A model generated the notes under the pieces. The model saw only the letters and a list, made by a program, of their open reading frames with translations. It was not told the DNA's origin and made no database searches. Of a stretch of DNA of 54,354 bases, positions 1-54,354 are shown in pieces. Position 1 is the stretch's first letter. Every line of letters begins with the position of its first letter. The stretch comes from an uncultured Lachnospiraceae bacterium (GTDB lineage: Bacteria > Bacillota > Clostridia > Lachnospirales > Lachnospiraceae), in contig CACZFF010000011.1 in the NCBI GenBank assembly GCA_902780385.1, forward strand, positions 1 to 54,354, in the 5' to 3' direction. Made by a program: the position numbers and the translations under genes.

Positions 1-552
1 ATCCAACAGGAAAAAGGATGTAATCCTGTCCGTATTTTTAAAAGCATGGCGCAGAAAGAATATATCAGCATCCACGGACCGGAGCATCATATCCTTGACG
101 GTGCCTGCATACTGACCGCATTTTTCAATGCCGGCGGCAATATCAGACTGGAAGAGTGTCTTGACAGGATTGCCCGTGAGGGTCTTAGAATGCCCGGCGC
201 AATGTGCGGTCTCTGGGGAATCTGCGGTGCCATTGCTTCTGTCGGAGCTGCTCTTGCAATCATTGACGGGACAGGTCCTTTATCTGACGACGGGACCTGG
301 GGAGAGCATATGAAGTTTACTTCGCAGGCGATCGGAGAACTTGGCAGGATCAATGGCCCCCGATGCTGCAAACGGGATGCCATGATTGCGTTCAGGGAGG
401 GAGTCAGGTACATAAATGAACACTACAGCCTTGTGCTCGAATATGAGGACCAGCCTTGCGAGTTCTCTGAACGAAATCAGCAGTGTCTGAGAGAAAAGTG
501 TCCCTTTTACGCCCGAAATGAAGGATGGGGATGCAGTTCTGATTCATACTGA
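1..552 (+). CDS. DUF5714-type protein, 5' end outside the window
   Basis: The reading frame is open from the first base, so the visible 183 codons are the C-terminal part of a longer protein; the ATG at 46 is probably internal. Features I associate with the DUF5714 family are an HHILDGA motif near the start, a GAMCGLWGICG glycine/cysteine segment, an AIIDGTGPLS segment and a GPRCCKRDA double-cysteine motif. The tail is also cysteine-rich. In Firmicutes this domain is often the tail of radical-SAM or methyltransferase-like proteins, but that part is not visible here. Its function is unknown. A strong terminator follows about 100 bases after the stop. Confidence 0.6.
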   Translation: MQQEKGCNPVRIFKSMAQKEYISIHGPEHHILDGACILTAFFNAGGNIRLEECLDRIAREGLRMPGAMCGLWGICGAIASVGAALAIIDGTGPLSDDGTWGEHMKFTSQAIGELGRINGPRCCKRDAMIAFREGVRYINEHYSLVLEYEDQPCEFSERNQQCLREKCPFYARNEGWGCSSDSY

Positions 553-650
553 ACATCTGCATATTCACACGTCCTTTGTCTCGAGCGGTATCGAGACGGT
601 AGTTCTACTGACACATACTAAATAAGAAGGGCTGAAAGCCTTTAAACACA

Positions 651-704
651 AGGGGTTCCCGCCACCCGGGCAGTTTCTGCGCCGGGTGACGGGAGCCTCT
701 TTTT
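651..704 (+). terminator. Rho-independent terminator
   Basis: The arms at 651-661 and 690-700 pair over 11 bp (with wobbles). An inner 7-bp CACCCGG/CCGGGTG stem continues the helix, and the run of T residues starts at 700. It ends transcription of the DUF5714-type gene and isolates the lactate permease. Confidence 0.8.
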
Positions 705-874
705 CAGTGTGAAGCAGCCCACTAAAGAGGGCTGCGTACTTATCATACGAGGAGAGGGAAAAAGAATGCGGCGTTACTCCAGTAACAATGCGATAACAGA
801 TTTTGCTATAATATCGGCCAAATATGTCGCATATATCGTGAATTTTTGGTATGATAGACACAGACTATTAATTT

Positions 875-891
875 AGTGCAGTGCCTGCACT
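875..891 (+). promoter_or_regulatory. Perfect dyad upstream of the lactate permease
   Basis: AGTGCAG and CTGCACT form a 7-bp inverted repeat with a 3-base spacer, about 50 bases before the permease ATG and 20 bases after a possible -10 (TATGAT, 850-855). The position suits an operator or an early-transcript hairpin. It does not match the LldR operator form I know, so the regulator is unassigned. Confidence 0.4.
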
Positions 892-942
892 GTTCAAATT
901 GGTGTGTCAATCGCTGTCATTATCAGAATAAGGAGAAGAAGT

Positions 943-2478
943 ATGCAGTTTATACGTTTTATTCTTGCCCTTGTCCCGATCATTTGGCTCATGGTCGCGC
1001 TCAGCGTCCTGAAACTGCCGGGCTTTCTGGCCTGCATCATCACAGTCATTATTACGGCATTCGAATCAATTTGCATCTGGCATTTCAGTTCCGCTAATAT
1101 GCTCACAGCAGCACTTGAGGGCGCCCTGAACGCTATCTGGCCAATCTGTCTCGTCATTGTCGCAGCATTATATACATACGTTCTCACACTTGAGACCGGC
1201 GCCATGGAAAAGATCAAAAAAATGCTTGCAGGCGTCTCCGCGGACCAGCGTGTGCTCGCCCTTCTGATCGCATGGGGATTCGGCCATTTCATGGAAGGAA
1301 TGGCGGGGTTCGGGACTGCGGTTGCTATTCCAGCAGGTATCCTGATCGCACTGGGAATGGAACCCCTTCCTGTCGTCGTCGGATGTCTTGTTGTCAATTC
1401 TATGCCCACAGCCTTTGGGTCTGTAGGCGTTCCCATCGCGACCATTTCCGCAATCACAGGACTTGCCCCGGTCGAGATCGCGGCGAACACAGCCAAGATC
1501 GAAGTACTCATTTTTGCCATGCTTCCGTTTTTCCTGGTGTTTATTATTGGCAATGGATTTAAAGCATTCAAAGGCGTGATCGAAATGATCGTTGTAGCCG
1601 CGGTATCCTATATCGTTCCGATGCTTATTTTTGCCAACTATGTCGGACCGGAACTACCCAATATCGTCGGCGCAATCTGCAGTATGATCAGTATTGTGGT
1701 CTGTGCCAGAATAAGAAAAGGAGAGGTGCCGGAAGAATATCTGGCCAAAACTTCAGGCTCTTCTGACAGCGCCTCTGAACCGCTGAGTCTTCGGGAAGCA
1801 CTGATCGCGTGGGCGCCTTTCCTGCTGATCTTTGTCCTTCTTGTACTGACAAGCCTTGTTCCTTTCATCAAGGAGCCTCTGTCATCGATCAGGAGCAGTT
1901 TCCACATATACGCCGGAGACCCTGAGTCGAAGCTGACCTTTGTCTGGATCAATACACCGGGTGTGATCATACTCATTTCTGCAGTGATCGGAGGACTGAT
2001 CCAGGGGGCGTCACCCATCAAGCTGTTACATGTATTTGCCAGAACAGTGAAGACTAATGTCAGGACCTTTGTGACGATCATGTGTGTTCTGGGCACTGCC
2101 AAAATTATGAGCTATTCCGGAATGACATCGGATATGGCCGCATTCCTTGTTGCAGTGACGGGGTCCTATTATCCTTTTATCCCTCCTCTGATCGGAACGC
2201 TCGGCGGTTTCGTTACGGGAAGCGGTACTTCGACCTGTGTCCTTTTCGGACCTATGCAGGTGCAGACGGCAAAAGCGATCGGAGCCGACCCATCCTGGCT
2301 GATCGCAGCCAATACCTGCGGAGCAGGCATCGGCAAAATGATCTCTCCCCAGGGGATCGCGATCGGTGCAGCCAGCGCCGGGCTGAGTGGATCGGAGAGC
2401 AGGCTCATGGCCAGTGTAATGAAATACTGCATTCTGTTTGTAGTGATCGCGGGAGTGCTTTCTTACTTTCTTCAGTAA
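943..2478 (+). CDS. lctP: L-lactate permease (LctP family)
   Basis: This predicted inner-membrane transporter for L-lactate (possibly also glycolate) is 511 residues long and built almost wholly of hydrophobic helices. The family's glycine-rich segments are present: GHFMEGMAGFGTAVAIPAG near residue 130 and GTLGGFVTGSGTSTCVLFG around residue 430, with ISPQGIAIGAA near the end. I chose ATG 943 because AAGGAG lies 8 bases before it; the in-frame GTG at 904 has no ribosome site. The gene stands alone, with no lactate dehydrogenase or etf genes beside it, and ends in its own hairpin. Family assignment is firm. Substrate is inferred from the family. Confidence 0.9.
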   Translation: MQFIRFILALVPIIWLMVALSVLKLPGFLACIITVIITAFESICIWHFSSANMLTAALEGALNAIWPICLVIVAALYTYVLTLETGAMEKIKKMLAGVSADQRVLALLIAWGFGHFMEGMAGFGTAVAIPAGILIALGMEPLPVVVGCLVVNSMPTAFGSVGVPIATISAITGLAPVEIAANTAKIEVLIFAMLPFFLVFIIGNGFKAFKGVIEMIVVAAVSYIVPMLIFANYVGPELPNIVGAICSMISIVVCARIRKGEVPEEYLAKTSGSSDSASEPLSLREALIAWAPFLLIFVLLVLTSLVPFIKEPLSSIRSSFHIYAGDPESKLTFVWINTPGVIILISAVIGGLIQGASPIKLLHVFARTVKTNVRTFVTIMCVLGTAKIMSYSGMTSDMAAFLVAVTGSYYPFIPPLIGTLGGFVTGSGTSTCVLFGPMQVQTAKAIGADPSWLIAANTCGAGIGKMISPQGIAIGAASAGLSGSESRLMASVMKYCILFVVIAGVLSYFLQ

Positions 2479-2523
2479 TAATCAGAAAAATGTAATTAAA
2501 TAGTTATTGTCCATGAAAAGTCA

Positions 2524-2552
2524 AAGGACGCTCCTTGGGGAGCGTCCTTATT
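2524..2552 (+). terminator. Terminator of lctP
   Basis: A perfect 11-bp stem (AAGGACGCTCC/GGAGCGTCCTT) with a TTGG loop begins 45 bases after the permease stop. Only a short T/A stretch follows, so termination may be partial. It lies between convergent genes. Confidence 0.7.
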
Positions 2553-2574
2553 ATGGTCAGATATCTTTTATGTA

Positions 2575-3342
2575 TCAGAAAAACATATCAGATAAATTAT
2601 CAACTTCAATATCTATTTGATAAATGAAAGCATGTTCTTTGCTCTGAAAGAAACCAATATTCAAATTTCTTGAGTCAATGTCATAAACTGCTTCAGAATA
2701 TTGATCATAATCAAATACGTGAGAAGGTTCCCCCATCAACTGCCGGACAGAATCAAGATTATCACCCAGTTTTATGCCGTTGCTTAAGGCAAAGGAGTAG
2801 GGCAGCGGGTCGAGAGATGTTTGTCCCACTTCAATTTTATAGACCTGACAGTCAATAATTTTCTGTCTATTACCCGGTGCGCTGACGATAAAAGCTGTGA
2901 TCACTTCTTCCTTCCCGCCCCTGGTAAAATGTAAAAACGAGATGGTATATCCTCCTATATCTTTTTCCTCCAGTTCTTCCCAGGTGATGCCTCTCGGCTC
3001 CCAGCCGTTTTCCCTCATTGCGGTAAGAGGGAACGGGACGGAGTATGTTTTTCCTTCCAGTTCGAAAGAATACTCAGATCGCGCTGAAGTCGGAACTTCA
3101 CTGTTTTCTCTGGTTTCAGCTTCTGATCCAGATTCGGTGTCAGATCTGTTTCCCGCTTCAGCTTCGGTTCCGGCTTCAGATTTGTTTCCAGCATCAGCTT
3201 CATCATCAGCATTTTCTTCCGCGATGTGCTGTCTTATAATATCTGCGACACTTGCATTTGCACTTGCCTTGCCGCAGCCTGTTACCAGAACAGCAAACAA
3301 AGTGACAGCGATCGCTGATCTCCAGAACTTCCTGATTTGCAT
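2575..3342 (-). CDS. Lipoprotein A, paralogue of the lipoprotein at 4202
   Basis: A signal peptide with lipobox LVTGC predicts a lipid-anchored cell-surface protein of 255 residues. A charged Glu/Asp/Ala linker (about residues 40-90) leads to a C-terminal domain with the motifs YSFELEGKTY, IIDCQV, SFALSNGIKLGD and LMGEP. The same motifs occur in the same order in the protein at 4202-4906, so the two are paralogues. GGGAGG precedes the ATG. I do not recognise a named family. The final domain's YDIDSRNLNIGF stretch recalls small extracellular sensor folds, but that is a guess. Function unknown. Confidence 0.75.
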   Translation of the reverse strand: MQIRKFWRSAIAVTLFAVLVTGCGKASANASVADIIRQHIAEENADDEADAGNKSEAGTEAEAGNRSDTESGSEAETRENSEVPTSARSEYSFELEGKTYSVPFPLTAMRENGWEPRGITWEELEEKDIGGYTISFLHFTRGGKEEVITAFIVSAPGNRQKIIDCQVYKIEVGQTSLDPLPYSFALSNGIKLGDNLDSVRQLMGEPSHVFDYDQYSEAVYDIDSRNLNIGFFQSKEHAFIYQIDIEVDNLSDMFF

Positions 3343-3412
3343 GTCTTCCTCCCTTTTTCAATTGCCCGATACCGTTTCTCCTCAGCAGTCCGGAGAATCA
3401 AAGAATATCACT

Positions 3413-3439
3413 ATCAAAAAAGCACCACCGGAGCGGTGC
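3413..3439 (-). terminator. Terminator of the minus-strand membrane-protein gene
   Basis: On the minus strand a GCACCG/TGGTGC stem (one G-T pair) is followed directly by six T residues. It lies 14 bases after the stop of the gene at 3453-3911 and separates it from lipoprotein A. Confidence 0.75.
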
Positions 3440-3452
3440 CTTATGATCAATT

Positions 3453-3911
3453 TTAATATCTATAGGAAGCAGCCTGATATGCTTTATAAGCCTGATATGC
3501 CTTACGGACCTGAAATCCGAATACAATGTCAATAACTAAAAGGACAAGACATATAAGTGAAATACCAATGGGCATACCTATAAAAGCATAGGCTAATGAT
3601 AAAACTGCTGTGATCATAAATACGATCAAAGGTATCATTATTCTATCCGGACGTTTCTTCATCCAGATTCCTAATATTCCTCCAACCATCAAAAGGATTG
3701 CAGGCGTGCTTGCGATCAGGTGAATAATAATCTTAGTCGTATCAGAAAGGAAAAAATAGTTCAGCCCAAGGGAAAAGTAACTCATTGTAGAGTATGTATA
3801 TATAAGCAATGCAAAGTATAAAAAGCCAAATACTAATGTTACAATGGAAGCAATAAAAAGACGTTGTATTGACTTGTAAAGGACGACGTTAGGGGTATTC
3901 TTTTCGTTCAT
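3453..3911 (-). CDS. Small four-helix membrane protein, unknown
   Basis: The 152-residue protein has about four hydrophobic segments (roughly residues 15-38, 55-82, 90-110 and 115-135) and short charged ends. The C-terminus is Tyr/Ala/Lys-rich (AYQAYKAYQAA). I do not recognise the family; the arrangement resembles small DUF4064- or DUF4190-like membrane proteins. It lies between the two paralogous lipoproteins, on the same strand as lipoprotein A but separated from it by a terminator. A role with the lipoproteins is possible but unproven. Confidence 0.65.
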   Translation of the reverse strand: MNEKNTPNVVLYKSIQRLFIASIVTLVFGFLYFALLIYTYSTMSYFSLGLNYFFLSDTTKIIIHLIASTPAILLMVGGILGIWMKKRPDRIMIPLIVFMITAVLSLAYAFIGMPIGISLICLVLLVIDIVFGFQVRKAYQAYKAYQAASYRY

Positions 3912-4201
3912 TCTTTTTACTGAAGCTCCTTTTTTTGCGGCATTTATTTAGCAAAATAATTATATGTTTCGTATTATTATATGTCAACATATCGTATGAG
4001 GAAGGGGACAGTTCCTTTTGTTGACGTCATAAATAATGTTATTTATAATTTTTTAAAATATCTGTGCAATTTGATGACCATTATGCCAGTCTGTGAGCGC
4101 AGACTGGGAGTTCATATATGGGTTTCGTGATATGTGCAGATATTGTGATATGTCGCATTTAGCGCATCACTGACAAAGTATTCCATCAATAGGAGGAAGA
4201 T
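3912..4201. other. Divergent intergenic region
   Basis: This AT-rich spacer separates the divergent genes at 3911 and 4202. It holds a degenerate GGGGACAGTTCC fragment (about 4006-4018) related to the GGGACGGTTC repeats elsewhere, and a perfect hairpin CCAGTCTG/CAGACTGG (4086-4107). Both promoters should lie here, but I cannot place them confidently. Confidence 0.5.
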
Positions 4202-4906
4202 ATGCGATTAAAGAAAGTTTGGAGATTTGTGAGCGGTGTTGTCCTGACTGCTGTTCTGTTATCAGGCTGCGGCGGAGGAAGTGCAAGTATTGCAGATATT
4301 TTAGAAAAGAGAGCCGCGGAAGAAAATGCTGAAACAGAAGTAGAAGCTGAGGATGAAACTGAATCCGGGGCCGAAACTGAAGCTGGAGAGAGCAGCGCGA
4401 TTCAGACTGAAACGCACTTTTCTTTTTCCTTTGAGTTGGATGGAAGGAATTATCGCTTACCTTTTGACGCGACCAGATTTCAGGAGGAAGGATTATTTAA
4501 CGATTTCACTATACAAGGCAATTTAGACAATGATCTGGAACCCGATACTATGCAGATTCTGTTCATTTCAGAGGATGAAGAAGAAGCAGAAGATGACTTG
4601 ACAATATATATTTACAACGGAACTGAAGAAACAAAGCAAGTGATCGATTGTCAGGTTTCAGGCATCTCCGTATACGTGGCTGACCTCGAGCATCACTCTT
4701 TCGCTCTCAGTAACGGCCTTAAACCAGGTGACGATTTCGCAACTGTGTGTCAGGTGATGGGAGAACCGGATTTTTACGATGAGGGTGATAATTACGATTG
4801 TGCGTTTTATAAGTACTATGATGGTGATGGGGAGGTCAGATTCTATTTTCACAAAGATGATCCTTCATGGTCCAGTTTAGATATGATTCTCAATATTAAG
4901 CAGTAG
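4202..4906 (+). CDS. Lipoprotein B, paralogue of the lipoprotein at 2575
   Basis: A 234-residue lipoprotein with lipobox LLSGC, preceded by a GGAGGA ribosome site. After the lipid anchor come the shared SIADI segment, a highly acidic linker (residues about 40-70) and a domain with FSFELDGRNY, VIDCQV, SFALSNGLKPGDD and VMGEP, matching lipoprotein A motif by motif. The C-terminal half is more acidic than in the paralogue (repeated EDEEEAED and DGDGE), which could mean divalent-cation binding. Function unknown. The pair probably arose by local duplication followed by inversion. Confidence 0.75.
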   Translation: MRLKKVWRFVSGVVLTAVLLSGCGGGSASIADILEKRAAEENAETEVEAEDETESGAETEAGESSAIQTETHFSFSFELDGRNYRLPFDATRFQEEGLFNDFTIQGNLDNDLEPDTMQILFISEDEEEAEDDLTIYIYNGTEETKQVIDCQVSGISVYVADLEHHSFALSNGLKPGDDFATVCQVMGEPDFYDEGDNYDCAFYKYYDGDGEVRFYFHKDDPSWSSLDMILNIKQ

Positions 4907-4953
4907 ATAAAGCGACACGGAGATTTGTGCATATCAAAGCACTGAGAACCATT

Positions 4954-4985
4954 AAAACGGTCTGCATGATGCAGGCCGCTGTTTT
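4954..4985 (+). terminator. Terminator-like hairpin after lipoprotein B
   Basis: AAAAC...GTTTT arms enclose a GGTCTGCAT/ATGCAGGCC stem about 48 bases after the stop. Because it ends in a short T run, it probably separates lipoprotein B from the next gene. Confidence 0.65.
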
Positions 4986-5017
4986 AGAGATGACTGTTTC
5001 GATGAAAGAGGCCGATT

Positions 5018-5812
5018 ATGAGAAAACGGGAACTGCGAGCAGGAATTGCTGCGGGAATGCTGTGGCTCTGGTGGATGATCATTTCGCTGGATCCTCCAAT
5101 GCTCCGTTTCTTTGTGCAGAACATGAATATGATGATAACGCCCCTCAGGCTGGAGATATTCGGTCCGCCTGCAGCGACAGTTATCCTGATCCTGGGGCTT
5201 TTGATGAATCAGAAAGTGATTGTCGGATCAGGCTGTCTGATTATGATCGGATTAGATGTCTGGCGGCTTTCGCAAATACCGCGAGTCAGTAACCTTGCCC
5301 TGGCACTTACAGGGAGCCGTGGTCTGGTAATGCTCTCGTGCCTGGCGGAAGCATTGTGTTTTCTGGTGATGCTTCTCCTGATCGGCAGCCCGGAGAAGCC
5401 CGGAGCCAGAATACTGGCAGCATCGGTTCTGGCATCAGCCGGACAGATTTCTTCTGCCATTGGACCGGGCCATTTCAGAATGCTGGGGAATTCGGGGCTC
5501 ATTGTACCTGGAGTGATTATCTATGTGATGGCTGTGGCGGCGACCGGTATGTATTGTGCCGGATTGAAGCCGGAAATGATGAATGCCTTATTCGGAAACA
5601 GCAGAGCCGCGGGAAGTCCCGAGAGCGGATACAGAAACAGTACGAGCACCCGCCGCGAAGGTGCATCCGGGAAGGAAGATATCTGGAAAGACCGGGGAGC
5701 GGCATCCGAGGAGAAAAGGGATCGTATCAGAAAGCTGAAAGATCTGCGGGACAACGGGATCATGACCAGGGAAGAGTACAATCGGATGGTCGACAAGATC
5801 ATGAGGTCGTGA
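5018..5812 (+). CDS. Membrane protein with C-terminal SHOCT-like domain
   Basis: The first ~190 of 264 residues hold about five or six hydrophobic segments. A charged Arg/Ser/Glu linker follows, and the last ~30 residues (IRKLKDLRDNGIMTREEYNRM) match the short SHOCT domain, an oligomerisation or localisation module common at the ends of bacterial membrane proteins. The ATG follows AAAGAGG. No catalytic motif is visible and the membrane part is not a family I can name. The next gene is convergent, and the two share a bidirectional hairpin. Confidence 0.7.
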   Translation: MRKRELRAGIAAGMLWLWWMIISLDPPMLRFFVQNMNMMITPLRLEIFGPPAATVILILGLLMNQKVIVGSGCLIMIGLDVWRLSQIPRVSNLALALTGSRGLVMLSCLAEALCFLVMLLLIGSPEKPGARILAASVLASAGQISSAIGPGHFRMLGNSGLIVPGVIIYVMAVAATGMYCAGLKPEMMNALFGNSRAAGSPESGYRNSTSTRREGASGKEDIWKDRGAASEEKRDRIRKLKDLRDNGIMTREEYNRMVDKIMRS

Positions 5813-5841
5813 GGACCAAAAAATAAGAATAACCAGAAAAG

Positions 5842-5881
5842 AAAAATGGGACAGGAGTGAAATGCTCTTGTCCCATTTTTT
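5842..5881. terminator. Bidirectional terminator between convergent genes
   Basis: AAAATGGGACA and TGTCCCATTTT arms form a long stem, with GAG/CTC pairing continuing across a one-base mismatch. A runs on the left and T runs on the right let it act for both the SHOCT-tailed gene and the NlpC/P60 gene. Confidence 0.85.
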
Positions 5882-5945
5882 AACAGAAGTTGTTTCCAAT
5901 AAACATTGTCTGTCTTTGGATGTTTTTAGAAAACTTTAGAGGCCT

Positions 5946-7010
5946 TTAGAAGAATCTTCTGATCGACAGGATGCGGCGGAAGGCTGCGTTGTTCCAGATG
6001 CAGATGCCGTACTTGTAATCTGCCGCATGGACGATACGGCCGCCGCCCATGTAGATGGCCACGTGTCCGTCATAGCAGATGACATCTCCGGGCTGGGCAT
6101 TGGCGAGTCCGTTGACAGCCCTGCCCCTCTGACGGATCCAGGCATCATAGTGGGGAAGCGAGATCCCGAAACGCGCGTAGACAGCCATGACAAATCCCGA
6201 GCAGTCGCAGCCGTGTGTCAGACTGCTTCCTCCCCATTTGTAGGGGTTGCCGACAAACTGCACTGCATAGTTGACGAGCTGCTGTCCCTTTGCATAGCTG
6301 GAGGAGGAGCTCCTGTACTGTCCGTAGACTTTGCTGCCGTAGGAATAGACCGAGCCGTCATAGTTGAAAACCAGTTTCTTCCCATGTTTTATCTGATCGG
6401 TTCTCTGCTGGACACCCTTGGAATTAAAGTAATAGATCTTATGGCCGATGTATTGGAAGCCTGTCAGGCGGTACAGCTTTTTCACGCTGATATAATAGCG
6501 CTTGCCGCCGATCTTCTGCCAGCCTGTGAGGAGACGTCCTCTTTTGTTGACACTTCCGTAATAGTAGTGCTTCTTGTATTTGATCCAGCCCTTTTTCAGG
6601 ACGCCCTTGGAACTGAAAATATAATAATAATTCCCGATTTTCTGCAGGCCTTTGAGGGCATAGCCTTTTTTGTTGAAGTAATAGGTCTTGTTTCCAATCG
6701 TCTTCCAGCTGCGCTTGAGGTATTTTCCGTTGGAAAGCCTGTAGCGGTATTTCCCGTGAGAATAGATCAGCTGGTCTTCCTGTATTACATCCGTATTTAT
6801 ACCGGCGCCGTCTTTTTCGTCGCGGACAGAGGATGCGGATTCATCATCCGGATCGACAAGAGGTTCAGCCTCAGTCCCCCTGAAAGCAGCAGCCTTTACG
6901 CTCTCTGCATTGGCATAGACGACTGCAGTGGACAAAGGTGAAAATGCAGTGCAGGCGAGCATGGCACTGAGCATTACGGTGGACAGGAAACGGCGAAAGA
7001 AATGTGACAT
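5946..7010 (-). CDS. Secreted NlpC/P60 cell-wall hydrolase with wall-binding repeats
   Basis: The protein should cleave peptide bonds in peptidoglycan outside the cell. From N to C it has a signal peptide (residues 1-34), a short acidic linker, about six ~20-residue aromatic/glycine cell-wall-binding repeats (about 85-215; YYF, GW and YYI patterns), a Ser-rich linker, and an NlpC/P60 domain (240-354). Catalytic candidates are C270 (CDCSGF), H316 (GHVAIYMG) and H328 (IVHAAD). I chose ATG 7010 because GGAGGG precedes it; a longer frame to 7061 has no ribosome site. It stands alone. The repeats suggest attachment to wall polymers. Confidence 0.9.
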   Translation of the reverse strand: MSHFFRRFLSTVMLSAMLACTAFSPLSTAVVYANAESVKAAAFRGTEAEPLVDPDDESASSVRDEKDGAGINTDVIQEDQLIYSHGKYRYRLSNGKYLKRSWKTIGNKTYYFNKKGYALKGLQKIGNYYYIFSSKGVLKKGWIKYKKHYYYGSVNKRGRLLTGWQKIGGKRYYISVKKLYRLTGFQYIGHKIYYFNSKGVQQRTDQIKHGKKLVFNYDGSVYSYGSKVYGQYRSSSSSYAKGQQLVNYAVQFVGNPYKWGGSSLTHGCDCSGFVMAVYARFGISLPHYDAWIRQRGRAVNGLANAQPGDVICYDGHVAIYMGGGRIVHAADYKYGICIWNNAAFRRILSIRRFF

Positions 7011-7232
7011 AATACCCTCCGTCAGGGACTGGATGATCATTGTATAATAATCAATCTGCAATGTTACTTGAAAAAGAGTGAAAAAACTGTGTCCATTATA
7101 CTACAACTTATATATAAATGTTACCTAAATGTTACAAAAATAATGAATAAAATCCAATTTTTATGCTGATACATTGAATATTCGAAAAATCGAATAAAAA
7201 GTAATTAATTGACGCAATAAGCTGGAATATCG

Positions 7233-7262
7233 TTGACACCGGGGCGAGAGCGGTGCTATTGT
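7233..7262 (+). promoter_or_regulatory. Putative promoter of the surface adhesin gene
   Basis: TTGACA (7233-7238) and TATTGT (7257-7262) are 18 bases apart. Transcription from here would give a leader of about 230 bases before the TTG start at 7499. The leader contains a possible CGGCA...TGCCG stem with an inner AATCTG/AGATT (about 7272-7305) and a CCGCC...GGGCGG pair (about 7388-7418). Confidence 0.5.
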
Positions 7263-7498
7263 AGGTAACACGGCATCGATGAAATCTGACAGATTCCTTG
7301 CCGGAGTTAATTTTATTCTGCGATCAGTCCGGATCGGACAAACACCATCTATCTTTTTTTATTTATTGCATACAGGAAGAATATTCCGCCTTATTGCGAA
7401 TATGCAAAAGGGCGGGACTGGTTCACTGCGCTCTGAATGTGTATGAAGCCATACACGGGCATACACAGGCTGTAAAAATGAGCGAAAAGGAGGACATT

Positions 7499-10400
7499 TT
7501 GAAAAAGAAGATGGAAACAAAGGGCAGTTTGCGCCGGCCGCGGGGACATATTCCCGGACCGCGGACTGTCTCACGGATTGCAGCTTCCATACTGGCAGGC
7601 TGTATGATTCTGGTGATAATGACTGCTTCCCTGCCTTTGACATGGAACATACCTGATGCCGGTGTATATGCGGCTGAGACGGCAGCTTCCACTGCAGCTT
7701 CGGACGCAGCTGCAGGACAGATGACTTCAGGCGGGGGATCCGACAATGCTGCCGACAAAGATTCCGGGGACGCTGCCTCTGTAAAGACAGACGGACCGGC
7801 AGCTGACAGGGACGACATTGACAGTGCGAATACTGGAAGTGATGAAAGGAAAGAGGATCAGGACGGCGCAGATGACGCTGCCGCAGCAAAGACAGATCAG
7901 ACAGCTGCTGATCCGCAAGAAACGGAAGAGAAAGGCGGCAGCACAGGGAAGGCTTCCGGTGAAACGAAAAACGGCGGAGAGAGCGAAGGCAGTACACAGG
8001 AAACTGCTGCAGTCGAAGAGGGTGCAGAAGCTGCAGAAGGTGCTCCGCAGGATGCCGGCGGTACGCAGAGGAATGCTGAGTCTGAAGAAAAGACTCCCGG
8101 CAAAGACTCTTCCGGTTCCGGCTCCGGGGACAGCTCCGGGACGGGGGCAGGCCGCGGTCAGTCGGCAGAGCCTGAGAAATCGGGCGGTGTCGGCAGGGCA
8201 GGATCTGATGCGGCAGCAGACAATAAAGCTGCAGACAATGCAGCAGACGATGCGGCTGCAGGTTCGACCGCGCAGGTTCTTGAACTGGAACAGGTCTGGA
8301 TGACAGCCCGGGAATTTGACCGGGCCTACACAAGCGCGACAAACGGTGTGGTCCCTGCCGGTGGATACATCCCGTCCAGGGCGACGATCGTCAGTAAAGA
8401 GAGTGAGATCGATTACGAGGCACTCGGGATCGGAAAAGATGTCAACGGTCATCCCGGTCACACCACACCGATCAACGTCCGCGATGAGAACGGAAATACC
8501 TATACCGGTCTGTGCGTGGTCCCTGATGACCGGGGGCTTGCCACCTGGTCTGTCCTTCCGGGGGTCAAGATCGTCACGGATGCAGTGCTGCTCAAGCTCT
8601 ACTACTTTACTATGTTCGACAGCTATGGGGAAAATCTGGCAAAAAACAGAGGATTCGGGAGTAGTTCCAGGAAAGTGGCATATGCTGCCTGCCATGAAGC
8701 CCTCTCCATGCGGTATGCGGAACTGGCGGGGATCACCTACGACCGCCCGAACGTAGGGGATAATCTGCGCTCTCTGATCAATGCTTACCGGAGCGGTGTC
8801 TCTTCCAAATCCCTCCCTGATATGACGAGAGTACATATTTATATCAGCGGACGAACACAGAGCAACGGTCAGTGGCTGCAGGCTTATGTGTTCGGATTTA
8901 TTGAAGAGGAAGAACCCGCCGGGATCGTGCTTCAGAAGGTTTCCTCGGATCCGGATATGCGGTATGCCTATGATGATTATTACTGTCTCTATGAGACAGC
9001 GGACAAAAAGTCAGTGACATTCGGTGTCTATACGGACAAAGCATGCACGAAGAAGGCACATGTTTATACAGACAAGGCGATGACCAAAGAGATCAGTGTC
9101 ATTCCGCTTGGCATGAGCGGCAAGAGCGGCCTCTGGAACAGCGCGGAGTTTTACTGCAAGCCTGGTACTTATTACCTGAAGGAGCTGGATACACCGAGGG
9201 GATACATACTGCACAAGGATCCTTTCGGCCCTTACACGGTGGGAGAAGGGAAGGGACTCAAGATCAAAGCCCCCAATACACCTGTCTACGCCCATGCCGG
9301 CATCATCAAAAAGGATGCGGAAACAGCACAGGCCCTCGAAGGGGCAGAGTACGGCCTTTATGGGGATCTGGAAGATGCCCGCAACGAAGAGAAACCCTCC
9401 GGTGTCTTCAAGACCGGGAAAGACGGAAGATCCAACCTGCTCGAAGTGCTGGCAGGCAAAATATATTATGTCCGGGAAATCAGCGCTCCGGCAGGATATA
9501 AAAAAGACACTCGCATTTACAAATTAAATACGGCCCAGAGCCTTACAGTCCCTGTGTGGACGGAATTTACCGACCAACAGGAACCCGGCAAAGTGAGGGT
9601 CAAAAAATCCTCCTCCGATCCCGGCGCGGACACGGGAGACGATCAGGGACTCTACAGCCTGGCGGGCGCCGTCTATACCCTCTATGATGCGGACGGTGAG
9701 ATCGCCGGCACATTAGAAACGGGGAAAGACGGCATGTCGGACTACCTGAGTGTACCCGCCGGTTCCTACACACTCAAAGAGACAGAGCCTTCCCCGGGAT
9801 TTGCGCTCGATATCGAGACACATGATGTCAAAGTCACGGGAGGCGGCGAAACAACCGTTGAATCCACAGAGCCGGTCCGGAAAGCAAAAATACTGGTGCG
9901 GAAAGTGTCATCGGAAGAAAAGGAGGAGAAGGAACCCGACACACTTCCTGTCAGCGGCGCTGTCTACAGCCTCTACAATTCCGAAGAGGATGCAAAAGAA
10001 GGGCGCTCCAGTGCAGGTACTTTTGTGATCGGCAAGGACGGCACTTCAAACAAGATCGAAGTACTGGCGGGAAAGACCTATTATGTAAAAGAGACAAAGA
10101 CACCGGAGGGATATCTTCCGGACAGGAAGATCCATTCCGCAAAGGTGGATTCCCTGACAGAAATCGTCACGGTCCAGAGCCAAGATCAGCTGATCTTCGG
10201 GGGCGTAAAAGTCTGTAAACAGGATCTTGAGACAAAAGAGCCCGCAGCCCTTGGCGGAGCCACACTGCAAGGGACCATTATAAAAATTTATAATGACGGC
10301 GATTTCTCAGTATATGCAGACGGCAAAAAGGTCCTTCCGGGAGCAGAGGCACTGACACTGACAACGGGCGCTGACGGAACTGCATCGACTTCAGCGCATG

Positions 10401-12964
10401 CCCTGTCTTACGGCACCTATCGCGCACAGGAAACCACAGCTCCCGAGGGATACACGAAGAAGGGCGCGAAAGCGGTCAGCTTCCAGGTGCAGAAGAATGG
10501 TGAGATCACAGACCTTTCCGCATCCGGTGAGACATCTATCCGGGACCGCGTCATCCGCGGAGATTTTTCCCTGAGCAAGATCAACGGCTATACACAGAAA
10601 CGGATGGCGGGAGTGACCTTCGAAGTGACCTCATATGACAGGGACGGAAAAGAACTTGAGAAGCATCGTTTTACAACGGATGAAAACGGATACTTTGAGA
10701 GTACAGCTGCCTGGGCCGCAGAACATATGAATAAGAATGCCCGGCAGGGTGGAAGTGCACAACAGACAGAAAATACTAATACGGCACAGCAGACAGAAAA
10801 TACCGATCAGGCACATCAGGCAGAAAATACTAATCAGGCACAGCAGACAGAAAATACTGATCCGGCGCAGGAGGAGGAAAACGGAAGACTTTGGTTCGGC
10901 GCCGGCACAAAGCCGGACGACAGCCTGGGCGCCCTTCCCTTCGGTTCTTACCATATCAGAGAGATTGAAGGGAAGAACAACCGGGGCATGAAGATGTTTT
11001 CTGATGATTTTTCCATCAATGAGGATGGAGTCATGCTTTCCCTGGGTGAGATCAGGAATATCCTGAAGCCGGTGCTGGAGACAGAACTGCTGGATGAAAA
11101 CGGTGACCATTTTGCGGATCAGCAGGGGATGGTCACACTCACCGACAACGTGACTTATGACGGAATGGACGATTATATCGGGAAGGAAGTGACCTTCCAC
11201 GGTGTGATCTATGTGAAAGAGACCGGAAAACCCCTGCAGATCGACCAGAAGATCGTGGAGTGTGCGGAGACCAGGAAGATTCTCTCGCATTCCGGTTCGG
11301 TTCAGCTGCGCTTTACCTTTGATGCCTCCAAAGCACAGGGAAGAACACTGGTCTGCTATGAATACGCATCGGAAGCAGTATCTTCATCCGGAGAAAGCCA
11401 GACCGGAAATCCCGGAACAGATCCCTCCGAAAGCATTGACGGGAGATCTTTCCATGACAGCACGAACGGCGGCAGGGACATTGTCAGACATACGGATCTT
11501 GAAGATGAGGCGCAGACGGTCCATCTGGTATTGATTGAGACAGATGCGGAGGACCAGCTGACCGGCATGCATATCGGGCTGGCACGCGACGGCGCAGTCA
11601 CAGTTGACCATGTCACCTGCAAGGGACTGATTCCCGGGCAGAATTATCTTGTGACCGGATTCCTTGTTGACAAAGCGGACGGAAAAGCACTCAAAGATGC
11701 TGACGGAGCGGAAGTGACCGCGAAAGCGTCCTTTACAGCGCAAAAGAGCGAAGAGATCGTAGACCTTACATTTACCTACGATGCATCCCTGCTTGAGGGG
11801 ACTACAGTTGTGGCATTTGAGAGACTCTACCTCAAAGGAGACGGGACACCGGGCAGCCCGCAAGAAGATAGTCCTCAGAATCCGGGCAGCGATAGTCCTG
11901 AGAATCCGGACCATGACAAGCCCGGCAGGCCGGATGAGGATGAACCTGATGGCGACACGCCCATAGCCGTGCATGAAGATCCCGATGATGAAGACCAGAG
12001 CATCCATTATCCCCGTATCCGCACCAATGCGGATGCAGCAAGAGGCCAGATCAGAAGACAGGAAGGCAGTCCTGACGGAACTTCCCCGGACGAGGCTGTA
12101 TTGGCAGACAAGACGGGCCGTATGACAAAGACTGTGACAGCCGACGGTAAACTGGTCGTACGCGACAGGGTGACCTGGGAAAATCTGCTTCCCGGCAGGA
12201 CCTACCGTCTGCAGGGAGTCCTGATGGATAAAAACAGCGGGGAAGCCTTTTCCATAAACGGACAGAATGTGACTGCCCGGGCCGTGTTCACACCCGAGAC
12301 CAGGGACGGACAGACCTGGCTGTATTTTGGCTTTGACGCGGCCGGTCTTTTCAAAGACACCCGGTCGGAAGAGGCCGGTGACAAAGCAGATGCCAAGGCA
12401 GAGAAAAAAGCGCTGCAGACCCTCCGCCTGGTGGCATTTGAAGAACTTTATATTTCCTCAGAGGAAAAAGCAGGGGAAGAAAAGTCCGGAGAGGCAAGTA
12501 CTCAGGATGACTCTGAAGTCAAACCCGTAGAGGATCCTTCCTCAAAACCGGACAATACTGGTGAAGAGAGTAAAGAAGGTGATGATAAGCAGGAAGGCGG
12601 AGAGGACGGAGAGAAGAAAGAGTATCTTCTTGCAGAGCACAAAGACCTGGAAGATCCTGCGCAGACTGTGGCCCTGAAAGAACCCGAAGAGCCGCAGGAG
12701 CCGGATAAGCCCCTTACTCCCGAAAAACCCGAAAAACCTGAAAAACCGGTTGAGCCGGAAAAGCCTGTGAACCCGGAAAAACCGGAAAAAGTGCGCAGAA
12801 AGAGCGTCAAACCTGCTTCACCGGTACCGGTGCGGTCCGGCTCTGCAGTTAAGACCGGAGATGATACAAATCCTGCGGTCTATCTGATCCCTGCTCTTTT
12901 GTCGGCACTTGCCATTGCAGGCATTCTGCTTGCAAAGTACAAGAAGAAGGCAGACAGGAAATGA
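7499..12964 (+). CDS. Giant sortase-anchored surface protein, SpaA-like and VaFE repeats
   Basis: A 1,821-residue wall-anchored protein, probably an adhesin or stalk. In order: signal peptide (to about residue 60); Ala/Asp/Glu/Gly-rich low-complexity region (about 60-265); an N-terminal globular domain with C339 in TGLCVVPDD and a downstream TQ...LQAYVFG segment that may be thioester-forming; several SpaA/Cna-B-like domains (KETxxPxGY motifs) that usually carry intramolecular isopeptide bonds; VaFE-type repeats (HxDLEDxxQTV and VAFE motifs); a Pro/Glu/Lys wall-spanning stretch; and a KTGDD sorting signal, hydrophobic helix and Lys-rich tail. The start is probably TTG 7499, because AAAAGGAGG sits 5 bases before it. 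No sortase gene is in the window. Confidence 0.85.
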   Translation: MKKKMETKGSLRRPRGHIPGPRTVSRIAASILAGCMILVIMTASLPLTWNIPDAGVYAAETAASTAASDAAAGQMTSGGGSDNAADKDSGDAASVKTDGPAADRDDIDSANTGSDERKEDQDGADDAAAAKTDQTAADPQETEEKGGSTGKASGETKNGGESEGSTQETAAVEEGAEAAEGAPQDAGGTQRNAESEEKTPGKDSSGSGSGDSSGTGAGRGQSAEPEKSGGVGRAGSDAAADNKAADNAADDAAAGSTAQVLELEQVWMTAREFDRAYTSATNGVVPAGGYIPSRATIVSKESEIDYEALGIGKDVNGHPGHTTPINVRDENGNTYTGLCVVPDDRGLATWSVLPGVKIVTDAVLLKLYYFTMFDSYGENLAKNRGFGSSSRKVAYAACHEALSMRYAELAGITYDRPNVGDNLRSLINAYRSGVSSKSLPDMTRVHIYISGRTQSNGQWLQAYVFGFIEEEEPAGIVLQKVSSDPDMRYAYDDYYCLYETADKKSVTFGVYTDKACTKKAHVYTDKAMTKEISVIPLGMSGKSGLWNSAEFYCKPGTYYLKELDTPRGYILHKDPFGPYTVGEGKGLKIKAPNTPVYAHAGIIKKDAETAQALEGAEYGLYGDLEDARNEEKPSGVFKTGKDGRSNLLEVLAGKIYYVREISAPAGYKKDTRIYKLNTAQSLTVPVWTEFTDQQEPGKVRVKKSSSDPGADTGDDQGLYSLAGAVYTLYDADGEIAGTLETGKDGMSDYLSVPAGSYTLKETEPSPGFALDIETHDVKVTGGGETTVESTEPVRKAKILVRKVSSEEKEEKEPDTLPVSGAVYSLYNSEEDAKEGRSSAGTFVIGKDGTSNKIEVLAGKTYYVKETKTPEGYLPDRKIHSAKVDSLTEIVTVQSQDQLIFGGVKVCKQDLETKEPAALGGATLQGTIIKIYNDGDFSVYADGKKVLPGAEALTLTTGADGTASTSAHALSYGTYRAQETTAPEGYTKKGAKAVSFQVQKNGEITDLSASGETSIRDRVIRGDFSLSKINGYTQKRMAGVTFEVTSYDRDGKELEKHRFTTDENGYFESTAAWAAEHMNKNARQGGSAQQTENTNTAQQTENTDQAHQAENTNQAQQTENTDPAQEEENGRLWFGAGTKPDDSLGALPFGSYHIREIEGKNNRGMKMFSDDFSINEDGVMLSLGEIRNILKPVLETELLDENGDHFADQQGMVTLTDNVTYDGMDDYIGKEVTFHGVIYVKETGKPLQIDQKIVECAETRKILSHSGSVQLRFTFDASKAQGRTLVCYEYASEAVSSSGESQTGNPGTDPSESIDGRSFHDSTNGGRDIVRHTDLEDEAQTVHLVLIETDAEDQLTGMHIGLARDGAVTVDHVTCKGLIPGQNYLVTGFLVDKADGKALKDADGAEVTAKASFTAQKSEEIVDLTFTYDASLLEGTTVVAFERLYLKGDGTPGSPQEDSPQNPGSDSPENPDHDKPGRPDEDEPDGDTPIAVHEDPDDEDQSIHYPRIRTNADAARGQIRRQEGSPDGTSPDEAVLADKTGRMTKTVTADGKLVVRDRVTWENLLPGRTYRLQGVLMDKNSGEAFSINGQNVTARAVFTPETRDGQTWLYFGFDAAGLFKDTRSEEAGDKADAKAEKKALQTLRLVAFEELYISSEEKAGEEKSGEASTQDDSEVKPVEDPSSKPDNTGEESKEGDDKQEGGEDGEKKEYLLAEHKDLEDPAQTVALKEPEEPQEPDKPLTPEKPEKPEKPVEPEKPVNPEKPEKVRRKSVKPASPVPVRSGSAVKTGDDTNPAVYLIPALLSALAIAGILLAKYKKKADRK
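10757..10864 (+). repeat. 27-bp in-frame tandem repeat inside the adhesin
   Basis: Four 27-bp units encode nine-residue units of the type AQQTENTDQ in the loop of one SpaA-like domain. The copies are slightly diverged. Such an array is expected to vary in number between strains. Confidence 0.85.
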
Positions 12965-13085
12965 TTATCTTTTTTGAACCCTTGCGGGGCCAAAGTAACA
13001 TAGTTTAAATCTGCTCCAGGCGCAGATTAATACATTTCATAGTCTCAATCCGGCCAGTGTGTGACCGGAAAGGGCAATGATGATC

Positions 13086-13166
13086 AACAGGATCCGGCAG
13101 TCCATATATATAGAAGTATAAAATTTTTACTGAAGTATATATGGAGGCCGTGATCCTGTTTTTTTC
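13086..13166 (+). terminator. Large terminator after the adhesin gene
   Basis: A 9-bp perfect outer stem (AACAGGATC/GATCCTGTT), an inner CCATATATA/TATATATGG stem and a T run at 13159-13166 make a strong terminator. A second hairpin, AATCTGC/GCAGATT, lies upstream at about 13010-13030. Confidence 0.85.
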
Positions 13167-13301
13167 TCCCGTGAATCATGCAGAAGTGGTATACTGTTAA
13201 GGTGAATGCACGATTCTGCCAACAGGAAGGCAGAGTAGTATGAAAATAAAAAGCAGTTATTTAATTGCTCTTACATCATACATGTTTGTGAACAGGAGGT
13301 C

Positions 13302-14228
13302 ATGACCACAAGTATGCATAGAAGAAAGAGACCGATGATATCCGCTGCCCTATGCGCACTGCTTTCCGGACTGCTTCTTTTGTCCGGCTGCGGTAAGGGA
13401 CCGGAGGCCGGGACAGTCTACGGACCCGCTGATTCAGAGGAGAACCTTTATCTGGATCTGACCGCGGAAGAGCAAAAAGAGCTGGAAGAGAAGGAAAAGG
13501 AGCCCCCGGAGGCAGTCATTATTGACAGCGGCTATACGATCACCGAGATTGATGAGTCAGATGTCTATCCTCCCAAAAAGACAGACGACTACGGAAACGC
13601 CCTGCCGGCCTATCTGGTGGATTATGCAGTGAAGATCTCCAATGAGGGAAATGAGCTGGCTATGGTCTGGCCGACTGTGAGGGTTGTTGCCTACGATTCC
13701 TACGGGAACAAGCTCGCTGAATCTCACAAGAAGATTCAGACCTATGTACTTCCGGGAGATGTGATCGCCTTTGGATCACAGATGACGGTCCGCGGAGAGA
13801 AACCGGACAGCATCGCCTTTACTGCCGCGTCAGAAGACCCCGAAAACTATTATCCGGCGGAGGAAGATCTGAAGATGCCTTCTTCGGACAGCTATCAGGC
13901 GGGGGAAGTGAGAGCAGAGACGGCAAAGGAATATGAAGAGACAGCACCTTCCGCCGGCCGCAAAAGCTCTGATGGACTGGCAGACGGATATTTTTACTTC
14001 AAAGAACTGCCGGCACTGTCGGGTGAGATCAGCTGCTCCTCTGATACCGACCAGGAAGCCTTTGTGACGATCCTGTACAAGGACGGAGACGAGATCCTGG
14101 GCGGGGAAACGAGCAGGGTGATGATCCCGGCCGGAAAGAAAGCATCCTATGTCTTTACGGCGGCTGCACCGATCCCGGAAGATACGGAGAGCTTTGAGGT
14201 GTCCGCCTTTTCCATCCCTGACTATTGA
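13302..14228 (+). CDS. Lipoprotein with two beta-rich domains, unknown
   Basis: A 308-residue lipoprotein with signal peptide and lipobox LLSGC; AGGAGG precedes ATG 13302. After a Glu/Lys-rich linker, the region from about residue 95 (YAVKISNEGNELAMVWPTVRVVAYDSYGNKL) looks like the immunoglobulin-like FxxLF/DUF5067-type domains in which substituents of secreted proteins pack. The last 80 residues form a second beta-rich unit. It has no catalytic motif. Position just before pepF and after a surface adhesin suggests an envelope role, but the genes are not clearly one operon. Function unknown. Confidence 0.65.
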   Translation: MTTSMHRRKRPMISAALCALLSGLLLLSGCGKGPEAGTVYGPADSEENLYLDLTAEEQKELEEKEKEPPEAVIIDSGYTITEIDESDVYPPKKTDDYGNALPAYLVDYAVKISNEGNELAMVWPTVRVVAYDSYGNKLAESHKKIQTYVLPGDVIAFGSQMTVRGEKPDSIAFTAASEDPENYYPAEEDLKMPSSDSYQAGEVRAETAKEYEETAPSAGRKSSDGLADGYFYFKELPALSGEISCSSDTDQEAFVTILYKDGDEILGGETSRVMIPAGKKASYVFTAAAPIPEDTESFEVSAFSIPDY

Positions 14229-14279
14229 TTTTTTCATTGCTGATGATTCTTAACACTTGTTATGGAGGACAACCCTTTT

Positions 14280-16103
14280 ATGGCGGAGGAACTGAAAGAA
14301 AGAAAAGATATGGATCCCGCATTTCAATGGGATCTGACTTCATTATATAAGGATGATGAAGCCTGGGAGGCGGCTTTCGGGCAGCTTGCTCAGAAAGTGG
14401 ATGCCATCGCGGCGTTTGACGGCAAAATAGCGCAGACAGATGGAGACGGCGGAGCTGCCGCAAAGTGCATCCGTGCCCTTATGGAGACGGAGACGGAGCT
14501 CGATCTTCTCCTGAGCGATCTTTTTTCCTATGCAAACCTGCGCAGGAGCGAGGACACACGCGCCTCGCAGGCACAGATCATGTACGCCCGGATCTATGCC
14601 AAATTTGTAGAGGCTGTGACGCGCACGGCATTCATCCAGCCGCAGATCCTTTCTCTCTCGGAAGAGACGCTGCGGGCTGCCATGGAAAAAGAGGACCTCG
14701 CGCCCTATCGTTTTACGATGGAAAAGCTCCTGAGGCAGAAGCCCCACACACTTTCCGAAAAGGAAGAGGCCCTGCTCGCCCGTTTCGGCGAGGTGCTCGC
14801 CGCGCCGGGACTGATCGCCGATAATCTGCAGGATGCGGATATGGTTTTTGATCCGGTAAAAGACGCAGAGGGGCAGGAGCATGAGCTGACGGGTTCGAAT
14901 TATATCCTTCTCCAGACAAGTCCCGACAGGACACTTCGCAAAAACGCTTTTTTCAGTTTCTATAAAGGATACAGGCAGCATATCAATACATTCGCGGCGG
15001 CCTATGCCGGCGCGGTCAAAGCTTCCGCGGCACAGGCTCAGGTGCGCGGATATGCATCCTCGCGCGCCATGTCCATGGCGGAGGAGAATGTCCCGGTGGA
15101 AGTGTATGACACATTGATCGAGACAGTGCGGGCCCACCTTCCGGCCATGTACGAGTATGCGGAGCTTCGCAAAAAGATCCTGTCGCTGGACGAACTCCAT
15201 TACTATGACCTCTACACCCCCCTCACGGGAAGCAGCGGCCGGCAGTACACCTACGAGCAGGCACAGCAGATGGTCCTGGATGCGGTTGCCCCGCTGGGAG
15301 AGCGTTACGGTAATATTGTCCGGGAGGGGTTCGGCTCCCGCTGGATCGATGTCTACCCCAACCGCGGAAAGAGCGGCGGCGCCTTCAGTTCGGGCACCTA
15401 CAACTCCAACCCCTATATCATGACCAATTTCACGGGGACGCTGGACAGTGTCTCCACGATCGCTCATGAGATGGGACATTCCATGCACACCTGGCACTCC
15501 AACCACACACAGCCGCCGCACTATGCGGAATACACACTTTTTGTGGCAGAGGTTGCTTCCACGGTCAATGAAAATCTCCTGGTCGAGCACCTTTTGAAAA
15601 CAGAGAAAGATCCCAAAGAACGTCTGGCACTTCTGAATCAGTACCTGGAAAACTTCAAGGGAACGGTTTTCCGTCAGGCCATGTTTGCAGAATTCGAAAA
15701 GACAGCCCATGAGATGGCAGAGAGGGGCGAAGCCCTCAATCCCGACGCCCTGAATGACCTGTACGCAGGACTGGTGCGCGACTATTTCGGCCCTGTCCTC
15801 ACCATGGACGATGAAGTAAAGTACGAATGGGCGAGGATCCCGCATTTCTACAGACCCTTCTATGTCTATAAATACGCCACTGGCTACACTTCTGCTGTTG
15901 CCCTCTCCGAAGCAGTGAGGACCGGCGGGCAGCAGGCAGTGAACCGCTATCTGGAATTTCTCTCCATGGGCGGAAGCGCGGATCCCCTCGATGAGCTCCG
16001 CCACGCCGGCGTAGATCTGGCAAGCCCCGCCCCCGTGCATGCGGCACTGGAGAAATTTGAGAAAGTCCTGGCCGAAGCAAAAAAACTGGCGGAAAATTTG
16101 TAA
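14280..16103 (+). CDS. pepF: Oligoendopeptidase F (M3 family)
   Basis: A zinc metallopeptidase that cuts short peptides (about 7-17 residues) in the cytoplasm. The protein is 607 residues, the usual length. It carries HEMGH at residues 396-400, the zinc-binding HExxH motif, and a downstream glutamate in the VAEVAST helix as third ligand. The N-terminal oligopeptidase-F domain occupies roughly residues 110-190. Start ATG 14280 has GGAGG 11 bases upstream; an in-frame ATG at 14262 overlaps that site. The 3' end is unusual: about 39-bp units resembling its last codons continue past the stop. Confidence 0.92.
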   Translation: MAEELKERKDMDPAFQWDLTSLYKDDEAWEAAFGQLAQKVDAIAAFDGKIAQTDGDGGAAAKCIRALMETETELDLLLSDLFSYANLRRSEDTRASQAQIMYARIYAKFVEAVTRTAFIQPQILSLSEETLRAAMEKEDLAPYRFTMEKLLRQKPHTLSEKEEALLARFGEVLAAPGLIADNLQDADMVFDPVKDAEGQEHELTGSNYILLQTSPDRTLRKNAFFSFYKGYRQHINTFAAAYAGAVKASAAQAQVRGYASSRAMSMAEENVPVEVYDTLIETVRAHLPAMYEYAELRKKILSLDELHYYDLYTPLTGSSGRQYTYEQAQQMVLDAVAPLGERYGNIVREGFGSRWIDVYPNRGKSGGAFSSGTYNSNPYIMTNFTGTLDSVSTIAHEMGHSMHTWHSNHTQPPHYAEYTLFVAEVASTVNENLLVEHLLKTEKDPKERLALLNQYLENFKGTVFRQAMFAEFEKTAHEMAERGEALNPDALNDLYAGLVRDYFGPVLTMDDEVKYEWARIPHFYRPFYVYKYATGYTSAVALSEAVRTGGQQAVNRYLEFLSMGGSADPLDELRHAGVDLASPAPVHAALEKFEKVLAEAKKLAENL

Positions 16104-16217
16104 AGTCCGGATAAGTAAAAGCGCCTGCAGAAGCCTTGTAAAGCCTTGACAAGCAAAAAGTGTCTGCGGCAGCTTCGTAAAGCTTTGATAAGTAAAAGCG
16201 CTTACGGAAGTATTTTA
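16101..16217 (+). repeat. 39-bp tandem array starting at the pepF stop codon
   Basis: Three units of 38-40 bases begin at 16101, 16139 and 16178, each with TAAAG. The last coding 40 bases of pepF (about 16061-16100) align with them: AAAGTCC at the left, an AAG-AAAA core, and CTG-GG then TTG at the right. The array therefore appears to be derived from the gene end. Confidence 0.75.
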
Positions 16218-16321
16218 TAAGCCTGAAAAAACATAACTGTCCGGAATCCCCCGGCTTCCGGCCAGTCACAGATCCCCGCCTTGCGGGAGCGCAGCAATTT
16301 GATTTCAAAGGGAGGTAAATT

Positions 16322-18826
16322 ATGGATCGAGAACGGCCGCGCGGCAGAGAAAAGAATGTGACCGGAGAGGGCTCCGGTCTTGGACGCAAAGGATCCGGCC
16401 TGGGCACAGGTCCTGTCGGCTCAAAGGACGGCTACAGCGGCCGGGGAAGCAGCTCCGGAGGAGGCGGCGGACGCAAGATCACCCGCGGCGCGGGACTGAG
16501 CCTTCCTGTGATCATTATCGCAATCCTGGCCTATATGTTCGGCGGCGGAAACATGTTCGGAGGGGGCGGGAACCAGAGCCCGGTCAGTTATGAGTATGGC
16601 ACCTCCAACGAGTCTTCCGGCGGAAGCTTCGGCGGGTATTCCGGCATGTCACAGGGAACCTCTTCAGGAACCTCATCCGGGACATCTTCGGGGACATCCT
16701 CCGGCTCGTCATCCGGTTCTTCCGGAAGTTCCTGGTCCAACAGCGGTGCTGTCGGCACGCTGAGTGAAGATGTCGCGTCCGGTTCCCGCGAGAAACGTAC
16801 GAAGATCATCGGCAACGGCAAAGATGTCGTGACTATCATGGTCTATCTGTGCGGCACGGACCTCGAGTCCCGCAGCAAGATGGCGACATCGGATCTGCAG
16901 GAAATGGCTTCCGCCAAGATTTCCGACAATGTCAACCTGATCGTCTATACCGGAGGCTGCAGCCGCTGGAACAACAACATTATCAGCAGCAGCAAAAACC
17001 AGATCTATCAGGTCAAGCAGGGAGGTCTTCTGCAGCTTGTGGACAATGCGGGCGCCGGCTCCATGACGGATCCCAACACTCTTGTCTCCTTTATCCAGTT
17101 CTGCAAAAAGAACTTCCCCGCAAACCGCAATGAACTGATCCTCTGGGACCACGGTTCAGGTTCGGTCAGCGGATACGGATATGATGAAAAACACAAAGCC
17201 AGCGGTTCCATGAGCCTGTCGGGCATCAATAAGGCTCTCAAGGCCGGCGGTGTGGAATTTGACTTCATCGGATTCGACGCCTGCCTGATGGCGACTGCCG
17301 AGACCGGACTCATGCTCAACAGCTACGCGGACTATATGATCGCGTCCGAAGAAACAGAGCCCGGCATCGGCTGGTACTACACCGACTGGCTGACGGCGCT
17401 GAGCAAAAATACATCCATGCCCACGACCGAGATCGGCAGAAACATTGTCGACAGCTTTGTCGACACCTGCGAGAAGCGCACACCCGGCCAGGGCACTACT
17501 TTGTCGGTCACTGATCTGGCAGAGCTCTCCAATACGATCCCTGCTAAGCTGAATGCTTTTGCCCAGTCCATTACCAAGTCCATTCAGGAAAAGGATTACA
17601 AGACCATTTCCAGCGCCCGCAGGGGAAGCCGTGAATTTGCCAGAAGCGCCAGGATCGACCAGGTCGACCTTGCCCACCTCGCCTATAATGTCGGCAGCTC
17701 TCAGGGTAAGGAGCTTGCCGAAGCCATCCGCAAGGCAGTCAAATACAATCGTACTTCCAGGGGAATGACAAATGCCTACGGCCTGTCTATTTATTTCCCC
17801 TATCAGAGCACAAAATATGTCGACAAAGCGACCCAGTCCTACAGTGAGATCGGCATGGGTGAAGAGTATTCCCAGGCCATCCGTGCCTTTGCAAGCCTCC
17901 AGGTCAGCGGACAGGCGGCGGCAGGCGGCAGCAGCACCGGTTCCCCGATCCCTTCCCTCTTCGGGACACTTCTGGACAGCAGCGCTTACGGCGGTTCTTC
18001 CTCCGGCTCTTATTCCGGAACCTCTCCCTATGGCTCCTCCGGCATGAGCGAGGAGATGATCAGCCAGCTGCTGGGAAGCTTCCTGGGCGGCAACTACAGC
18101 TCGATCAGCGGTCTTTCCTCCTCAAATGCGGGATTCCTTTCCAACCGCATGGTCAGCGACGAAGAGACCATCCAGTATATCGCGGAAAACCACATCGACA
18201 CTTCCGCCCTCTACTGGACAGAGAACGAAGAAGGCAAGCCGGTCATGAAGCTCTCAGAGCAGCAGTGGGGTCTTGTCCAGTCCCTTGATCTCAACCTCTT
18301 CTACGATGACGGAGAAGGATATATCGACCTGGGACTTGACAACATCTACAGCTTCGACGAGGACGGAAACCTTGTGGCGGATGACGGCGATACATGGCTT
18401 GCCATCAACGGCCACATCGTCCCCTATTACCATCTGGATACCACTGAGGACGGGGAAAACTGGACCATCACAGGCCGTGTTCCCGCCTTCCTCAACGATG
18501 AGCGTGTGAGCCTCATCATCGTCTTTGACAACGACACTCCCACAGGCTATGTCGCCGGTGCGTCCACTGAGTACGACGACGAGGAGATCGAGGTCATCGC
18601 CAAGAATCTCACTGAGATCGAGGACGGAGATGTGATCGACTTTATCTGCGACTATTACACCTATGACGGAGAATATCAGGACAGCTACCGCATGATCGAG
18701 CCCATTACTGTCGACGGCGGCCTCAAGGTCAGCGATGTCACCCTTCCCGGCGGCAGTGTCCGTCTCACCTATCGCCTGACCGACATTTACAACCAGGCCT
18801 ACTGGACCGAGACGATCAACCACTGA
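16322..18826 (+). CDS. Membrane-anchored clostripain-like (C11) cysteine peptidase
   Basis: An 834-residue protein with a Gly/Ser/Arg-rich cytoplasmic N-terminus, one membrane helix (about residues 59-74), a long Ser/Gly/Thr linker (95-145), and a peptidase C11 domain (about 168-520). The catalytic His is H277 in LWDHGSG and the Cys is C321 in FDACLMA. C11 enzymes cut after Arg or Lys and often self-activate. A second Ser/Gly linker (about 540-590) leads to a 240-residue C-terminal domain of unknown fold. GGGAGG precedes ATG 16322. Its placement near a surface adhesin and wall hydrolase suggests extracellular processing. Confidence 0.88.
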   Translation: MDRERPRGREKNVTGEGSGLGRKGSGLGTGPVGSKDGYSGRGSSSGGGGGRKITRGAGLSLPVIIIAILAYMFGGGNMFGGGGNQSPVSYEYGTSNESSGGSFGGYSGMSQGTSSGTSSGTSSGTSSGSSSGSSGSSWSNSGAVGTLSEDVASGSREKRTKIIGNGKDVVTIMVYLCGTDLESRSKMATSDLQEMASAKISDNVNLIVYTGGCSRWNNNIISSSKNQIYQVKQGGLLQLVDNAGAGSMTDPNTLVSFIQFCKKNFPANRNELILWDHGSGSVSGYGYDEKHKASGSMSLSGINKALKAGGVEFDFIGFDACLMATAETGLMLNSYADYMIASEETEPGIGWYYTDWLTALSKNTSMPTTEIGRNIVDSFVDTCEKRTPGQGTTLSVTDLAELSNTIPAKLNAFAQSITKSIQEKDYKTISSARRGSREFARSARIDQVDLAHLAYNVGSSQGKELAEAIRKAVKYNRTSRGMTNAYGLSIYFPYQSTKYVDKATQSYSEIGMGEEYSQAIRAFASLQVSGQAAAGGSSTGSPIPSLFGTLLDSSAYGGSSSGSYSGTSPYGSSGMSEEMISQLLGSFLGGNYSSISGLSSSNAGFLSNRMVSDEETIQYIAENHIDTSALYWTENEEGKPVMKLSEQQWGLVQSLDLNLFYDDGEGYIDLGLDNIYSFDEDGNLVADDGDTWLAINGHIVPYYHLDTTEDGENWTITGRVPAFLNDERVSLIIVFDNDTPTGYVAGASTEYDDEEIEVIAKNLTEIEDGDVIDFICDYYTYDGEYQDSYRMIEPITVDGGLKVSDVTLPGGSVRLTYRLTDIYNQAYWTETINH

Positions 18827-18899
18827 TACCGGCCTCAGCCGGCCGCTTAACCCGGTTTTTCACGCAGAGCAGCGATCCAACAGGATTTGATAAAACCAT

Positions 18900-19598
18900 A
18901 TGATCAATAGAGCGAATCAGATATTAAATAACAGGAGACATCCCGGCGGCAAAAAAGCGCCTCGCCGCCGGGACGCTTCGGATCGTCCTCTCCGGGAACA
19001 AAAAAGCCCGGACCGCGCCGGACAGCTCAACAGGGGATCCCAGCAATGGATCCCCTTTGCTTCCTATTGTACTACAGGGCAGTTTATGGATCTGGAGAAC
19101 GGCTACAAGCGCCACTGCAGCCCGACTGCGGCAGTGAATATCGTCCGCACCCTCAAAAAGTGCCTCGAAGATAATCGCAGACCCAACGAGAGCAGTGACG
19201 AGATGTTCCTACAGTTTGCGGAGATCGGAAGGCGGACCCACATATACTGGAACCAGGACATCCTGGGACACTTCGGGGGCACATCCAATTTCCTGACCGG
19301 CATCTTTCTGCGCAGCTGCCTGCGTGCGGCGGGACTGAAAAAAAGGGTACGGGTGCGTTTTCACCCGTGGATCACTGCGGATGCCGTCGAGAGAGCCCTG
19401 GAACGTGGTTCCATCGTGCTGCTGCAGGTCTACCGCCACCCCAAGTATAAAAATCACCACATGCTCTGCTACGCCTGCAGGAGAACGGATGCCGGAGAAA
19501 GAGAGTTTCTACTGGCGGATGGCTGGAAGCCCGGTCCTCTCTGGGTCGACAGCAAGACCATCGGACACGGCCATTATCTGACCATCCGTCCCGTCTGA
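18900..19598 (+). CDS. C39-like cysteine peptidase candidate, start uncertain
   Basis: Up to 232 residues. The conserved-looking part starts near GQFMDLENGYKRHCSPTAAVNIV and resembles C39/papain-like folds, where a Cys near the start of a helix is followed by His and Asp. Candidates are the Cys of HCSPTAA, the His of HHMLCY and the Asp of LADGW. The first ~60 codons are very Arg/Lys-rich, overlap three DNA hairpins and lack a good ribosome site, so translation may really start at ATG 19086. No signal peptide is visible with either start. It follows the C11 peptidase. Function is a motif-based guess. Confidence 0.5.
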   Translation: MINRANQILNNRRHPGGKKAPRRRDASDRPLREQKSPDRAGQLNRGSQQWIPFASYCTTGQFMDLENGYKRHCSPTAAVNIVRTLKKCLEDNRRPNESSDEMFLQFAEIGRRTHIYWNQDILGHFGGTSNFLTGIFLRSCLRAAGLKKRVRVRFHPWITADAVERALERGSIVLLQVYRHPKYKNHHMLCYACRRTDAGEREFLLADGWKPGPLWVDSKTIGHGHYLTIRPV

Positions 19599-19617
19599 CG
19601 GGTCTGTCTTTTTCCCC

Positions 19618-19664
19618 TTTTTCCAGCACTTTTTCCAGCACTTTTTCCGGCCCTTTTTTCAGCC
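19618..19664 (+). repeat. 12-bp T-rich tandem array after the C39-like gene
   Basis: Units of the form TTTTTCCAGCAC repeat four times with drift (the last is 11 bases), starting 20 bases after the stop. The T runs could also slow or end transcription. Confidence 0.7.
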
Positions 19665-19717
19665 TTTCTTTCCAACATTTTTTCTGCTTTTTTTGCGGAA
19701 TATTTTAAAAAATCTGA

Positions 19718-19747
19718 TTGACAGAATTCCTTATGCTGTGGTAATAT
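19718..19747 (+). promoter_or_regulatory. Promoter of the tRNA gene
   Basis: TTGACA (19718-19723) and TAATAT (19742-19747) are 18 bases apart, about 34 bases before the tRNA. Confidence 0.65.
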
Positions 19748-19780
19748 ACATTCGTTGCGGAAAACAGCAACATACAATTC

Positions 19781-19853
19781 GCTGGCATAGCACAGTCGGT
19801 AGTGCGTCGCATTGGTAGTGCGGAGGTCACGAGTTCGATTCTCGTTGCCAGCT
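19781..19853 (+). tRNA. tRNA-Thr (anticodon GGU)
   Basis: A full cloverleaf is visible: acceptor GCTGGCA pairs with TGCCAGC, the D stem is GCAC/GTGC, the anticodon stem TCGCA/TGCGG has a 7-base loop TTGGTAG with anticodon GGT, and the T arm is ACGAG-TTCGATT-CTCGT. The discriminator base is T and no CCA is encoded. It reads ACC and ACU codons. It has its own promoter and terminator. Confidence 0.93.
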
Positions 19854-19858
19854 CTGAG

Positions 19859-19902
19859 AAGTCCCTGAGAACCTGTTGAATGAGGTTTTGAGGGGCTTTT
19901 TT
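19859..19902 (+). terminator. Terminator of the tRNA gene
   Basis: AAGTCCCT pairs with AGGGGCTT (one wobble), with AACCT/AGGTT above it, and six T residues at the end. It starts six bases after the tRNA. Confidence 0.85.
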
Positions 19903-19926
19903 CTTTCCTGATTATTGCTTTTATGT

Positions 19927-20025
19927 ATCAGCCCCATCAACCGATAAAAAGCCGTATGGAACGCTATCAGCCCCATCAACCGATAAAAAGCCGTATGGAA
20001 CGCTATCAGCCGCATGAAGCGGTCA
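19927..20025 (+). repeat. 39-bp tandem direct repeat
   Basis: Two identical 39-base units (19927-19965 and 19966-20004) are followed by a diverged partial third. There are no spacers, so this is not a CRISPR array. It fills the gap between the tRNA terminator and the HD-domain gene. Confidence 0.9.
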
Positions 20026-20119
20026 AACTTCATGGATCCCCTTACGGACAGCTGCAAAGAGAATAGATTTTGCAAAAGATTTTGAGGAGAATGCAGAATT
20101 CGCTGAGAAAGGAAACGCA

Positions 20120-20947
20120 ATGCTTTACACAGAACTTACGAAAAAAGCAATCCGGATCTGTTTTAATGCCCATTGCACCGAGAATGATAAGGGGGAGACC
20201 CCTTATGTTTTTCATCCCTTTCATCTTGCAGAGCAGATGGAGACGGAAGAGGAGACCTGTGCCGCACTCCTGCATGATGTCGTAGAGGATACAAATATGG
20301 GCTTTGCTGATCTGGAGGCAGAGGGATTTCCAAAGTCTGTCGTAGATGCGCTGAGGCTGCTGACCCATGACGAGAAGACAGATTATATGGATTATGTGAA
20401 GGCACTTTCAGGCAACCGGATCGCTGCACGTGTGAAACTGGCAGACCTGCGGCACAACAGCACGGCGGGACGTCTTCCCTTCATAGGAGACAAGGAAAGA
20501 GAAAGGATGGGCAAATACCTGGAAGCGCAGGCAATCCTGACCGGCGGTGAATACGATCTGGAAGAGATGACACTCAGCCTTCGATACAGGATTCCCCTTT
20601 CCGACAGGCAGGATATCCGGGAAAGACGGTATGGACTCAATACCGGAGAAGACCTGCACGGGCAGAAAACAGGGATAGACCTCCATGTGCAGGACGACGG
20701 AAAAGACCTGCCCGGACAGGCCGTCGGAGAAGGCCTGCAGACAGAGTCCGCTCCGCTCACAGTTGTCCTGGAACCGGACGGACGGGTCCGCAGATATATC
20801 CTGGTATTTCCGTCAGAAAGACGGGAAAGGGACTATCGGGAGCTTTATCCCCTTATGGAAGATCTGGAAGGGCACGGGTATTCAACTGCATATGCCTTAT
20901 CGTGCATTCGAAACAGCACGGGCTGCCCGTGGAATATGGTGCCGTAA
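20120..20947 (+). CDS. HD-domain hydrolase related to (p)ppGpp hydrolases
   Basis: The N-terminal ~150 residues carry an HD_4-like metal-dependent fold: H33 in the PYVFHPFHLAEQ helix, HD at the ALLHDVVEDT motif and a later ARVKLADLRHN motif, as in the hydrolase half of RelA/SpoT and in small alarmone hydrolases. No synthetase domain is present. Residues about 175-210 contain a degenerate GxDLxxQ repeat, and the last ~65 residues (after PLTVVLEPDG) are a separate unrecognised unit. The 275-residue protein is longer than a stand-alone small alarmone hydrolase. GAAAGGA precedes ATG 20120. Substrate is uncertain. Confidence 0.7.
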   Translation: MLYTELTKKAIRICFNAHCTENDKGETPYVFHPFHLAEQMETEEETCAALLHDVVEDTNMGFADLEAEGFPKSVVDALRLLTHDEKTDYMDYVKALSGNRIAARVKLADLRHNSTAGRLPFIGDKERERMGKYLEAQAILTGGEYDLEEMTLSLRYRIPLSDRQDIRERRYGLNTGEDLHGQKTGIDLHVQDDGKDLPGQAVGEGLQTESAPLTVVLEPDGRVRRYILVFPSERRERDYRELYPLMEDLEGHGYSTAYALSCIRNSTGCPWNMVP

Positions 20948-20962
20948 GCAATACATGGCGGG

Positions 20963-21202
20963 TCAGTAGATTTTCTTGATCTCACCCTGTATGCCGTACT
21001 GTGTCCGGAAGGATTCCAGGTCCGCAGGTGAGCGGATGAACATGACTTCGGAGAAGGCACCGGTCTTTTTATCTTTAAAGCCCGCGACCTGCTCGCCGTT
21101 GCAGATGCTGCAACGCAGCACAGGCTCCTGCAGGGCTGGATCATATGTATGAGAAGCGTCCTGTGCGTGTCCTGCCTTCTTGTCCTTTTTCAGAAAAAAC
21201 AT
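20963..21202 (-). CDS. Small conserved CxxC protein, unknown
   Basis: This 79-residue protein has a Lys-rich start, then a VLRCSICNGEQVAGFKDKKTG segment and a final EIKKIY. The single CxxC could be half of a zinc site if the protein dimerises. I recall similar short proteins in Lachnospiraceae, with no established function. It converges on the HD-domain gene with 15 bases between the stops, and a GAAAGGAGC ribosome site precedes the ATG. Confidence 0.65.
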   Translation of the reverse strand: MFFLKKDKKAGHAQDASHTYDPALQEPVLRCSICNGEQVAGFKDKKTGAFSEVMFIRSPADLESFRTQYGIQGEIKKIY

Positions 21203-21295
21203 TGTCGAAGCTCCTTTCTAAAAATGACATGTCAAAATGATATACCTGGATGATATGCCGCTCTCCGGATCGGCAGCATTTGCCGCTTTGTTGGA

Positions 21296-21366
21296 ATGCG
21301 ATTTTCGCAGCGTTACAGCAATGCGAAGCTTAGCTGCCGCCCTCGATAGGGCGTGTACTTGTAACG
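21296..21366. repeat. GTTAC...GTAAC hairpin element, copy B
   Basis: A short TGCGA/TCGCA hairpin (21296-21309) is followed by an outer CGTTACA/TGTAACG stem (21311-21317 with 21360-21366) that encloses a CGCCCT/AGGGCG hairpin. It lies between the small CxxC gene and the sufB terminator. The minus-strand start resembles the start of the element at 31298. Confidence 0.65.
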
Positions 21367-21374
21367 TTATTAAG

Positions 21375-21414
21375 AAAGCTCCTGCAGCAATCACACAGAT
21401 GCCGCAGGAGCTTT
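21375..21414 (-). terminator. Terminator of the sufB operon
   Basis: An 11-bp perfect stem (AAAGCTCCTGC with GCAGGAGCTTT) lies just past the sufB stop. On the minus strand the stem ends in CTTTCTTAATAA. Confidence 0.75.
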
Positions 21415-21428
21415 TTGAGTCAAATGAT

Positions 21429-22364
21429 TTATTTCAGGAATCCGTTGATGATCTGTTCTTCAGCTTCGGCCTCGGTGAGTCCGAGGGTCATGAGCTTGAT
21501 GATCTGTTCGCCGGCGATCTTGCCGATGGCAGCCTCGTGAACGAGGGCAGCCTCTGTGCTGTTGGCTTCGAGGGACGGAACAGCGAGGATGCGGCCCTCA
21601 TCCATGATGATGGAATCGCACTCGGTGTGGCCGTGGCAGGCGGCATTGCCGAGAATGCACATATCAAGCTTCTGATAGGATTTATCGCGTGCGACAGAAC
21701 GGGAGACGACATCCGCGCTGGAGTCATCGCCGTTGAGGACGACCTTATAAATACTGTAGGCATCCTGTGTTCCGTGGGTCATCAGGCGCTCCTGAACGAC
21801 CAGGCGCGCACCGGCACTGAGCTCGGCCTTTGTATCACGTTTGGTGGAATCGACACCCTTGATCTGCACCATTTCCATCTCCATGGTGCTGTTCTCTTCC
21901 ATATAGACCTCTGTGCCGGGATTGAGCAGGCGCTTGCCGGTCCCGTCGCCGGAGCCGTAGTGCTTCTCGACATACTTGACCTTTGCGCCCTTGCCGACAA
22001 AGAAGCGGTGGATACCGTCATGCTCGGAATCCTGTGTGCCGCAGTTGTCGATGCCGCAGCCTGCGACGATCACGACATCGCTGTCCTCGCCGATGTAAAA
22101 ATCGTTGTAGACGACTTCCTTGAGTCCGCTCTGGCTCATGACGACCGGGATATGGACACTCTCATTCTTTGTGCCGGGCTTAATCTTGATGTCGATGCCG
22201 GATCCGTTCTCCTTGGAAATGATATCGATGTTGGCAGTCGTGTTGCGCATGGCGGATTCGCCGTTGGCACGAATGTTAAAAGCGCCTTCAGGCACAGTGT
22301 GCAGGTCTGCAATCTCCTGCAGGAGTCTCTTCTGTATTTCGTCAATTTCTCTGATTTTCAGCAT
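21429..22364 (-). CDS. sufB: SufB/SmsB-type Fe-S scaffold protein
   Basis: One subunit of a minimal SUF system in which SufC and a single SufB/SufD-like protein assemble Fe-S clusters in the cytoplasm. The 311-residue protein is shorter than full SufB (about 470) and matches the core beta-helix: VIVAGCGIDNCG, DGIHRFFVGKGAKVKYVEKHYG, MCILGNAACHGHTECDSI and the C-terminal EAALVHEAAIGKIAGEQ motif. Cysteines in CHGHTEC are candidate cluster ligands. Start ATG 22364 has GGAG six bases before it; a longer frame begins with TTG. It is the last gene of the DUF134-sufC-sufB operon. Confidence 0.88.
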   Translation of the reverse strand: MLKIREIDEIQKRLLQEIADLHTVPEGAFNIRANGESAMRNTTANIDIISKENGSGIDIKIKPGTKNESVHIPVVMSQSGLKEVVYNDFYIGEDSDVVIVAGCGIDNCGTQDSEHDGIHRFFVGKGAKVKYVEKHYGSGDGTGKRLLNPGTEVYMEENSTMEMEMVQIKGVDSTKRDTKAELSAGARLVVQERLMTHGTQDAYSIYKVVLNGDDSSADVVSRSVARDKSYQKLDMCILGNAACHGHTECDSIIMDEGRILAVPSLEANSTEAALVHEAAIGKIAGEQIIKLMTLGLTEAEAEEQIINGFLK

Positions 22365-22465
22365 GTTTATCTCCAATCTGTCCGGACATACCGCTCGCAG
22401 GAGCGGCTTCCTGAAGCGTTTACGCGAAAACGAAAACGGTGAAGGATCAAGTCCTGTTTTTAGCT

Positions 22466-23212
22466 TTATTTTGAAGTGAGTACTTTGCAGGCCTCCACTG
22501 CGGAAGGAGTTCCGATCAGTGTGGGAAGGATCTCTTCTCTGCTGCCTGTCGCGGCGATCCTGCCGCTGCGCAGTACGACGATCTCGTCCGCGATCTCCAG
22601 GATGCGTTCCTGGTGGGAGATGATCATGATGGAACTGTCATGGATCTTTTTGCGCATTTTTTCGAAGACCTGGATCAGGTTCTGGAAACTCCACAGATCG
22701 ATTCCGGCCTCGGGCTCATCAAAAACGGAAAGCCTGGTGCTGCGGGCGAGGACAGTGGCGATTTCGATGCGCTTGAGCTCACCGCCCGAAAGAGAGGCAT
22801 TGACTTCGCGGTTGATATAATCTTTGGCGCACAGGCCGACCTCTGCCAGATACTGGCAAGCATCGGCGGGAGACATCCTCCTGCCGGCAGCCAGGCGGAT
22901 CAGGTCCAGGACCTGGATGCCCTTGAAACGTACAGGCTGCTGGAAAGCAAAGCTGATTCCAGCTTTTGCGCGCTCGGTGATGTTCTTGTCTGTGATATCC
23001 TGGCCGTCCAGGAGAATGCGGCCCGAAGTGGGCTTCTCGATACCGGCGATGATCTTGGCAAGAGTGGATTTGCCGCCGCCGTTGGGACCGGTGATGACTA
23101 CAAACTTATTATCCTCGATCGTGAGGTTGATATCGTTGAGGATCTCTTTATCGACAGAGCCGGTGCCGTTATCCTCTGTGACACCGAACGAGATATTCTG
23201 AAGTTCCAGCAT
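22466..23212 (-). CDS. sufC: SufC-type ABC ATPase
   Basis: The cytoplasmic ATPase that drives SufB during Fe-S assembly. 248 residues, usual length. Walker A GPNGGGKST is at 42-50, signature LSGGE at 141-145, Walker B LSVFDEPEAGID at 161-172, and the switch His is H200. The FDEPEAGIDLWSF segment is typical of SufC rather than transporter ATPases, and no membrane partner is present. A 101-base gap separates it from sufB downstream, and a 63-base gap from the DUF134 gene upstream. Confidence 0.92.
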   Translation of the reverse strand: MLELQNISFGVTEDNGTGSVDKEILNDINLTIEDNKFVVITGPNGGGKSTLAKIIAGIEKPTSGRILLDGQDITDKNITERAKAGISFAFQQPVRFKGIQVLDLIRLAAGRRMSPADACQYLAEVGLCAKDYINREVNASLSGGELKRIEIATVLARSTRLSVFDEPEAGIDLWSFQNLIQVFEKMRKKIHDSSIMIISHQERILEIADEIVVLRSGRIAATGSREEILPTLIGTPSAVEACKVLTSK

Positions 23213-23275
23213 ATTTGTTCTCCTGTAAAAAATGTATGGTTATACTGTAATAAAGACGCACATTTATGAACGTGT

Positions 23276-23644
23276 TTATGAATCGGGATCCTGTCCGGGC
23301 CGTTTGCACGATTCCAGAAAGCAGTCCTCCCTGTTTCCGCCGCACAGCTGCCAGCTTCCGCCTTCGATGATGAGCTCCCTGCTTGAAACGATCGCACTGG
23401 CAACTTTCCTGCGGGCTGACTCGCAGATTTCTGTGGCGGTCGTCCTGGAAATATTCATCTGAACGGCACACTGGCTGTGTGTCAATCCCTCATGATCCAC
23501 AAGGCGCAGGGCCTCGAACTCATCCACTGTGAGGATGACAGGTTCCTCCGCTGCTGATCCTGCGGGAAAAGGGGATGGAGAGGGCACAAACCGCCTGACC
23601 TGCGGCATGTCGCAGACACGCCGGCTTCTCTGAGGCCTTGCCAT
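23276..23644 (-). CDS. DUF134 (UPF0251) helix-turn-helix protein with Cys-rich tail
   Basis: A 122-residue predicted DNA-binding protein. MARPxRxRRV opens it, then VILTVDEFEALRLVDHEGLTHSQCAVQMNISRTTATE (about 36-72) is the sigma-70-region-4-like helix-turn-helix of the DUF134 family. There are six cysteines (11, 59, 74, 101, 108, 113). The last three form a C-x6-C-x4-C tail that could hold an Fe-S cluster or zinc. GGAGG precedes the ATG. It is the first gene of the operon with sufC and sufB, making it a candidate regulator of Fe-S assembly. A TATAAT-like -10 lies at 23688-23693. Confidence 0.85.
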   Translation of the reverse strand: MARPQRSRRVCDMPQVRRFVPSPSPFPAGSAAEEPVILTVDEFEALRLVDHEGLTHSQCAVQMNISRTTATEICESARRKVASAIVSSRELIIEGGSWQLCGGNREDCFLESCKRPGQDPDS

Positions 23645-23992
23645 AAAACACCTCCGTTACTGTGTGTGTATTTTCGACATAAGTCGATTATAGGAGAATA
23701 ACAGGTGGTTTGTCTATACTAATATCACGGCGTATTGTACATCAATACATACAGTTACGCACAAGTAACATATATCCTGAAAAGCTGCCCCGGACCTGCA
23801 GGCGGACGCAGACGGTGAGCTTTGGGATAGAGCAAAAAAACAGCCATGGCAGAAGGTGGTCTGCCATGGCTGATATATGTTTTTTGATTTGCGGCCTTCA
23901 GCCGCTCACACAGGACTTCACTGATTCATACGATGGGGCATTGACTCCATTTTCCGGATCAGTGCACTGTCTTGAATGATATTTCTTATTCC
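23645..23992. other. Intergenic region between the DUF134 gene and glgD
   Basis: It contains a minus-strand TATAAT (23688-23693) as the likely -10 for the DUF134 operon, a GTTAC-N6-GTAAC inverted repeat (about 23754-23769), and the glgD terminator. No gene seen. Confidence 0.5.
23834..23872 (-). terminator. Terminator of the glgC-glgD operon
   Basis: A 13-bp perfect stem (CAGCCATGGCAGA/TCTGCCATGGCTG) with a 6-base loop, read on the minus strand, ends in seven T residues. It lies about 120 bases after the glgD stop. Confidence 0.9.
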
Positions 23993-25102
23993 TTACAGAG
24001 TGTCACTGTGTTTGATATAGCCGACCGAGCCGGGCTCAGCAAGGATCTTGTTCTCATGGACGATCTTTGCATATTTGTCGACTACCTGGTTCTGGATGAC
24101 GACATTCTCACCGATCTCTGCATATGCCAGGACGATGCAGCCCTTGACAACAGCGCCCTTGCCGATCACGACGCCGCGGCCGATAACGGAATCTTCCACT
24201 GTGCCGTGGACTTCGCAGCCGTTGGAGATCAGGGAATTCTTGACCTCTGCCTCATCATAGAACTGAGTCGGGCAGGAATCGGAGGTTCTGGTGTAGATCG
24301 GCCAGTCGGAGGTGAACAGGGTTGCGGACTCGTCGATGTCGATCAGAGCCTCGTTTGCCTTGTAGTAGGTCTCCAGGCTGGTGATAGGAGCGAAGAAGCC
24401 GTGGTGCTCAACGGCACGGACATCCAGCTCGCCGCACTTGGCGTTGACGATGTTGGCCAGTGTGTAGACGGAAGAGGTCTCACGTGCTGCAAACATAAGG
24501 TCGAGCAGGAGATCTTTCTTCATGACATAGGACTCCATGAACATGTCCTTGTTGTCCTCGTCGCCCAGGTTGGGAGTGACGGATGTGACCTTGTCGCCGT
24601 CCAGTGTCAGAGCGTTGCAGGTGGAATAGCCTTCCCTGGCGTCAAATACTTTGTGATAGAGCAGAGTGATGTCTGCGCCGGATTTGACGTGCTCCTGAAG
24701 AAGCTCATCATAGTTCTGTGCAAATACCATGCAGCTGGGAGCGATCACGACATAATCCTTGGTCTGACGGCGGATATAGTCGATGTTCGAGAACAGTGCG
24801 TTGATATTTGTGTTGTAGATGGAATTGACCAGCTCTTCGTTGGGAACGATGATCTGGATTCTGCCGCGCTTGGAGTTGATGTTGTAGTGACGGCCGGTGC
24901 CGATGTGGGCTACCAGGGAGCGGGGCTTCTTTGTGATATAAACCTGGATATTATTGATTCCGCTGTTGCTGAAGTTGGAGATCGGGAAATCGATCACACG
25001 GAATCTGCCGAGGAAGGAGAAAGCGCCGATCGGACGATAGTCCTGCATACCATCAACTTTATGCTCCGGTGAAGATGTTACGATACCAAATGCTTTTGCC
25101 AT
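23993..25102 (-). CDS. glgD: GlgD, regulatory subunit-like ADP-glucose pyrophosphorylase
   Basis: With GlgC this makes ADP-glucose, the donor for glycogen synthesis. The 369-residue protein has the nucleotidyltransferase fold and a C-terminal left-handed beta-helix of hexapeptide repeats (about residues 280-350). The N-terminal motif is degenerate: FGIVTSSPEH replaces GGRGSRL, as in other Firmicute GlgD proteins, so it is probably a structural or regulatory partner. It is 15 bases downstream of glgC and should be translated from the same transcript. The start follows AGGGGAGGA. Confidence 0.92.
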   Translation of the reverse strand: MAKAFGIVTSSPEHKVDGMQDYRPIGAFSFLGRFRVIDFPISNFSNSGINNIQVYITKKPRSLVAHIGTGRHYNINSKRGRIQIIVPNEELVNSIYNTNINALFSNIDYIRRQTKDYVVIAPSCMVFAQNYDELLQEHVKSGADITLLYHKVFDAREGYSTCNALTLDGDKVTSVTPNLGDEDNKDMFMESYVMKKDLLLDLMFAARETSSVYTLANIVNAKCGELDVRAVEHHGFFAPITSLETYYKANEALIDIDESATLFTSDWPIYTRTSDSCPTQFYDEAEVKNSLISNGCEVHGTVEDSVIGRGVVIGKGAVVKGCIVLAYAEIGENVVIQNQVVDKYAKIVHENKILAEPGSVGYIKHSDTL

Positions 25103-25117
25103 TGTTTTGTCCTCCCC

Positions 25118-26254
25118 TTAAACATCCTGCGCCTGCAGCAGGATTTCCTTGCTGTCGGCGCTGCCGATGACTGCGTCTGCAGCAATCTTGACATTGTCAG
25201 CAACCAGTGCTCTGGTGACGACTGCGCCGTCGCCTACGACTACGCCGGGCATCAGGACAGAATCGATGACCTGCGCACCGGTGCCTACAGTCGCGCCGGT
25301 GAAGATAACGGAATTTTTGACCTTGCCGTCAACGCGGCAGCCCTGTGTGATGTACGCACGGTCAATATCAGCATTCGGTCCGATGTAAGCGGGCAGGCCA
25401 AGAAGTCCTGCAGAATCCTCGGTATAGATCTTCCATGTGGGATCATCGAGGTTCAGCTCGCAGTTCTCATCGAGCAGATCCATGTTTGCTTCCCAGAGAG
25501 AATCGATGGTTCCGACATCCTTCCAGTAGCCTTCGAACTTGAATGCTACGAGCTTGTCGCCTGCGTTCAGCAGAGTCGGGATGATGTTCTTGCCGAAGTC
25601 GTGATCGGAATTGGGATCATCCATATCTGCTACGAGAAGCTCACGGAGTCTCGGCCAGGAGAAGATGTAAATACCCATGGAAGCAAGAGTGCTGCGGGGA
25701 TTTGCGGGCTTCTCTTCGAAGTCGATGATGTTGTCGTCATCATCGGTGATCATGATGCCGAAACGGCTTGCCTCTTCAATCGGAACGGGCATGACTGCGA
25801 TGGTTGCCGCCGCGTCTTTCTCCTTGTGGCAATCAAGCATCTTGTCATAGTTCATCTTGTAAATATGGTCGCCGGAGAGGACAAGAAGGTATTCGGGATT
25901 GTAGCTGTCGATGAAATCAATATTCTGGGAGATAGCATCTGCAGTTCCACGGAAAACTTCAAGTCCGGAATCAGCTTTTTCACGAGGAGTCAGGACGAAA
26001 ACGCCGCTGTCCTTGGTGTCAAGGCCCCAAAGGCCTCCCTTTGCAACGTAGCTGTTCAGAAGTACAGATTCATACTGTGTCAGAACGCCGACAACATCGA
26101 TGCCGCTGTTGGCGCAGTTACTGAGGGGGAAATCGACGATGCGGTATTTTCCACCGTATGCAACTGCAGGCTTCGCCACTTTGTTGGTGAGATCATGCAG
26201 ACGACTTCCCCGACCACCGGCCAGGATCATTGCTAACATTTCAGTTTGTTTCAT
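25118..26254 (-). CDS. glgC: GlgC, glucose-1-phosphate adenylyltransferase
   Basis: Catalyses ATP + glucose-1-phosphate to ADP-glucose + PPi, the committed step of glycogen synthesis. 378 residues. Substrate motifs are GGRGSRL near the start, an [10 protein letters not shown] site, EKPANPRS and [10 protein letters not shown], with the beta-helix at the end. First gene of glgC-glgD; no glycogen synthase or branching enzyme follows. A consensus-like promoter and a ~250-base leader precede it. Confidence 0.94.
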
Positions 26255-26508
26255 GATGAGCCCTCTCTTTCATTATTTATAGCAGCGTTTGGAACCGGAC
26301 ATATGAACACTCTTTACTCTGGGGTCTGATCAAAAGAGATTCCCCCGCTCGGAACAGCCGTTCCGGATCGTACAGGGGATCTGGATTTTACGAAAAACCA
26401 GAACATTTTTACGCTTTCACCGACCGGATCCTTTTGCGACAACTCCCTGCCGCATGGTGTCATCTGCTACTGCCGGTAAACACGACAGGCAGGACGCAAC
26501 TTATACAT
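26255..26508 (-). other. Long 5' leader of glgC
   Basis: About 250 bases separate the putative promoter from the glgC ATG. On the minus strand it contains GATCCCC pairing with GGGGGAATC around a GGAAC/GTTCC hairpin (about 26334-26378). I do not recognise a known riboswitch class. No reading frame in it looks coding. Confidence 0.4.
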
Positions 26509-26537
26509 ATTGTACAGTAATAAAAGATTAAAGTAAA
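26509..26537 (-). promoter_or_regulatory. Promoter of glgC-glgD
   Basis: On the minus strand TTTACT (26532-26537) and TACAAT (26509-26514) are 17 bases apart. It lies in an AT-rich stretch otherwise free of genes. Confidence 0.6.
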
Positions 26538-26722
26538 TATTCTTTGTCGGAATGCATAAGAATTTTACTTTTTACTTTTTCTTAAGGGTTTATTCGAAAA
26601 AACAGCTAAAGCCTGCTTACTGTCAGGAAGGTCTTGAAAAATAGTCTGGAGCGGGCTTCATCAGGCAGTCCGGCCCTACCCCGGTCAGAGAGCGGTTTAT
26701 ACGATATTTTGCGGGCTGTAAA

Positions 26723-26750
26723 TTGACAGAGAATAATGATATGATAATAA
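26723..26750 (+). promoter_or_regulatory. Putative promoter of the zinc-ribbon/YARHG gene
   Basis: TTGACA (26723-26728) and TAATAA (26745-26750) are 16 bases apart, about 240 bases before the gene start. Confidence 0.45.
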
Positions 26751-26835
26751 GAGTCACTGATAGACCATTGTTTTTTTCACTTCTATATGTTATAGGTAAG
26801 AGGATTTTTTGAGGATCGCAGAGGACTATTATTAT

Positions 26836-26883
26836 AAGGAACAGAGAGTGTTGATTATTAAGGAACAGAGAATGTTGATTGTC
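26836..26883 (+). repeat. 24-bp tandem duplication in a leader
   Basis: Two units of AAGGAACAGAG(A)(A/G)TGTTGATT lie head to tail in the leader of the YARHG gene. Each carries an AAGGA ribosome-site-like sequence and a TTG. Confidence 0.7.
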
Positions 26884-26992
26884 ATCGGAAATTAATCAGA
26901 AAACAGTCGGAAATATTGATAAGGAATACTCATACCTGGATATTCCTGCGGGAATATTTATACGGCAGTACATGAATGAAAGGAAAAAAGAT

Positions 26993-28357
26993 ATGCGCAA
27001 ATGTATATATTGCGGAATGCCCATGGAAGATGATGATTTATTCTGCACACGCTGCGGAAAAGAGGTTCCCGGGGACAGGGCAGGGAAAACTCCGGAGACA
27101 TCAGACAGCAGGAAAGATTACGGCCGGGATGATTATGATCCGGATGATTATGACGTCGAGGGAGTCGATGAAGAATATGAAGAGTACGAAGAAGAGGAGA
27201 GGGGCAGCAGATTTGACCGCGGCACCATTATCATGCTGAGTGCGGCTGCAGTACTTCTGCTGATACTCGGTGTTCTGCTCTTCAATATTATGCATATTTC
27301 CAATCCGGGTAAGGACAGCACCAAGGATGATGAGATCGCTGTTTACAACAATGAAAGCAGTCAGGAACAGAACCTGAACGAGGGGCGGCAGACTCCCGCC
27401 TCCGGACCTTCAGAAGAAACTTCCGAACAGACTCCGGCAGCGGACGAGGATACGTATTCTGACACACAGGACAGCAGTCAGCAGACCGATCCTTCTGCTG
27501 TCGAAGTTCCCGACACAGATACGGACACAGATGCCGAGGAGCAGCAGAGAAAGGAAGAGGAAGAGAAAAAGAAAGAAGAGCAGCAGAGAGCGGAAGAGGA
27601 GAGGTCACAGGAACCTCAGCAGGAGACTTCTGAGGAAGACGATGACTATTATGAGGATGAAAACGCGGGCCAGGATGACTATGCCGGTGAGGAAGACGAT
27701 GAGTATGGCTGGACCGTCGATGAAGACGGCAATGAAGTCTATTATCCCGAAGACGGCGAGGAGTATGAGGGAGATGACCAGACCGGCGGTGTAAGTCAGC
27801 AGAGTGTCCCTGAGACAGACAGGGGTGCAGTTTCTGCTTCAGGCGGTACACGCGCTCAGGCCGGCCGCGCAGCCTCCGGCTCTGAAGATGCTGCACCTGA
27901 AGAAGGCAGCACTCCGGATGCTGTTGCCGCAAATGCCCTTGAAGGGAGCGGCGCTTCAGATGCCCCCGCCGCTCATGCTCCGGCAGAGAGCCCCGCAGCC
28001 TCTGGCTCGGAAGTCACTGCCCTTGCAGGGAGCGGAGCTTCGAATGGCTCCGAATATATACTGCCGGACAGCAACAGCCGCCTGTATACCAGGGAAGAAC
28101 TGAGCGGACTCGATGACAATACCCTGCAGCTGGCCATCAACGAGATCTATGCGCGCCACGGCAGAAAGTTCAATACAGAGAGCATGCAGGCGTATTTTGA
28201 CGGCAAATCCTGGTACAGCGGAACGGTGGACCCGGAAGTCTTCGACGGAAATGAAGCAGCATATTTCAATGAATATGAAATCAAAAACAGGGAACTGCTG
28301 TCCTCGATCCGCGCGGAGCGTCAGGAAGCAGCCGGCACAGCTGGTCAGCAATTATAA
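26993..28357 (+). CDS. Zinc-ribbon, single-pass membrane protein with YARHG domain
   Basis: In order over 454 residues: a zinc ribbon with C4/C7 and C18/C21 (MRKCIYCGMP and FCTRCGKE); an acidic/Tyr stretch; one membrane helix (about 79-103); a long Glu/Asp/Gln/Ser/Ala-rich, probably disordered and extracytoplasmic region (about 110-370); and a C-terminal YARHG domain (about 375-445, with the NEIYARHGRKF motif). YARHG is a proposed extracellular binding module. Start ATG 26993 has AAAGGA 8 bases upstream; upstream in-frame codons lack a site. An IS element sits directly at its stop codon. Function unknown. Confidence 0.75.
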   Translation: MRKCIYCGMPMEDDDLFCTRCGKEVPGDRAGKTPETSDSRKDYGRDDYDPDDYDVEGVDEEYEEYEEEERGSRFDRGTIIMLSAAAVLLLILGVLLFNIMHISNPGKDSTKDDEIAVYNNESSQEQNLNEGRQTPASGPSEETSEQTPAADEDTYSDTQDSSQQTDPSAVEVPDTDTDTDAEEQQRKEEEEKKKEEQQRAEEERSQEPQQETSEEDDDYYEDENAGQDDYAGEEDDEYGWTVDEDGNEVYYPEDGEEYEGDDQTGGVSQQSVPETDRGAVSASGGTRAQAGRAASGSEDAAPEEGSTPDAVAANALEGSGASDAPAAHAPAESPAASGSEVTALAGSGASNGSEYILPDSNSRLYTREELSGLDDNTLQLAINEIYARHGRKFNTESMQAYFDGKSWYSGTVDPEVFDGNEAAYFNEYEIKNRELLSSIRAERQEAAGTAGQQL

Positions 28358-29949
28358 ATTACTAAAACTTCCCACACCAAAAAGGTGTGAATAACCTTGA
28401 AAACTCAATAATACAGACAATAAAAAGGGCATAGATCCTGTATCTTTGGTACAATTGAATTGTCCAGAAACAACCATACCCAAGGAGGTTTTCTATGCCA
28501 ATTTCAATTCTACCACAGGATCAGGATGGACAGGAAATTTATAACGCAATTTCTTTATTTTTTTCCAATTTTAAGATTGGAAATCTTCTCCGTAAATGCA
28601 ATGCTCAAAAAGAAAAAGGTGTTCCGGTGCTTGATATCTTCAAGTATAAGCACTGCAACGCCTTTTCCGACCGCAGCATGTACATGCAGCAGAAGACCGG
28701 CTCCTTCAAAGAGTCCTTTTCAAAGAATACGTTCTACCGTTTTCTGAACAATCCGAAGATAAACTGGCTGCGCTTTACGACACTTCTTTCAAAAGCGGTA
28801 GCTGATGCTGTCGAGCCGTTAACAGCGGATGACCGTGTCAATGCTTTTGTCGTCGATGACAGTCTGTTTGAGCGCACAAGCTGCAGAAAGACTGAACTCG
28901 GATCCCGCGTGTTTGATCATGTATCGATGAAATACAAAAAGGGATACCGTCTCATGACTGTTGGCTGGACGGACGGGAATACGTTTCTCCCCGTAAACAG
29001 CTGCCTCCTCGCTTCTTCAAAAGAAAGCAACCTCATTGGTCCGGTAGATCATTTTGATGGACGTTCACTGGCTGCAAGACGAAGAAAACTTGCGCAGATG
29101 AAGGGGACAGAGGCTATGATCGAACTGCTGAAATGCGCCCGGTCTGCCGGTCATCGCGCCGACTATGTCCTTTTCGATACCTGGTTCTCCAGTCCGGCCC
29201 AGCTTATTGCAGTGAAAAAACTGGGGCTTGATTCCATTGCGATGATCAAGAAGAGTAACCGGATATACTACGAATATAAAGACGAGCAGTGTTCCATCAA
29301 GAAGATCTTCGGTATCTGTAAAAAACGTCCTGGCCGCAGCAGATATCTTCTCTCCGTAAATGTCATGGTCGGGAAAGATCAAAAGATCCCCGCAAAGATC
29401 GTCTGTGTCCGCAACAAGAAGAATAGGAAGGACTGGATCGCTTTTATCTGTACTAACCCGGATCTCTCCGAAGATGAGATCATCAGGATCTATGGAAAAA
29501 GATGGCAGATAGAGGTATTTTTCAAGACCTGCAAGACATATCTGAACCTGATCACGGAGTGCCATAGCCTCTCTTATGACGCTCTGACAGCTCATACGGC
29601 CATCGTTTTTTCCAGATATCTGATGATCGCGATGGAACAGCGGCGTAACGAGGATGAACGGACCCTTGGAGAGATCTTTTTCTTCTTCACGGATGAATTG
29701 GCGGATATGACTTTCGGAGAATCATTCCAGATCATCCTAAACATCATGATAGACAGTGTTTGCGCCATCTTCCAGCCTACAGAAGAACAATTACAGCTGT
29801 TCATTGACATGTTTGTTGGCCGACTTCCGGAATATATTCGGAACTCACTGGCGAAAGCCGCATTGGCATCTTAAAGATACTATCTGATTGCCTGTATTAT
29901 TGAGTTTTCAAGGTGTAGAGCCCATTTTAGTTATGGGAAGTTTTAGTAA
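28358..29949 (+). mobile_element. IS4-family insertion sequence
   Basis: Terminal inverted repeats TTACTAAAACTTCCCA (from 28359) and TGGGAAGTTTTAGTAA (to 29949) bound the element. A second, subterminal 23-bp inverted repeat (about 28394-28416 with 29892-29914) could fold the transcript back at both ends. ATTATAA flanks both sides (28351-28357 and 29950-29956) as a target duplication. One transposase gene occupies most of the 1.6 kb. Both ends and the gene are intact, so it may be active. Confidence 0.85.
28495..29874 (+). CDS. IS4-family DDE transposase
   Basis: 459 residues. The catalytic triad candidates are D121 (VVDDS), D228 (LFDTW) and E340. The IS4 signature Y-x2-R-x3-E-x6-K is exact: Y333, R336, E340, K347. 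AAGGAGG precedes ATG 28495. The frame is full length with no visible damage. Confidence 0.92.
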   Translation: MPISILPQDQDGQEIYNAISLFFSNFKIGNLLRKCNAQKEKGVPVLDIFKYKHCNAFSDRSMYMQQKTGSFKESFSKNTFYRFLNNPKINWLRFTTLLSKAVADAVEPLTADDRVNAFVVDDSLFERTSCRKTELGSRVFDHVSMKYKKGYRLMTVGWTDGNTFLPVNSCLLASSKESNLIGPVDHFDGRSLAARRRKLAQMKGTEAMIELLKCARSAGHRADYVLFDTWFSSPAQLIAVKKLGLDSIAMIKKSNRIYYEYKDEQCSIKKIFGICKKRPGRSRYLLSVNVMVGKDQKIPAKIVCVRNKKNRKDWIAFICTNPDLSEDEIIRIYGKRWQIEVFFKTCKTYLNLITECHSLSYDALTAHTAIVFSRYLMIAMEQRRNEDERTLGEIFFFFTDELADMTFGESFQIILNIMIDSVCAIFQPTEEQLQLFIDMFVGRLPEYIRNSLAKAALAS

Positions 29950-30001
29950 ATTATAATAAATATTATTGCTGCACAGGTGCGATCCGGCATGAGAGGTAAG
30001 G

Positions 30002-31132
30002 ATGGAAGAAAAAAAGAATAATGCAGCCGCTTCAGGCGGACAGAAGAAAGGAACAGGGAACTGGAAAAAAATTGTGATCATCTGTCTGGCACTTGTGCTG
30101 GCTGCGGCGGCGTACGGATGGTACACTTATAACCTTCCGGCAAAGCGCCTTGAGCGTGCTCTGAAGAAAGCGGACGCCCTGATGGAGGAGCACAACTACG
30201 AAGCAGCATCCTCGGCCTATGAAAAGTCACAGGATATCAACGGCGTGAGCCCGCAGGCGCTGCAGGGGCAGATTCTTGCCGAACTCTACAGAACAGATGA
30301 GATGGCGGCCAAGGCATCGGATATCCCTTCCCGCGCGCAGGTCTGTGATCAGTATGCGCAGATCATGCAGCTGTGTGACGACGCCATGGCGGCGGTGCAG
30401 GATACATCCGACGAACGTTTTACACAGCCCCGGACCGATGCAGAGCAAAAACGTACAAGCCTGCAGAAGGGGATTGCTGCTGAATATGAGAAAGTGGACT
30501 GTGTCGTGGAGACAGAGGACCGCTCCGGCAGCGTCCGCCTTCCCGACGGAAGCGATATTCCCTACACACAGTATTTTGACCTTGCAAAAGTGCAGGATGA
30601 ATACTACCCTTATTCGGAAATCATCGATGCTGCCCTGAAACAGGATATGGATGACTATTTTGCGGATCCCGCGAACGACATTTCTGCTGCGGTCAAGACC
30701 GTCGGCGCAGCCGCAAAAGACGCTGTCTACCGCGATTATGTCGGTGTAGAGGGCTTCTATTCAGGCCGGGGACTTCTATGTGTCCGGATGGCACATGTTC
30801 AGGTTTCCGGCAATTCACAGAAAAATGATTACTGCGGTATGACCTTCCGTCTCTCGGACGGCGCACAGGTCTCTCTTCCGGAAATAGCGGAAATGACGGA
30901 CATCGGCCTTCGCCGCACTGTCAGGCGAAGAATCTGGTCATTTGTCGAGCAGCAGGGCTACACAGATATTCTGAAGGCCGACGTAGAAGACTATGTGGAA
31001 AAAACCGATCCTGCGGACTTTAAATACTGCATCCGGGACGATGGGACCCTCTGTCTGATCGTCGACCAGACAGCCCCTTTCTTTGAGGGGAGACAGGAAA
31101 TCCTGGAAATACCGCTTGAATTGGAAGATTAG
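30002..31132 (+). CDS. Single-pass membrane protein with RsiV/DUF3298-like C-terminus
   Basis: 376 residues: a Lys-rich N-terminus, one membrane helix (about 23-43), an alpha-helical TPR-like segment (about 48-160), and a C-terminal domain in which TFRLSDGAQVSLPEIAEM, an IW..V helix and the final EIPLELED recall DUF3298/RsiV extracellular domains. That similarity is by eye. It begins 52 bases after the IS element. Before that insertion it would have followed the YARHG gene closely on the same strand, so the two were probably co-transcribed. Function unknown. Confidence 0.6.
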   Translation: MEEKKNNAAASGGQKKGTGNWKKIVIICLALVLAAAAYGWYTYNLPAKRLERALKKADALMEEHNYEAASSAYEKSQDINGVSPQALQGQILAELYRTDEMAAKASDIPSRAQVCDQYAQIMQLCDDAMAAVQDTSDERFTQPRTDAEQKRTSLQKGIAAEYEKVDCVVETEDRSGSVRLPDGSDIPYTQYFDLAKVQDEYYPYSEIIDAALKQDMDDYFADPANDISAAVKTVGAAAKDAVYRDYVGVEGFYSGRGLLCVRMAHVQVSGNSQKNDYCGMTFRLSDGAQVSLPEIAEMTDIGLRRTVRRRIWSFVEQQGYTDILKADVEDYVEKTDPADFKYCIRDDGTLCLIVDQTAPFFEGRQEILEIPLELED

Positions 31133-31235
31133 CTGCTGTACAGGCCCGCCTGAAACGCGAGATGTTTTTTGCGGCTCTTTGGCCAAAAACCGCGAAAAAC
31201 CCTGAAAAACCCTGGTTAAAGATCAAAAGAATCAT

Positions 31236-31264
31236 TTGATAGAACGATTGTTATCTGGTAAAAT
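31236..31264 (+). promoter_or_regulatory. Promoter of the purO-purH operon
   Basis: TTGATA (31236-31241) and TAAAAT (31259-31264) have 17-base spacing. The transcript would carry a leader of about 270 bases. Confidence 0.6.
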
Positions 31265-31297
31265 CTTTTTTTACGTGTATATTTCATTTAGACAGTA

Positions 31298-31471
31298 GTT
31301 GCAAGTCACACAGCCACCAGACGCGAGGCGTTTTCGCGTGTTTTTTGCGCGAAAACCCGAGTTGAACGGCGTTGACACACTCGCAGAGTGTGTTGCGTGC
31401 AGCGTAAGCGCATCGGAATCACCGAACGCAACGTTACTTGGTCATACGCTGGCGAGCGTGTGACTGGTAAC
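31298..31471 (+). repeat. Structured hairpin element, copy A, with competing pairings
   Basis: The left end GTTGCAAGTCACAC (31298-31311) pairs with the right end GTGTGACTGGTAAC (31458-31471). The same right arm can instead pair locally: GTTAC/GTAAC and GTCATACGCT/AGCGTGTGAC with a GGCG loop (31433-31471). Inside are TTTTCGCG/CGCGAAAA and ACACACTC/GAGTGTGT hairpins. It could be a mobile-repeat relic or an RNA switch. Confidence 0.6.
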
Positions 31472-31540
31472 AGACAGTGAAAGGCACCGCGGATTTCCGC
31501 CGGGAAATCACTTGTGCCGGAAAGGGAAAAGGACAAAAAA

Positions 31541-32260
31541 ATGGCAGATCTGGAAAAAATTCTCCGCGAAGTCAGTTATCCGGGCAGAGGAATCACCATC
31601 GGCAGGAGCGCAGACGGCACAAAAGCGGTCATCGCTTATTTTATCATGGGCAGGAGCTCCAACAGCCGCAACAGGATTTTTGTAACGGAAGGTGACGGCA
31701 TCCGCACAGAGGCTTTTGACCCCTCCAAGATGGAAGATCCCAGCCTGATCATCTACGCGCCCGTCCGTGTTCTCGGCAATAAGACCATCGTTACCAACGG
31801 CGACCAGACCGACACCATCTATGAAGGCCTTGACCGCCAGATGACCTTTGAGCAGTCCCTGCGCAGCCGCGAGTTCGAGCCCGACGCGCCCAACTACACA
31901 CCCAGGATTTCCGGCGTCCTTCACGTGGAAGCCGGCAAGTACAACTTCGCCATGTCCATTCTCAAATCGGATGACGGAGACCCTTCCTCATGTCTGCGCC
32001 AGACCTTCGCTTACGAAAGTCCCGCAGCAGGCCAGGGCCGCTTCATCTCCACCTACCAGGGCGACGGCAGCCCCCTTCCCTCCTTCGCGGGAGAGCCTGT
32101 GAAACTCGCTTTTGACGATTCCTTCACAGCCGATATCGACACTTTTGCTGCCCGCATCTGGGACGCACTCAACGAAGACAACAAGGTCTCTCTTTTTGTC
32201 CGTTTCATCGACATCGCTACGGGCGCGGCAGAGAGCCGTATCATCAATAAGAATAAATAA
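31541..32260 (+). CDS. purO: IMP cyclohydrolase (PurO-like)
   Basis: Predicted to close FAICAR to IMP, the last step of purine synthesis. The 239-residue protein matches the IMP cyclohydrolase family, with GRGITIGRSADG, an AVIAYFIMGRSSNSRNR segment and YTPRISG motifs. ATG 31541 has AAAGGA upstream; the longer frame to 31514 lacks one. Downstream by 39 bases is a transformylase-only PurH. Together they replace the usual two-domain PurH. Confidence 0.85.
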   Translation: MADLEKILREVSYPGRGITIGRSADGTKAVIAYFIMGRSSNSRNRIFVTEGDGIRTEAFDPSKMEDPSLIIYAPVRVLGNKTIVTNGDQTDTIYEGLDRQMTFEQSLRSREFEPDAPNYTPRISGVLHVEAGKYNFAMSILKSDDGDPSSCLRQTFAYESPAAGQGRFISTYQGDGSPLPSFAGEPVKLAFDDSFTADIDTFAARIWDALNEDNKVSLFVRFIDIATGAAESRIINKNK

Positions 32261-32299
32261 TCAGGAATAATAAGTATTTTTTAGAAGGAAAGGAAAGCA

Positions 32300-33493
32300 A
32301 TGAGTACAGAGAAGATGACAGAACTTCAGCTGAAATACGGCTGCAACCCCAATCAGAAACCTTCACGCGTCTATATGGAAGACGGCAGCGAACTTCCCAT
32401 CACCGTGCTGAACGGCCGCCCCGGCTATATCAACCTGCTCGATGCCCTCAACGGCTACCAGCTGGTCAAGGAGCTCAAAAAGGCCACCGGCAAGCCCGCG
32501 GCCACTTCCTTTAAGCACGTGTCACCCGCCGGCGCAGCCATCGGCCTTCCCCTCACTGACGTGGAAAAGAAGATCTACTGGGTAGAGGACGCGGGAGAAC
32601 TCACTCCCCTGGCAAGTGCATATGCCCGTGCCCGCGGTGCCGACAGAATGTCCAGCTTCGGCGATTTCATCTCCCTGTCCGACAAGTGCGACGCCTGCAC
32701 TGCCAACCTGATCAAGCCCGAAGTCTCCGACGGTATCATTGCCCCCGCCTATGACGATGACGCCCTTGAGATCCTCAAGAGCAAGAAAAAAGGCAACTAC
32801 TGCGTCCTGCAGATGGATCCCGATTACGTTCCTGCTCCCATTGAGAAGAAACAGGTTTACGGCATCACCTTCGAACAGGGCCGCAACGAACTCGTTGTCG
32901 ACGACGCCCTTTTCGCAAACATTGTCACAAAGAATAAAGACCTGCCCGCCGCAGCCCGCGACGACATGGCCATCGCCCTCATCACCCTCAAGTATACCCA
33001 GTCCAACTCTGTATGCTTCGTCAAGGGCGGCCAGGCCATCGGCATCGGTGCCGGCCAGCAGTCCCGCATCCACTGCACACGCCTTGCCGGCCAGAAGGCC
33101 GACAACTGGTACCTGCGCCAGTGCCCCAAGGTACTCAACCTTCCCTTCAAAGAAGGTGTCCGCCGTGCAGACCGTGACAACGCCATCGACCTCTACATCG
33201 GCGAGGAATATATGGATGTTCTCGACGACGGCAAGTGGGAGGCACTCTTCACCGAGAAGCCCTCTGTTTTCACAGCAGAAGAAAAGAAAGCATGGCTGGC
33301 CGGCAACACAGACGTGACCCTCGGCTCCGACGCCTTCTTCCCCTTCGGAGACAACATTGAGCGCGCATACCGCAGCGGCGTCAAATACGTTGCCCAGCCC
33401 GGCGGCTCCATCCGCGACGACAACGTCATCGCAGCCTGCGACGCCCACGACATGGTCATGTGCTTCACCGGCATCCGCCTCTTCCACCATTAA
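32300..33493 (+). CDS. purH: Stand-alone AICAR transformylase (PurH transformylase domain)
   Basis: Transfers a formyl group from 10-formyl-tetrahydrofolate to AICAR. The 397-residue protein covers only the transformylase half of PurH; the N-terminal MGS-like cyclohydrolase domain is absent. The catalytic Lys-His pair is K72-H73 in [25 protein letters not shown] motif lies near the end. AAGGAAAGG precedes ATG 32300. It is co-directional with the purO-like gene, 39 bases upstream. Confidence 0.9.
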
Positions 33494-33561
33494 TGAGTCA
33501 CGAGGGACGGTTCTGACTGACTCATTTTGGGACACGAGGGACGGTTCTGGCCGTCCCATTT
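33491..33561 (+). repeat. GGGACGGTTC palindromic repeats after purH
   Basis: Two units: TGAGTCA...TGACTCA and GGGACAC..GGGACGG....CCGTCCC. They begin at the purH stop codon itself and probably serve as a terminator. Related copies occur at 35794, 44453 and 50536. Confidence 0.8.
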
Positions 33562-33599
33562 CAGCATCAGACTGCAGATATAACAGGAGAATCACTCTT

Positions 33600-34187
33600 A
33601 TGCGCATCGGAACCGGTTATGACGTCCACAAGCTGGTCGAGAACAGGAAACTGATCCTCGGCGGCGTGGAAATTCCCTATGAAAAAGGTCTCCTCGGCCA
33701 TTCGGACGCGGATGTCCTGGTGCACGCCATTATGGATGCCCTGCTCGGCGCCGCCGCACTGGGGGATATCGGCCTGCATTTTCCGGACAATGATCCCGTT
33801 TATAAGGGGGCTGATTCCCTCCGCCTGGCGCGCAGAGTCTCAGAGATCCTGGCTGAAAACGGATATCTGATTGAAAATGTGGATTCAACCGTGATCGCCC
33901 AGGCGCCAAAACTCAGGCCCTACATCGACCGGATGCGTCAGAATATAGCTGATGCTCTCGATGTCGACAAAGATCAGGTAAGCGTCAAGGCGACGACAGA
34001 GGAACATCTCGGATTTACAGGGCGCGGCGAAGGCATCTCTGCCCAGGCAGTCGCCCTCATCACATCGCCCCGCGACCTCATTGCCCGCGAAGTCGGCCCT
34101 GGTGCCGATCCGGATGCAGCGGCCATGCCCGGCGGCTGTTCAGCCTGTCCCATGCGGCAGCAGGCAGGGCAGATCAATGAGCATTAA
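33600..34187 (+). CDS. ispF: IspF, MEcPP synthase with a C-terminal extension
   Basis: Makes 2-C-methyl-D-erythritol 2,4-cyclodiphosphate in the MEP isoprenoid pathway. Motifs: GYDVH near the start (D8, H10 zinc ligands), [11 protein letters not shown] and the [16 protein letters not shown] core. The core ends near residue 160, and about 35 extra residues follow, including a GGCSACP CxxC. AGGAGA precedes ATG 33600. It leads the ispF-cysS-mrnC-rlmB-sigH series, which resembles the B. subtilis arrangement. Confidence 0.93.
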
Positions 34188-34204
34188 GCTAAAAATACGA
34201 CAAT

Positions 34205-34260
34205 TATAAAAGGAAATCCATAGGATATATAACCATAGGATATATAAAAGGAAATCCATA
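34205..34260 (+). repeat. Nested tandem repeats between ispF and cysS
   Basis: CCATAGGATATATAA occurs twice in tandem (34218-34232 and 34233-34247), flanked by two copies of TATAAAAGGAAATCCATA (34205-34222, 34243-34260). No T-box leader is seen here. Confidence 0.85.
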
Positions 34261-34315
34261 AAACAAGAGCAATATTGAAATATAGAAAACCAAGACACAG
34301 ATAGAGGGACTGTAA

Positions 34316-35740
34316 ATGATCAGAATTTACAACACAATGTCGAAACGTAAAGAAGACTTCGTGCCGCTTCATGAAGGCAAGGTCGGGATGTATGTCTGCG
34401 GACCGACTGTCTACAACCTCATCCATATCGGCAATGCGCGGCCCATGATCGTCTTTGATACAGTCAGACGTTATTTTGAGTACCGCGGTTATGAAGTCAA
34501 TTTCGTCTCCAACTTTACCGACGTCGACGACAAGATCATCAACAAGTCGATCGAGGAGGGTGTAGACGCCAGCGTTATTTCCGAGCGCTATATTGAAGAG
34601 TGCAAAAAAGATATGGCGGCGATGAACATCCGTCCCGCCACAACTCATCCCCAGGCGACCCGCGAGATCGGCGGCATGATCGAAATGATCCAGAAGCTCA
34701 TCGATACGGGCTATGCTTATGTCGCAAAAGACGGCACAGTCTACTACCGCACCCGCAAGTTCCGCGATTACGGCAAGCTGTCCCACAAGGACCTCGACAA
34801 CATGCAGACAGGCCTGCGTATGCTGGCAGTCACCGGCGAGGACCAGAAGGAAGATCCGCTTGATTTCGTTCTCTGGAAACCCAAAAAAGAAGGCGAGCCC
34901 TACTGGGAATCCCCCTGGTGCCAGGGCCGTCCCGGCTGGCATATCGAGTGCTCTGTTATGAGCAAGGAATACATCGGCGATACCATCGACATCCATGCCG
35001 GCGGTGAAGACCTTGTCTTCCCTCATCATGAAAATGAGATTGCCCAGTCCGAGGCAGCCAACTGCTGCACATTTGCACGCTATTGGATGCACAACGCATT
35101 CCTCAACATCGATAACCGCAAGATGTCCAAGTCCCTCGGCAACTTCTTTACCGTGCGTGATATTCTGGGCCAGTACGACGGCCAGGTCCTGCGCTACTTC
35201 ATGCTTTCTGTCCAGTACCGCAGCCCCCTGAACTTCAGCCGCGAGCTCATGGAGTCGGCCAAGACTTCCTACGAGCGCATCGTCAACTGCGCCGAAAACC
35301 TCCGCTTCCTGCTCGAGAAAGCTGCAGGCAAGGACACCATGACAGAGGCCGAGGCAGCCCTTCTGCCCGAGGCAGATGCTTTCCGCACCCAGTTTGAGAC
35401 CGCCATGGACGACGACTTCAACACCGCGGACGGCATTTCCGCTGTTTTCGAACTGGTCAAATGGATCAACAGCCACGTGGATGAGAATTCCTCCGCAGCC
35501 TTCCTGAACAAGCTCAATGAAGAGCTCGGGACTCTTACCGATGTCTTCGGTCTCATCCTTGTCCGCGACAAGAGCCTGGACGACGATCTTGCGGCCTACG
35601 TGGAAGCACAGATCGCAGCCCGTCAGGCGGCCCGCAAGGCCCGCGACTTCGCAAAGGCAGACGCCATCCGCGACGAGCTCAAAGCCAAAGGCATCATCCT
35701 CGAAGACACCCGCGAAGGCGTCAAGTGGAAAAAGGCCTGA
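34316..35740 (+). CDS. cysS: Cysteinyl-tRNA synthetase
   Basis: Class I synthetase, 474 residues, the usual length. The HIGH-type motif HIGN is at 37-40, KMSKS at 269-273, and zinc ligands include C28 (VCGP), the WHIECS Cys and the HHENE motif. The C-terminal DALR-like helical part is followed by a basic tail. Start ATG 34316 follows AGAGGGA. The stop codon sits inside a 13-bp tandem duplication. Confidence 0.95.
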
Positions 35741-35761
35741 TCATAAAACCTGATCACAAAA
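35736..35761 (+). repeat. 13-bp tandem duplication containing the cysS stop
   Basis: CCTGATCATAAAA and CCTGATCACAAAA are adjacent; the first contains the TGA that ends cysS. Confidence 0.85.
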
Positions 35762-35774
35762 GAGGAACAAGCTA

Positions 35775-36359
35775 TTGTCAGAAAACAAAAAACGTGACAG
35801 GGGGACAGTCCCCCTGTCACCAGAGACTGCAGAACCCCGTGTACTGCAGCCTGCAGAATACCAAGAGGGCGGCGATGATCGTGCGCCCTCTTTCATGACC
35901 AATGAGACCGGAGAGGCAGAAACGAATATTGCCGCCTCTCTTGCTCTGTTTGGCATGGACGCTGACATCCGGACCTTTTCCCCGCTGGCGCTGGCCTTTC
36001 TGGGGGATGCGGTCTATTCCCTGATCATCCGGACCAGCGTCATCGCAAAGGGGAACAGGCAGGCGGAGAAGCTCCACAATGAGACTACCCGCCTTGTCCG
36101 CGCGCAGAAACAGGCCGCCATCGGAAGGGTGATCTACGATCTTCTCACCACCGAGGAAAAAAAGGTCTACCGCCGGGGCAGGAATTCTCATCCCATGCAC
36201 CACGCCAAGGGTGCCTCGCTGGAAGAATATCTGCAGGCAACCGCTCTGGAAACCCTCTGCGGTTACCTCTACCTGCAGGGCAGAACGGAGCGCCTCATGG
36301 AACTTCTGCGCACCGGGCTTGAGATGACGCAGCGAAGAAACGGTGATCCCCTGCTGTAA
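35775..36359 (+). CDS. mrnC: Mini-ribonuclease III
   Basis: A dsRNA-specific nuclease that matures 23S rRNA ends; it lacks a dsRNA-binding domain. The RNase III core (LALAFLGDAVYSLIIR, then LHNETTRLVRAQKQA, RRGRNS and YLQATALETLCGYLYL) starts about residue 70. The TTG at 35775 has GAGGAA eight bases upstream, but codons 7-16 then run through a perfect 27-base palindrome of the GGGACGG repeat family. Another start, such as ATG 35895, is possible although it lacks a clear ribosome site. It keeps the classic place between cysS and rlmB. Confidence 0.88.
   Translation: MSENKKRDRGTVPLSPETAEPRVLQPAEYQEGGDDRAPSFMTNETGEAETNIAASLALFGMDADIRTFSPLALAFLGDAVYSLIIRTSVIAKGNRQAEKLHNETTRLVRAQKQAAIGRVIYDLLTTEEKKVYRRGRNSHPMHHAKGASLEEYLQATALETLCGYLYLQGRTERLMELLRTGLEMTQRRNGDPLL
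35794..35820 (+). repeat. Perfect 27-base palindrome within the mrnC 5' frame
   Basis: Thirteen-base arms GTGACAGGGGGAC/GTCCCCCTGTCAC flank one A. It is of the GGGACGG family and translates in frame as RDRGTVPLS. Confidence 0.9.
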
Positions 36360-36400
36360 TGCATAAATAATGCAGAAATAATGCAGAAATAATGCAGAAA
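36357..36400 (+). repeat. 11-bp array starting at the mrnC stop
   Basis: TAATGCATAAA, then two TAATGCAGAAA units, then TAATGCAGAAA continuing into CGGTGACTCC. Each unit starts with TAA. The last one resembles the final coding bases (AGAAACGGTGATCCC). Confidence 0.85.
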
Positions 36401-36488
36401 CGGTGACTCCGTGCCGGGAGGGCAGGAAATGCCGCTGTTTCAGATCAGGGCGCAGCTTATATGTTTTTTTGAAAGGAAATAATTGAAA

Positions 36489-37517
36489 ATGCAGGACAGA
36501 CGTCCGGGAAATGACCAAAGGGGAGAGCGGCAGGAAAACCGCCGCGGATCCTTCTCCGGAAAAGAATACAGATCTGACAACTACAGAAGAGAGAGCCGCC
36601 GGGAAGACCGGCGCGAGAGCCGGCCGGACCGCAGCTACAGCAGCCGCCGTGAGGAAGGCCGTGAAGAACGTTGGGAAAACCGCCGGGAAGACCGTCGGGA
36701 AAACCGCCGGGATAATCGTGCAGACAGGGACCAGGACCGCAGAAGAGCGGATGTGGATACCAGGTTTTTTTCCGGTGAGACAGAGCCGGATGAAAACAGG
36801 ATCGAAGGCCGCAATGCTGTCATCGAAGCCTATCGCGCCGGAAGGACTATCGAGAAACTCTTTCTGCTCGAAGGTCCGGCAGAGGGCGCAATGCAGACAG
36901 TGCTGCGCCTGGCTAAAGACCACCATACGCCGGTCCGCTTCCTGACCCGCCAGCGTCTTGACCAGCTGTCCCAGACCGGCAGGCACCAGGGCGTCATTGC
37001 CCAGGCGGCAGCTTTCCGGTATGCAGAGATCGATGATCTCTTTGCCAGAGCTGCGGAAAAAGGAGAGGATCCCTTCTTTGTGCTGCTTGACCAGATCGAA
37101 GATCCCCACAACCTCGGTGCGATCATCCGGACCGCCAATCTCGCGGGTGCCCACGGAGTTATTATCCCCAAAGACCGCTCTGTCGGCCTGACCGCGACTG
37201 CGGCCAAAGCATCCGCCGGCGCCATCCACTACACACCTGTAGTCAAGGTGACCAACCTGGCCCGCACCATGGAAGACCTCAAAAAACGCGGCCTCTGGTT
37301 TGTCTGCGCGGATATGGACGGCACTCCCATGACCCGGCTGTCCATGACCGGCCCCATCGGCCTCGTCATCGGCGCGGAGGGCAGCGGAGTCAGCCGCCTT
37401 GTGAGGGAAAAATGCGATATGACCGCCTCTATTCCGATGAAGGGCGAGATCGATTCCCTCAATGCCTCTGTCGCAGCCGGTGTACTTATGTATGAGATCC
37501 TCCGCCAGAGAGGATAA
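36489..37517 (+). CDS. rlmB: RlmB-type 23S rRNA 2'-O-methyltransferase with Arg/Glu-rich extension
   Basis: SpoU/TrmH-family enzyme that methylates a guanosine ribose in 23S rRNA, using SAM bound in a trefoil knot. The SpoU core is at about residues 100-340: EGRNAVIEAYR, LLDQIEDPHNLGAIIRTA (motif 1), LVIGAEGSGVS (motif 2) and MKGEIDSLNASVAAGV (motif 3). The first ~95 residues are almost only Arg, Glu, Asp, Asn and Ser, and are probably disordered and RNA-binding. ATG 36489 has AAAGGAA upstream; a TTG six bases earlier is also possible. Confidence 0.93.
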   Translation: MQDRRPGNDQRGERQENRRGSFSGKEYRSDNYRRESRREDRRESRPDRSYSSRREEGREERWENRREDRRENRRDNRADRDQDRRRADVDTRFFSGETEPDENRIEGRNAVIEAYRAGRTIEKLFLLEGPAEGAMQTVLRLAKDHHTPVRFLTRQRLDQLSQTGRHQGVIAQAAAFRYAEIDDLFARAAEKGEDPFFVLLDQIEDPHNLGAIIRTANLAGAHGVIIPKDRSVGLTATAAKASAGAIHYTPVVKVTNLARTMEDLKKRGLWFVCADMDGTPMTRLSMTGPIGLVIGAEGSGVSRLVREKCDMTASIPMKGEIDSLNASVAAGVLMYEILRQRG

Positions 37518-37536
37518 TTAAAAAACAGGAGTACAG

Positions 37537-38187
37537 ATGCAGAAAGAATACTACGAAGGTCTGTCGGATGACGAGCTGATCGCTCTGTCCAGAGAGAATG
37601 ATGACCGTGCTACCGAGACGCTCATGAGCCGCTATAAAGGACTCGTTCGCAGCCGCGCACGGTCCATGTTCATACTTGGAGGAGATTCCGAAGACCTCAT
37701 ACAGGAAGGCATGCTCGGTCTCTTCAAGGCCCTGCGCGATTATGACTGCGGCCGTGACGCAAGTTTTTCCACATTTGCGTCCCTCTGTGTCTCCCGCCAG
37801 CTCTACACAGCGGTCCAGGCCTCCGGCAGAAAAAAACACATGCCTTTGAATACTGCGGTCTCCCTGAGCGCGCCCGCTGCACCGCCGGGTGTCATGGACG
37901 GCAAGGAAGGACCGGACCTGGAAGAATCCATTGCCGACGATGTGAGCAATATTTCCGCCGGCGGCTACGGGGCAAATCCCGAGAAGGTCCTGATCGACCG
38001 CGAAAGCTTCGATCTGCTGCAGGAACGCATCGAGACAGAACTCAGCCCCCTGGAAAAACAGGTTCTCGACCTGCATTTGACGGGTATGAATTACATCGAG
38101 ATCGCCCACATCCTGAACCGGGACGAAAAATCCACAGACAATGCACTGCAGCGGATCCGCGCTAAAGTGCGCTCATGGAAAAAATAA
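37537..38187 (+). CDS. sigH: SigH-like RNA polymerase sigma factor
   Basis: A 216-residue sigma-70-family factor. Region 2 (LMSRYKGLVRSRA, GGDSEDLIQEGMLGLFKALRDYD) and region 4 (LSPLEKQVLDLHLTGMNYIEIAHILNRDEKSTDNALQRIRAKV) are clear. The length and SPLEKQVL..Y.EIA pattern fit the transition-state factor SigH, as does its position after cysS-mrnC-rlmB. It starts 19 bases after rlmB with AGGAG upstream. Regions 3 is short and degenerate, usual for this type. Confidence 0.9.
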   Translation: MQKEYYEGLSDDELIALSRENDDRATETLMSRYKGLVRSRARSMFILGGDSEDLIQEGMLGLFKALRDYDCGRDASFSTFASLCVSRQLYTAVQASGRKKHMPLNTAVSLSAPAAPPGVMDGKEGPDLEESIADDVSNISAGGYGANPEKVLIDRESFDLLQERIETELSPLEKQVLDLHLTGMNYIEIAHILNRDEKSTDNALQRIRAKVRSWKK

Positions 38188-38275
38188 ACCCCGTCTAAAG
38201 GAAAAGGGCGGCAGGGGGCAGAAGAAGCCCGGAAATCAAGCACTTACAGGAATCAAAAAACAAGGATCTCAGATT

Positions 38276-38875
38276 ATGTACAGCTTTTTTGCAACGATCT
38301 CAAGGATGAAATACATAGAGCGATGGGCTCTCATGCGCAGTTCCAGGCCGGAAAACCTCTCCGAGCATGCCCTGGAGGTCGCCTGTATTGCCCACGTCCT
38401 CTGTACCATCGGCAATACCCGCTACGGGCAGAAACTCGACGCTGACCGCGCAGCCCTGCTCGGACTTTATCACGATGCCACCGAGATCATTACCGGAGAT
38501 ATGCCGACTCCCGTCAAATATCACAGCCGTGACATCCGCCGGGCCTACCACGAGGTAGAAGATGCCGCTGCCCAGCGCCTGTTACTCCTTCTTCCGGAAG
38601 ACCTGCAGGAGACCTACCGCGGTATCCTCCTTCCGGAAATGAGCGAAAACGCCGGTCAGGAAGAGTATCTGCGCCGCCTCGTCAAGGCCGCTGACAAGAT
38701 CTCCGCCCTCATCAAATGCATCGAAGAAGAAAACGCCGGAAACGGCGAATTCCGCACTGCAAAAAGGACCATACAGGATTCCGTCGATGAAATGTGTGCA
38801 CAGATGCCCGAAGTCCGCGACTTCTGCAGGGACTTTCTGCCTGCCTACGGCAGCACACTCGATGAACTGCTCTGA
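38276..38875 (+). CDS. YfbR-like HD 5'-deoxynucleotidase
   Basis: Probably dephosphorylates deoxynucleoside 5'-monophosphates in the cytoplasm. 199 residues, usual length. Metal ligands: H31 (SEHALEVA), H66-D67 (LYHDATEIITGDMPTPVKY), with the family's E70 and a late D (KAADKISALIKC). Start ATG 38276 has AAGGA nine bases ahead; the frame opens further upstream but overlaps sigH without a ribosome site. A T-rich tract with a GAATTTCTTTTTG duplication follows the stop. Confidence 0.9.
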   Translation: MYSFFATISRMKYIERWALMRSSRPENLSEHALEVACIAHVLCTIGNTRYGQKLDADRAALLGLYHDATEIITGDMPTPVKYHSRDIRRAYHEVEDAAAQRLLLLLPEDLQETYRGILLPEMSENAGQEEYLRRLVKAADKISALIKCIEEENAGNGEFRTAKRTIQDSVDEMCAQMPEVRDFCRDFLPAYGSTLDELL

Positions 38876-38941
38876 TCCCTGCTCCTTTTTGGTTTCGGTA
38901 ATTGTTTTTTTTTAGAATTTCTTTTTGGAATTTCTTTTTTG

Positions 38942-38970
38942 AGCCGGACACGCAGATATGCGCTCCGGCT
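38942..38970 (+). promoter_or_regulatory. Hairpin upstream of trmD
   Basis: AGCCGGA/TCCGGCT arms with CGCA/TGCG inside form a strong hairpin 24 bases before the trmD start. Preceded by T-rich sequence. It may be a terminator remnant or a leader structure. Confidence 0.5.
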
Positions 38971-38993
38971 TAAATAATAACAGGAAAACAGAC

Positions 38994-39824
38994 ATGACTA
39001 TTTCTGTACTTACAATCATGCCCGACCTCTTCGGCAGTTTTCTGCAGGCACCTGTCATCGCCCGTGCGGTCAGAAACGGGGTTCTCGAAGTGGAGATCAT
39101 CGATATCCGTGAATATGCGCCCGGAAGCTTTCGCCACATCGACGATTCTCCTTTCGGCGGCGGTGCCGGCATGGTAATGCGGTGCCAGCCGGTCCTCGAT
39201 GCCCTGCGCGCCTGCAAAAACAAAAATCGCACGAATTGCTCTGAAAAACAGACGGGATCGGACAGAATGCCGGAAAGTAAAGATGCGGATCATAAAGATG
39301 CGGATCATAAAGAAGCTCAGCTTTCCGGAAGCGTCTACTCCGTTATCCTCAGTCCCGCCGGTACCCCTTACACCCAGAAGAAAGCGCATGAGCTCTCCAA
39401 TACAGAGCACCTGATCCTGATCTGCGGTCACTATGAAGGCATGGATGCCCGTATTTACCCGCATGCAGATGAACAGATCTCCATCGGCGACTATGTGCTC
39501 ACCGGCGGTGAACTCGCTGCCCAGGTCATCATCGATTCTGTCGCCCGCCTCCTGCCCGGCAGCCTGCGCGATGAAAGCACGCAGGAGGAATCCTTTGAGA
39601 ACGGACTCCTGGAATATCCCCAATATACCCAGCCTGCCGTATACGAAGGCGAGGCCGTACCGGACGTTCTGCGTTCCGGCGACCACGAAAAAATACGAAA
39701 ATGGCGCCTGCAGCAGTCCCTTCTCCTCACCCGTAAAATGCGCCCGGACCTCTTTGAGTCCCACGTGCTGACCGAGGAAGAGAAGGTCCTGTTGGCAGAG
39801 ATCGACAAATGCCCCGGCAGCTGA
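38994..39824 (+). CDS. trmD: TrmD, tRNA (guanine-N1-)-methyltransferase with an insertion
   Basis: Methylates G37 of tRNAs next to the anticodon, using SAM in a trefoil knot. At 276 residues it is about 30 longer than usual. Normal motifs: DLFGSF, FRHIDDSPFGGGAGM, ICGHYEGMDARI, ISIGDYVLTGGEL and NGLLEYPQYTQP. Residues about 75-113 are an extra Lys/Asp/His-rich stretch encoded partly by a 15-bp duplication (39280-39309; HKDAD units). ATG 38994 follows AGGAAA. rimM and rplS, its usual neighbours, are absent here. Confidence 0.93.
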   Translation: MTISVLTIMPDLFGSFLQAPVIARAVRNGVLEVEIIDIREYAPGSFRHIDDSPFGGGAGMVMRCQPVLDALRACKNKNRTNCSEKQTGSDRMPESKDADHKDADHKEAQLSGSVYSVILSPAGTPYTQKKAHELSNTEHLILICGHYEGMDARIYPHADEQISIGDYVLTGGELAAQVIIDSVARLLPGSLRDESTQEESFENGLLEYPQYTQPAVYEGEAVPDVLRSGDHEKIRKWRLQQSLLLTRKMRPDLFESHVLTEEEKVLLAEIDKCPGS

Positions 39825-39917
39825 CCCGGTTACGATTGGCCGAAAGACCATTGGCTGAAAGACCATTGGCTGAATGACCATCGGAGTAATCCTTCAGCAA
39901 AACAGCCCGGCAGCTAA
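39813..39917 (+). repeat. 15-bp array bracketed by copies of the trmD 3' end
   Basis: ATTGGCTGAAAGACC-type units run three times (39835-39849, 39850-39864, 39865-39879). The final codons plus stop of trmD, CCCGGCAGCTGA (39813-39824), reappear as CCCGGCAGCTAA at 39906-39917, beyond the array. Confidence 0.85.
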
Positions 39918-39983
39918 AGCACACGATATAAAATACACATTATAAAGAGCACAATATTATGCAGATAATGGGAGGAGACATTG

Positions 39984-41204
39984 GTGAGAGCGTATGAGCG
40001 TTTGTTAAGATATGCTGTGATCAATTCGACAAGTCACGAGGACCTGGAAGGTACCCCGACAGGAGAGGGGGAGTTTGAACTTGCACGTTTACTTGCGACA
40101 GAGATGGAAGCGCTGGGAATGACAGATGTTTTTGTCGACGAGCATGCCTATACCTATGGATTCCTGCCGCCGACACCCGGTTATGAGCTCAAGAAGGCCA
40201 TAGGCTTTATTGCGCATCTGGACACAGTGGATGACTGCGGAGGTACTGATACCCACCCGCAGGTGATCAAAAACTACGACGGAAACCCGATCCCCCTGGG
40301 CACATCCGGCAGGATCCTGGATCCGCAGGCTTTTCCCCATTTGAAGGAATGCCTTGGAAAGACGATCCTGACTACAGACGGAACATCGGTACTGGGTGCG
40401 GATGACAAGGCCGGTATCGCGGAGATTATGACCCTGTGCCAGCGCCTGATCAATGACGGCATCCCCCATGGGAAAATCTGCGTCTGCTTCACACCCGATG
40501 AAGAAATAGGCCATGGGGCGGCCCTTCTGGATCTGGAAAAATTCGGGGCAGATCTCGCCTATACGGTGGACGGCTCTGTCCCCGGCGAGATTGAGTATGA
40601 GACCTTCAATGCGGCTGCAGCCAGGCTGACGGCACATGGTATTTCGGTCCATCCAGGCGATGCCAGGGGGAAGATGATCAATGCCATGAAGGTGATCATG
40701 GAGGCAAATGCCATGCTTCCGGACCAGGAAGTGCCCGAGAGAACGCAGGACCGCGAAGGCTTTTATCACCTGACCGGCGCCCGCGGAAGTGTTTCGGAAG
40801 CATCTGCAGATTACATTCTGCGCGACCACGACGCGGCAAAGATTGCAGAGAGAAAACAAAAAATGCAGGAGATTGCCCGTGCCCTCAATGAAAAGTACGG
40901 TGACGGAACCGTGACCTGCGTGATCAAAGACCAGTACCGCAATATGGCAGAGGTAATGGCAGACTATCCCGAAGTCATCGATGCTGCCCGAAAAGCGATT
41001 CAGGCATCGGGACTTACGCCTTCCTCCCGGCCTGTGCGCGGCGGTACCGATGGAGCCCAGCTTTCTTTCAGGGGACTGCCCTGCCCCAATCTCGGCACAG
41101 GAGGTTATGCCTACCACGGTTTTTATGAATACGCTGTCGCCGAAGAAATGGACAGGTGTGTGGAGATTCTCCTGCAGCTGGTCCGGGAGTATGCCGGGGC
41201 ATGA
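39984..41204 (+). CDS. pepT: Peptidase T (tripeptidase, M20 family)
   Basis: Cytoplasmic dizinc aminotripeptidase of 406 residues. Zinc-site motifs: IAHLDTVDD (H78, D80), GADDKAGIAEI, FTPDEEIGHGA, an AYTVDGS segment, and RGGTDGAQLSFRGLPCPNLGTGG at the C-terminal His/Asp region. GTG 39984 is the best start, with GGAGGAG seven to eight bases before it; TTG 39981 is an alternative. It stands alone and is followed by a 13-bp array and a terminator. Confidence 0.93.
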   Translation: MRAYERLLRYAVINSTSHEDLEGTPTGEGEFELARLLATEMEALGMTDVFVDEHAYTYGFLPPTPGYELKKAIGFIAHLDTVDDCGGTDTHPQVIKNYDGNPIPLGTSGRILDPQAFPHLKECLGKTILTTDGTSVLGADDKAGIAEIMTLCQRLINDGIPHGKICVCFTPDEEIGHGAALLDLEKFGADLAYTVDGSVPGEIEYETFNAAAARLTAHGISVHPGDARGKMINAMKVIMEANAMLPDQEVPERTQDREGFYHLTGARGSVSEASADYILRDHDAAKIAERKQKMQEIARALNEKYGDGTVTCVIKDQYRNMAEVMADYPEVIDAARKAIQASGLTPSSRPVRGGTDGAQLSFRGLPCPNLGTGGYAYHGFYEYAVAEEMDRCVEILLQLVREYAGA

Positions 41205-41205
41205 T

Positions 41206-41309
41206 ATTCATCCTTAACATTTATCCGGAACATTCATCTGGAAAATTCATCCATAACATTCATCCTTAACATTTATCCGGAACGATCACCCGTAACAAGT
41301 ATCCGGAAT
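41206..41309 (+). repeat. 13-bp tandem array after pepT
   Basis: Eight units of the form ATTCATCCTTAAC or ATTTATCCGGAAC, diverged but in strict 13-base register, begin two bases after the pepT stop. Confidence 0.85.
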
Positions 41310-41312
41310 ACT

Positions 41313-41347
41313 GACGCTGCCGCATTATGCCGGCAGCGCTTTTTTTA
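41313..41347 (+). terminator. Terminator of pepT
   Basis: CGCTGCCG/CGGCAGCG stem (41315-41322 with 41331-41338) followed by seven T residues. Confidence 0.85.
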
Positions 41348-41400
41348 CCCACCATTCCTGCATCATGCCTGTCCCCGATATTATTTCTTTCATGAAACAC

Positions 41401-41429
41401 TTGACTACTCTGACGGTATGTGTTATATA
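41401..41429 (+). promoter_or_regulatory. Promoter of the dnaJ-like gene
   Basis: TTGACT (41401-41406) and TATATA (41424-41429) are 17 bases apart; a TATAAT overlaps two bases downstream. A CGGCAG/CTGCCG hairpin (about 41457-41475) and GTACTGTTAA direct repeats lie in the leader. I saw no CIRCE inverted repeat. Confidence 0.6.
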
Positions 41430-41622
41430 ATATATATAACATATAAAATAATCCTACGGCAGGCTCTGTCTGCCGGATTTGTACTGTTAATTTTGTACTG
41501 TTAAGGTATCTGGAACTGTTAAGGTATTTTAATAAAAAAGGTCAAAATTTTAAAATATCCGGGTTTTAGAGACATAAAAAAGAGACTTCACCATTTCCCC
41601 AAAAAGAAAGGGGGTGAGAATA

Positions 41623-42897
41623 ATGGCAGCAACATATAGAAAACCAAATGAAAAGGATCTGTACGCGATTCTTGGCGTAAAGCGTGACGCGGATGCATCA
41701 CAGATCAAAAAAGCATACAGAAAGCTGGCGAAGAAATATCATCCGGATTCCAACGCAGGGAATGCGGAAGCTGAGAAGAAATTCAAGGATATTTCGGAAG
41801 CAAATTCGATTCTCGGAGATCAGGAGAAGAGAAAAATCTATGACGAGTACGGCTATGCCGCTTTTGAGAGCGGTATGGATCCCAAAGAATACGCAAAGCG
41901 CATGGAAGAGGCCAGAAAAGCCGGCTTCGGCGGTTTCGGAGGCGGTTTCGGAAGCGGAGGAGCTGGAGGAAGCGGCGGCTTCGGTGGCTTTGAAGGCTTT
42001 GAGGGATTCCAGGGCTTTAGCGGGACAGGCAAAAACGGAAGATCCGGCGTTTTCCGCGGAAAAGACGGCAACTATACCAGCTTCCATTTTGAGGGCGGAG
42101 ACGGAGAAGATTACAGCAGTATTTTCGAGCAGCTTTTCAGGAATGCGGGCGCGGCAGGAAGTGCAGGCTATAATAACTATAAGGGCGGCAGCTCCGGCAA
42201 TGGCTCCGGAGCAAGCAGATTCCGCAGCTACAGCAGCTCCGCAAACGGAGGGTTCAGTAATGGCGGCGGTAATGCCGGCGCAGGTTACGGCGATTTCCGC
42301 GGGTTCAACGGAGACGGCGGCTCCTGGGGCGCAGCTGAAAACCTGGACGCGGAGTTCCCGGTCACCATTTCCTTTGAGGAGGCCGTTATGGGATGTGACC
42401 GCGATCTCCGCCTGCAGAAAGCGGACGGGAGCGGCACACAGACACTGCGTGTCCACATCCCCGCCGGCATTGACAGCGGCAAATCCGTGCGTCTGCGCGG
42501 CAAGGGAAATATCTCTGCCGACGGCAGCCGCAAGGGTGATCTGCTTCTCAAGGTAACGGTGCAGGAGAGCAGAGAATTCACCCGAAAAGGGCAGGACATC
42601 TATGCGACCGCAAATGTTCCCTTTATGACAGCTGTCCTTGGCGGCGAGGCGGAGGTCCGCATGCCCAACGGCAAAAAGATTGCCTGCAAGATCCCCAAAG
42701 GAACGGATGCAGGCAGGAAGATCCGCATCCGCGGCAAGGGGATCCGTGCCGAAAAGAGCACTGCCCAGCCCGGGGACCTCTATGTCACCGTCCAGATCCA
42801 GGTCCCCAAAGACCTGACCGATGCGGAAATCCGCAAACTCAGAGAGTTCGAAACACTCTATAACGAGCGGACTGCCAAAAGGCCGCACACCGCGTAA
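41623..42897 (+). CDS. DnaJ-like (CbpA-type) co-chaperone without zinc finger
   Basis: An Hsp40 that should stimulate DnaK. J-domain with HPD at residues 40-42, then a long Gly/Phe-rich region (about 100-235), and a DnaJ C-terminal domain (about 240-420; FEEAVMGC, DLYVTVQI). The four CxxCxGxG zinc-finger repeats of DnaJ are missing, so it is class B/CbpA-like rather than the main DnaJ. Start ATG 41623 has AGGGGGTG nearby. dnaK and grpE are not in the window. Confidence 0.9.
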   Translation: MAATYRKPNEKDLYAILGVKRDADASQIKKAYRKLAKKYHPDSNAGNAEAEKKFKDISEANSILGDQEKRKIYDEYGYAAFESGMDPKEYAKRMEEARKAGFGGFGGGFGSGGAGGSGGFGGFEGFEGFQGFSGTGKNGRSGVFRGKDGNYTSFHFEGGDGEDYSSIFEQLFRNAGAAGSAGYNNYKGGSSGNGSGASRFRSYSSSANGGFSNGGGNAGAGYGDFRGFNGDGGSWGAAENLDAEFPVTISFEEAVMGCDRDLRLQKADGSGTQTLRVHIPAGIDSGKSVRLRGKGNISADGSRKGDLLLKVTVQESREFTRKGQDIYATANVPFMTAVLGGEAEVRMPNGKKIACKIPKGTDAGRKIRIRGKGIRAEKSTAQPGDLYVTVQIQVPKDLTDAEIRKLREFETLYNERTAKRPHTA

Positions 42898-42956
42898 AAC
42901 GACGTAAAACAAGCATAAAACATTATAAAACAGTATAAAACATATAAAACAGCATG
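42893..42956 (+). repeat. 10-bp array carrying the dnaJ-like stop codon
   Basis: Units of about 9-11 bases, each with TAAAAC (CGTAAAACGA, CGTAAAACAAG, CATAAAACAT and so on), repeat six times from the stop onward. Every unit contains a TAA. Confidence 0.85.
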
Positions 42957-42997
42957 AAAAAAGCCCCTGTGCCTGTCAAAGACACAGAGGCTTTTTT
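42957..42997. terminator. Bidirectional terminator between convergent genes
   Basis: A run, GCCCCTGTG/CACAGAGGC stem (one mismatch), then T run. It serves both the dnaJ-like gene and the acyl-CoA dehydrogenase. Confidence 0.85.
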
Positions 42998-43075
42998 AGA
43001 TAATGCTTTCAGCAGATTACGCAGATGTCACATACCGAATGGTGTTTTTATCTGCCAAACCATTAATCTCGATGA

Positions 43076-44221
43076 TTAGCGGAGCATGGAGCCGGACATA
43101 ACCATCTTCATGACTTCGGATGTGCCCTCGTAGATCTCGGTGATCTTGACGTCGCGGAGCTTGCGCTCTACGCCGTACTCACGGCAGTAGCCGTAGCCGC
43201 CCATGTACTGAACAGCGTGACGGCAGACATCGTTAGCTACGGTTGCAGCAACGAGCTTAGCCTGTGCAGCGAGGAAGTTGTAGTTCTCGTGGTTGTCCTT
43301 TGCGACAGCTGCCTGCCATGTGAGGAGACGAGCTGCGTTGATCATAGCCTGATCCTCAGCCATACGGAACTGAGTATTCTGGAAAGCGGTGATGGGCTTG
43401 CCGAACTGCTTTCTCTCTTTGCAGTACTTGATGGCTTCGTCCAGAGCGCCCTGAGCAATACCGACAGACTGAGCTGCGATACCGATACGGCCGCCGTCAA
43501 GAGCCTTCATAGCAATCTTGAAGCCGGTGCCTTCCTTGCCCAGCATATCTTCTGCGGGAACGCGGACGTTGTTGTAATAAACTTCTGCGTTGGAAGCTGC
43601 ACGGATACCCATACGCTTGATGTCGGGCTGGACTTCCAGTCCGGGAGTGTTCCTGTCAACAAGGAATGCGGACATGCCCTTGTGAGCGGGGACGGACTTG
43701 TCAGTCAGAGCGAATACCAGGAAGGTATCAGCGAAACCGGAGTTGGTTGTGAAGATCTTAGCGCCGTTGATTACATAGAAGTCGCCATCCTTCTCAGCGG
43801 TGGTGACAGCGCCTGCAACGTCAGATCCTGCATTGGGCTCGGTCAGGCCGAAGCAGCCGATCTTGCTGCCGTCTGCCAGAGGGCGGAGCCATTTCTCTTT
43901 CTGCTCGGGAGTTGCGAACTCTTCGATGCTGGATGCGCAGAGAGAAGTGTGAACGGAAAGGGTGATGCTGGTGCTGGCGTCAACTTTGGAGATCTCTTCC
44001 ATCATCAGAGCATAGGTCAGAACGTCCATGCCTGCGCCGCCGATTTCATCCGAGAAAGGGATGCCGAAGAAGCCAAGCTCCTTCATTTCGGCGATGATGT
44101 CCATATTCATCTCTTCTTTTTCGTCCATTTCCTCGGCTACCTTGGCAACCTTGTCCTGAGCGAATTTACGGAACAGTTCCTGCATTTCCTTCTGGTCGTC
44201 TGTCAACTGAAAGCTTACCAT
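43076..44221 (-). CDS. Acyl-CoA dehydrogenase, butyryl-CoA type
   Basis: FAD enzyme that interconverts short-chain acyl-CoA and enoyl-CoA. 381 residues; motifs LTEPNAGSDVAG, ERKQFGKPI, MGGYGYCREYGVERKLRDVKITEIYEGTSE. The catalytic glutamate is E365 in IYEGTSE, the short-chain position. The sequence is very like clostridial Bcd, which makes butyrate with EtfAB. However, no etfAB, crotonase or thiolase is adjacent, so the substrate remains open. It has its own promoter and terminator. Confidence 0.9.
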   Translation of the reverse strand: MVSFQLTDDQKEMQELFRKFAQDKVAKVAEEMDEKEEMNMDIIAEMKELGFFGIPFSDEIGGAGMDVLTYALMMEEISKVDASTSITLSVHTSLCASSIEEFATPEQKEKWLRPLADGSKIGCFGLTEPNAGSDVAGAVTTAEKDGDFYVINGAKIFTTNSGFADTFLVFALTDKSVPAHKGMSAFLVDRNTPGLEVQPDIKRMGIRAASNAEVYYNNVRVPAEDMLGKEGTGFKIAMKALDGGRIGIAAQSVGIAQGALDEAIKYCKERKQFGKPITAFQNTQFRMAEDQAMINAARLLTWQAAVAKDNHENYNFLAAQAKLVAATVANDVCRHAVQYMGGYGYCREYGVERKLRDVKITEIYEGTSEVMKMVMSGSMLR

Positions 44222-44301
44222 ACATGCCTCCTCATAATAAATGTGGAAAGTGTTGAAGAACTTAGATGCTCTCCAACGAATAAAGTGATTTTCTAATAAT
44301 T

Positions 44302-44330
44302 AGCATACTAACTATCGGAGAAAAATGCAA
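44302..44330 (-). promoter_or_regulatory. Promoter of the acyl-CoA dehydrogenase gene
   Basis: On the minus strand TTGCAT (44325-44330) and TATGCT (44302-44307) are 17 bases apart, about 80 bases before the ATG. Confidence 0.6.
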
Positions 44331-44452
44331 GACTTGTTTGTTAATTTTCTACCACAATATGCACCAAAAATACATGCGTTTTTTTGTGCATTTTTTAAGT
44401 GTACACATGTTTGGCACATGAATCCTGCGTGCAGACGTGTGCTTTTCTACAG

Positions 44453-44517
44453 GTTGTCAGGGGGACGGTTCCTTTGACACCTAAGGAAGGTGTCAAAGGA
44501 ACCGTCCCCCTGACAAC
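44453..44517. repeat. Perfect 29-bp-arm palindrome of the GGGACGG family
   Basis: Arms 44453-44481 and 44489-44517 pair without mismatch around a 7-base loop. It ends 9 bases from the kdpE stop and probably works as its terminator. Confidence 0.9.
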
Positions 44518-44526
44518 ACCAATCTC

Positions 44527-45231
44527 TCACACCTTTTCTGCACGAAGCATCTGGTAGCCGATGCCGATGTGGGTCTCGATCAGGTTGAGACCCGGCTGGG
44601 CAGAGCGAAGCTTTTTCCGCAGGGAGGTCATATAGACGCGCAGGGAGATAATGTCCGTCTCCACACCCCCGCCCCAGATGCGGTCGATGATGAAGGAATG
44701 GGTCAGCACCTTTCCTACATTGGAAGCAAGGAGTGTCAGGAGTCTGTATTCTATGGCAGTCAGATGTACTTCGGTTCCTGCGACGGTGACGATCCGGGAA
44801 GCATAATCAATGACCAGATCTCCGTTGGCAAAGACCGGGCTTTTTTCATCCTTGCTCGCGATATACTGCATCCTGCGCAGGGCGGCGCGGATGCGGGCCA
44901 GGAGTTCCTCGATGGAAAAAGGCTTGGTCAGGTAATCATCAGCGCCGCTGTCCAGGGCCAGGATCTTGTCGCTGTCCTCACCGCGGGCACTGATGATGAT
45001 AATGATGGCAGAAGACCAGGAACGTATAGTGCGGATGACCTCGATGCCGTCAATATCCGGAAGACCCAGATCCAGCAGGATCAGGCCGGGACGATGTGAA
45101 GCGCACAGGGAAACTGCCTCGCTGCCGGTAGAGGCTGCAATATAGGAATAATGATTGATCTTCAGAGTAGTTGTGATCAGGTTCAGGACAGAGCGGTCGT
45201 CCTCCACAACAAGGATTTTCATGTCATCCAT
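44527..45231 (-). CDS. kdpE: KdpE-like response regulator
   Basis: OmpR-family regulator, 234 residues. Receiver domain with D11/D12 and phosphate acceptor D54 (LILLDLGLPD) and K103; winged-helix DNA-binding domain from about residue 135 (LTAIEYRLLTLLASNVGKVLTH). LDLGLPDIDG and the recognition-helix region resemble KdpE. It follows the kdpD-like gene with a 196-base gap filled by a 30-bp array. Confidence 0.9.
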   Translation of the reverse strand: MDDMKILVVEDDRSVLNLITTTLKINHYSYIAASTGSEAVSLCASHRPGLILLDLGLPDIDGIEVIRTIRSWSSAIIIIISARGEDSDKILALDSGADDYLTKPFSIEELLARIRAALRRMQYIASKDEKSPVFANGDLVIDYASRIVTVAGTEVHLTAIEYRLLTLLASNVGKVLTHSFIIDRIWGGGVETDIISLRVYMTSLRKKLRSAQPGLNLIETHIGIGYQMLRAEKV

Positions 45232-45330
45232 TTCAAAGAACCTTCCTGTGATGTAGTTTTATGTCATTTATCCGGAATACCCTGCCGGCATTTTTAACCG
45301 GGCTTTTTACCAGAACCTGCAGTAACTGCC

Positions 45331-45480
45331 GGCTGTATTTCCATGAAGCGGAATCTGTCAGCTGCATTTATATAGAGTTCAAATCCGCGGGCTGCATTCC
45401 CGCAGAATTCAGATCTGTCAGCTGCATTTACATAGAGTCCAAATCCGCGGGCTGCATCTCAGCAGAATCCAGATCTGCCG
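45331..45480 (-). repeat. 30-bp tandem array overlapping the kdpD 3' end
   Basis: Two kinds of 30-base unit alternate in 60-base blocks (45361-45420 and 45421-45480), with a partial block at 45331-45360. The kdpD stop (45428-45430) lies inside. The C-terminal ADLDSxEMQPADLDSM of KdpD is encoded by the array. Confidence 0.85.
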
Positions 45481-47662
45481 CAGGGAGGCGGAAGCGGAAG
45501 AGGGCTCCTGTCGGTTCGTTGTCCAGAACCTCAATACTGCCGCCGTGGGCATGGATGATCTGGGCACACAGGTTCAGTCCGATCCCCATGGAGCGATAAC
45601 TGTCGGTCAGACTCTTTTTGCCATTGTAAAAAAGATCGAAGACATAGGGCTTGTCCTCATCGGAGATGCCTGGTCCCTTGTCGGCGACTTCCACGATGAT
45701 CTGATCTTCAGAGCGCTCCATGTGCACGCGGATCTCCGCACCCGGGGGAGTATATTTCACAGCATTGTTGAGGAGATTGATCATGACCTGCATGATGAGC
45801 TTGGGCTCCATCTCCGCAAAGAAGATCTGATCCTCAGAACCCTGTGTATCAAAGACGATCGGACGGTTGTGATGGGAACTGGCATGCCTCAGACTCTGCT
45901 CGATGACATCTTCCATGTTCTCGATGGTCCTGCGGATGCCGATCCCGCTCTCCAGCCTGGTCATGGAAAGGATGTTTTCAAACTGGGCGTTGAGCCAGTC
46001 CGCATCCTCCATGATATCCTCGTAGATCTTGTCGCGGTCCTCGCGCGGCAGGTCATCTTCGTAGCTGCGCAGGCTGCAGGCATAGCCGTAGATGGACGTC
46101 AGAGGAGTGCGGAGATCATGGGAGATAGAACGCAGAAGACCGGCGCGCAGGCGCTCGTTTTCCGCCCGAATCTCAGCCGTCTGTTTTTCCTGGGCCATGC
46201 GCTCGTTTTCCAGGGCCATAGTGCATTCATGTATGATGGACAGAAGGATGGTATCCTGAAATTCCGTGAGAGGGTGCCCTTCCATGTCGATGCCGATCAC
46301 TCCGTAACGGGTCTCGCCCGAATATACGCTCAGATACCGGCAGGTACAGTCTTTGAACTGCGATGTAAAAGCGCCGGCGGTCTGACTGTTTTTGAAAGTC
46401 CAGCGGACCGCGCCCAGCTCTTTGCCCAGGAGCTCAGGGGAGAGAGTTTTCTCTCCTGCAGGGAAAAAAACAGGACCGCAGGAAGCTTTGGAATGATCTG
46501 AATGATCTAAATGATTTGAATCATTTGAATCATCAGGACTGTCCCTGTTTTCAGGCGGGAAGGCGGGTGCATCCGGGTCCCAGGGGCTGACCGCCGCAAA
46601 ATCCCGGGCAGAAGGATGACCGGAATCGCCTTTATCGTGTCCCAGAGCAGCGGCAGGAGGATAGAATACAACTGCACGGTTGAGCAGGTGCACCAGCTGA
46701 ATACAGGTGGTCCGGATAATGTCCTCTGAATCCTCCGCGCTCTCCAGCTGGTTGGAAGTATCCAGAAGTACCTTTGCCTGATAGGCGTTTTCGGCGGATA
46801 CACGCGCGATATTCTTCATCCGGACGGCGACGGTGCCGGTGATCAGAGCCGCCACCATAGTGACGAGATAGGTCATCATATAGGCCGAATCGTACACCAG
46901 CAGCGTAAATCTTGGTTCAATGAAGAGAAAGTTGAACAACAGAACGTACAGGATCGCGGCAAAGGTGCCGTACACCCGGCTGGAAGTCATGACAGACGCG
47001 ATCAGAACACCGAGTATATAGATCGTGATAATATTTGAGTTACTGAAACGCGATATATAGAACCAGCAGGAGAGAAATGTAGCGACTGCCATGACGGCGA
47101 GCACCAGCAGGAGATCTCTCAGGTTCCAATTCGGGGACCCCGGCCGTATCTGCCGCATATCTTTTGGATAAGAGGAGGATACAGGGTCGGGAACGATGTG
47201 TATATCCACTGTCGGCAGAGCGCTGAGGAGCTTTTCATTGATCGCAGGCTTCGGCAGCAGAGTAAATGAAGGCGGGCTGTATCCCAGAAACAGATCCGTC
47301 ACTTTTTCGCGGCGGGCATATTCGGCGATTGCAAGGGGAATATCCGTACTCTGTATTGTATGTACTTCAAATCCGTAATCCCGGGCGTACTGTATATTTT
47401 CACGAAGAAGAGAGTTTTCCTCCGCTTCACGTCCTGTGCTGCCTACATAGAGGGCGATCGGAGCAGTGCCGGCTGCAGGAGAAGCAGAAGCTGCAGAAGA
47501 TGGTGAAGACAGGGGGACGGGAAAGGCCATCCTGGCTGCTGCGCGTATGACCCGCTTTGTGGTGGGAGACGGAGAAAGGCAGACCATAACAGAAGGGCGG
47601 GAAGCATAACTGCTTTTACCGCCCGTCTCTTCAATATTGCGTCGAATAGGAGAATGTAACAT
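45428..47662 (-). CDS. kdpD: KdpD-like sensor kinase lacking the N-terminal KdpD domain
   Basis: 744 residues: a USP-like domain (about 22-160), DUF4118 four-helix membrane domain (about 180-285), GAF-like region (about 300-480) with a low-complexity Asp/Ser/His insertion (370-392), HisKA with H515 (SISHDLRTPL), and HATPase with N633 (NLLNNAVKYTP), DKGPG and MGIGLNLC. The ~210-residue KdpD domain found in E. coli is absent. An SPS motif begins the USP domain, as in KdpD proteins that bind c-di-AMP. Start ATG 47662 has GGAGGTG; the frame extends upstream without a ribosome site. Confidence 0.88.
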   Translation of the reverse strand: MLHSPIRRNIEETGGKSSYASRPSVMVCLSPSPTTKRVIRAAARMAFPVPLSSPSSAASASPAAGTAPIALYVGSTGREAEENSLLRENIQYARDYGFEVHTIQSTDIPLAIAEYARREKVTDLFLGYSPPSFTLLPKPAINEKLLSALPTVDIHIVPDPVSSSYPKDMRQIRPGSPNWNLRDLLLVLAVMAVATFLSCWFYISRFSNSNIITIYILGVLIASVMTSSRVYGTFAAILYVLLFNFLFIEPRFTLLVYDSAYMMTYLVTMVAALITGTVAVRMKNIARVSAENAYQAKVLLDTSNQLESAEDSEDIIRTTCIQLVHLLNRAVVFYPPAAALGHDKGDSGHPSARDFAAVSPWDPDAPAFPPENRDSPDDSNDSNHLDHSDHSKASCGPVFFPAGEKTLSPELLGKELGAVRWTFKNSQTAGAFTSQFKDCTCRYLSVYSGETRYGVIGIDMEGHPLTEFQDTILLSIIHECTMALENERMAQEKQTAEIRAENERLRAGLLRSISHDLRTPLTSIYGYACSLRSYEDDLPREDRDKIYEDIMEDADWLNAQFENILSMTRLESGIGIRRTIENMEDVIEQSLRHASSHHNRPIVFDTQGSEDQIFFAEMEPKLIMQVMINLLNNAVKYTPPGAEIRVHMERSEDQIIVEVADKGPGISDEDKPYVFDLFYNGKKSLTDSYRSMGIGLNLCAQIIHAHGGSIEVLDNEPTGALFRFRLPAADLDSAEMQPADLDSM

Positions 47663-47697
47663 ACACACCTCCGCATGATCAGCAAATGCAAGCCTGT

Positions 47698-47806
47698 CGA
47701 TCATGTCCATGCCCTGACATCATGCCTGACTCAATCCTGCCGATTTTGTCCATGTCCTGACATCGATCATGTCCATGCCCTGACATCATGCCTGACTCAA
47801 TCCTGC
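47698..47806 (-). repeat. 66-bp tandem repeat with the stop of the small membrane gene
   Basis: Two exact 43-base copies (47698-47740 and 47764-47806) are 66 bases apart. Each contains the TGA that ends the gene at 47797. Confidence 0.9.
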
Positions 47807-48114
47807 TGGCTTTTCCGATGCCTGTAGGAATTGGCCGTGGGAAGGTCTCTGGAAAAATCCTTTCTGGAATGTTCTTCATCTTCCGGTTCCCGGGGATTAT
47901 TTCTGAACATGGTAAAAAAGACATCGGCTTCTGTAGAATCCTGATCATTGATCGTTTTGTTTCGTCCCATTTTTTCACCGGAGCTGCCGCGGGGCTTTTT
48001 GCCTGAATTGCGGCGAATTGTCTTCGCAACCATATAATACACCAATATACCGTATATTGCGAATCCGAGTATTACAATTACATTCTCAGCGAGCAATGTG
48101 AAAAAACCGCTCAT
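47797..48114 (-). CDS. Small single-pass membrane protein in the ktr-kdp cluster, unknown
   Basis: 105 residues: an N-terminal membrane helix (about 8-32), a basic segment RRNSGKKPRG, and a polar charged tail. I do not recognise it. It is too long for KdpF (about 29 residues), and its sequence does not match. It lies between ktrA and kdpD on the same strand. GAGG is 8 bases before ATG 48114; ATG 48120 is too close to it. Being within the operon suggests an accessory or coupling role. Confidence 0.6.
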   Translation of the reverse strand: MSGFFTLLAENVIVILGFAIYGILVYYMVAKTIRRNSGKKPRGSSGEKMGRNKTINDQDSTEADVFFTMFRNNPREPEDEEHSRKDFSRDLPTANSYRHRKSQQD

Positions 48115-48134
48115 CGCCATTACCTCTTTCTAAA

Positions 48135-48302
48135 ATGCCGTATTTCAAAGTAAACCTGAGGTGCTGTATTTCAAAGAAAAAACAAAAATCGTATTTCAAA
48201 GAAAACCTGAAATGCCGTATTTCTTAGAAAACGGTTTCCGTCATGCCGCAGCATTTCCCTGCTGATCAATCAGGGCTGATAGATCAGGGCTGATAGATCA
48301 GG
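48135..48302 (-). repeat. Two tandem arrays between ktrA and the small membrane gene
   Basis: A ~26-base unit containing CGTATTTCAAAG repeats about four times (48135-48236). A 14-base unit GGGCTGATAGATCA repeats about twice (about 48270-48302), just past the ktrA stop. Confidence 0.8.
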
Positions 48303-48333
48303 GAGAATTATGAAAATACATGCACTTTCCAAA

Positions 48334-49029
48334 TCAGAGCATTTTCTGAATGTACTCGGTTTTTCCGAGAACCATCATGGTCTGTCCGCTGTGCAGCACA
48401 GTGTCGTAACGGATATCCATGTTGATTTCCGGCATCTTCTGATTTGCTCCGGCATTATTCGGAGGGATCAATCTGCTGCTGTAGGGATCACGCACACCCA
48501 GAATATTAATATGGAATTTTCTGCGGACATCAAGCTCATCGATGCGCTTCCCGCTCCAGCGCTCCGGCACCTTGATCTCATAGACACCATAGCCGTCGGA
48601 CAGATCGACATAATTGGAAATACTGTCCGAGCTGAACCGGATCGCTGTCCAATAGCCCAGTTCCCTCTCGGGAAAGACTACATAGGAGGCCCCGTTGCGC
48701 AGCAGGAACTTTTCCTGACGATGGCTTGTAGCCCGGGCAATGACCTTTTTCGCGCCGAGCTCATCCAGCGTGAAGGTCGTCTGCAGAGAACTGAGGAAAT
48801 CATCGCCGATGGCGACAATACAGAAATCGTAAAGATGGACCCCGAGTGTGTTCATAAAGGCCTTATCAGTGCTGTCTCCAATCCGCGCGTCTGATACATA
48901 AGGCATGATCTGGTTGATCAGTTCTTCACGCATATCCACGACCATGACATCATGACCCAGCTCGTGAAGCTTCTGGGCACTGTAGCGGCCGAATCTTCCG
49001 GCACCAACGATCAGTATACTTTTCGCCAT
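48334..49029 (-). CDS. ktrA: KtrA/TrkA-type potassium channel regulatory subunit
   Basis: Cytoplasmic RCK ring that gates the membrane partner in response to nucleotides. 231 residues. RCK_N with the dinucleotide motif GAGRFG (9-14) and acidic D32 (VVDMRE); RCK_C (about 140-230), the domain that binds c-di-AMP in some KtrA proteins. AGGGGGT precedes the ATG. It is 24 bases after ktrB. Confidence 0.93.
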   Translation of the reverse strand: MAKSILIVGAGRFGRYSAQKLHELGHDVMVVDMREELINQIMPYVSDARIGDSTDKAFMNTLGVHLYDFCIVAIGDDFLSSLQTTFTLDELGAKKVIARATSHRQEKFLLRNGASYVVFPERELGYWTAIRFSSDSISNYVDLSDGYGVYEIKVPERWSGKRIDELDVRRKFHINILGVRDPYSSRLIPPNNAGANQKMPEINMDIRYDTVLHSGQTMMVLGKTEYIQKML

Positions 49030-49053
49030 TTTTATACCCCCTGCTTATTGTTT

Positions 49054-50394
49054 TTAACCGACAGACACTTTTTCCATCGGCAGAAGTCCGGGATTGCCCC
49101 GGGCTGATGATGCAAAGGAATATCCCAGGGTCAGTCCGCCGACACGTCCGAAAAACATGAAGGCGATCAGGATCATCCGGGACAGGACGGAGAGCCCCGG
49201 CGTGATTCCGGTCGTCAGCCCCACAGTTCCAAGTGCCGAAGCACATTCGAACAGGGAAGTGATGATCGGAAAACCTTCGGCGGTTGCCATGACAATGGCT
49301 CCGCCCAGTAAGAGGAAAATATAGAGCGTCAGCAGCGCCATGGCATTCTGGATCGCGTCCTTTTCGATCCTCCTCCTGAAACAGTTGACCTGCTCCCGCC
49401 TCCTCAGAAAAGTGGCGGAAGCCAGAAAGAGGACAGCCATGGTTGTTACTTTCATACCGCCGGCCGTCGATCCCGGCGCGCCGCCTACCATCATCAGCAT
49501 GATTGTGATCAGCAGGCCGCTCTCACTCATCTGCCCGTAATCAGCTGTATTAAAACCCGCCGTACGCGGTGTCACACTCTGAAAGAGTGAGAGAAGGAGG
49601 CGCTCATTTAAAGGATAAGCTCTAAATTCCACGAAGAAAAAATAAAGGGCTGGGAGAAGAATGAGCGCCGCAGTTGATACCAGGATCATCTTTGTCTGCA
49701 TGCGGAGCCTTTTCAGACGGAAACGATTGTTGATCAGGTCACTCCAGGTCAGAAAACCCAGACCTCCAAGTATGATCAGCAGCATGATCACAATATTGAC
49801 TGCTGCATTGGATGCATAGGCTGTCAGCGAGGAAAACTGCTCCTGCGCCCCCATCAGATCAAATCCCGCATTGCAGAAGCCCGAGATCGAATGGAAGACC
49901 GCATATCCCAGCCCTTTCACAAACCCGAACTGCCCTGCAAATACAGGCAGCAGACAAAGGGCTCCGATCCCCTCGATGCAGAAAGTTCCCTTTATCAGAA
50001 ACTTCATGAAATTCAGCACCGATCCCAGCTCCGGCGCAGAGACCGCATCCTGTACCGCCAGCCGGGGCAGCAGACCGATCTGCGCCCCTGTCAGAGTAAT
50101 GACCGCTGCGGCCATGGTCACAACACCGAGTCCGCCGACCTGAATCAGGATCAGGATGACCACCCTGCCGAACATAGTCCACTTTGTCGCAGTATCAAAG
50201 ACCACCAGACCCGTCACACAGGCCGCTGAAGTGGATGTAAAAAGTGCATTTAAAAAACTGACCGGTTCGTCTCCCTTTGAGGCAAAGGGCAGACAGAGCA
50301 TGACCGCTCCGGCCAGGATCATCAGAATAAAGCTTACCAGGATCATCCGAAAAGATGTCAGATGCCCCCTGATCGCGTTCCGCGCCCTTGCCAT
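49054..50394 (-). CDS. ktrB: KtrB/TrkH-type potassium transporter
   Basis: Membrane subunit of a Ktr-type K+ (Na+-dependent) uptake system. 446 residues with four M1-P-M2 repeats; pore-loop glycines are visible in TSTSAACVTGL, SISGFCNAGFD, VTPRTAGFN and ASALGTVGLTTG. AGGAGG precedes the ATG. First gene of the ktrB-ktrA-membrane protein-kdpD-kdpE series. It is longer than B. subtilis KtrB only slightly. Confidence 0.93.
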   Translation of the reverse strand: MARARNAIRGHLTSFRMILVSFILMILAGAVMLCLPFASKGDEPVSFLNALFTSTSAACVTGLVVFDTATKWTMFGRVVILILIQVGGLGVVTMAAAVITLTGAQIGLLPRLAVQDAVSAPELGSVLNFMKFLIKGTFCIEGIGALCLLPVFAGQFGFVKGLGYAVFHSISGFCNAGFDLMGAQEQFSSLTAYASNAAVNIVIMLLIILGGLGFLTWSDLINNRFRLKRLRMQTKMILVSTAALILLPALYFFFVEFRAYPLNERLLLSLFQSVTPRTAGFNTADYGQMSESGLLITIMLMMVGGAPGSTAGGMKVTTMAVLFLASATFLRRREQVNCFRRRIEKDAIQNAMALLTLYIFLLLGGAIVMATAEGFPIITSLFECASALGTVGLTTGITPGLSVLSRMILIAFMFFGRVGGLTLGYSFASSARGNPGLLPMEKVSVG

Positions 50395-50535
50395 GAAGAC
50401 CTCCTGTACCTCCCGTGATCGCTTCCGCCGATCCCCGGGACCGCCTTGTAACTGCCTTTTTCAAGATGCTACCATTATCACAGCATTGGCATAAAAACGG
50501 GATTAAGAAAGAAGGTCCGGCATTAAAATCGCATT

Positions 50536-50670
50536 AAAATGAGTCACGAGGGACGGTTCTGCCTGACTCATTTTGAGATATAAGGGACGGTTCCGGCTGT
50601 CCCTCCTAAACCGTCCCATACAAGAGACACGAGGGACGGTTCCGGCTGTCCCAACTGAACCGTCCCATAT
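50536..50670. repeat. Three GGGACGGTTC palindromic units
   Basis: AAAATGAGTCA..TGACTCATTTT (50536-50574), then two units in which GGGACGG pairs with CCGTCCC. The sequence closely matches the copy after purH. It separates ktrB from the Crp-like gene, upstream of ktrB. Confidence 0.85.
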
Positions 50671-50861
50671 TATAAAAAAGGCATGAAAAAAGAGCGGAAG
50701 TCCGCCGGCACACATTCGCAGGGGAGGCTTTCGCTCTTACTATTTAATAAACATTTACATATTTAATAATTGAGATGCGCTTAATGATATATATGTGTCT
50801 TCAGAATCTGCAGAAGGCCTGTATTGCCGGTCAGTATCCCGGCCTGAGCTGCCTCATTTTT
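50671..50861. other. Intergenic region after the Crp/Fnr-like gene
   Basis: It contains an AAGAGCG...CGCTCTT hairpin (about 50688-50739) that can end the minus-strand Crp gene, then AT-rich sequence. No gene seen. Confidence 0.5.
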
Positions 50862-51548
50862 TCAGTCCTCCGGATCAGCAATCCGCAGAGTGAAATAATC
50901 TTTGTCAAAATCGATCACGCCCTCGTTTTTCAGGGCAGTCAGCTCCCGGGACATGGCGCTGCGGTTGATACACAGGTATTCTGCCATCTCGGTTCGCCGC
51001 AGGGGCAGGCGGAAGGACGCCTTTCCCTGCCGCTGTGCTTCCATGGACAGATAGGCGAGGATCTTTTCCCGCACAGAGCCCTGAGATGAGACTTCGATCC
51101 GTTCCATCAGCCTGCGGTTTTTGGCGCTGATCATGGCAAACATGTTCTTTGACAGCTGATGGTGGAAAGGACAGGAGTTTGTGCAGGGGTACAGAATCCG
51201 GCTGGCCGGCAGGAAGAGGATCAGGGAGGGAGAGGCTGTGACAAAGAAGACGCCTTCGTGCTCGGGTGTGATCTCACTGAAAGAAAAGGTCTCTCCGAAA
51301 ACATCCCCTGCCTGCATATATGAAAGCAGGGTTCGGTTGCCCCATATGTCCTGTTTGTACATATTTACGCTGCCCTCGATGACAGATCCCACGTTTCCGG
51401 CCAGATCCCCCTCCAGCCGGATGAGGCTGTCTTTTTTATACTCTCTGATCCGGCAGCCCAGACAGTCGAAGAGCAGCGTGCAGTCCGCCGGGCTGATTCC
51501 ATCGAAGATGGGAAGCTGGGATATATCTGTAACATGTGCTTTCGGCAT
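50862..51548 (-). CDS. Crp/Fnr-family transcriptional regulator
   Basis: 228 residues: an N-terminal cyclic-nucleotide-type beta-barrel (about 15-130) and a winged helix-turn-helix (about 150-215; RTEMAEYLCINRSAMSRELTALKNEGVI). Cysteines at about 23, 29, 32 and in PCTNSCPF are plausible Fe-S or redox ligands, as in several clostridial regulators of this type, but spacing does not match FNR. Its usual neighbour in Clostridia, a hybrid-cluster protein, is absent. AAAGGA precedes the ATG. The -10 lies next to an IS66 element. Confidence 0.85.
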   Translation of the reverse strand: MPKAHVTDISQLPIFDGISPADCTLLFDCLGCRIREYKKDSLIRLEGDLAGNVGSVIEGSVNMYKQDIWGNRTLLSYMQAGDVFGETFSFSEITPEHEGVFFVTASPSLILFLPASRILYPCTNSCPFHHQLSKNMFAMISAKNRRLMERIEVSSQGSVREKILAYLSMEAQRQGKASFRLPLRRTEMAEYLCINRSAMSRELTALKNEGVIDFDKDYFTLRIADPED

Positions 51549-51742
51549 GGCAGAGTCCTTTCTGAAACTTCTTATCGGCCAAATTATTACTATTATACAT
51601 AAAAACTAGTTACTATTCACGGTGTATAAATATAGACTATCGAGGGGTTGAAAGGGTAACTTTGCAATAACCCCCAGATCACGCTTTTGGGGTGCGGGAT
51701 GCCAGCAAGGCTGCCATCCCGCTTTATTGGTTTCCTTTATGC

Positions 51743-51780
51743 GCACTTTAACAGACATCTTAAGATGTCTGACAAAGTGC
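51743..51780. repeat. Near-perfect 38-base palindrome inside the IS66 end
   Basis: GCACTTT-N2-CAGACATCTT/AAGATGTCTG-N2-AAAGTGC. A GCGGGATG/CATCCCGC hairpin (about 51697-51723) lies between it and the end. Both are downstream of the transposase and probably act as terminators or block read-through. Confidence 0.85.
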
Positions 51781-51940
51781 TTCCTGAAATGGTTCCTCAG
51801 CAAAAAATGATCCTGTCGTAAAAAAAGAAATGCAGTTCTGCTGTCCTGACTGGTTCTTTTGATCGGTTTATTAATAGACATGGCAACTTGGCCGGATGGA
51901 TGAACAGATCGATCCATCCGGCTGATTTTCGCATTTGTTT

Positions 51941-53704
51941 TCAACAGAACTCAGGAAATATTTCCCTGACCGTGAGCGGGTTTCCCTGCATAAGTCTGCT
52001 GAGTGCAGTTATTTCATTGATCCCATTTTTCCGGCAGGTCCTTGTATATGTCAGTATATCTGAATAATATCCTGCGTATTGAATGGATTCAAACTGCCCC
52101 GAGACTTTTTTCTTCGTCTTCGCTCCGCGAAGTTCCCGTTCACTGAGGTTGTTGGTATGGGGAAGTGAGAAGTCCTCCATCCAGGCGAAGAAATTGTCAT
52201 GGTATTTCCGCAGCCTGTTGATCACATTTAGTTCCTTCTGGCTGTTATAAGGGTTGAAATCCTTGCGGATCCTTGCTTCTGCGGAGCTGAGGAGCTCCTC
52301 CATCCTGGAATCAAACTCTGCGATCCGTTCTGCGCTGAATGACAGGACCCCCCTTGCAAAAAGGTCGTTCCGTTCTTTTATGGCTTCGGAAATAAGCTTT
52401 TTTGCCAGGACCATTTCTTCGTGCTTTGTGTCATCGGCAGATTTCTGCAGATCACGCTCGACATGCTGGCAGCACTCGAGATTCCTGAAATGGAATGCCT
52501 CGTTATAGTTGACTGTGTTGTGGTCATGCATGACATAGGTCTCGTCTGTAAGATGATCGAGGATCCGGTCTTCAAGGATCCCTGCAAGATCCTTGTGCTC
52601 ATGAGCGGTGTAGTAGGAGATCCGCTCATCCCCGTAAAATCTCAGGTAAGCCTGTTTTGCCAGGATGGTGATGACTGTATCATCCCAGAACAGGACGCGC
52701 CGTGTCAGGATCAGGAGCCGGAGGTCTCTTTTGAAGGCGGCAAGTTTTCTCGAGGCCTTTTTAGGAAGTTTTGTGACATATCCCTCAGACGGGCAGACCT
52801 GCCCGTTTGTTACTGCGGACAAAAACAGAGGGACCTTGTTGATCGCCGAATTGACCGTGTTCATCAGAGAGAGCGCGACCGCCTGGATGTTGGGGCCGTA
52901 ATGGCATTGCCCCATATGTTCCGGGTCTGCAGACAGAGAGATCAGCGTACCGCATCCCGTGCATTTGTAAACATAATAAATGTGTTTCTTTCTGTGTACT
53001 TTTATTTCTATATCTGTCTCGTATTTTACCTCCTGCCTTCCCGTATAAATGAAAGTATCTGATCCGCAGACAGGGCATTCCTCTTTGGCAGGATCGACTT
53101 CATGCAGGACGGTCTCGTCGATCTGATCTTCATCCGGAGGCTCCGGCAAATGCTGTTTGTGTCCGGGCTGGCCTCCTTTTTTCCTGCCTGTACTCCTGCG
53201 GGAGTTCGGGATGACCTTTTTCTTTCCAATGGGTGTCTGGGCGGTCGGGATGCCGGTATTGGTCCCGTCACGGGCAAGCAGGGCTTCGGCATGGGCAAGG
53301 CGGTTTTCCAGTTCTTTTATAGTCTTGTCCTTCTCTTCGAGTTTTTTCTCATACGCATCTGCCAGGGCTGCCTTCTCTTCGTGGCGTTTCATGTCTGCAT
53401 CAAAACATCTCTGCTTCAGTTTTAAGATCTGATCCTGGGCCTTACGAAGGTTTGCGTCTTCCTCAGCAATGATGTCATCGCAGGTCGCAAACCACTTTTC
53501 CCTGACGTCTATTGTCTCCTTATGGGCCAGGGCAAGCTCCTTTTTGAGCCTTTCTATCTCACGCCGCAGGGCATCGGTCTCCTTACGGTGTGCCTCTTTC
53601 ATCTTCAGATATTTTTTCCCTGTCTTAAAGGCTTCAAGTTCATTCTCAAGTGCCTTGATCCTGTACTGAAGGGAACTTTCGTAAAGAAAGGCTTGGGTGA
53701 TCAT
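51941..53704 (-). CDS. IS66-family transposase (TnpC)
   Basis: 587 residues. A very long coiled coil (about 10-145), a Lys/Arg-rich linker with GRKKGGQPGHK, the IS66 zinc finger (C210/C213 and C248/C251), and the DDE core: D341 or D342 (WDDT), D394 (MHDHN) and E522 (NNLSERELRG). The reading frame is intact. GGAGA is 8 bases before ATG 53704. It is 43 bases after the small gene and shares its promoter. Confidence 0.92.
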   Translation of the reverse strand: MITQAFLYESSLQYRIKALENELEAFKTGKKYLKMKEAHRKETDALRREIERLKKELALAHKETIDVREKWFATCDDIIAEEDANLRKAQDQILKLKQRCFDADMKRHEEKAALADAYEKKLEEKDKTIKELENRLAHAEALLARDGTNTGIPTAQTPIGKKKVIPNSRRSTGRKKGGQPGHKQHLPEPPDEDQIDETVLHEVDPAKEECPVCGSDTFIYTGRQEVKYETDIEIKVHRKKHIYYVYKCTGCGTLISLSADPEHMGQCHYGPNIQAVALSLMNTVNSAINKVPLFLSAVTNGQVCPSEGYVTKLPKKASRKLAAFKRDLRLLILTRRVLFWDDTVITILAKQAYLRFYGDERISYYTAHEHKDLAGILEDRILDHLTDETYVMHDHNTVNYNEAFHFRNLECCQHVERDLQKSADDTKHEEMVLAKKLISEAIKERNDLFARGVLSFSAERIAEFDSRMEELLSSAEARIRKDFNPYNSQKELNVINRLRKYHDNFFAWMEDFSLPHTNNLSERELRGAKTKKKVSGQFESIQYAGYYSDILTYTRTCRKNGINEITALSRLMQGNPLTVREIFPEFC

Positions 53705-53747
53705 GCGATCTTCTCCGATCGGGCTGGTACTGCCGCAGGTGTCTGGT

Positions 53748-54125
53748 TCAGGTTTCGTTTTCTTCTATGGATGCGGACGAGATCTCCAGGATGGATCTGG
53801 AAGCAATGGAGATCCTGGACATAGCTGCGCGGAGTTTTTTTATCTGATCCTCCAGTTCACTGATGCGCCGTTCCATATCCTTGCACTCTCTTGTTTTTTC
53901 CTCCAGAGCTGCCTGTAATCCCAGATCTGCCGGGGATGCCTGCGCAGTTGTGGTTTCTTTTTTCTTCCTTTTTGTGGAAGGGATAAGTTCACCAGTTTCC
54001 GGATCCAGCTTTCCCAGATATTTGCGGATGGGCCGCGACTGCTTTGTTACAGGATCATAATGAGAGGTTGATTCATACAGGGTAACGACACCTGTTTTTT
54101 TATTTGTATATCTTACGATTGACAT
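53748..54125 (-). CDS. Small IS66-associated protein with coiled coil
   Basis: 125 residues. The N-terminus (SIVRYTNKKTGVVTLYES..YDPVTKQSRP..KYLGKLDPETGELIP) is a short basic/aromatic module often seen beside IS66 transposases in Firmicutes; a predicted coiled coil follows (about 72-105). Not TnpA or TnpB by motif. AAAGGAG precedes ATG 54125; the longer frame overlaps the promoter. It may regulate or assist the transposase. Function unproven. Confidence 0.75.
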   Translation of the reverse strand: MSIVRYTNKKTGVVTLYESTSHYDPVTKQSRPIRKYLGKLDPETGELIPSTKRKKKETTTAQASPADLGLQAALEEKTRECKDMERRISELEDQIKKLRAAMSRISIASRSILEISSASIEENET

Positions 54126-54174
54126 GATACTGCTCCTTTCCAGAGTAGATAAGGTGTATTCATCTATTGGTACT

Positions 54175-54203
54175 ATTATACCATTAAATACCAATAATGT
54201 CAA
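54175..54203 (-). promoter_or_regulatory. Consensus promoter of the IS66 genes with ATTGGTA repeats
   Basis: On the minus strand TTGACA (54198-54203) and TATAAT (54175-54180) are 17 bases apart, a perfect sigma-A consensus. ATTGGTA/TACCAAT copies lie at about 54166-54172, 54189-54195, 54209-54216 and 54231-54238, forming two inverted pairs around and upstream of the promoter. They look like operators. Confidence 0.75.
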
Positions 54204-54354
54204 GTTTTTATTGGTATTTAATTTAAATAAAATACCAATATTTTTCCGCCAAAAAAGCCCCTAAACAGGGGCAAAATCACAGTCAGCAGTTATGTCAAAT
54301 AGAAATACTATTTTAATGATGTATTAATGGATTAAAAACACTGTGAATAGTAAC

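What the first reader, a model, noticed from the sequence alone, without database searches (positions are those of the whole stretch)
16101..48302. Stop-codon-anchored tandem arrays at many gene ends
At least nine genes, and probably also ktrA, are followed at once by short tandem arrays with different unit lengths: pepF (39 bp), C39-like (12), cysS (13), mrnC (11), trmD (15), pepT (13), the dnaJ-like gene (10), kdpD (30/60), the small membrane gene (66) and possibly ktrA (14 and 26). The sequences are unrelated to one another, so this is not one repeat family. In cysS, mrnC, the dnaJ-like gene, kdpD and the small membrane gene every unit carries the stop codon. In pepF and trmD, pieces of the final codons recur downstream. 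This suggests a process that repeatedly duplicates DNA at gene ends, perhaps replication slippage or repair at transcription-stop sites. Random slippage would not be expected to favour stop codons.
Basis: partly seen in the sequence, partly recalled or inferred. Interest (0 to 1): 0.72.

Follow-up and report, generated by a model that had tools for sequence, protein, structure and literature searches.

The report
Tandem duplications filling gaps after genes
In one small branch of uncultured gut bacteria, the gaps between genes are being filled with short head-to-tail DNA copies, about ten times more often than in their nearest relatives, mostly just past gene ends, where such copies do least harm.

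Summary
The arrays are real. In the window 12 of 41 called gene ends carry a tandem array starting within -60..+30 of the stop, against a mean of 0.18 (maximum 1) in shuffled spacers. The mechanism proposed, a process that seeks out stop codons, is only partly supported.

In six related Lachnospiraceae genomes (clade A, 1.19 Mb), tandem self-similarity is 10.9% within 100 bp past stops, 6.4% in co-directional gap DNA at least 100 bp from both genes, 5.6% in mid-divergent DNA, and 3-4% close to starts. So there is a broad, roughly twofold excess past stops, not a sharp peak. A simulation with no stop preference also puts the peak of array edges at the stop: between tightly packed genes no other place is harmless. 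It does not give the twofold stop/mid-gap difference.

The larger surprise is lineage-specific. Clade A has 291 intergenic arrays in 883 genes (33 per 100); sister clade B 6 in 177; other same-genus genomes 8 in 258; 80 named Lachnospiraceae loci 80 in 1233. Orthologous gaps mostly carry unrelated units. Best reading: a clade-wide rise in short tandem duplication, filtered by selection. The molecular cause is not identified.

The parts
16098..16201 (+). 39-bp array (2.7 copies) starting 6 bp before the end of the pepF-like M3 peptidase gene (stop 16101-16103); each copy carries TAAAG
19617..19684 (+). 12-bp array (5.6 copies) 18 bp past the stop of the gene ending at 19598 (no Pfam match)
35736..35761 (+). 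13-bp array (2 copies) that includes the cysS stop
36357..36400 (+). 11-bp array (4 copies) whose first three bases are the mrnC stop
38905..38939 (+).
39835..39881 (+). 15-bp array (3.1 copies) 10 bp past the trmD stop
41206..41308 (+). 13/39-bp array 1 bp past the stop of the M20 peptidase (pepT-like) gene
42895..42959 (+). 10/19-bp array at the dnaJ-like gene end; TRF start 42905, but by eye TAAAAC units begin at the stop itself
45353..45477 (-). 60-bp array (2.1 copies) that straddles the kdpD-like stop (45428) by 50 bp
47670..47806 (-). 66-bp direct repeat (TRF: 23-bp unit at 47697-47787) that includes the stop of the 107-aa gene 47797-48120
48261..48303 (-). 14-bp array 30 bp past the ktrA stop (48334)
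48133..48232 (-). 26-bp array in the same gap, 101 bp past the ktrA stop and 18 bp before the called start of the small gene
36646..36712 (+). in-frame 12/24-bp coding array in the N-terminal extension of rlmB
39278..39313 (+). in-frame 15-bp coding array inside trmD, in a stretch (about residues 91-126) where the match to several relatives breaks

Best explanation
The window belongs to a clade of uncultured Lachnospiraceae (six species sampled) in which short tandem duplications of roughly 10-50 bp arise, or are kept, about ten times more often than in the sister clade. Most probably the replication or repair machinery of the clade is prone to strand slippage or re-copying; that step is inferred. 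Duplications of any length and sequence arise broadly. Selection removes those that alter proteins (coding arrays are nearly all multiples of three) or the 30-60 bp before a start, and probably thins them in promoters and terminators. In an ancestor with gaps of about 30-50 bp, nearly the only harmless duplication lies between the last codons of one gene and the ribosome site of the next, so arrays look anchored on stop codons. Repeated rounds lengthen the spacers and old arrays decay. Shown: clade restriction, independent units, longer gaps, positional profile, frame filter. Inferred: a raised rate rather than weaker removal; slippage as the molecular step; constraint as the reason why mid-gap DNA has about half the arrays of stop-proximal DNA.
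For: Clade restriction: 291 intergenic arrays in 883 genes (clade A, 1.19 Mb), 6 in 177 (clade B), 8 in 258 (eleven other same-genus genomes), 80 in 1233 (80 named loci); gene ends with an array 119 of 883, 3 of 177, 6 of 258, 36 of 1233. All six clade A genomes are high, 20-51 per 100 genes (G013 and G008 rest on 9 and 10 genes), and form one branch of the CysS tree (100/99). Independent origin: at the cysS end 4 of 6 clade A genomes have an array, each with another unit, and 0 of 6 clade B loci have one. Of 39 conserved gaps G000 vs G009, 10 have arrays in both; 16 of 18 array pairs are no more alike than the 99th percentile of mismatched pairs. Gap growth: cysS-mrnC is 32 bp and mrnC overlaps rlmB in 6 of 6 clade B loci, while the mrnC-rlmB gap is 129, 74 and 185 bp in G000, G013 and G010; median co-directional gap 133 vs 51 bp. 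Source: G009 yfbR and cysS units are copies of the gene's own last codons plus stop. Filter: intergenic periods modulo 3 are 91/106/94, while 202 of 217 coding arrays have periods divisible by 3. All kinds of gap DNA are raised over controls: past stops 10.9 vs 2.8%, mid-gap 6.4 vs 1.9%, mid-divergent 5.6 vs 2.1%. The simulation peaks at the stop with 0.29-0.33 of left edges before the stop end (observed 47 of 189 = 0.25).
Against: The simulation predicts nearly equal recurrence past stops and in mid-gap (0.42 vs 0.42; 0.12 vs 0.10), whereas clade A has 10.9 vs 6.4%; unmodelled constraint or targeting must supply the rest. Left edges at 0-30 bp past the stop are commoner than simulated (58 of 189 = 0.31 vs 0.21-0.23; p 0.015 against 0.23), and in gaps of at least 100 bp 49 of 188 arrays start at or before +10, against 30.9 (sd 4.9) for uniform placement. 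With slow decay the simulation keeps too much repeat DNA (30-60%); faster decay gives 10-12%. Its median gap is too low (59-93 vs 133 bp). No repair defect was found: PolA 5' exonuclease and MutS in 25 of 25 genomes, MutL in 13 of 14, RecJ and ExoVII in 14 of 14. Not every clade A gene end has an array: rlmB 0 of 6, sigma 3 of 6. Units are A-rich on the sense strand, unexplained.
Confidence: 0.6

Rival explanations
1. The duplication process itself is biased to transcribed DNA past stop codons (transcription ends, uncoupled RNA polymerase, R-loops), so gene ends are true hot spots, about twofold over other gap DNA.
For: Recurrence within 100 bp past stops is 10.9% [8.8-13.0] in co-directional and 11.5% [8.9-14.6] in convergent gaps, against 6.4% [4.6-8.5] in mid-gap and 5.6% [3.5-7.9] in mid-divergent DNA; the neutral simulation does not give this. 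Left edges near stops exceed both nulls. Units are A-rich on the sense strand, AT skew 0.11-0.35 vs 0.04-0.09 in array-free DNA.
Against: Mid-gap and mid-divergent DNA are also raised about threefold over controls, and coding arrays are common (217 in clade A), so duplication is not confined to gene ends. Promoters and terminators could thin arrays in mid-gap by selection. Controls show no clear stop/mid difference (2.8 vs 1.9%, overlapping intervals).
Confidence: 0.25
2. The mutation rate is normal, but selection against extra DNA is weak in clade A (small populations), so ordinary slippage products persist.
For: Larger gaps and lower coding density in clade A (0.82-0.87) than in clade B (0.89-0.92). 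Controls show the same kind of event at a low rate: gene-end re-copying in 15 of 665 vs 1 for mismatched pairs.
Against: Coding and start-proximal DNA are still filtered (202 of 217 coding periods divisible by 3; 4.0% in the last 60 bp before starts). G014 has long gaps (median 114 bp) but 4 arrays per 100 genes, and some other relatives with low coding density in their short stretches have few arrays, so extra spacer alone does not bring arrays.
Confidence: 0.2
3. The arrays are kept because repeated stop codons act as a fail-safe against read-through and frameshifts.
For: Several window units repeat the stop, and periods of 10, 11 and 13 bp put stops in all frames.
Against: No period preference modulo 3 (91/106/94) and no excess of sense stops in units that start past the stop, relative to array-free DNA. 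The stop is in the unit because the duplicated stretch includes it.
Confidence: 0.04
4. Assembly or binning artefact.
For: One G009 array contains a run of N, and all genomes are drafts of unknown type.
Against: Six genomes with different arrays all fall in one branch of the CysS tree, while other fragmented relatives have few. Coding arrays keep frame.
Confidence: 0.02

Closest known systems
Minisatellites/VNTRs made by slipped-strand mispairing (general knowledge; typing papers seen only in the listing)
   Same: Head-to-tail units of about 10-60 bp, 2-5 copies, between genes or in frame inside genes, sequences unrelated to each other
   Different: Density about ten times that of near relatives (20-51 intergenic arrays per 100 genes) and confined, in the genomes sampled, to one branch; copy-number variation within a species not tested
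Bacterial satellites of Subirana and Messeguer (passages of PMC8625621 seen; their 2020 J Bacteriol paper is not held)
   Same: Tandem repeats found in few species, with variable sequence
   Different: Those passages give a constant repeat length of 52 nt as usual; here the period runs from 10 to 47 bp (5th-95th percentile)
MIRU and similar dispersed intergenic repeats (recalled, not tested against a sequence)
   Same: Sit at gene junctions and can overlap stop codons
   Different: They are one dispersed sequence family; here units at different gene ends are unrelated
Duplication-prone replication mutants such as loss of FEN1/Rad27 in yeast (recalled)
   Same: Would produce short local duplications of arbitrary sequence
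   Different: The bacterial counterpart domain (PolA 5' exonuclease) is present in 25 of 25 genomes; whether it works was not tested

Membership tests
Slippage-type tandem repeats (minisatellite/VNTR) | Head-to-tail copies of a short unit beyond chance | tested here: met
   12 of 41 window gene ends vs 0.18 in shuffles
Slippage-type tandem repeats (minisatellite/VNTR) | Copy number varies between strains | not testable with these tools
   One genome per species is held; between species the arrays mostly differ altogether
Slippage-type tandem repeats (minisatellite/VNTR) | Coding copies keep frame, non-coding copies do not | tested here: met
   202 of 217 vs 91 of 291 periods divisible by 3
One dispersed repeat family (MIRU-like) | Same sequence at many sites | tested here: not met
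   Most significant 6-mer AAATAA is in 15 of 197 units, GAAAAA in 22; only words of 4-6 bases were tested
Constant-length bacterial satellites | Fixed repeat length (52 nt in the passages seen) | tested here: not met
   Period median 16, 5-95% range 10-47 bp
Stop-codon-targeted element or process | Peak of arrays at the stop itself beyond position effects | tested here: inconclusive
   Broad twofold excess over 100 bp past stops and an excess of left edges at or before +10, 49 vs 30.9; but straddling arrays 30 vs 23.0 sd 4.2, and a left-edge peak at the stop also comes from the neutral simulation
Fail-safe tandem stop codons | Excess of sense-strand stops in units | tested here: not met
   5.55/4.16 sense/antisense per 100 bp vs 4.17/3.35 in array-free DNA

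The most novel reading that the evidence does not exclude
One branch of Lachnospiraceae carries a heritable 'short tandem duplication' mutator state, a change in replication or repair machinery, that has rebuilt many of its gene spacers within the time in which its CysS proteins diverged by about 3-13%, and that acts about twice as strongly on transcribed DNA just past stop codons.
Probability: 0.3. Interest if true: 0.7.

Novelty: new variant of a known kind. Interest (0 to 1): 0.42.

Why it matters
Bacterial spacers are usually thought to shrink by deletion (general knowledge). Here is a branch where they have grown by tandem duplication while its sister stayed compact, so that a gene junction that is an overlap in the sister clade becomes 70-190 bp of species-specific DNA. 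It offers a natural experiment on what limits short tandem duplications in bacteria. It also shows how a selection filter can mimic a sequence-targeted process: between packed genes, harmless duplications must land at stop codons.

Tried and rejected
Loss of known duplication-suppressing genes, by family presence. PolA 5' exonuclease PF02739 and MutS PF00488 were found in 25 of 25 genomes. Ku PF02735 was in 0 of 14, MutL PF01119 in 13 of 14 (the miss is G010, 75% complete), RecJ_OB PF17768 in 14 of 14, ExoVII PF02601 in 14 of 14. None explains the clade. Y-family polymerases left only a lead: a DinB class scoring E 1e-42 or better is in 7 of 8 non-A and 0 of 6 clade A genomes (Fisher p 0.005). 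It could be one loss in one ancestor, or a diverged copy; I assigned classes only by score and hit length.

A shared motif in the units: only A-rich words, CCGGA and ACAG come up, none in more than a minority of units. Extra stop codons as the function: no excess. One mobile or dispersed repeat: units unrelated.

A reading of mine that I withdrew: I first took mid-gap DNA to be as repetitive as stop-proximal DNA. Its bins overlap (a base 150 bp before a start is often within 100 bp of a stop). One search, with non-overlapping classes, shows 10.9 vs 6.4%, so I lowered the filter model from 0.7 to 0.6 and raised the targeted rival from 0.15 to 0.25.

Literature: searches listed no paper that describes this clade or stop-proximal arrays, judged by title and start of abstract (searches returned none; one search listed 10 of 196 and 15 of 17). 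Beyond listings I saw only passages of PMC8625621. The library lacks most subscription journals, and PMC7549362 is not held.

Rows left out: L157 (G007, 3.0 kb) was fetched but put in no rate table. G011 and G015 (no mrnC match) have no stretch in the comparison. G001, G002, G005, G006, G018-G020 and G022 are in the rates but not in the pooled controls. L022 and L023 in the named set are close to clade B and to G018, and L042 equals G001 at CysS. One search kept the best 80 of at least 593 loci. Gene calls are from my own codon-score ORF caller, so starts are approximate.
Full report
OBSERVATION. With my gene calls, 12 of 41 gene ends in the window have an array (score 40 or more) starting within -60..+30 of the stop; 60 runs with shuffled spacers give a mean of 0.18 and a maximum of 1. 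Unit lengths at these ends are 11-60 bp by TRF and sequences are unrelated. The unit contains the stop codon at cysS, mrnC, dnaJ, kdpD, the 107-aa gene and also pepF. The window is array-rich even for its clade: 12 of 41 ends against 119 of 883 over all clade A sequence, window included.

WHERE IT COMES FROM. The window is contig C11 of a 3.30-Mb, 96-contig draft. Its CysS matches Lachnospiraceae, best named record 79%. Among 24 genomes of the same genus, G013, G010, G009 and G008 have CysS 91-97% identical and G017 87%. With G000 these six form one branch, support 100/99 (the bootstrap had not fully settled); I call it clade A. G003, G012, G021, G023, G024 and L022 (CysS 78-80%) form clade B.

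LINEAGE RESTRICTION. With one pipeline, clade A has 291 intergenic arrays in 883 genes (33.0 per 100), clade B 6 in 177 (3.4), eleven other same-genus genomes 8 in 258 (3.1) and the 80 named Lachnospiraceae loci 80 in 1233 (6.5). Singly, clade A genomes range from 20 to 51 per 100 genes (G013 and G008 rest on 9 and 10 genes). Median co-directional gaps are 133 bp in clade A, 51 in B, 61 in the other same-genus genomes and 37 in the named loci. G014 has long gaps (median 114 bp) but few arrays (4 per 100). Of the 80 named loci 38 have none, and the richest have 5 arrays in 16-19 genes, so single rich loci occur elsewhere.

ORTHOLOGOUS GENE ENDS. In clade B the cysS-mrnC gap is 32 bp and mrnC overlaps rlmB in 6 of 6 loci. 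No array lies at the cysS, mrnC or rlmB ends; the sigma end has one short array in 1 of 6 (G003). yfbR and trmD do not follow there and were not compared. In clade A arrays are present at cysS in 4 of 6, mrnC in 3 of 6 (one, in G017, may lie in the rlmB N-terminus), rlmB 0 of 6, sigma 3 of 6, yfbR 4 of 5 and trmD 3 of 5 genomes with a readable end. The mrnC-rlmB gap is 129, 74 and 185 bp in G000, G013 and G010, where both flanking genes align from their ends; larger figures for G009, G008 and G017 may include unaligned N-termini. At cysS the units are 13 bp in G000, 21/22 in G009, 68 in G008 and 18 in G017 (the last 131 bp past the stop and perhaps inside the mrnC N-terminus). In G009 the cysS and yfbR units are copies of the gene's own last codons plus stop. 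Of 39 conserved gaps between G000 and G009, 16 have no array, 8 only in G009, 5 only in G000 and 10 in both (Fisher p 0.055). Two of 18 array pairs in shared gaps score above the 99th percentile of mismatched pairs (scores 19 and 14; null maximum 19); none of 9 pairs does for G010, none of 5 for G017.

POSITION. The share of bases in a 10-mer that recurs 7-90 bp away steps up at the stop: 0.4-1.8% in the coding DNA before the last 20 bp, 3.0-4.7% in the last 20 bp, 7-13% in the next 160 bp (shuffled spacers 0.1%). The bins overlap between stop and start sides, so I repeated it with separate classes. Clade A, co-directional gaps: 10.9% [8.8-13.0] within 100 bp of the stop and at least 100 bp from the next start; 6.4% [4.6-8.5] at least 100 bp from both; 6.4% at 60-99 bp before the start; 4.0% in the last 60 bp. 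Convergent gaps within 100 bp of a stop: 11.5%, middle 6.9%. Divergent gaps: middle 5.6%, within 60 bp of a start 2.8%. Controls: 2.8, 1.9, 3.0 and 2.4% in the same four co-directional classes. So all gap DNA is raised in clade A, and DNA past stops about twice as much as other gap DNA. In co-directional gaps of at least 100 bp, 49 of 188 arrays start at or before +10, against 30.9 (sd 4.9) for uniform placement; those straddling the stop number 30 against 23.0 (sd 4.2).

FILTER. Intergenic periods show no frame (91/106/94 modulo 3), while 202 of 217 coding arrays are multiples of three. Units that start past the stop have no excess of sense stops over array-free DNA. The last 25 bases of a gene are re-copied downstream in 28 of 639 clade A ends (3 in mismatched pairs) and 15 of 665 control ends (1); the first 25 bases are re-copied upstream in 11 of 639 (5) and 7 of 700 (4). 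The same kind of event thus exists elsewhere at a lower rate.

MECHANISM. A duplication of stretch i..i+p keeps the upstream protein if i+p lies at or beyond its stop, and keeps the downstream ribosome site if i lies at least 30 bp before the start. With a 32-bp gap, as in clade B cysS-mrnC, i can lie at most 2 bp past the stop: every harmless duplication is 'stop-anchored'. Simulating this with random letters, compact starting gaps and no stop preference gives left edges that peak at -15..0, with 0.29-0.33 of them before the stop end (observed 47 of 189 = 0.25) and 0.21-0.23 at 0-30 bp (observed 58 of 189 = 0.31). With slow decay it leaves too much repeat DNA (30-60%); with faster decay 10-12%. 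It gives too low a median gap (59-93 vs 133 bp), and it does not give the twofold difference between stop-proximal and mid-gap DNA. Promoter and terminator constraint, which it lacks, or a bias of the process to transcribed 3' DNA could supply that; I cannot separate the two. It shows that much of the anchoring needs no special process, not that the model is complete.

CAUSE. None shown. The repair families tested do not separate the clades. One DinB class separates them and is a lead only. Weak selection instead of a raised rate remains open.

VERDICT. The inference that slippage cannot favour stops is not: packing and selection give much of it, and a broad twofold excess past stops remains. 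What is most unusual is a single-branch, roughly tenfold rise of short tandem duplications that has rebuilt gene spacers.

Noticed in passing
G000, G008, G009, G010, G013, G017 against G003, G004, G012, G014, G016, G021, G023, G024: A DinB-type polymerase class (PF00817 E 1e-42 or better) is found in 7 of 8 non-clade-A genomes and 0 of 6 clade A genomes; a possible correlate of the duplication phenotype.
   Followed up: partly
array units in clade A and control gaps: Units are A-rich on the sense strand of the neighbouring gene in co-directional gaps (AT skew 0.11-0.35 in clade A vs 0.04-0.09 in array-free DNA), also in controls; not explained.
   Followed up: partly
window 35775-36359, 36483-37517, 38958-39824: MrnC and RlmB carry N-terminal extensions (about 60 and 100 aa) that clade B relatives do not align to, and the TrmD match breaks near residues 91-126 in several relatives; coding arrays lie in rlmB and trmD, so proteins may also have grown by in-frame duplication.
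   Followed up: partly
window 19926-20015: A 39-bp array of 2.3 copies, 98% matches, in mid-gap between tRNA-Thr and the next gene: a fresh array not attached to a stop codon.
   Followed up: no
window 28495-29874 and 51941-53704: Two transposase genes (DDE_5/DDE_Tnp_1 and IS66-type).
   Followed up: no
window 7298-12964: 1888-aa protein with SpaA and T-Q ester-bond domains and a 27/54-bp coding array at 10757-10870.
   Followed up: no
window 1-54354: The window is about twice as rich in gene-end arrays as all clade A sequence sampled (12 of 41 vs 119 of 883), so density varies along the genome.
   Followed up: no
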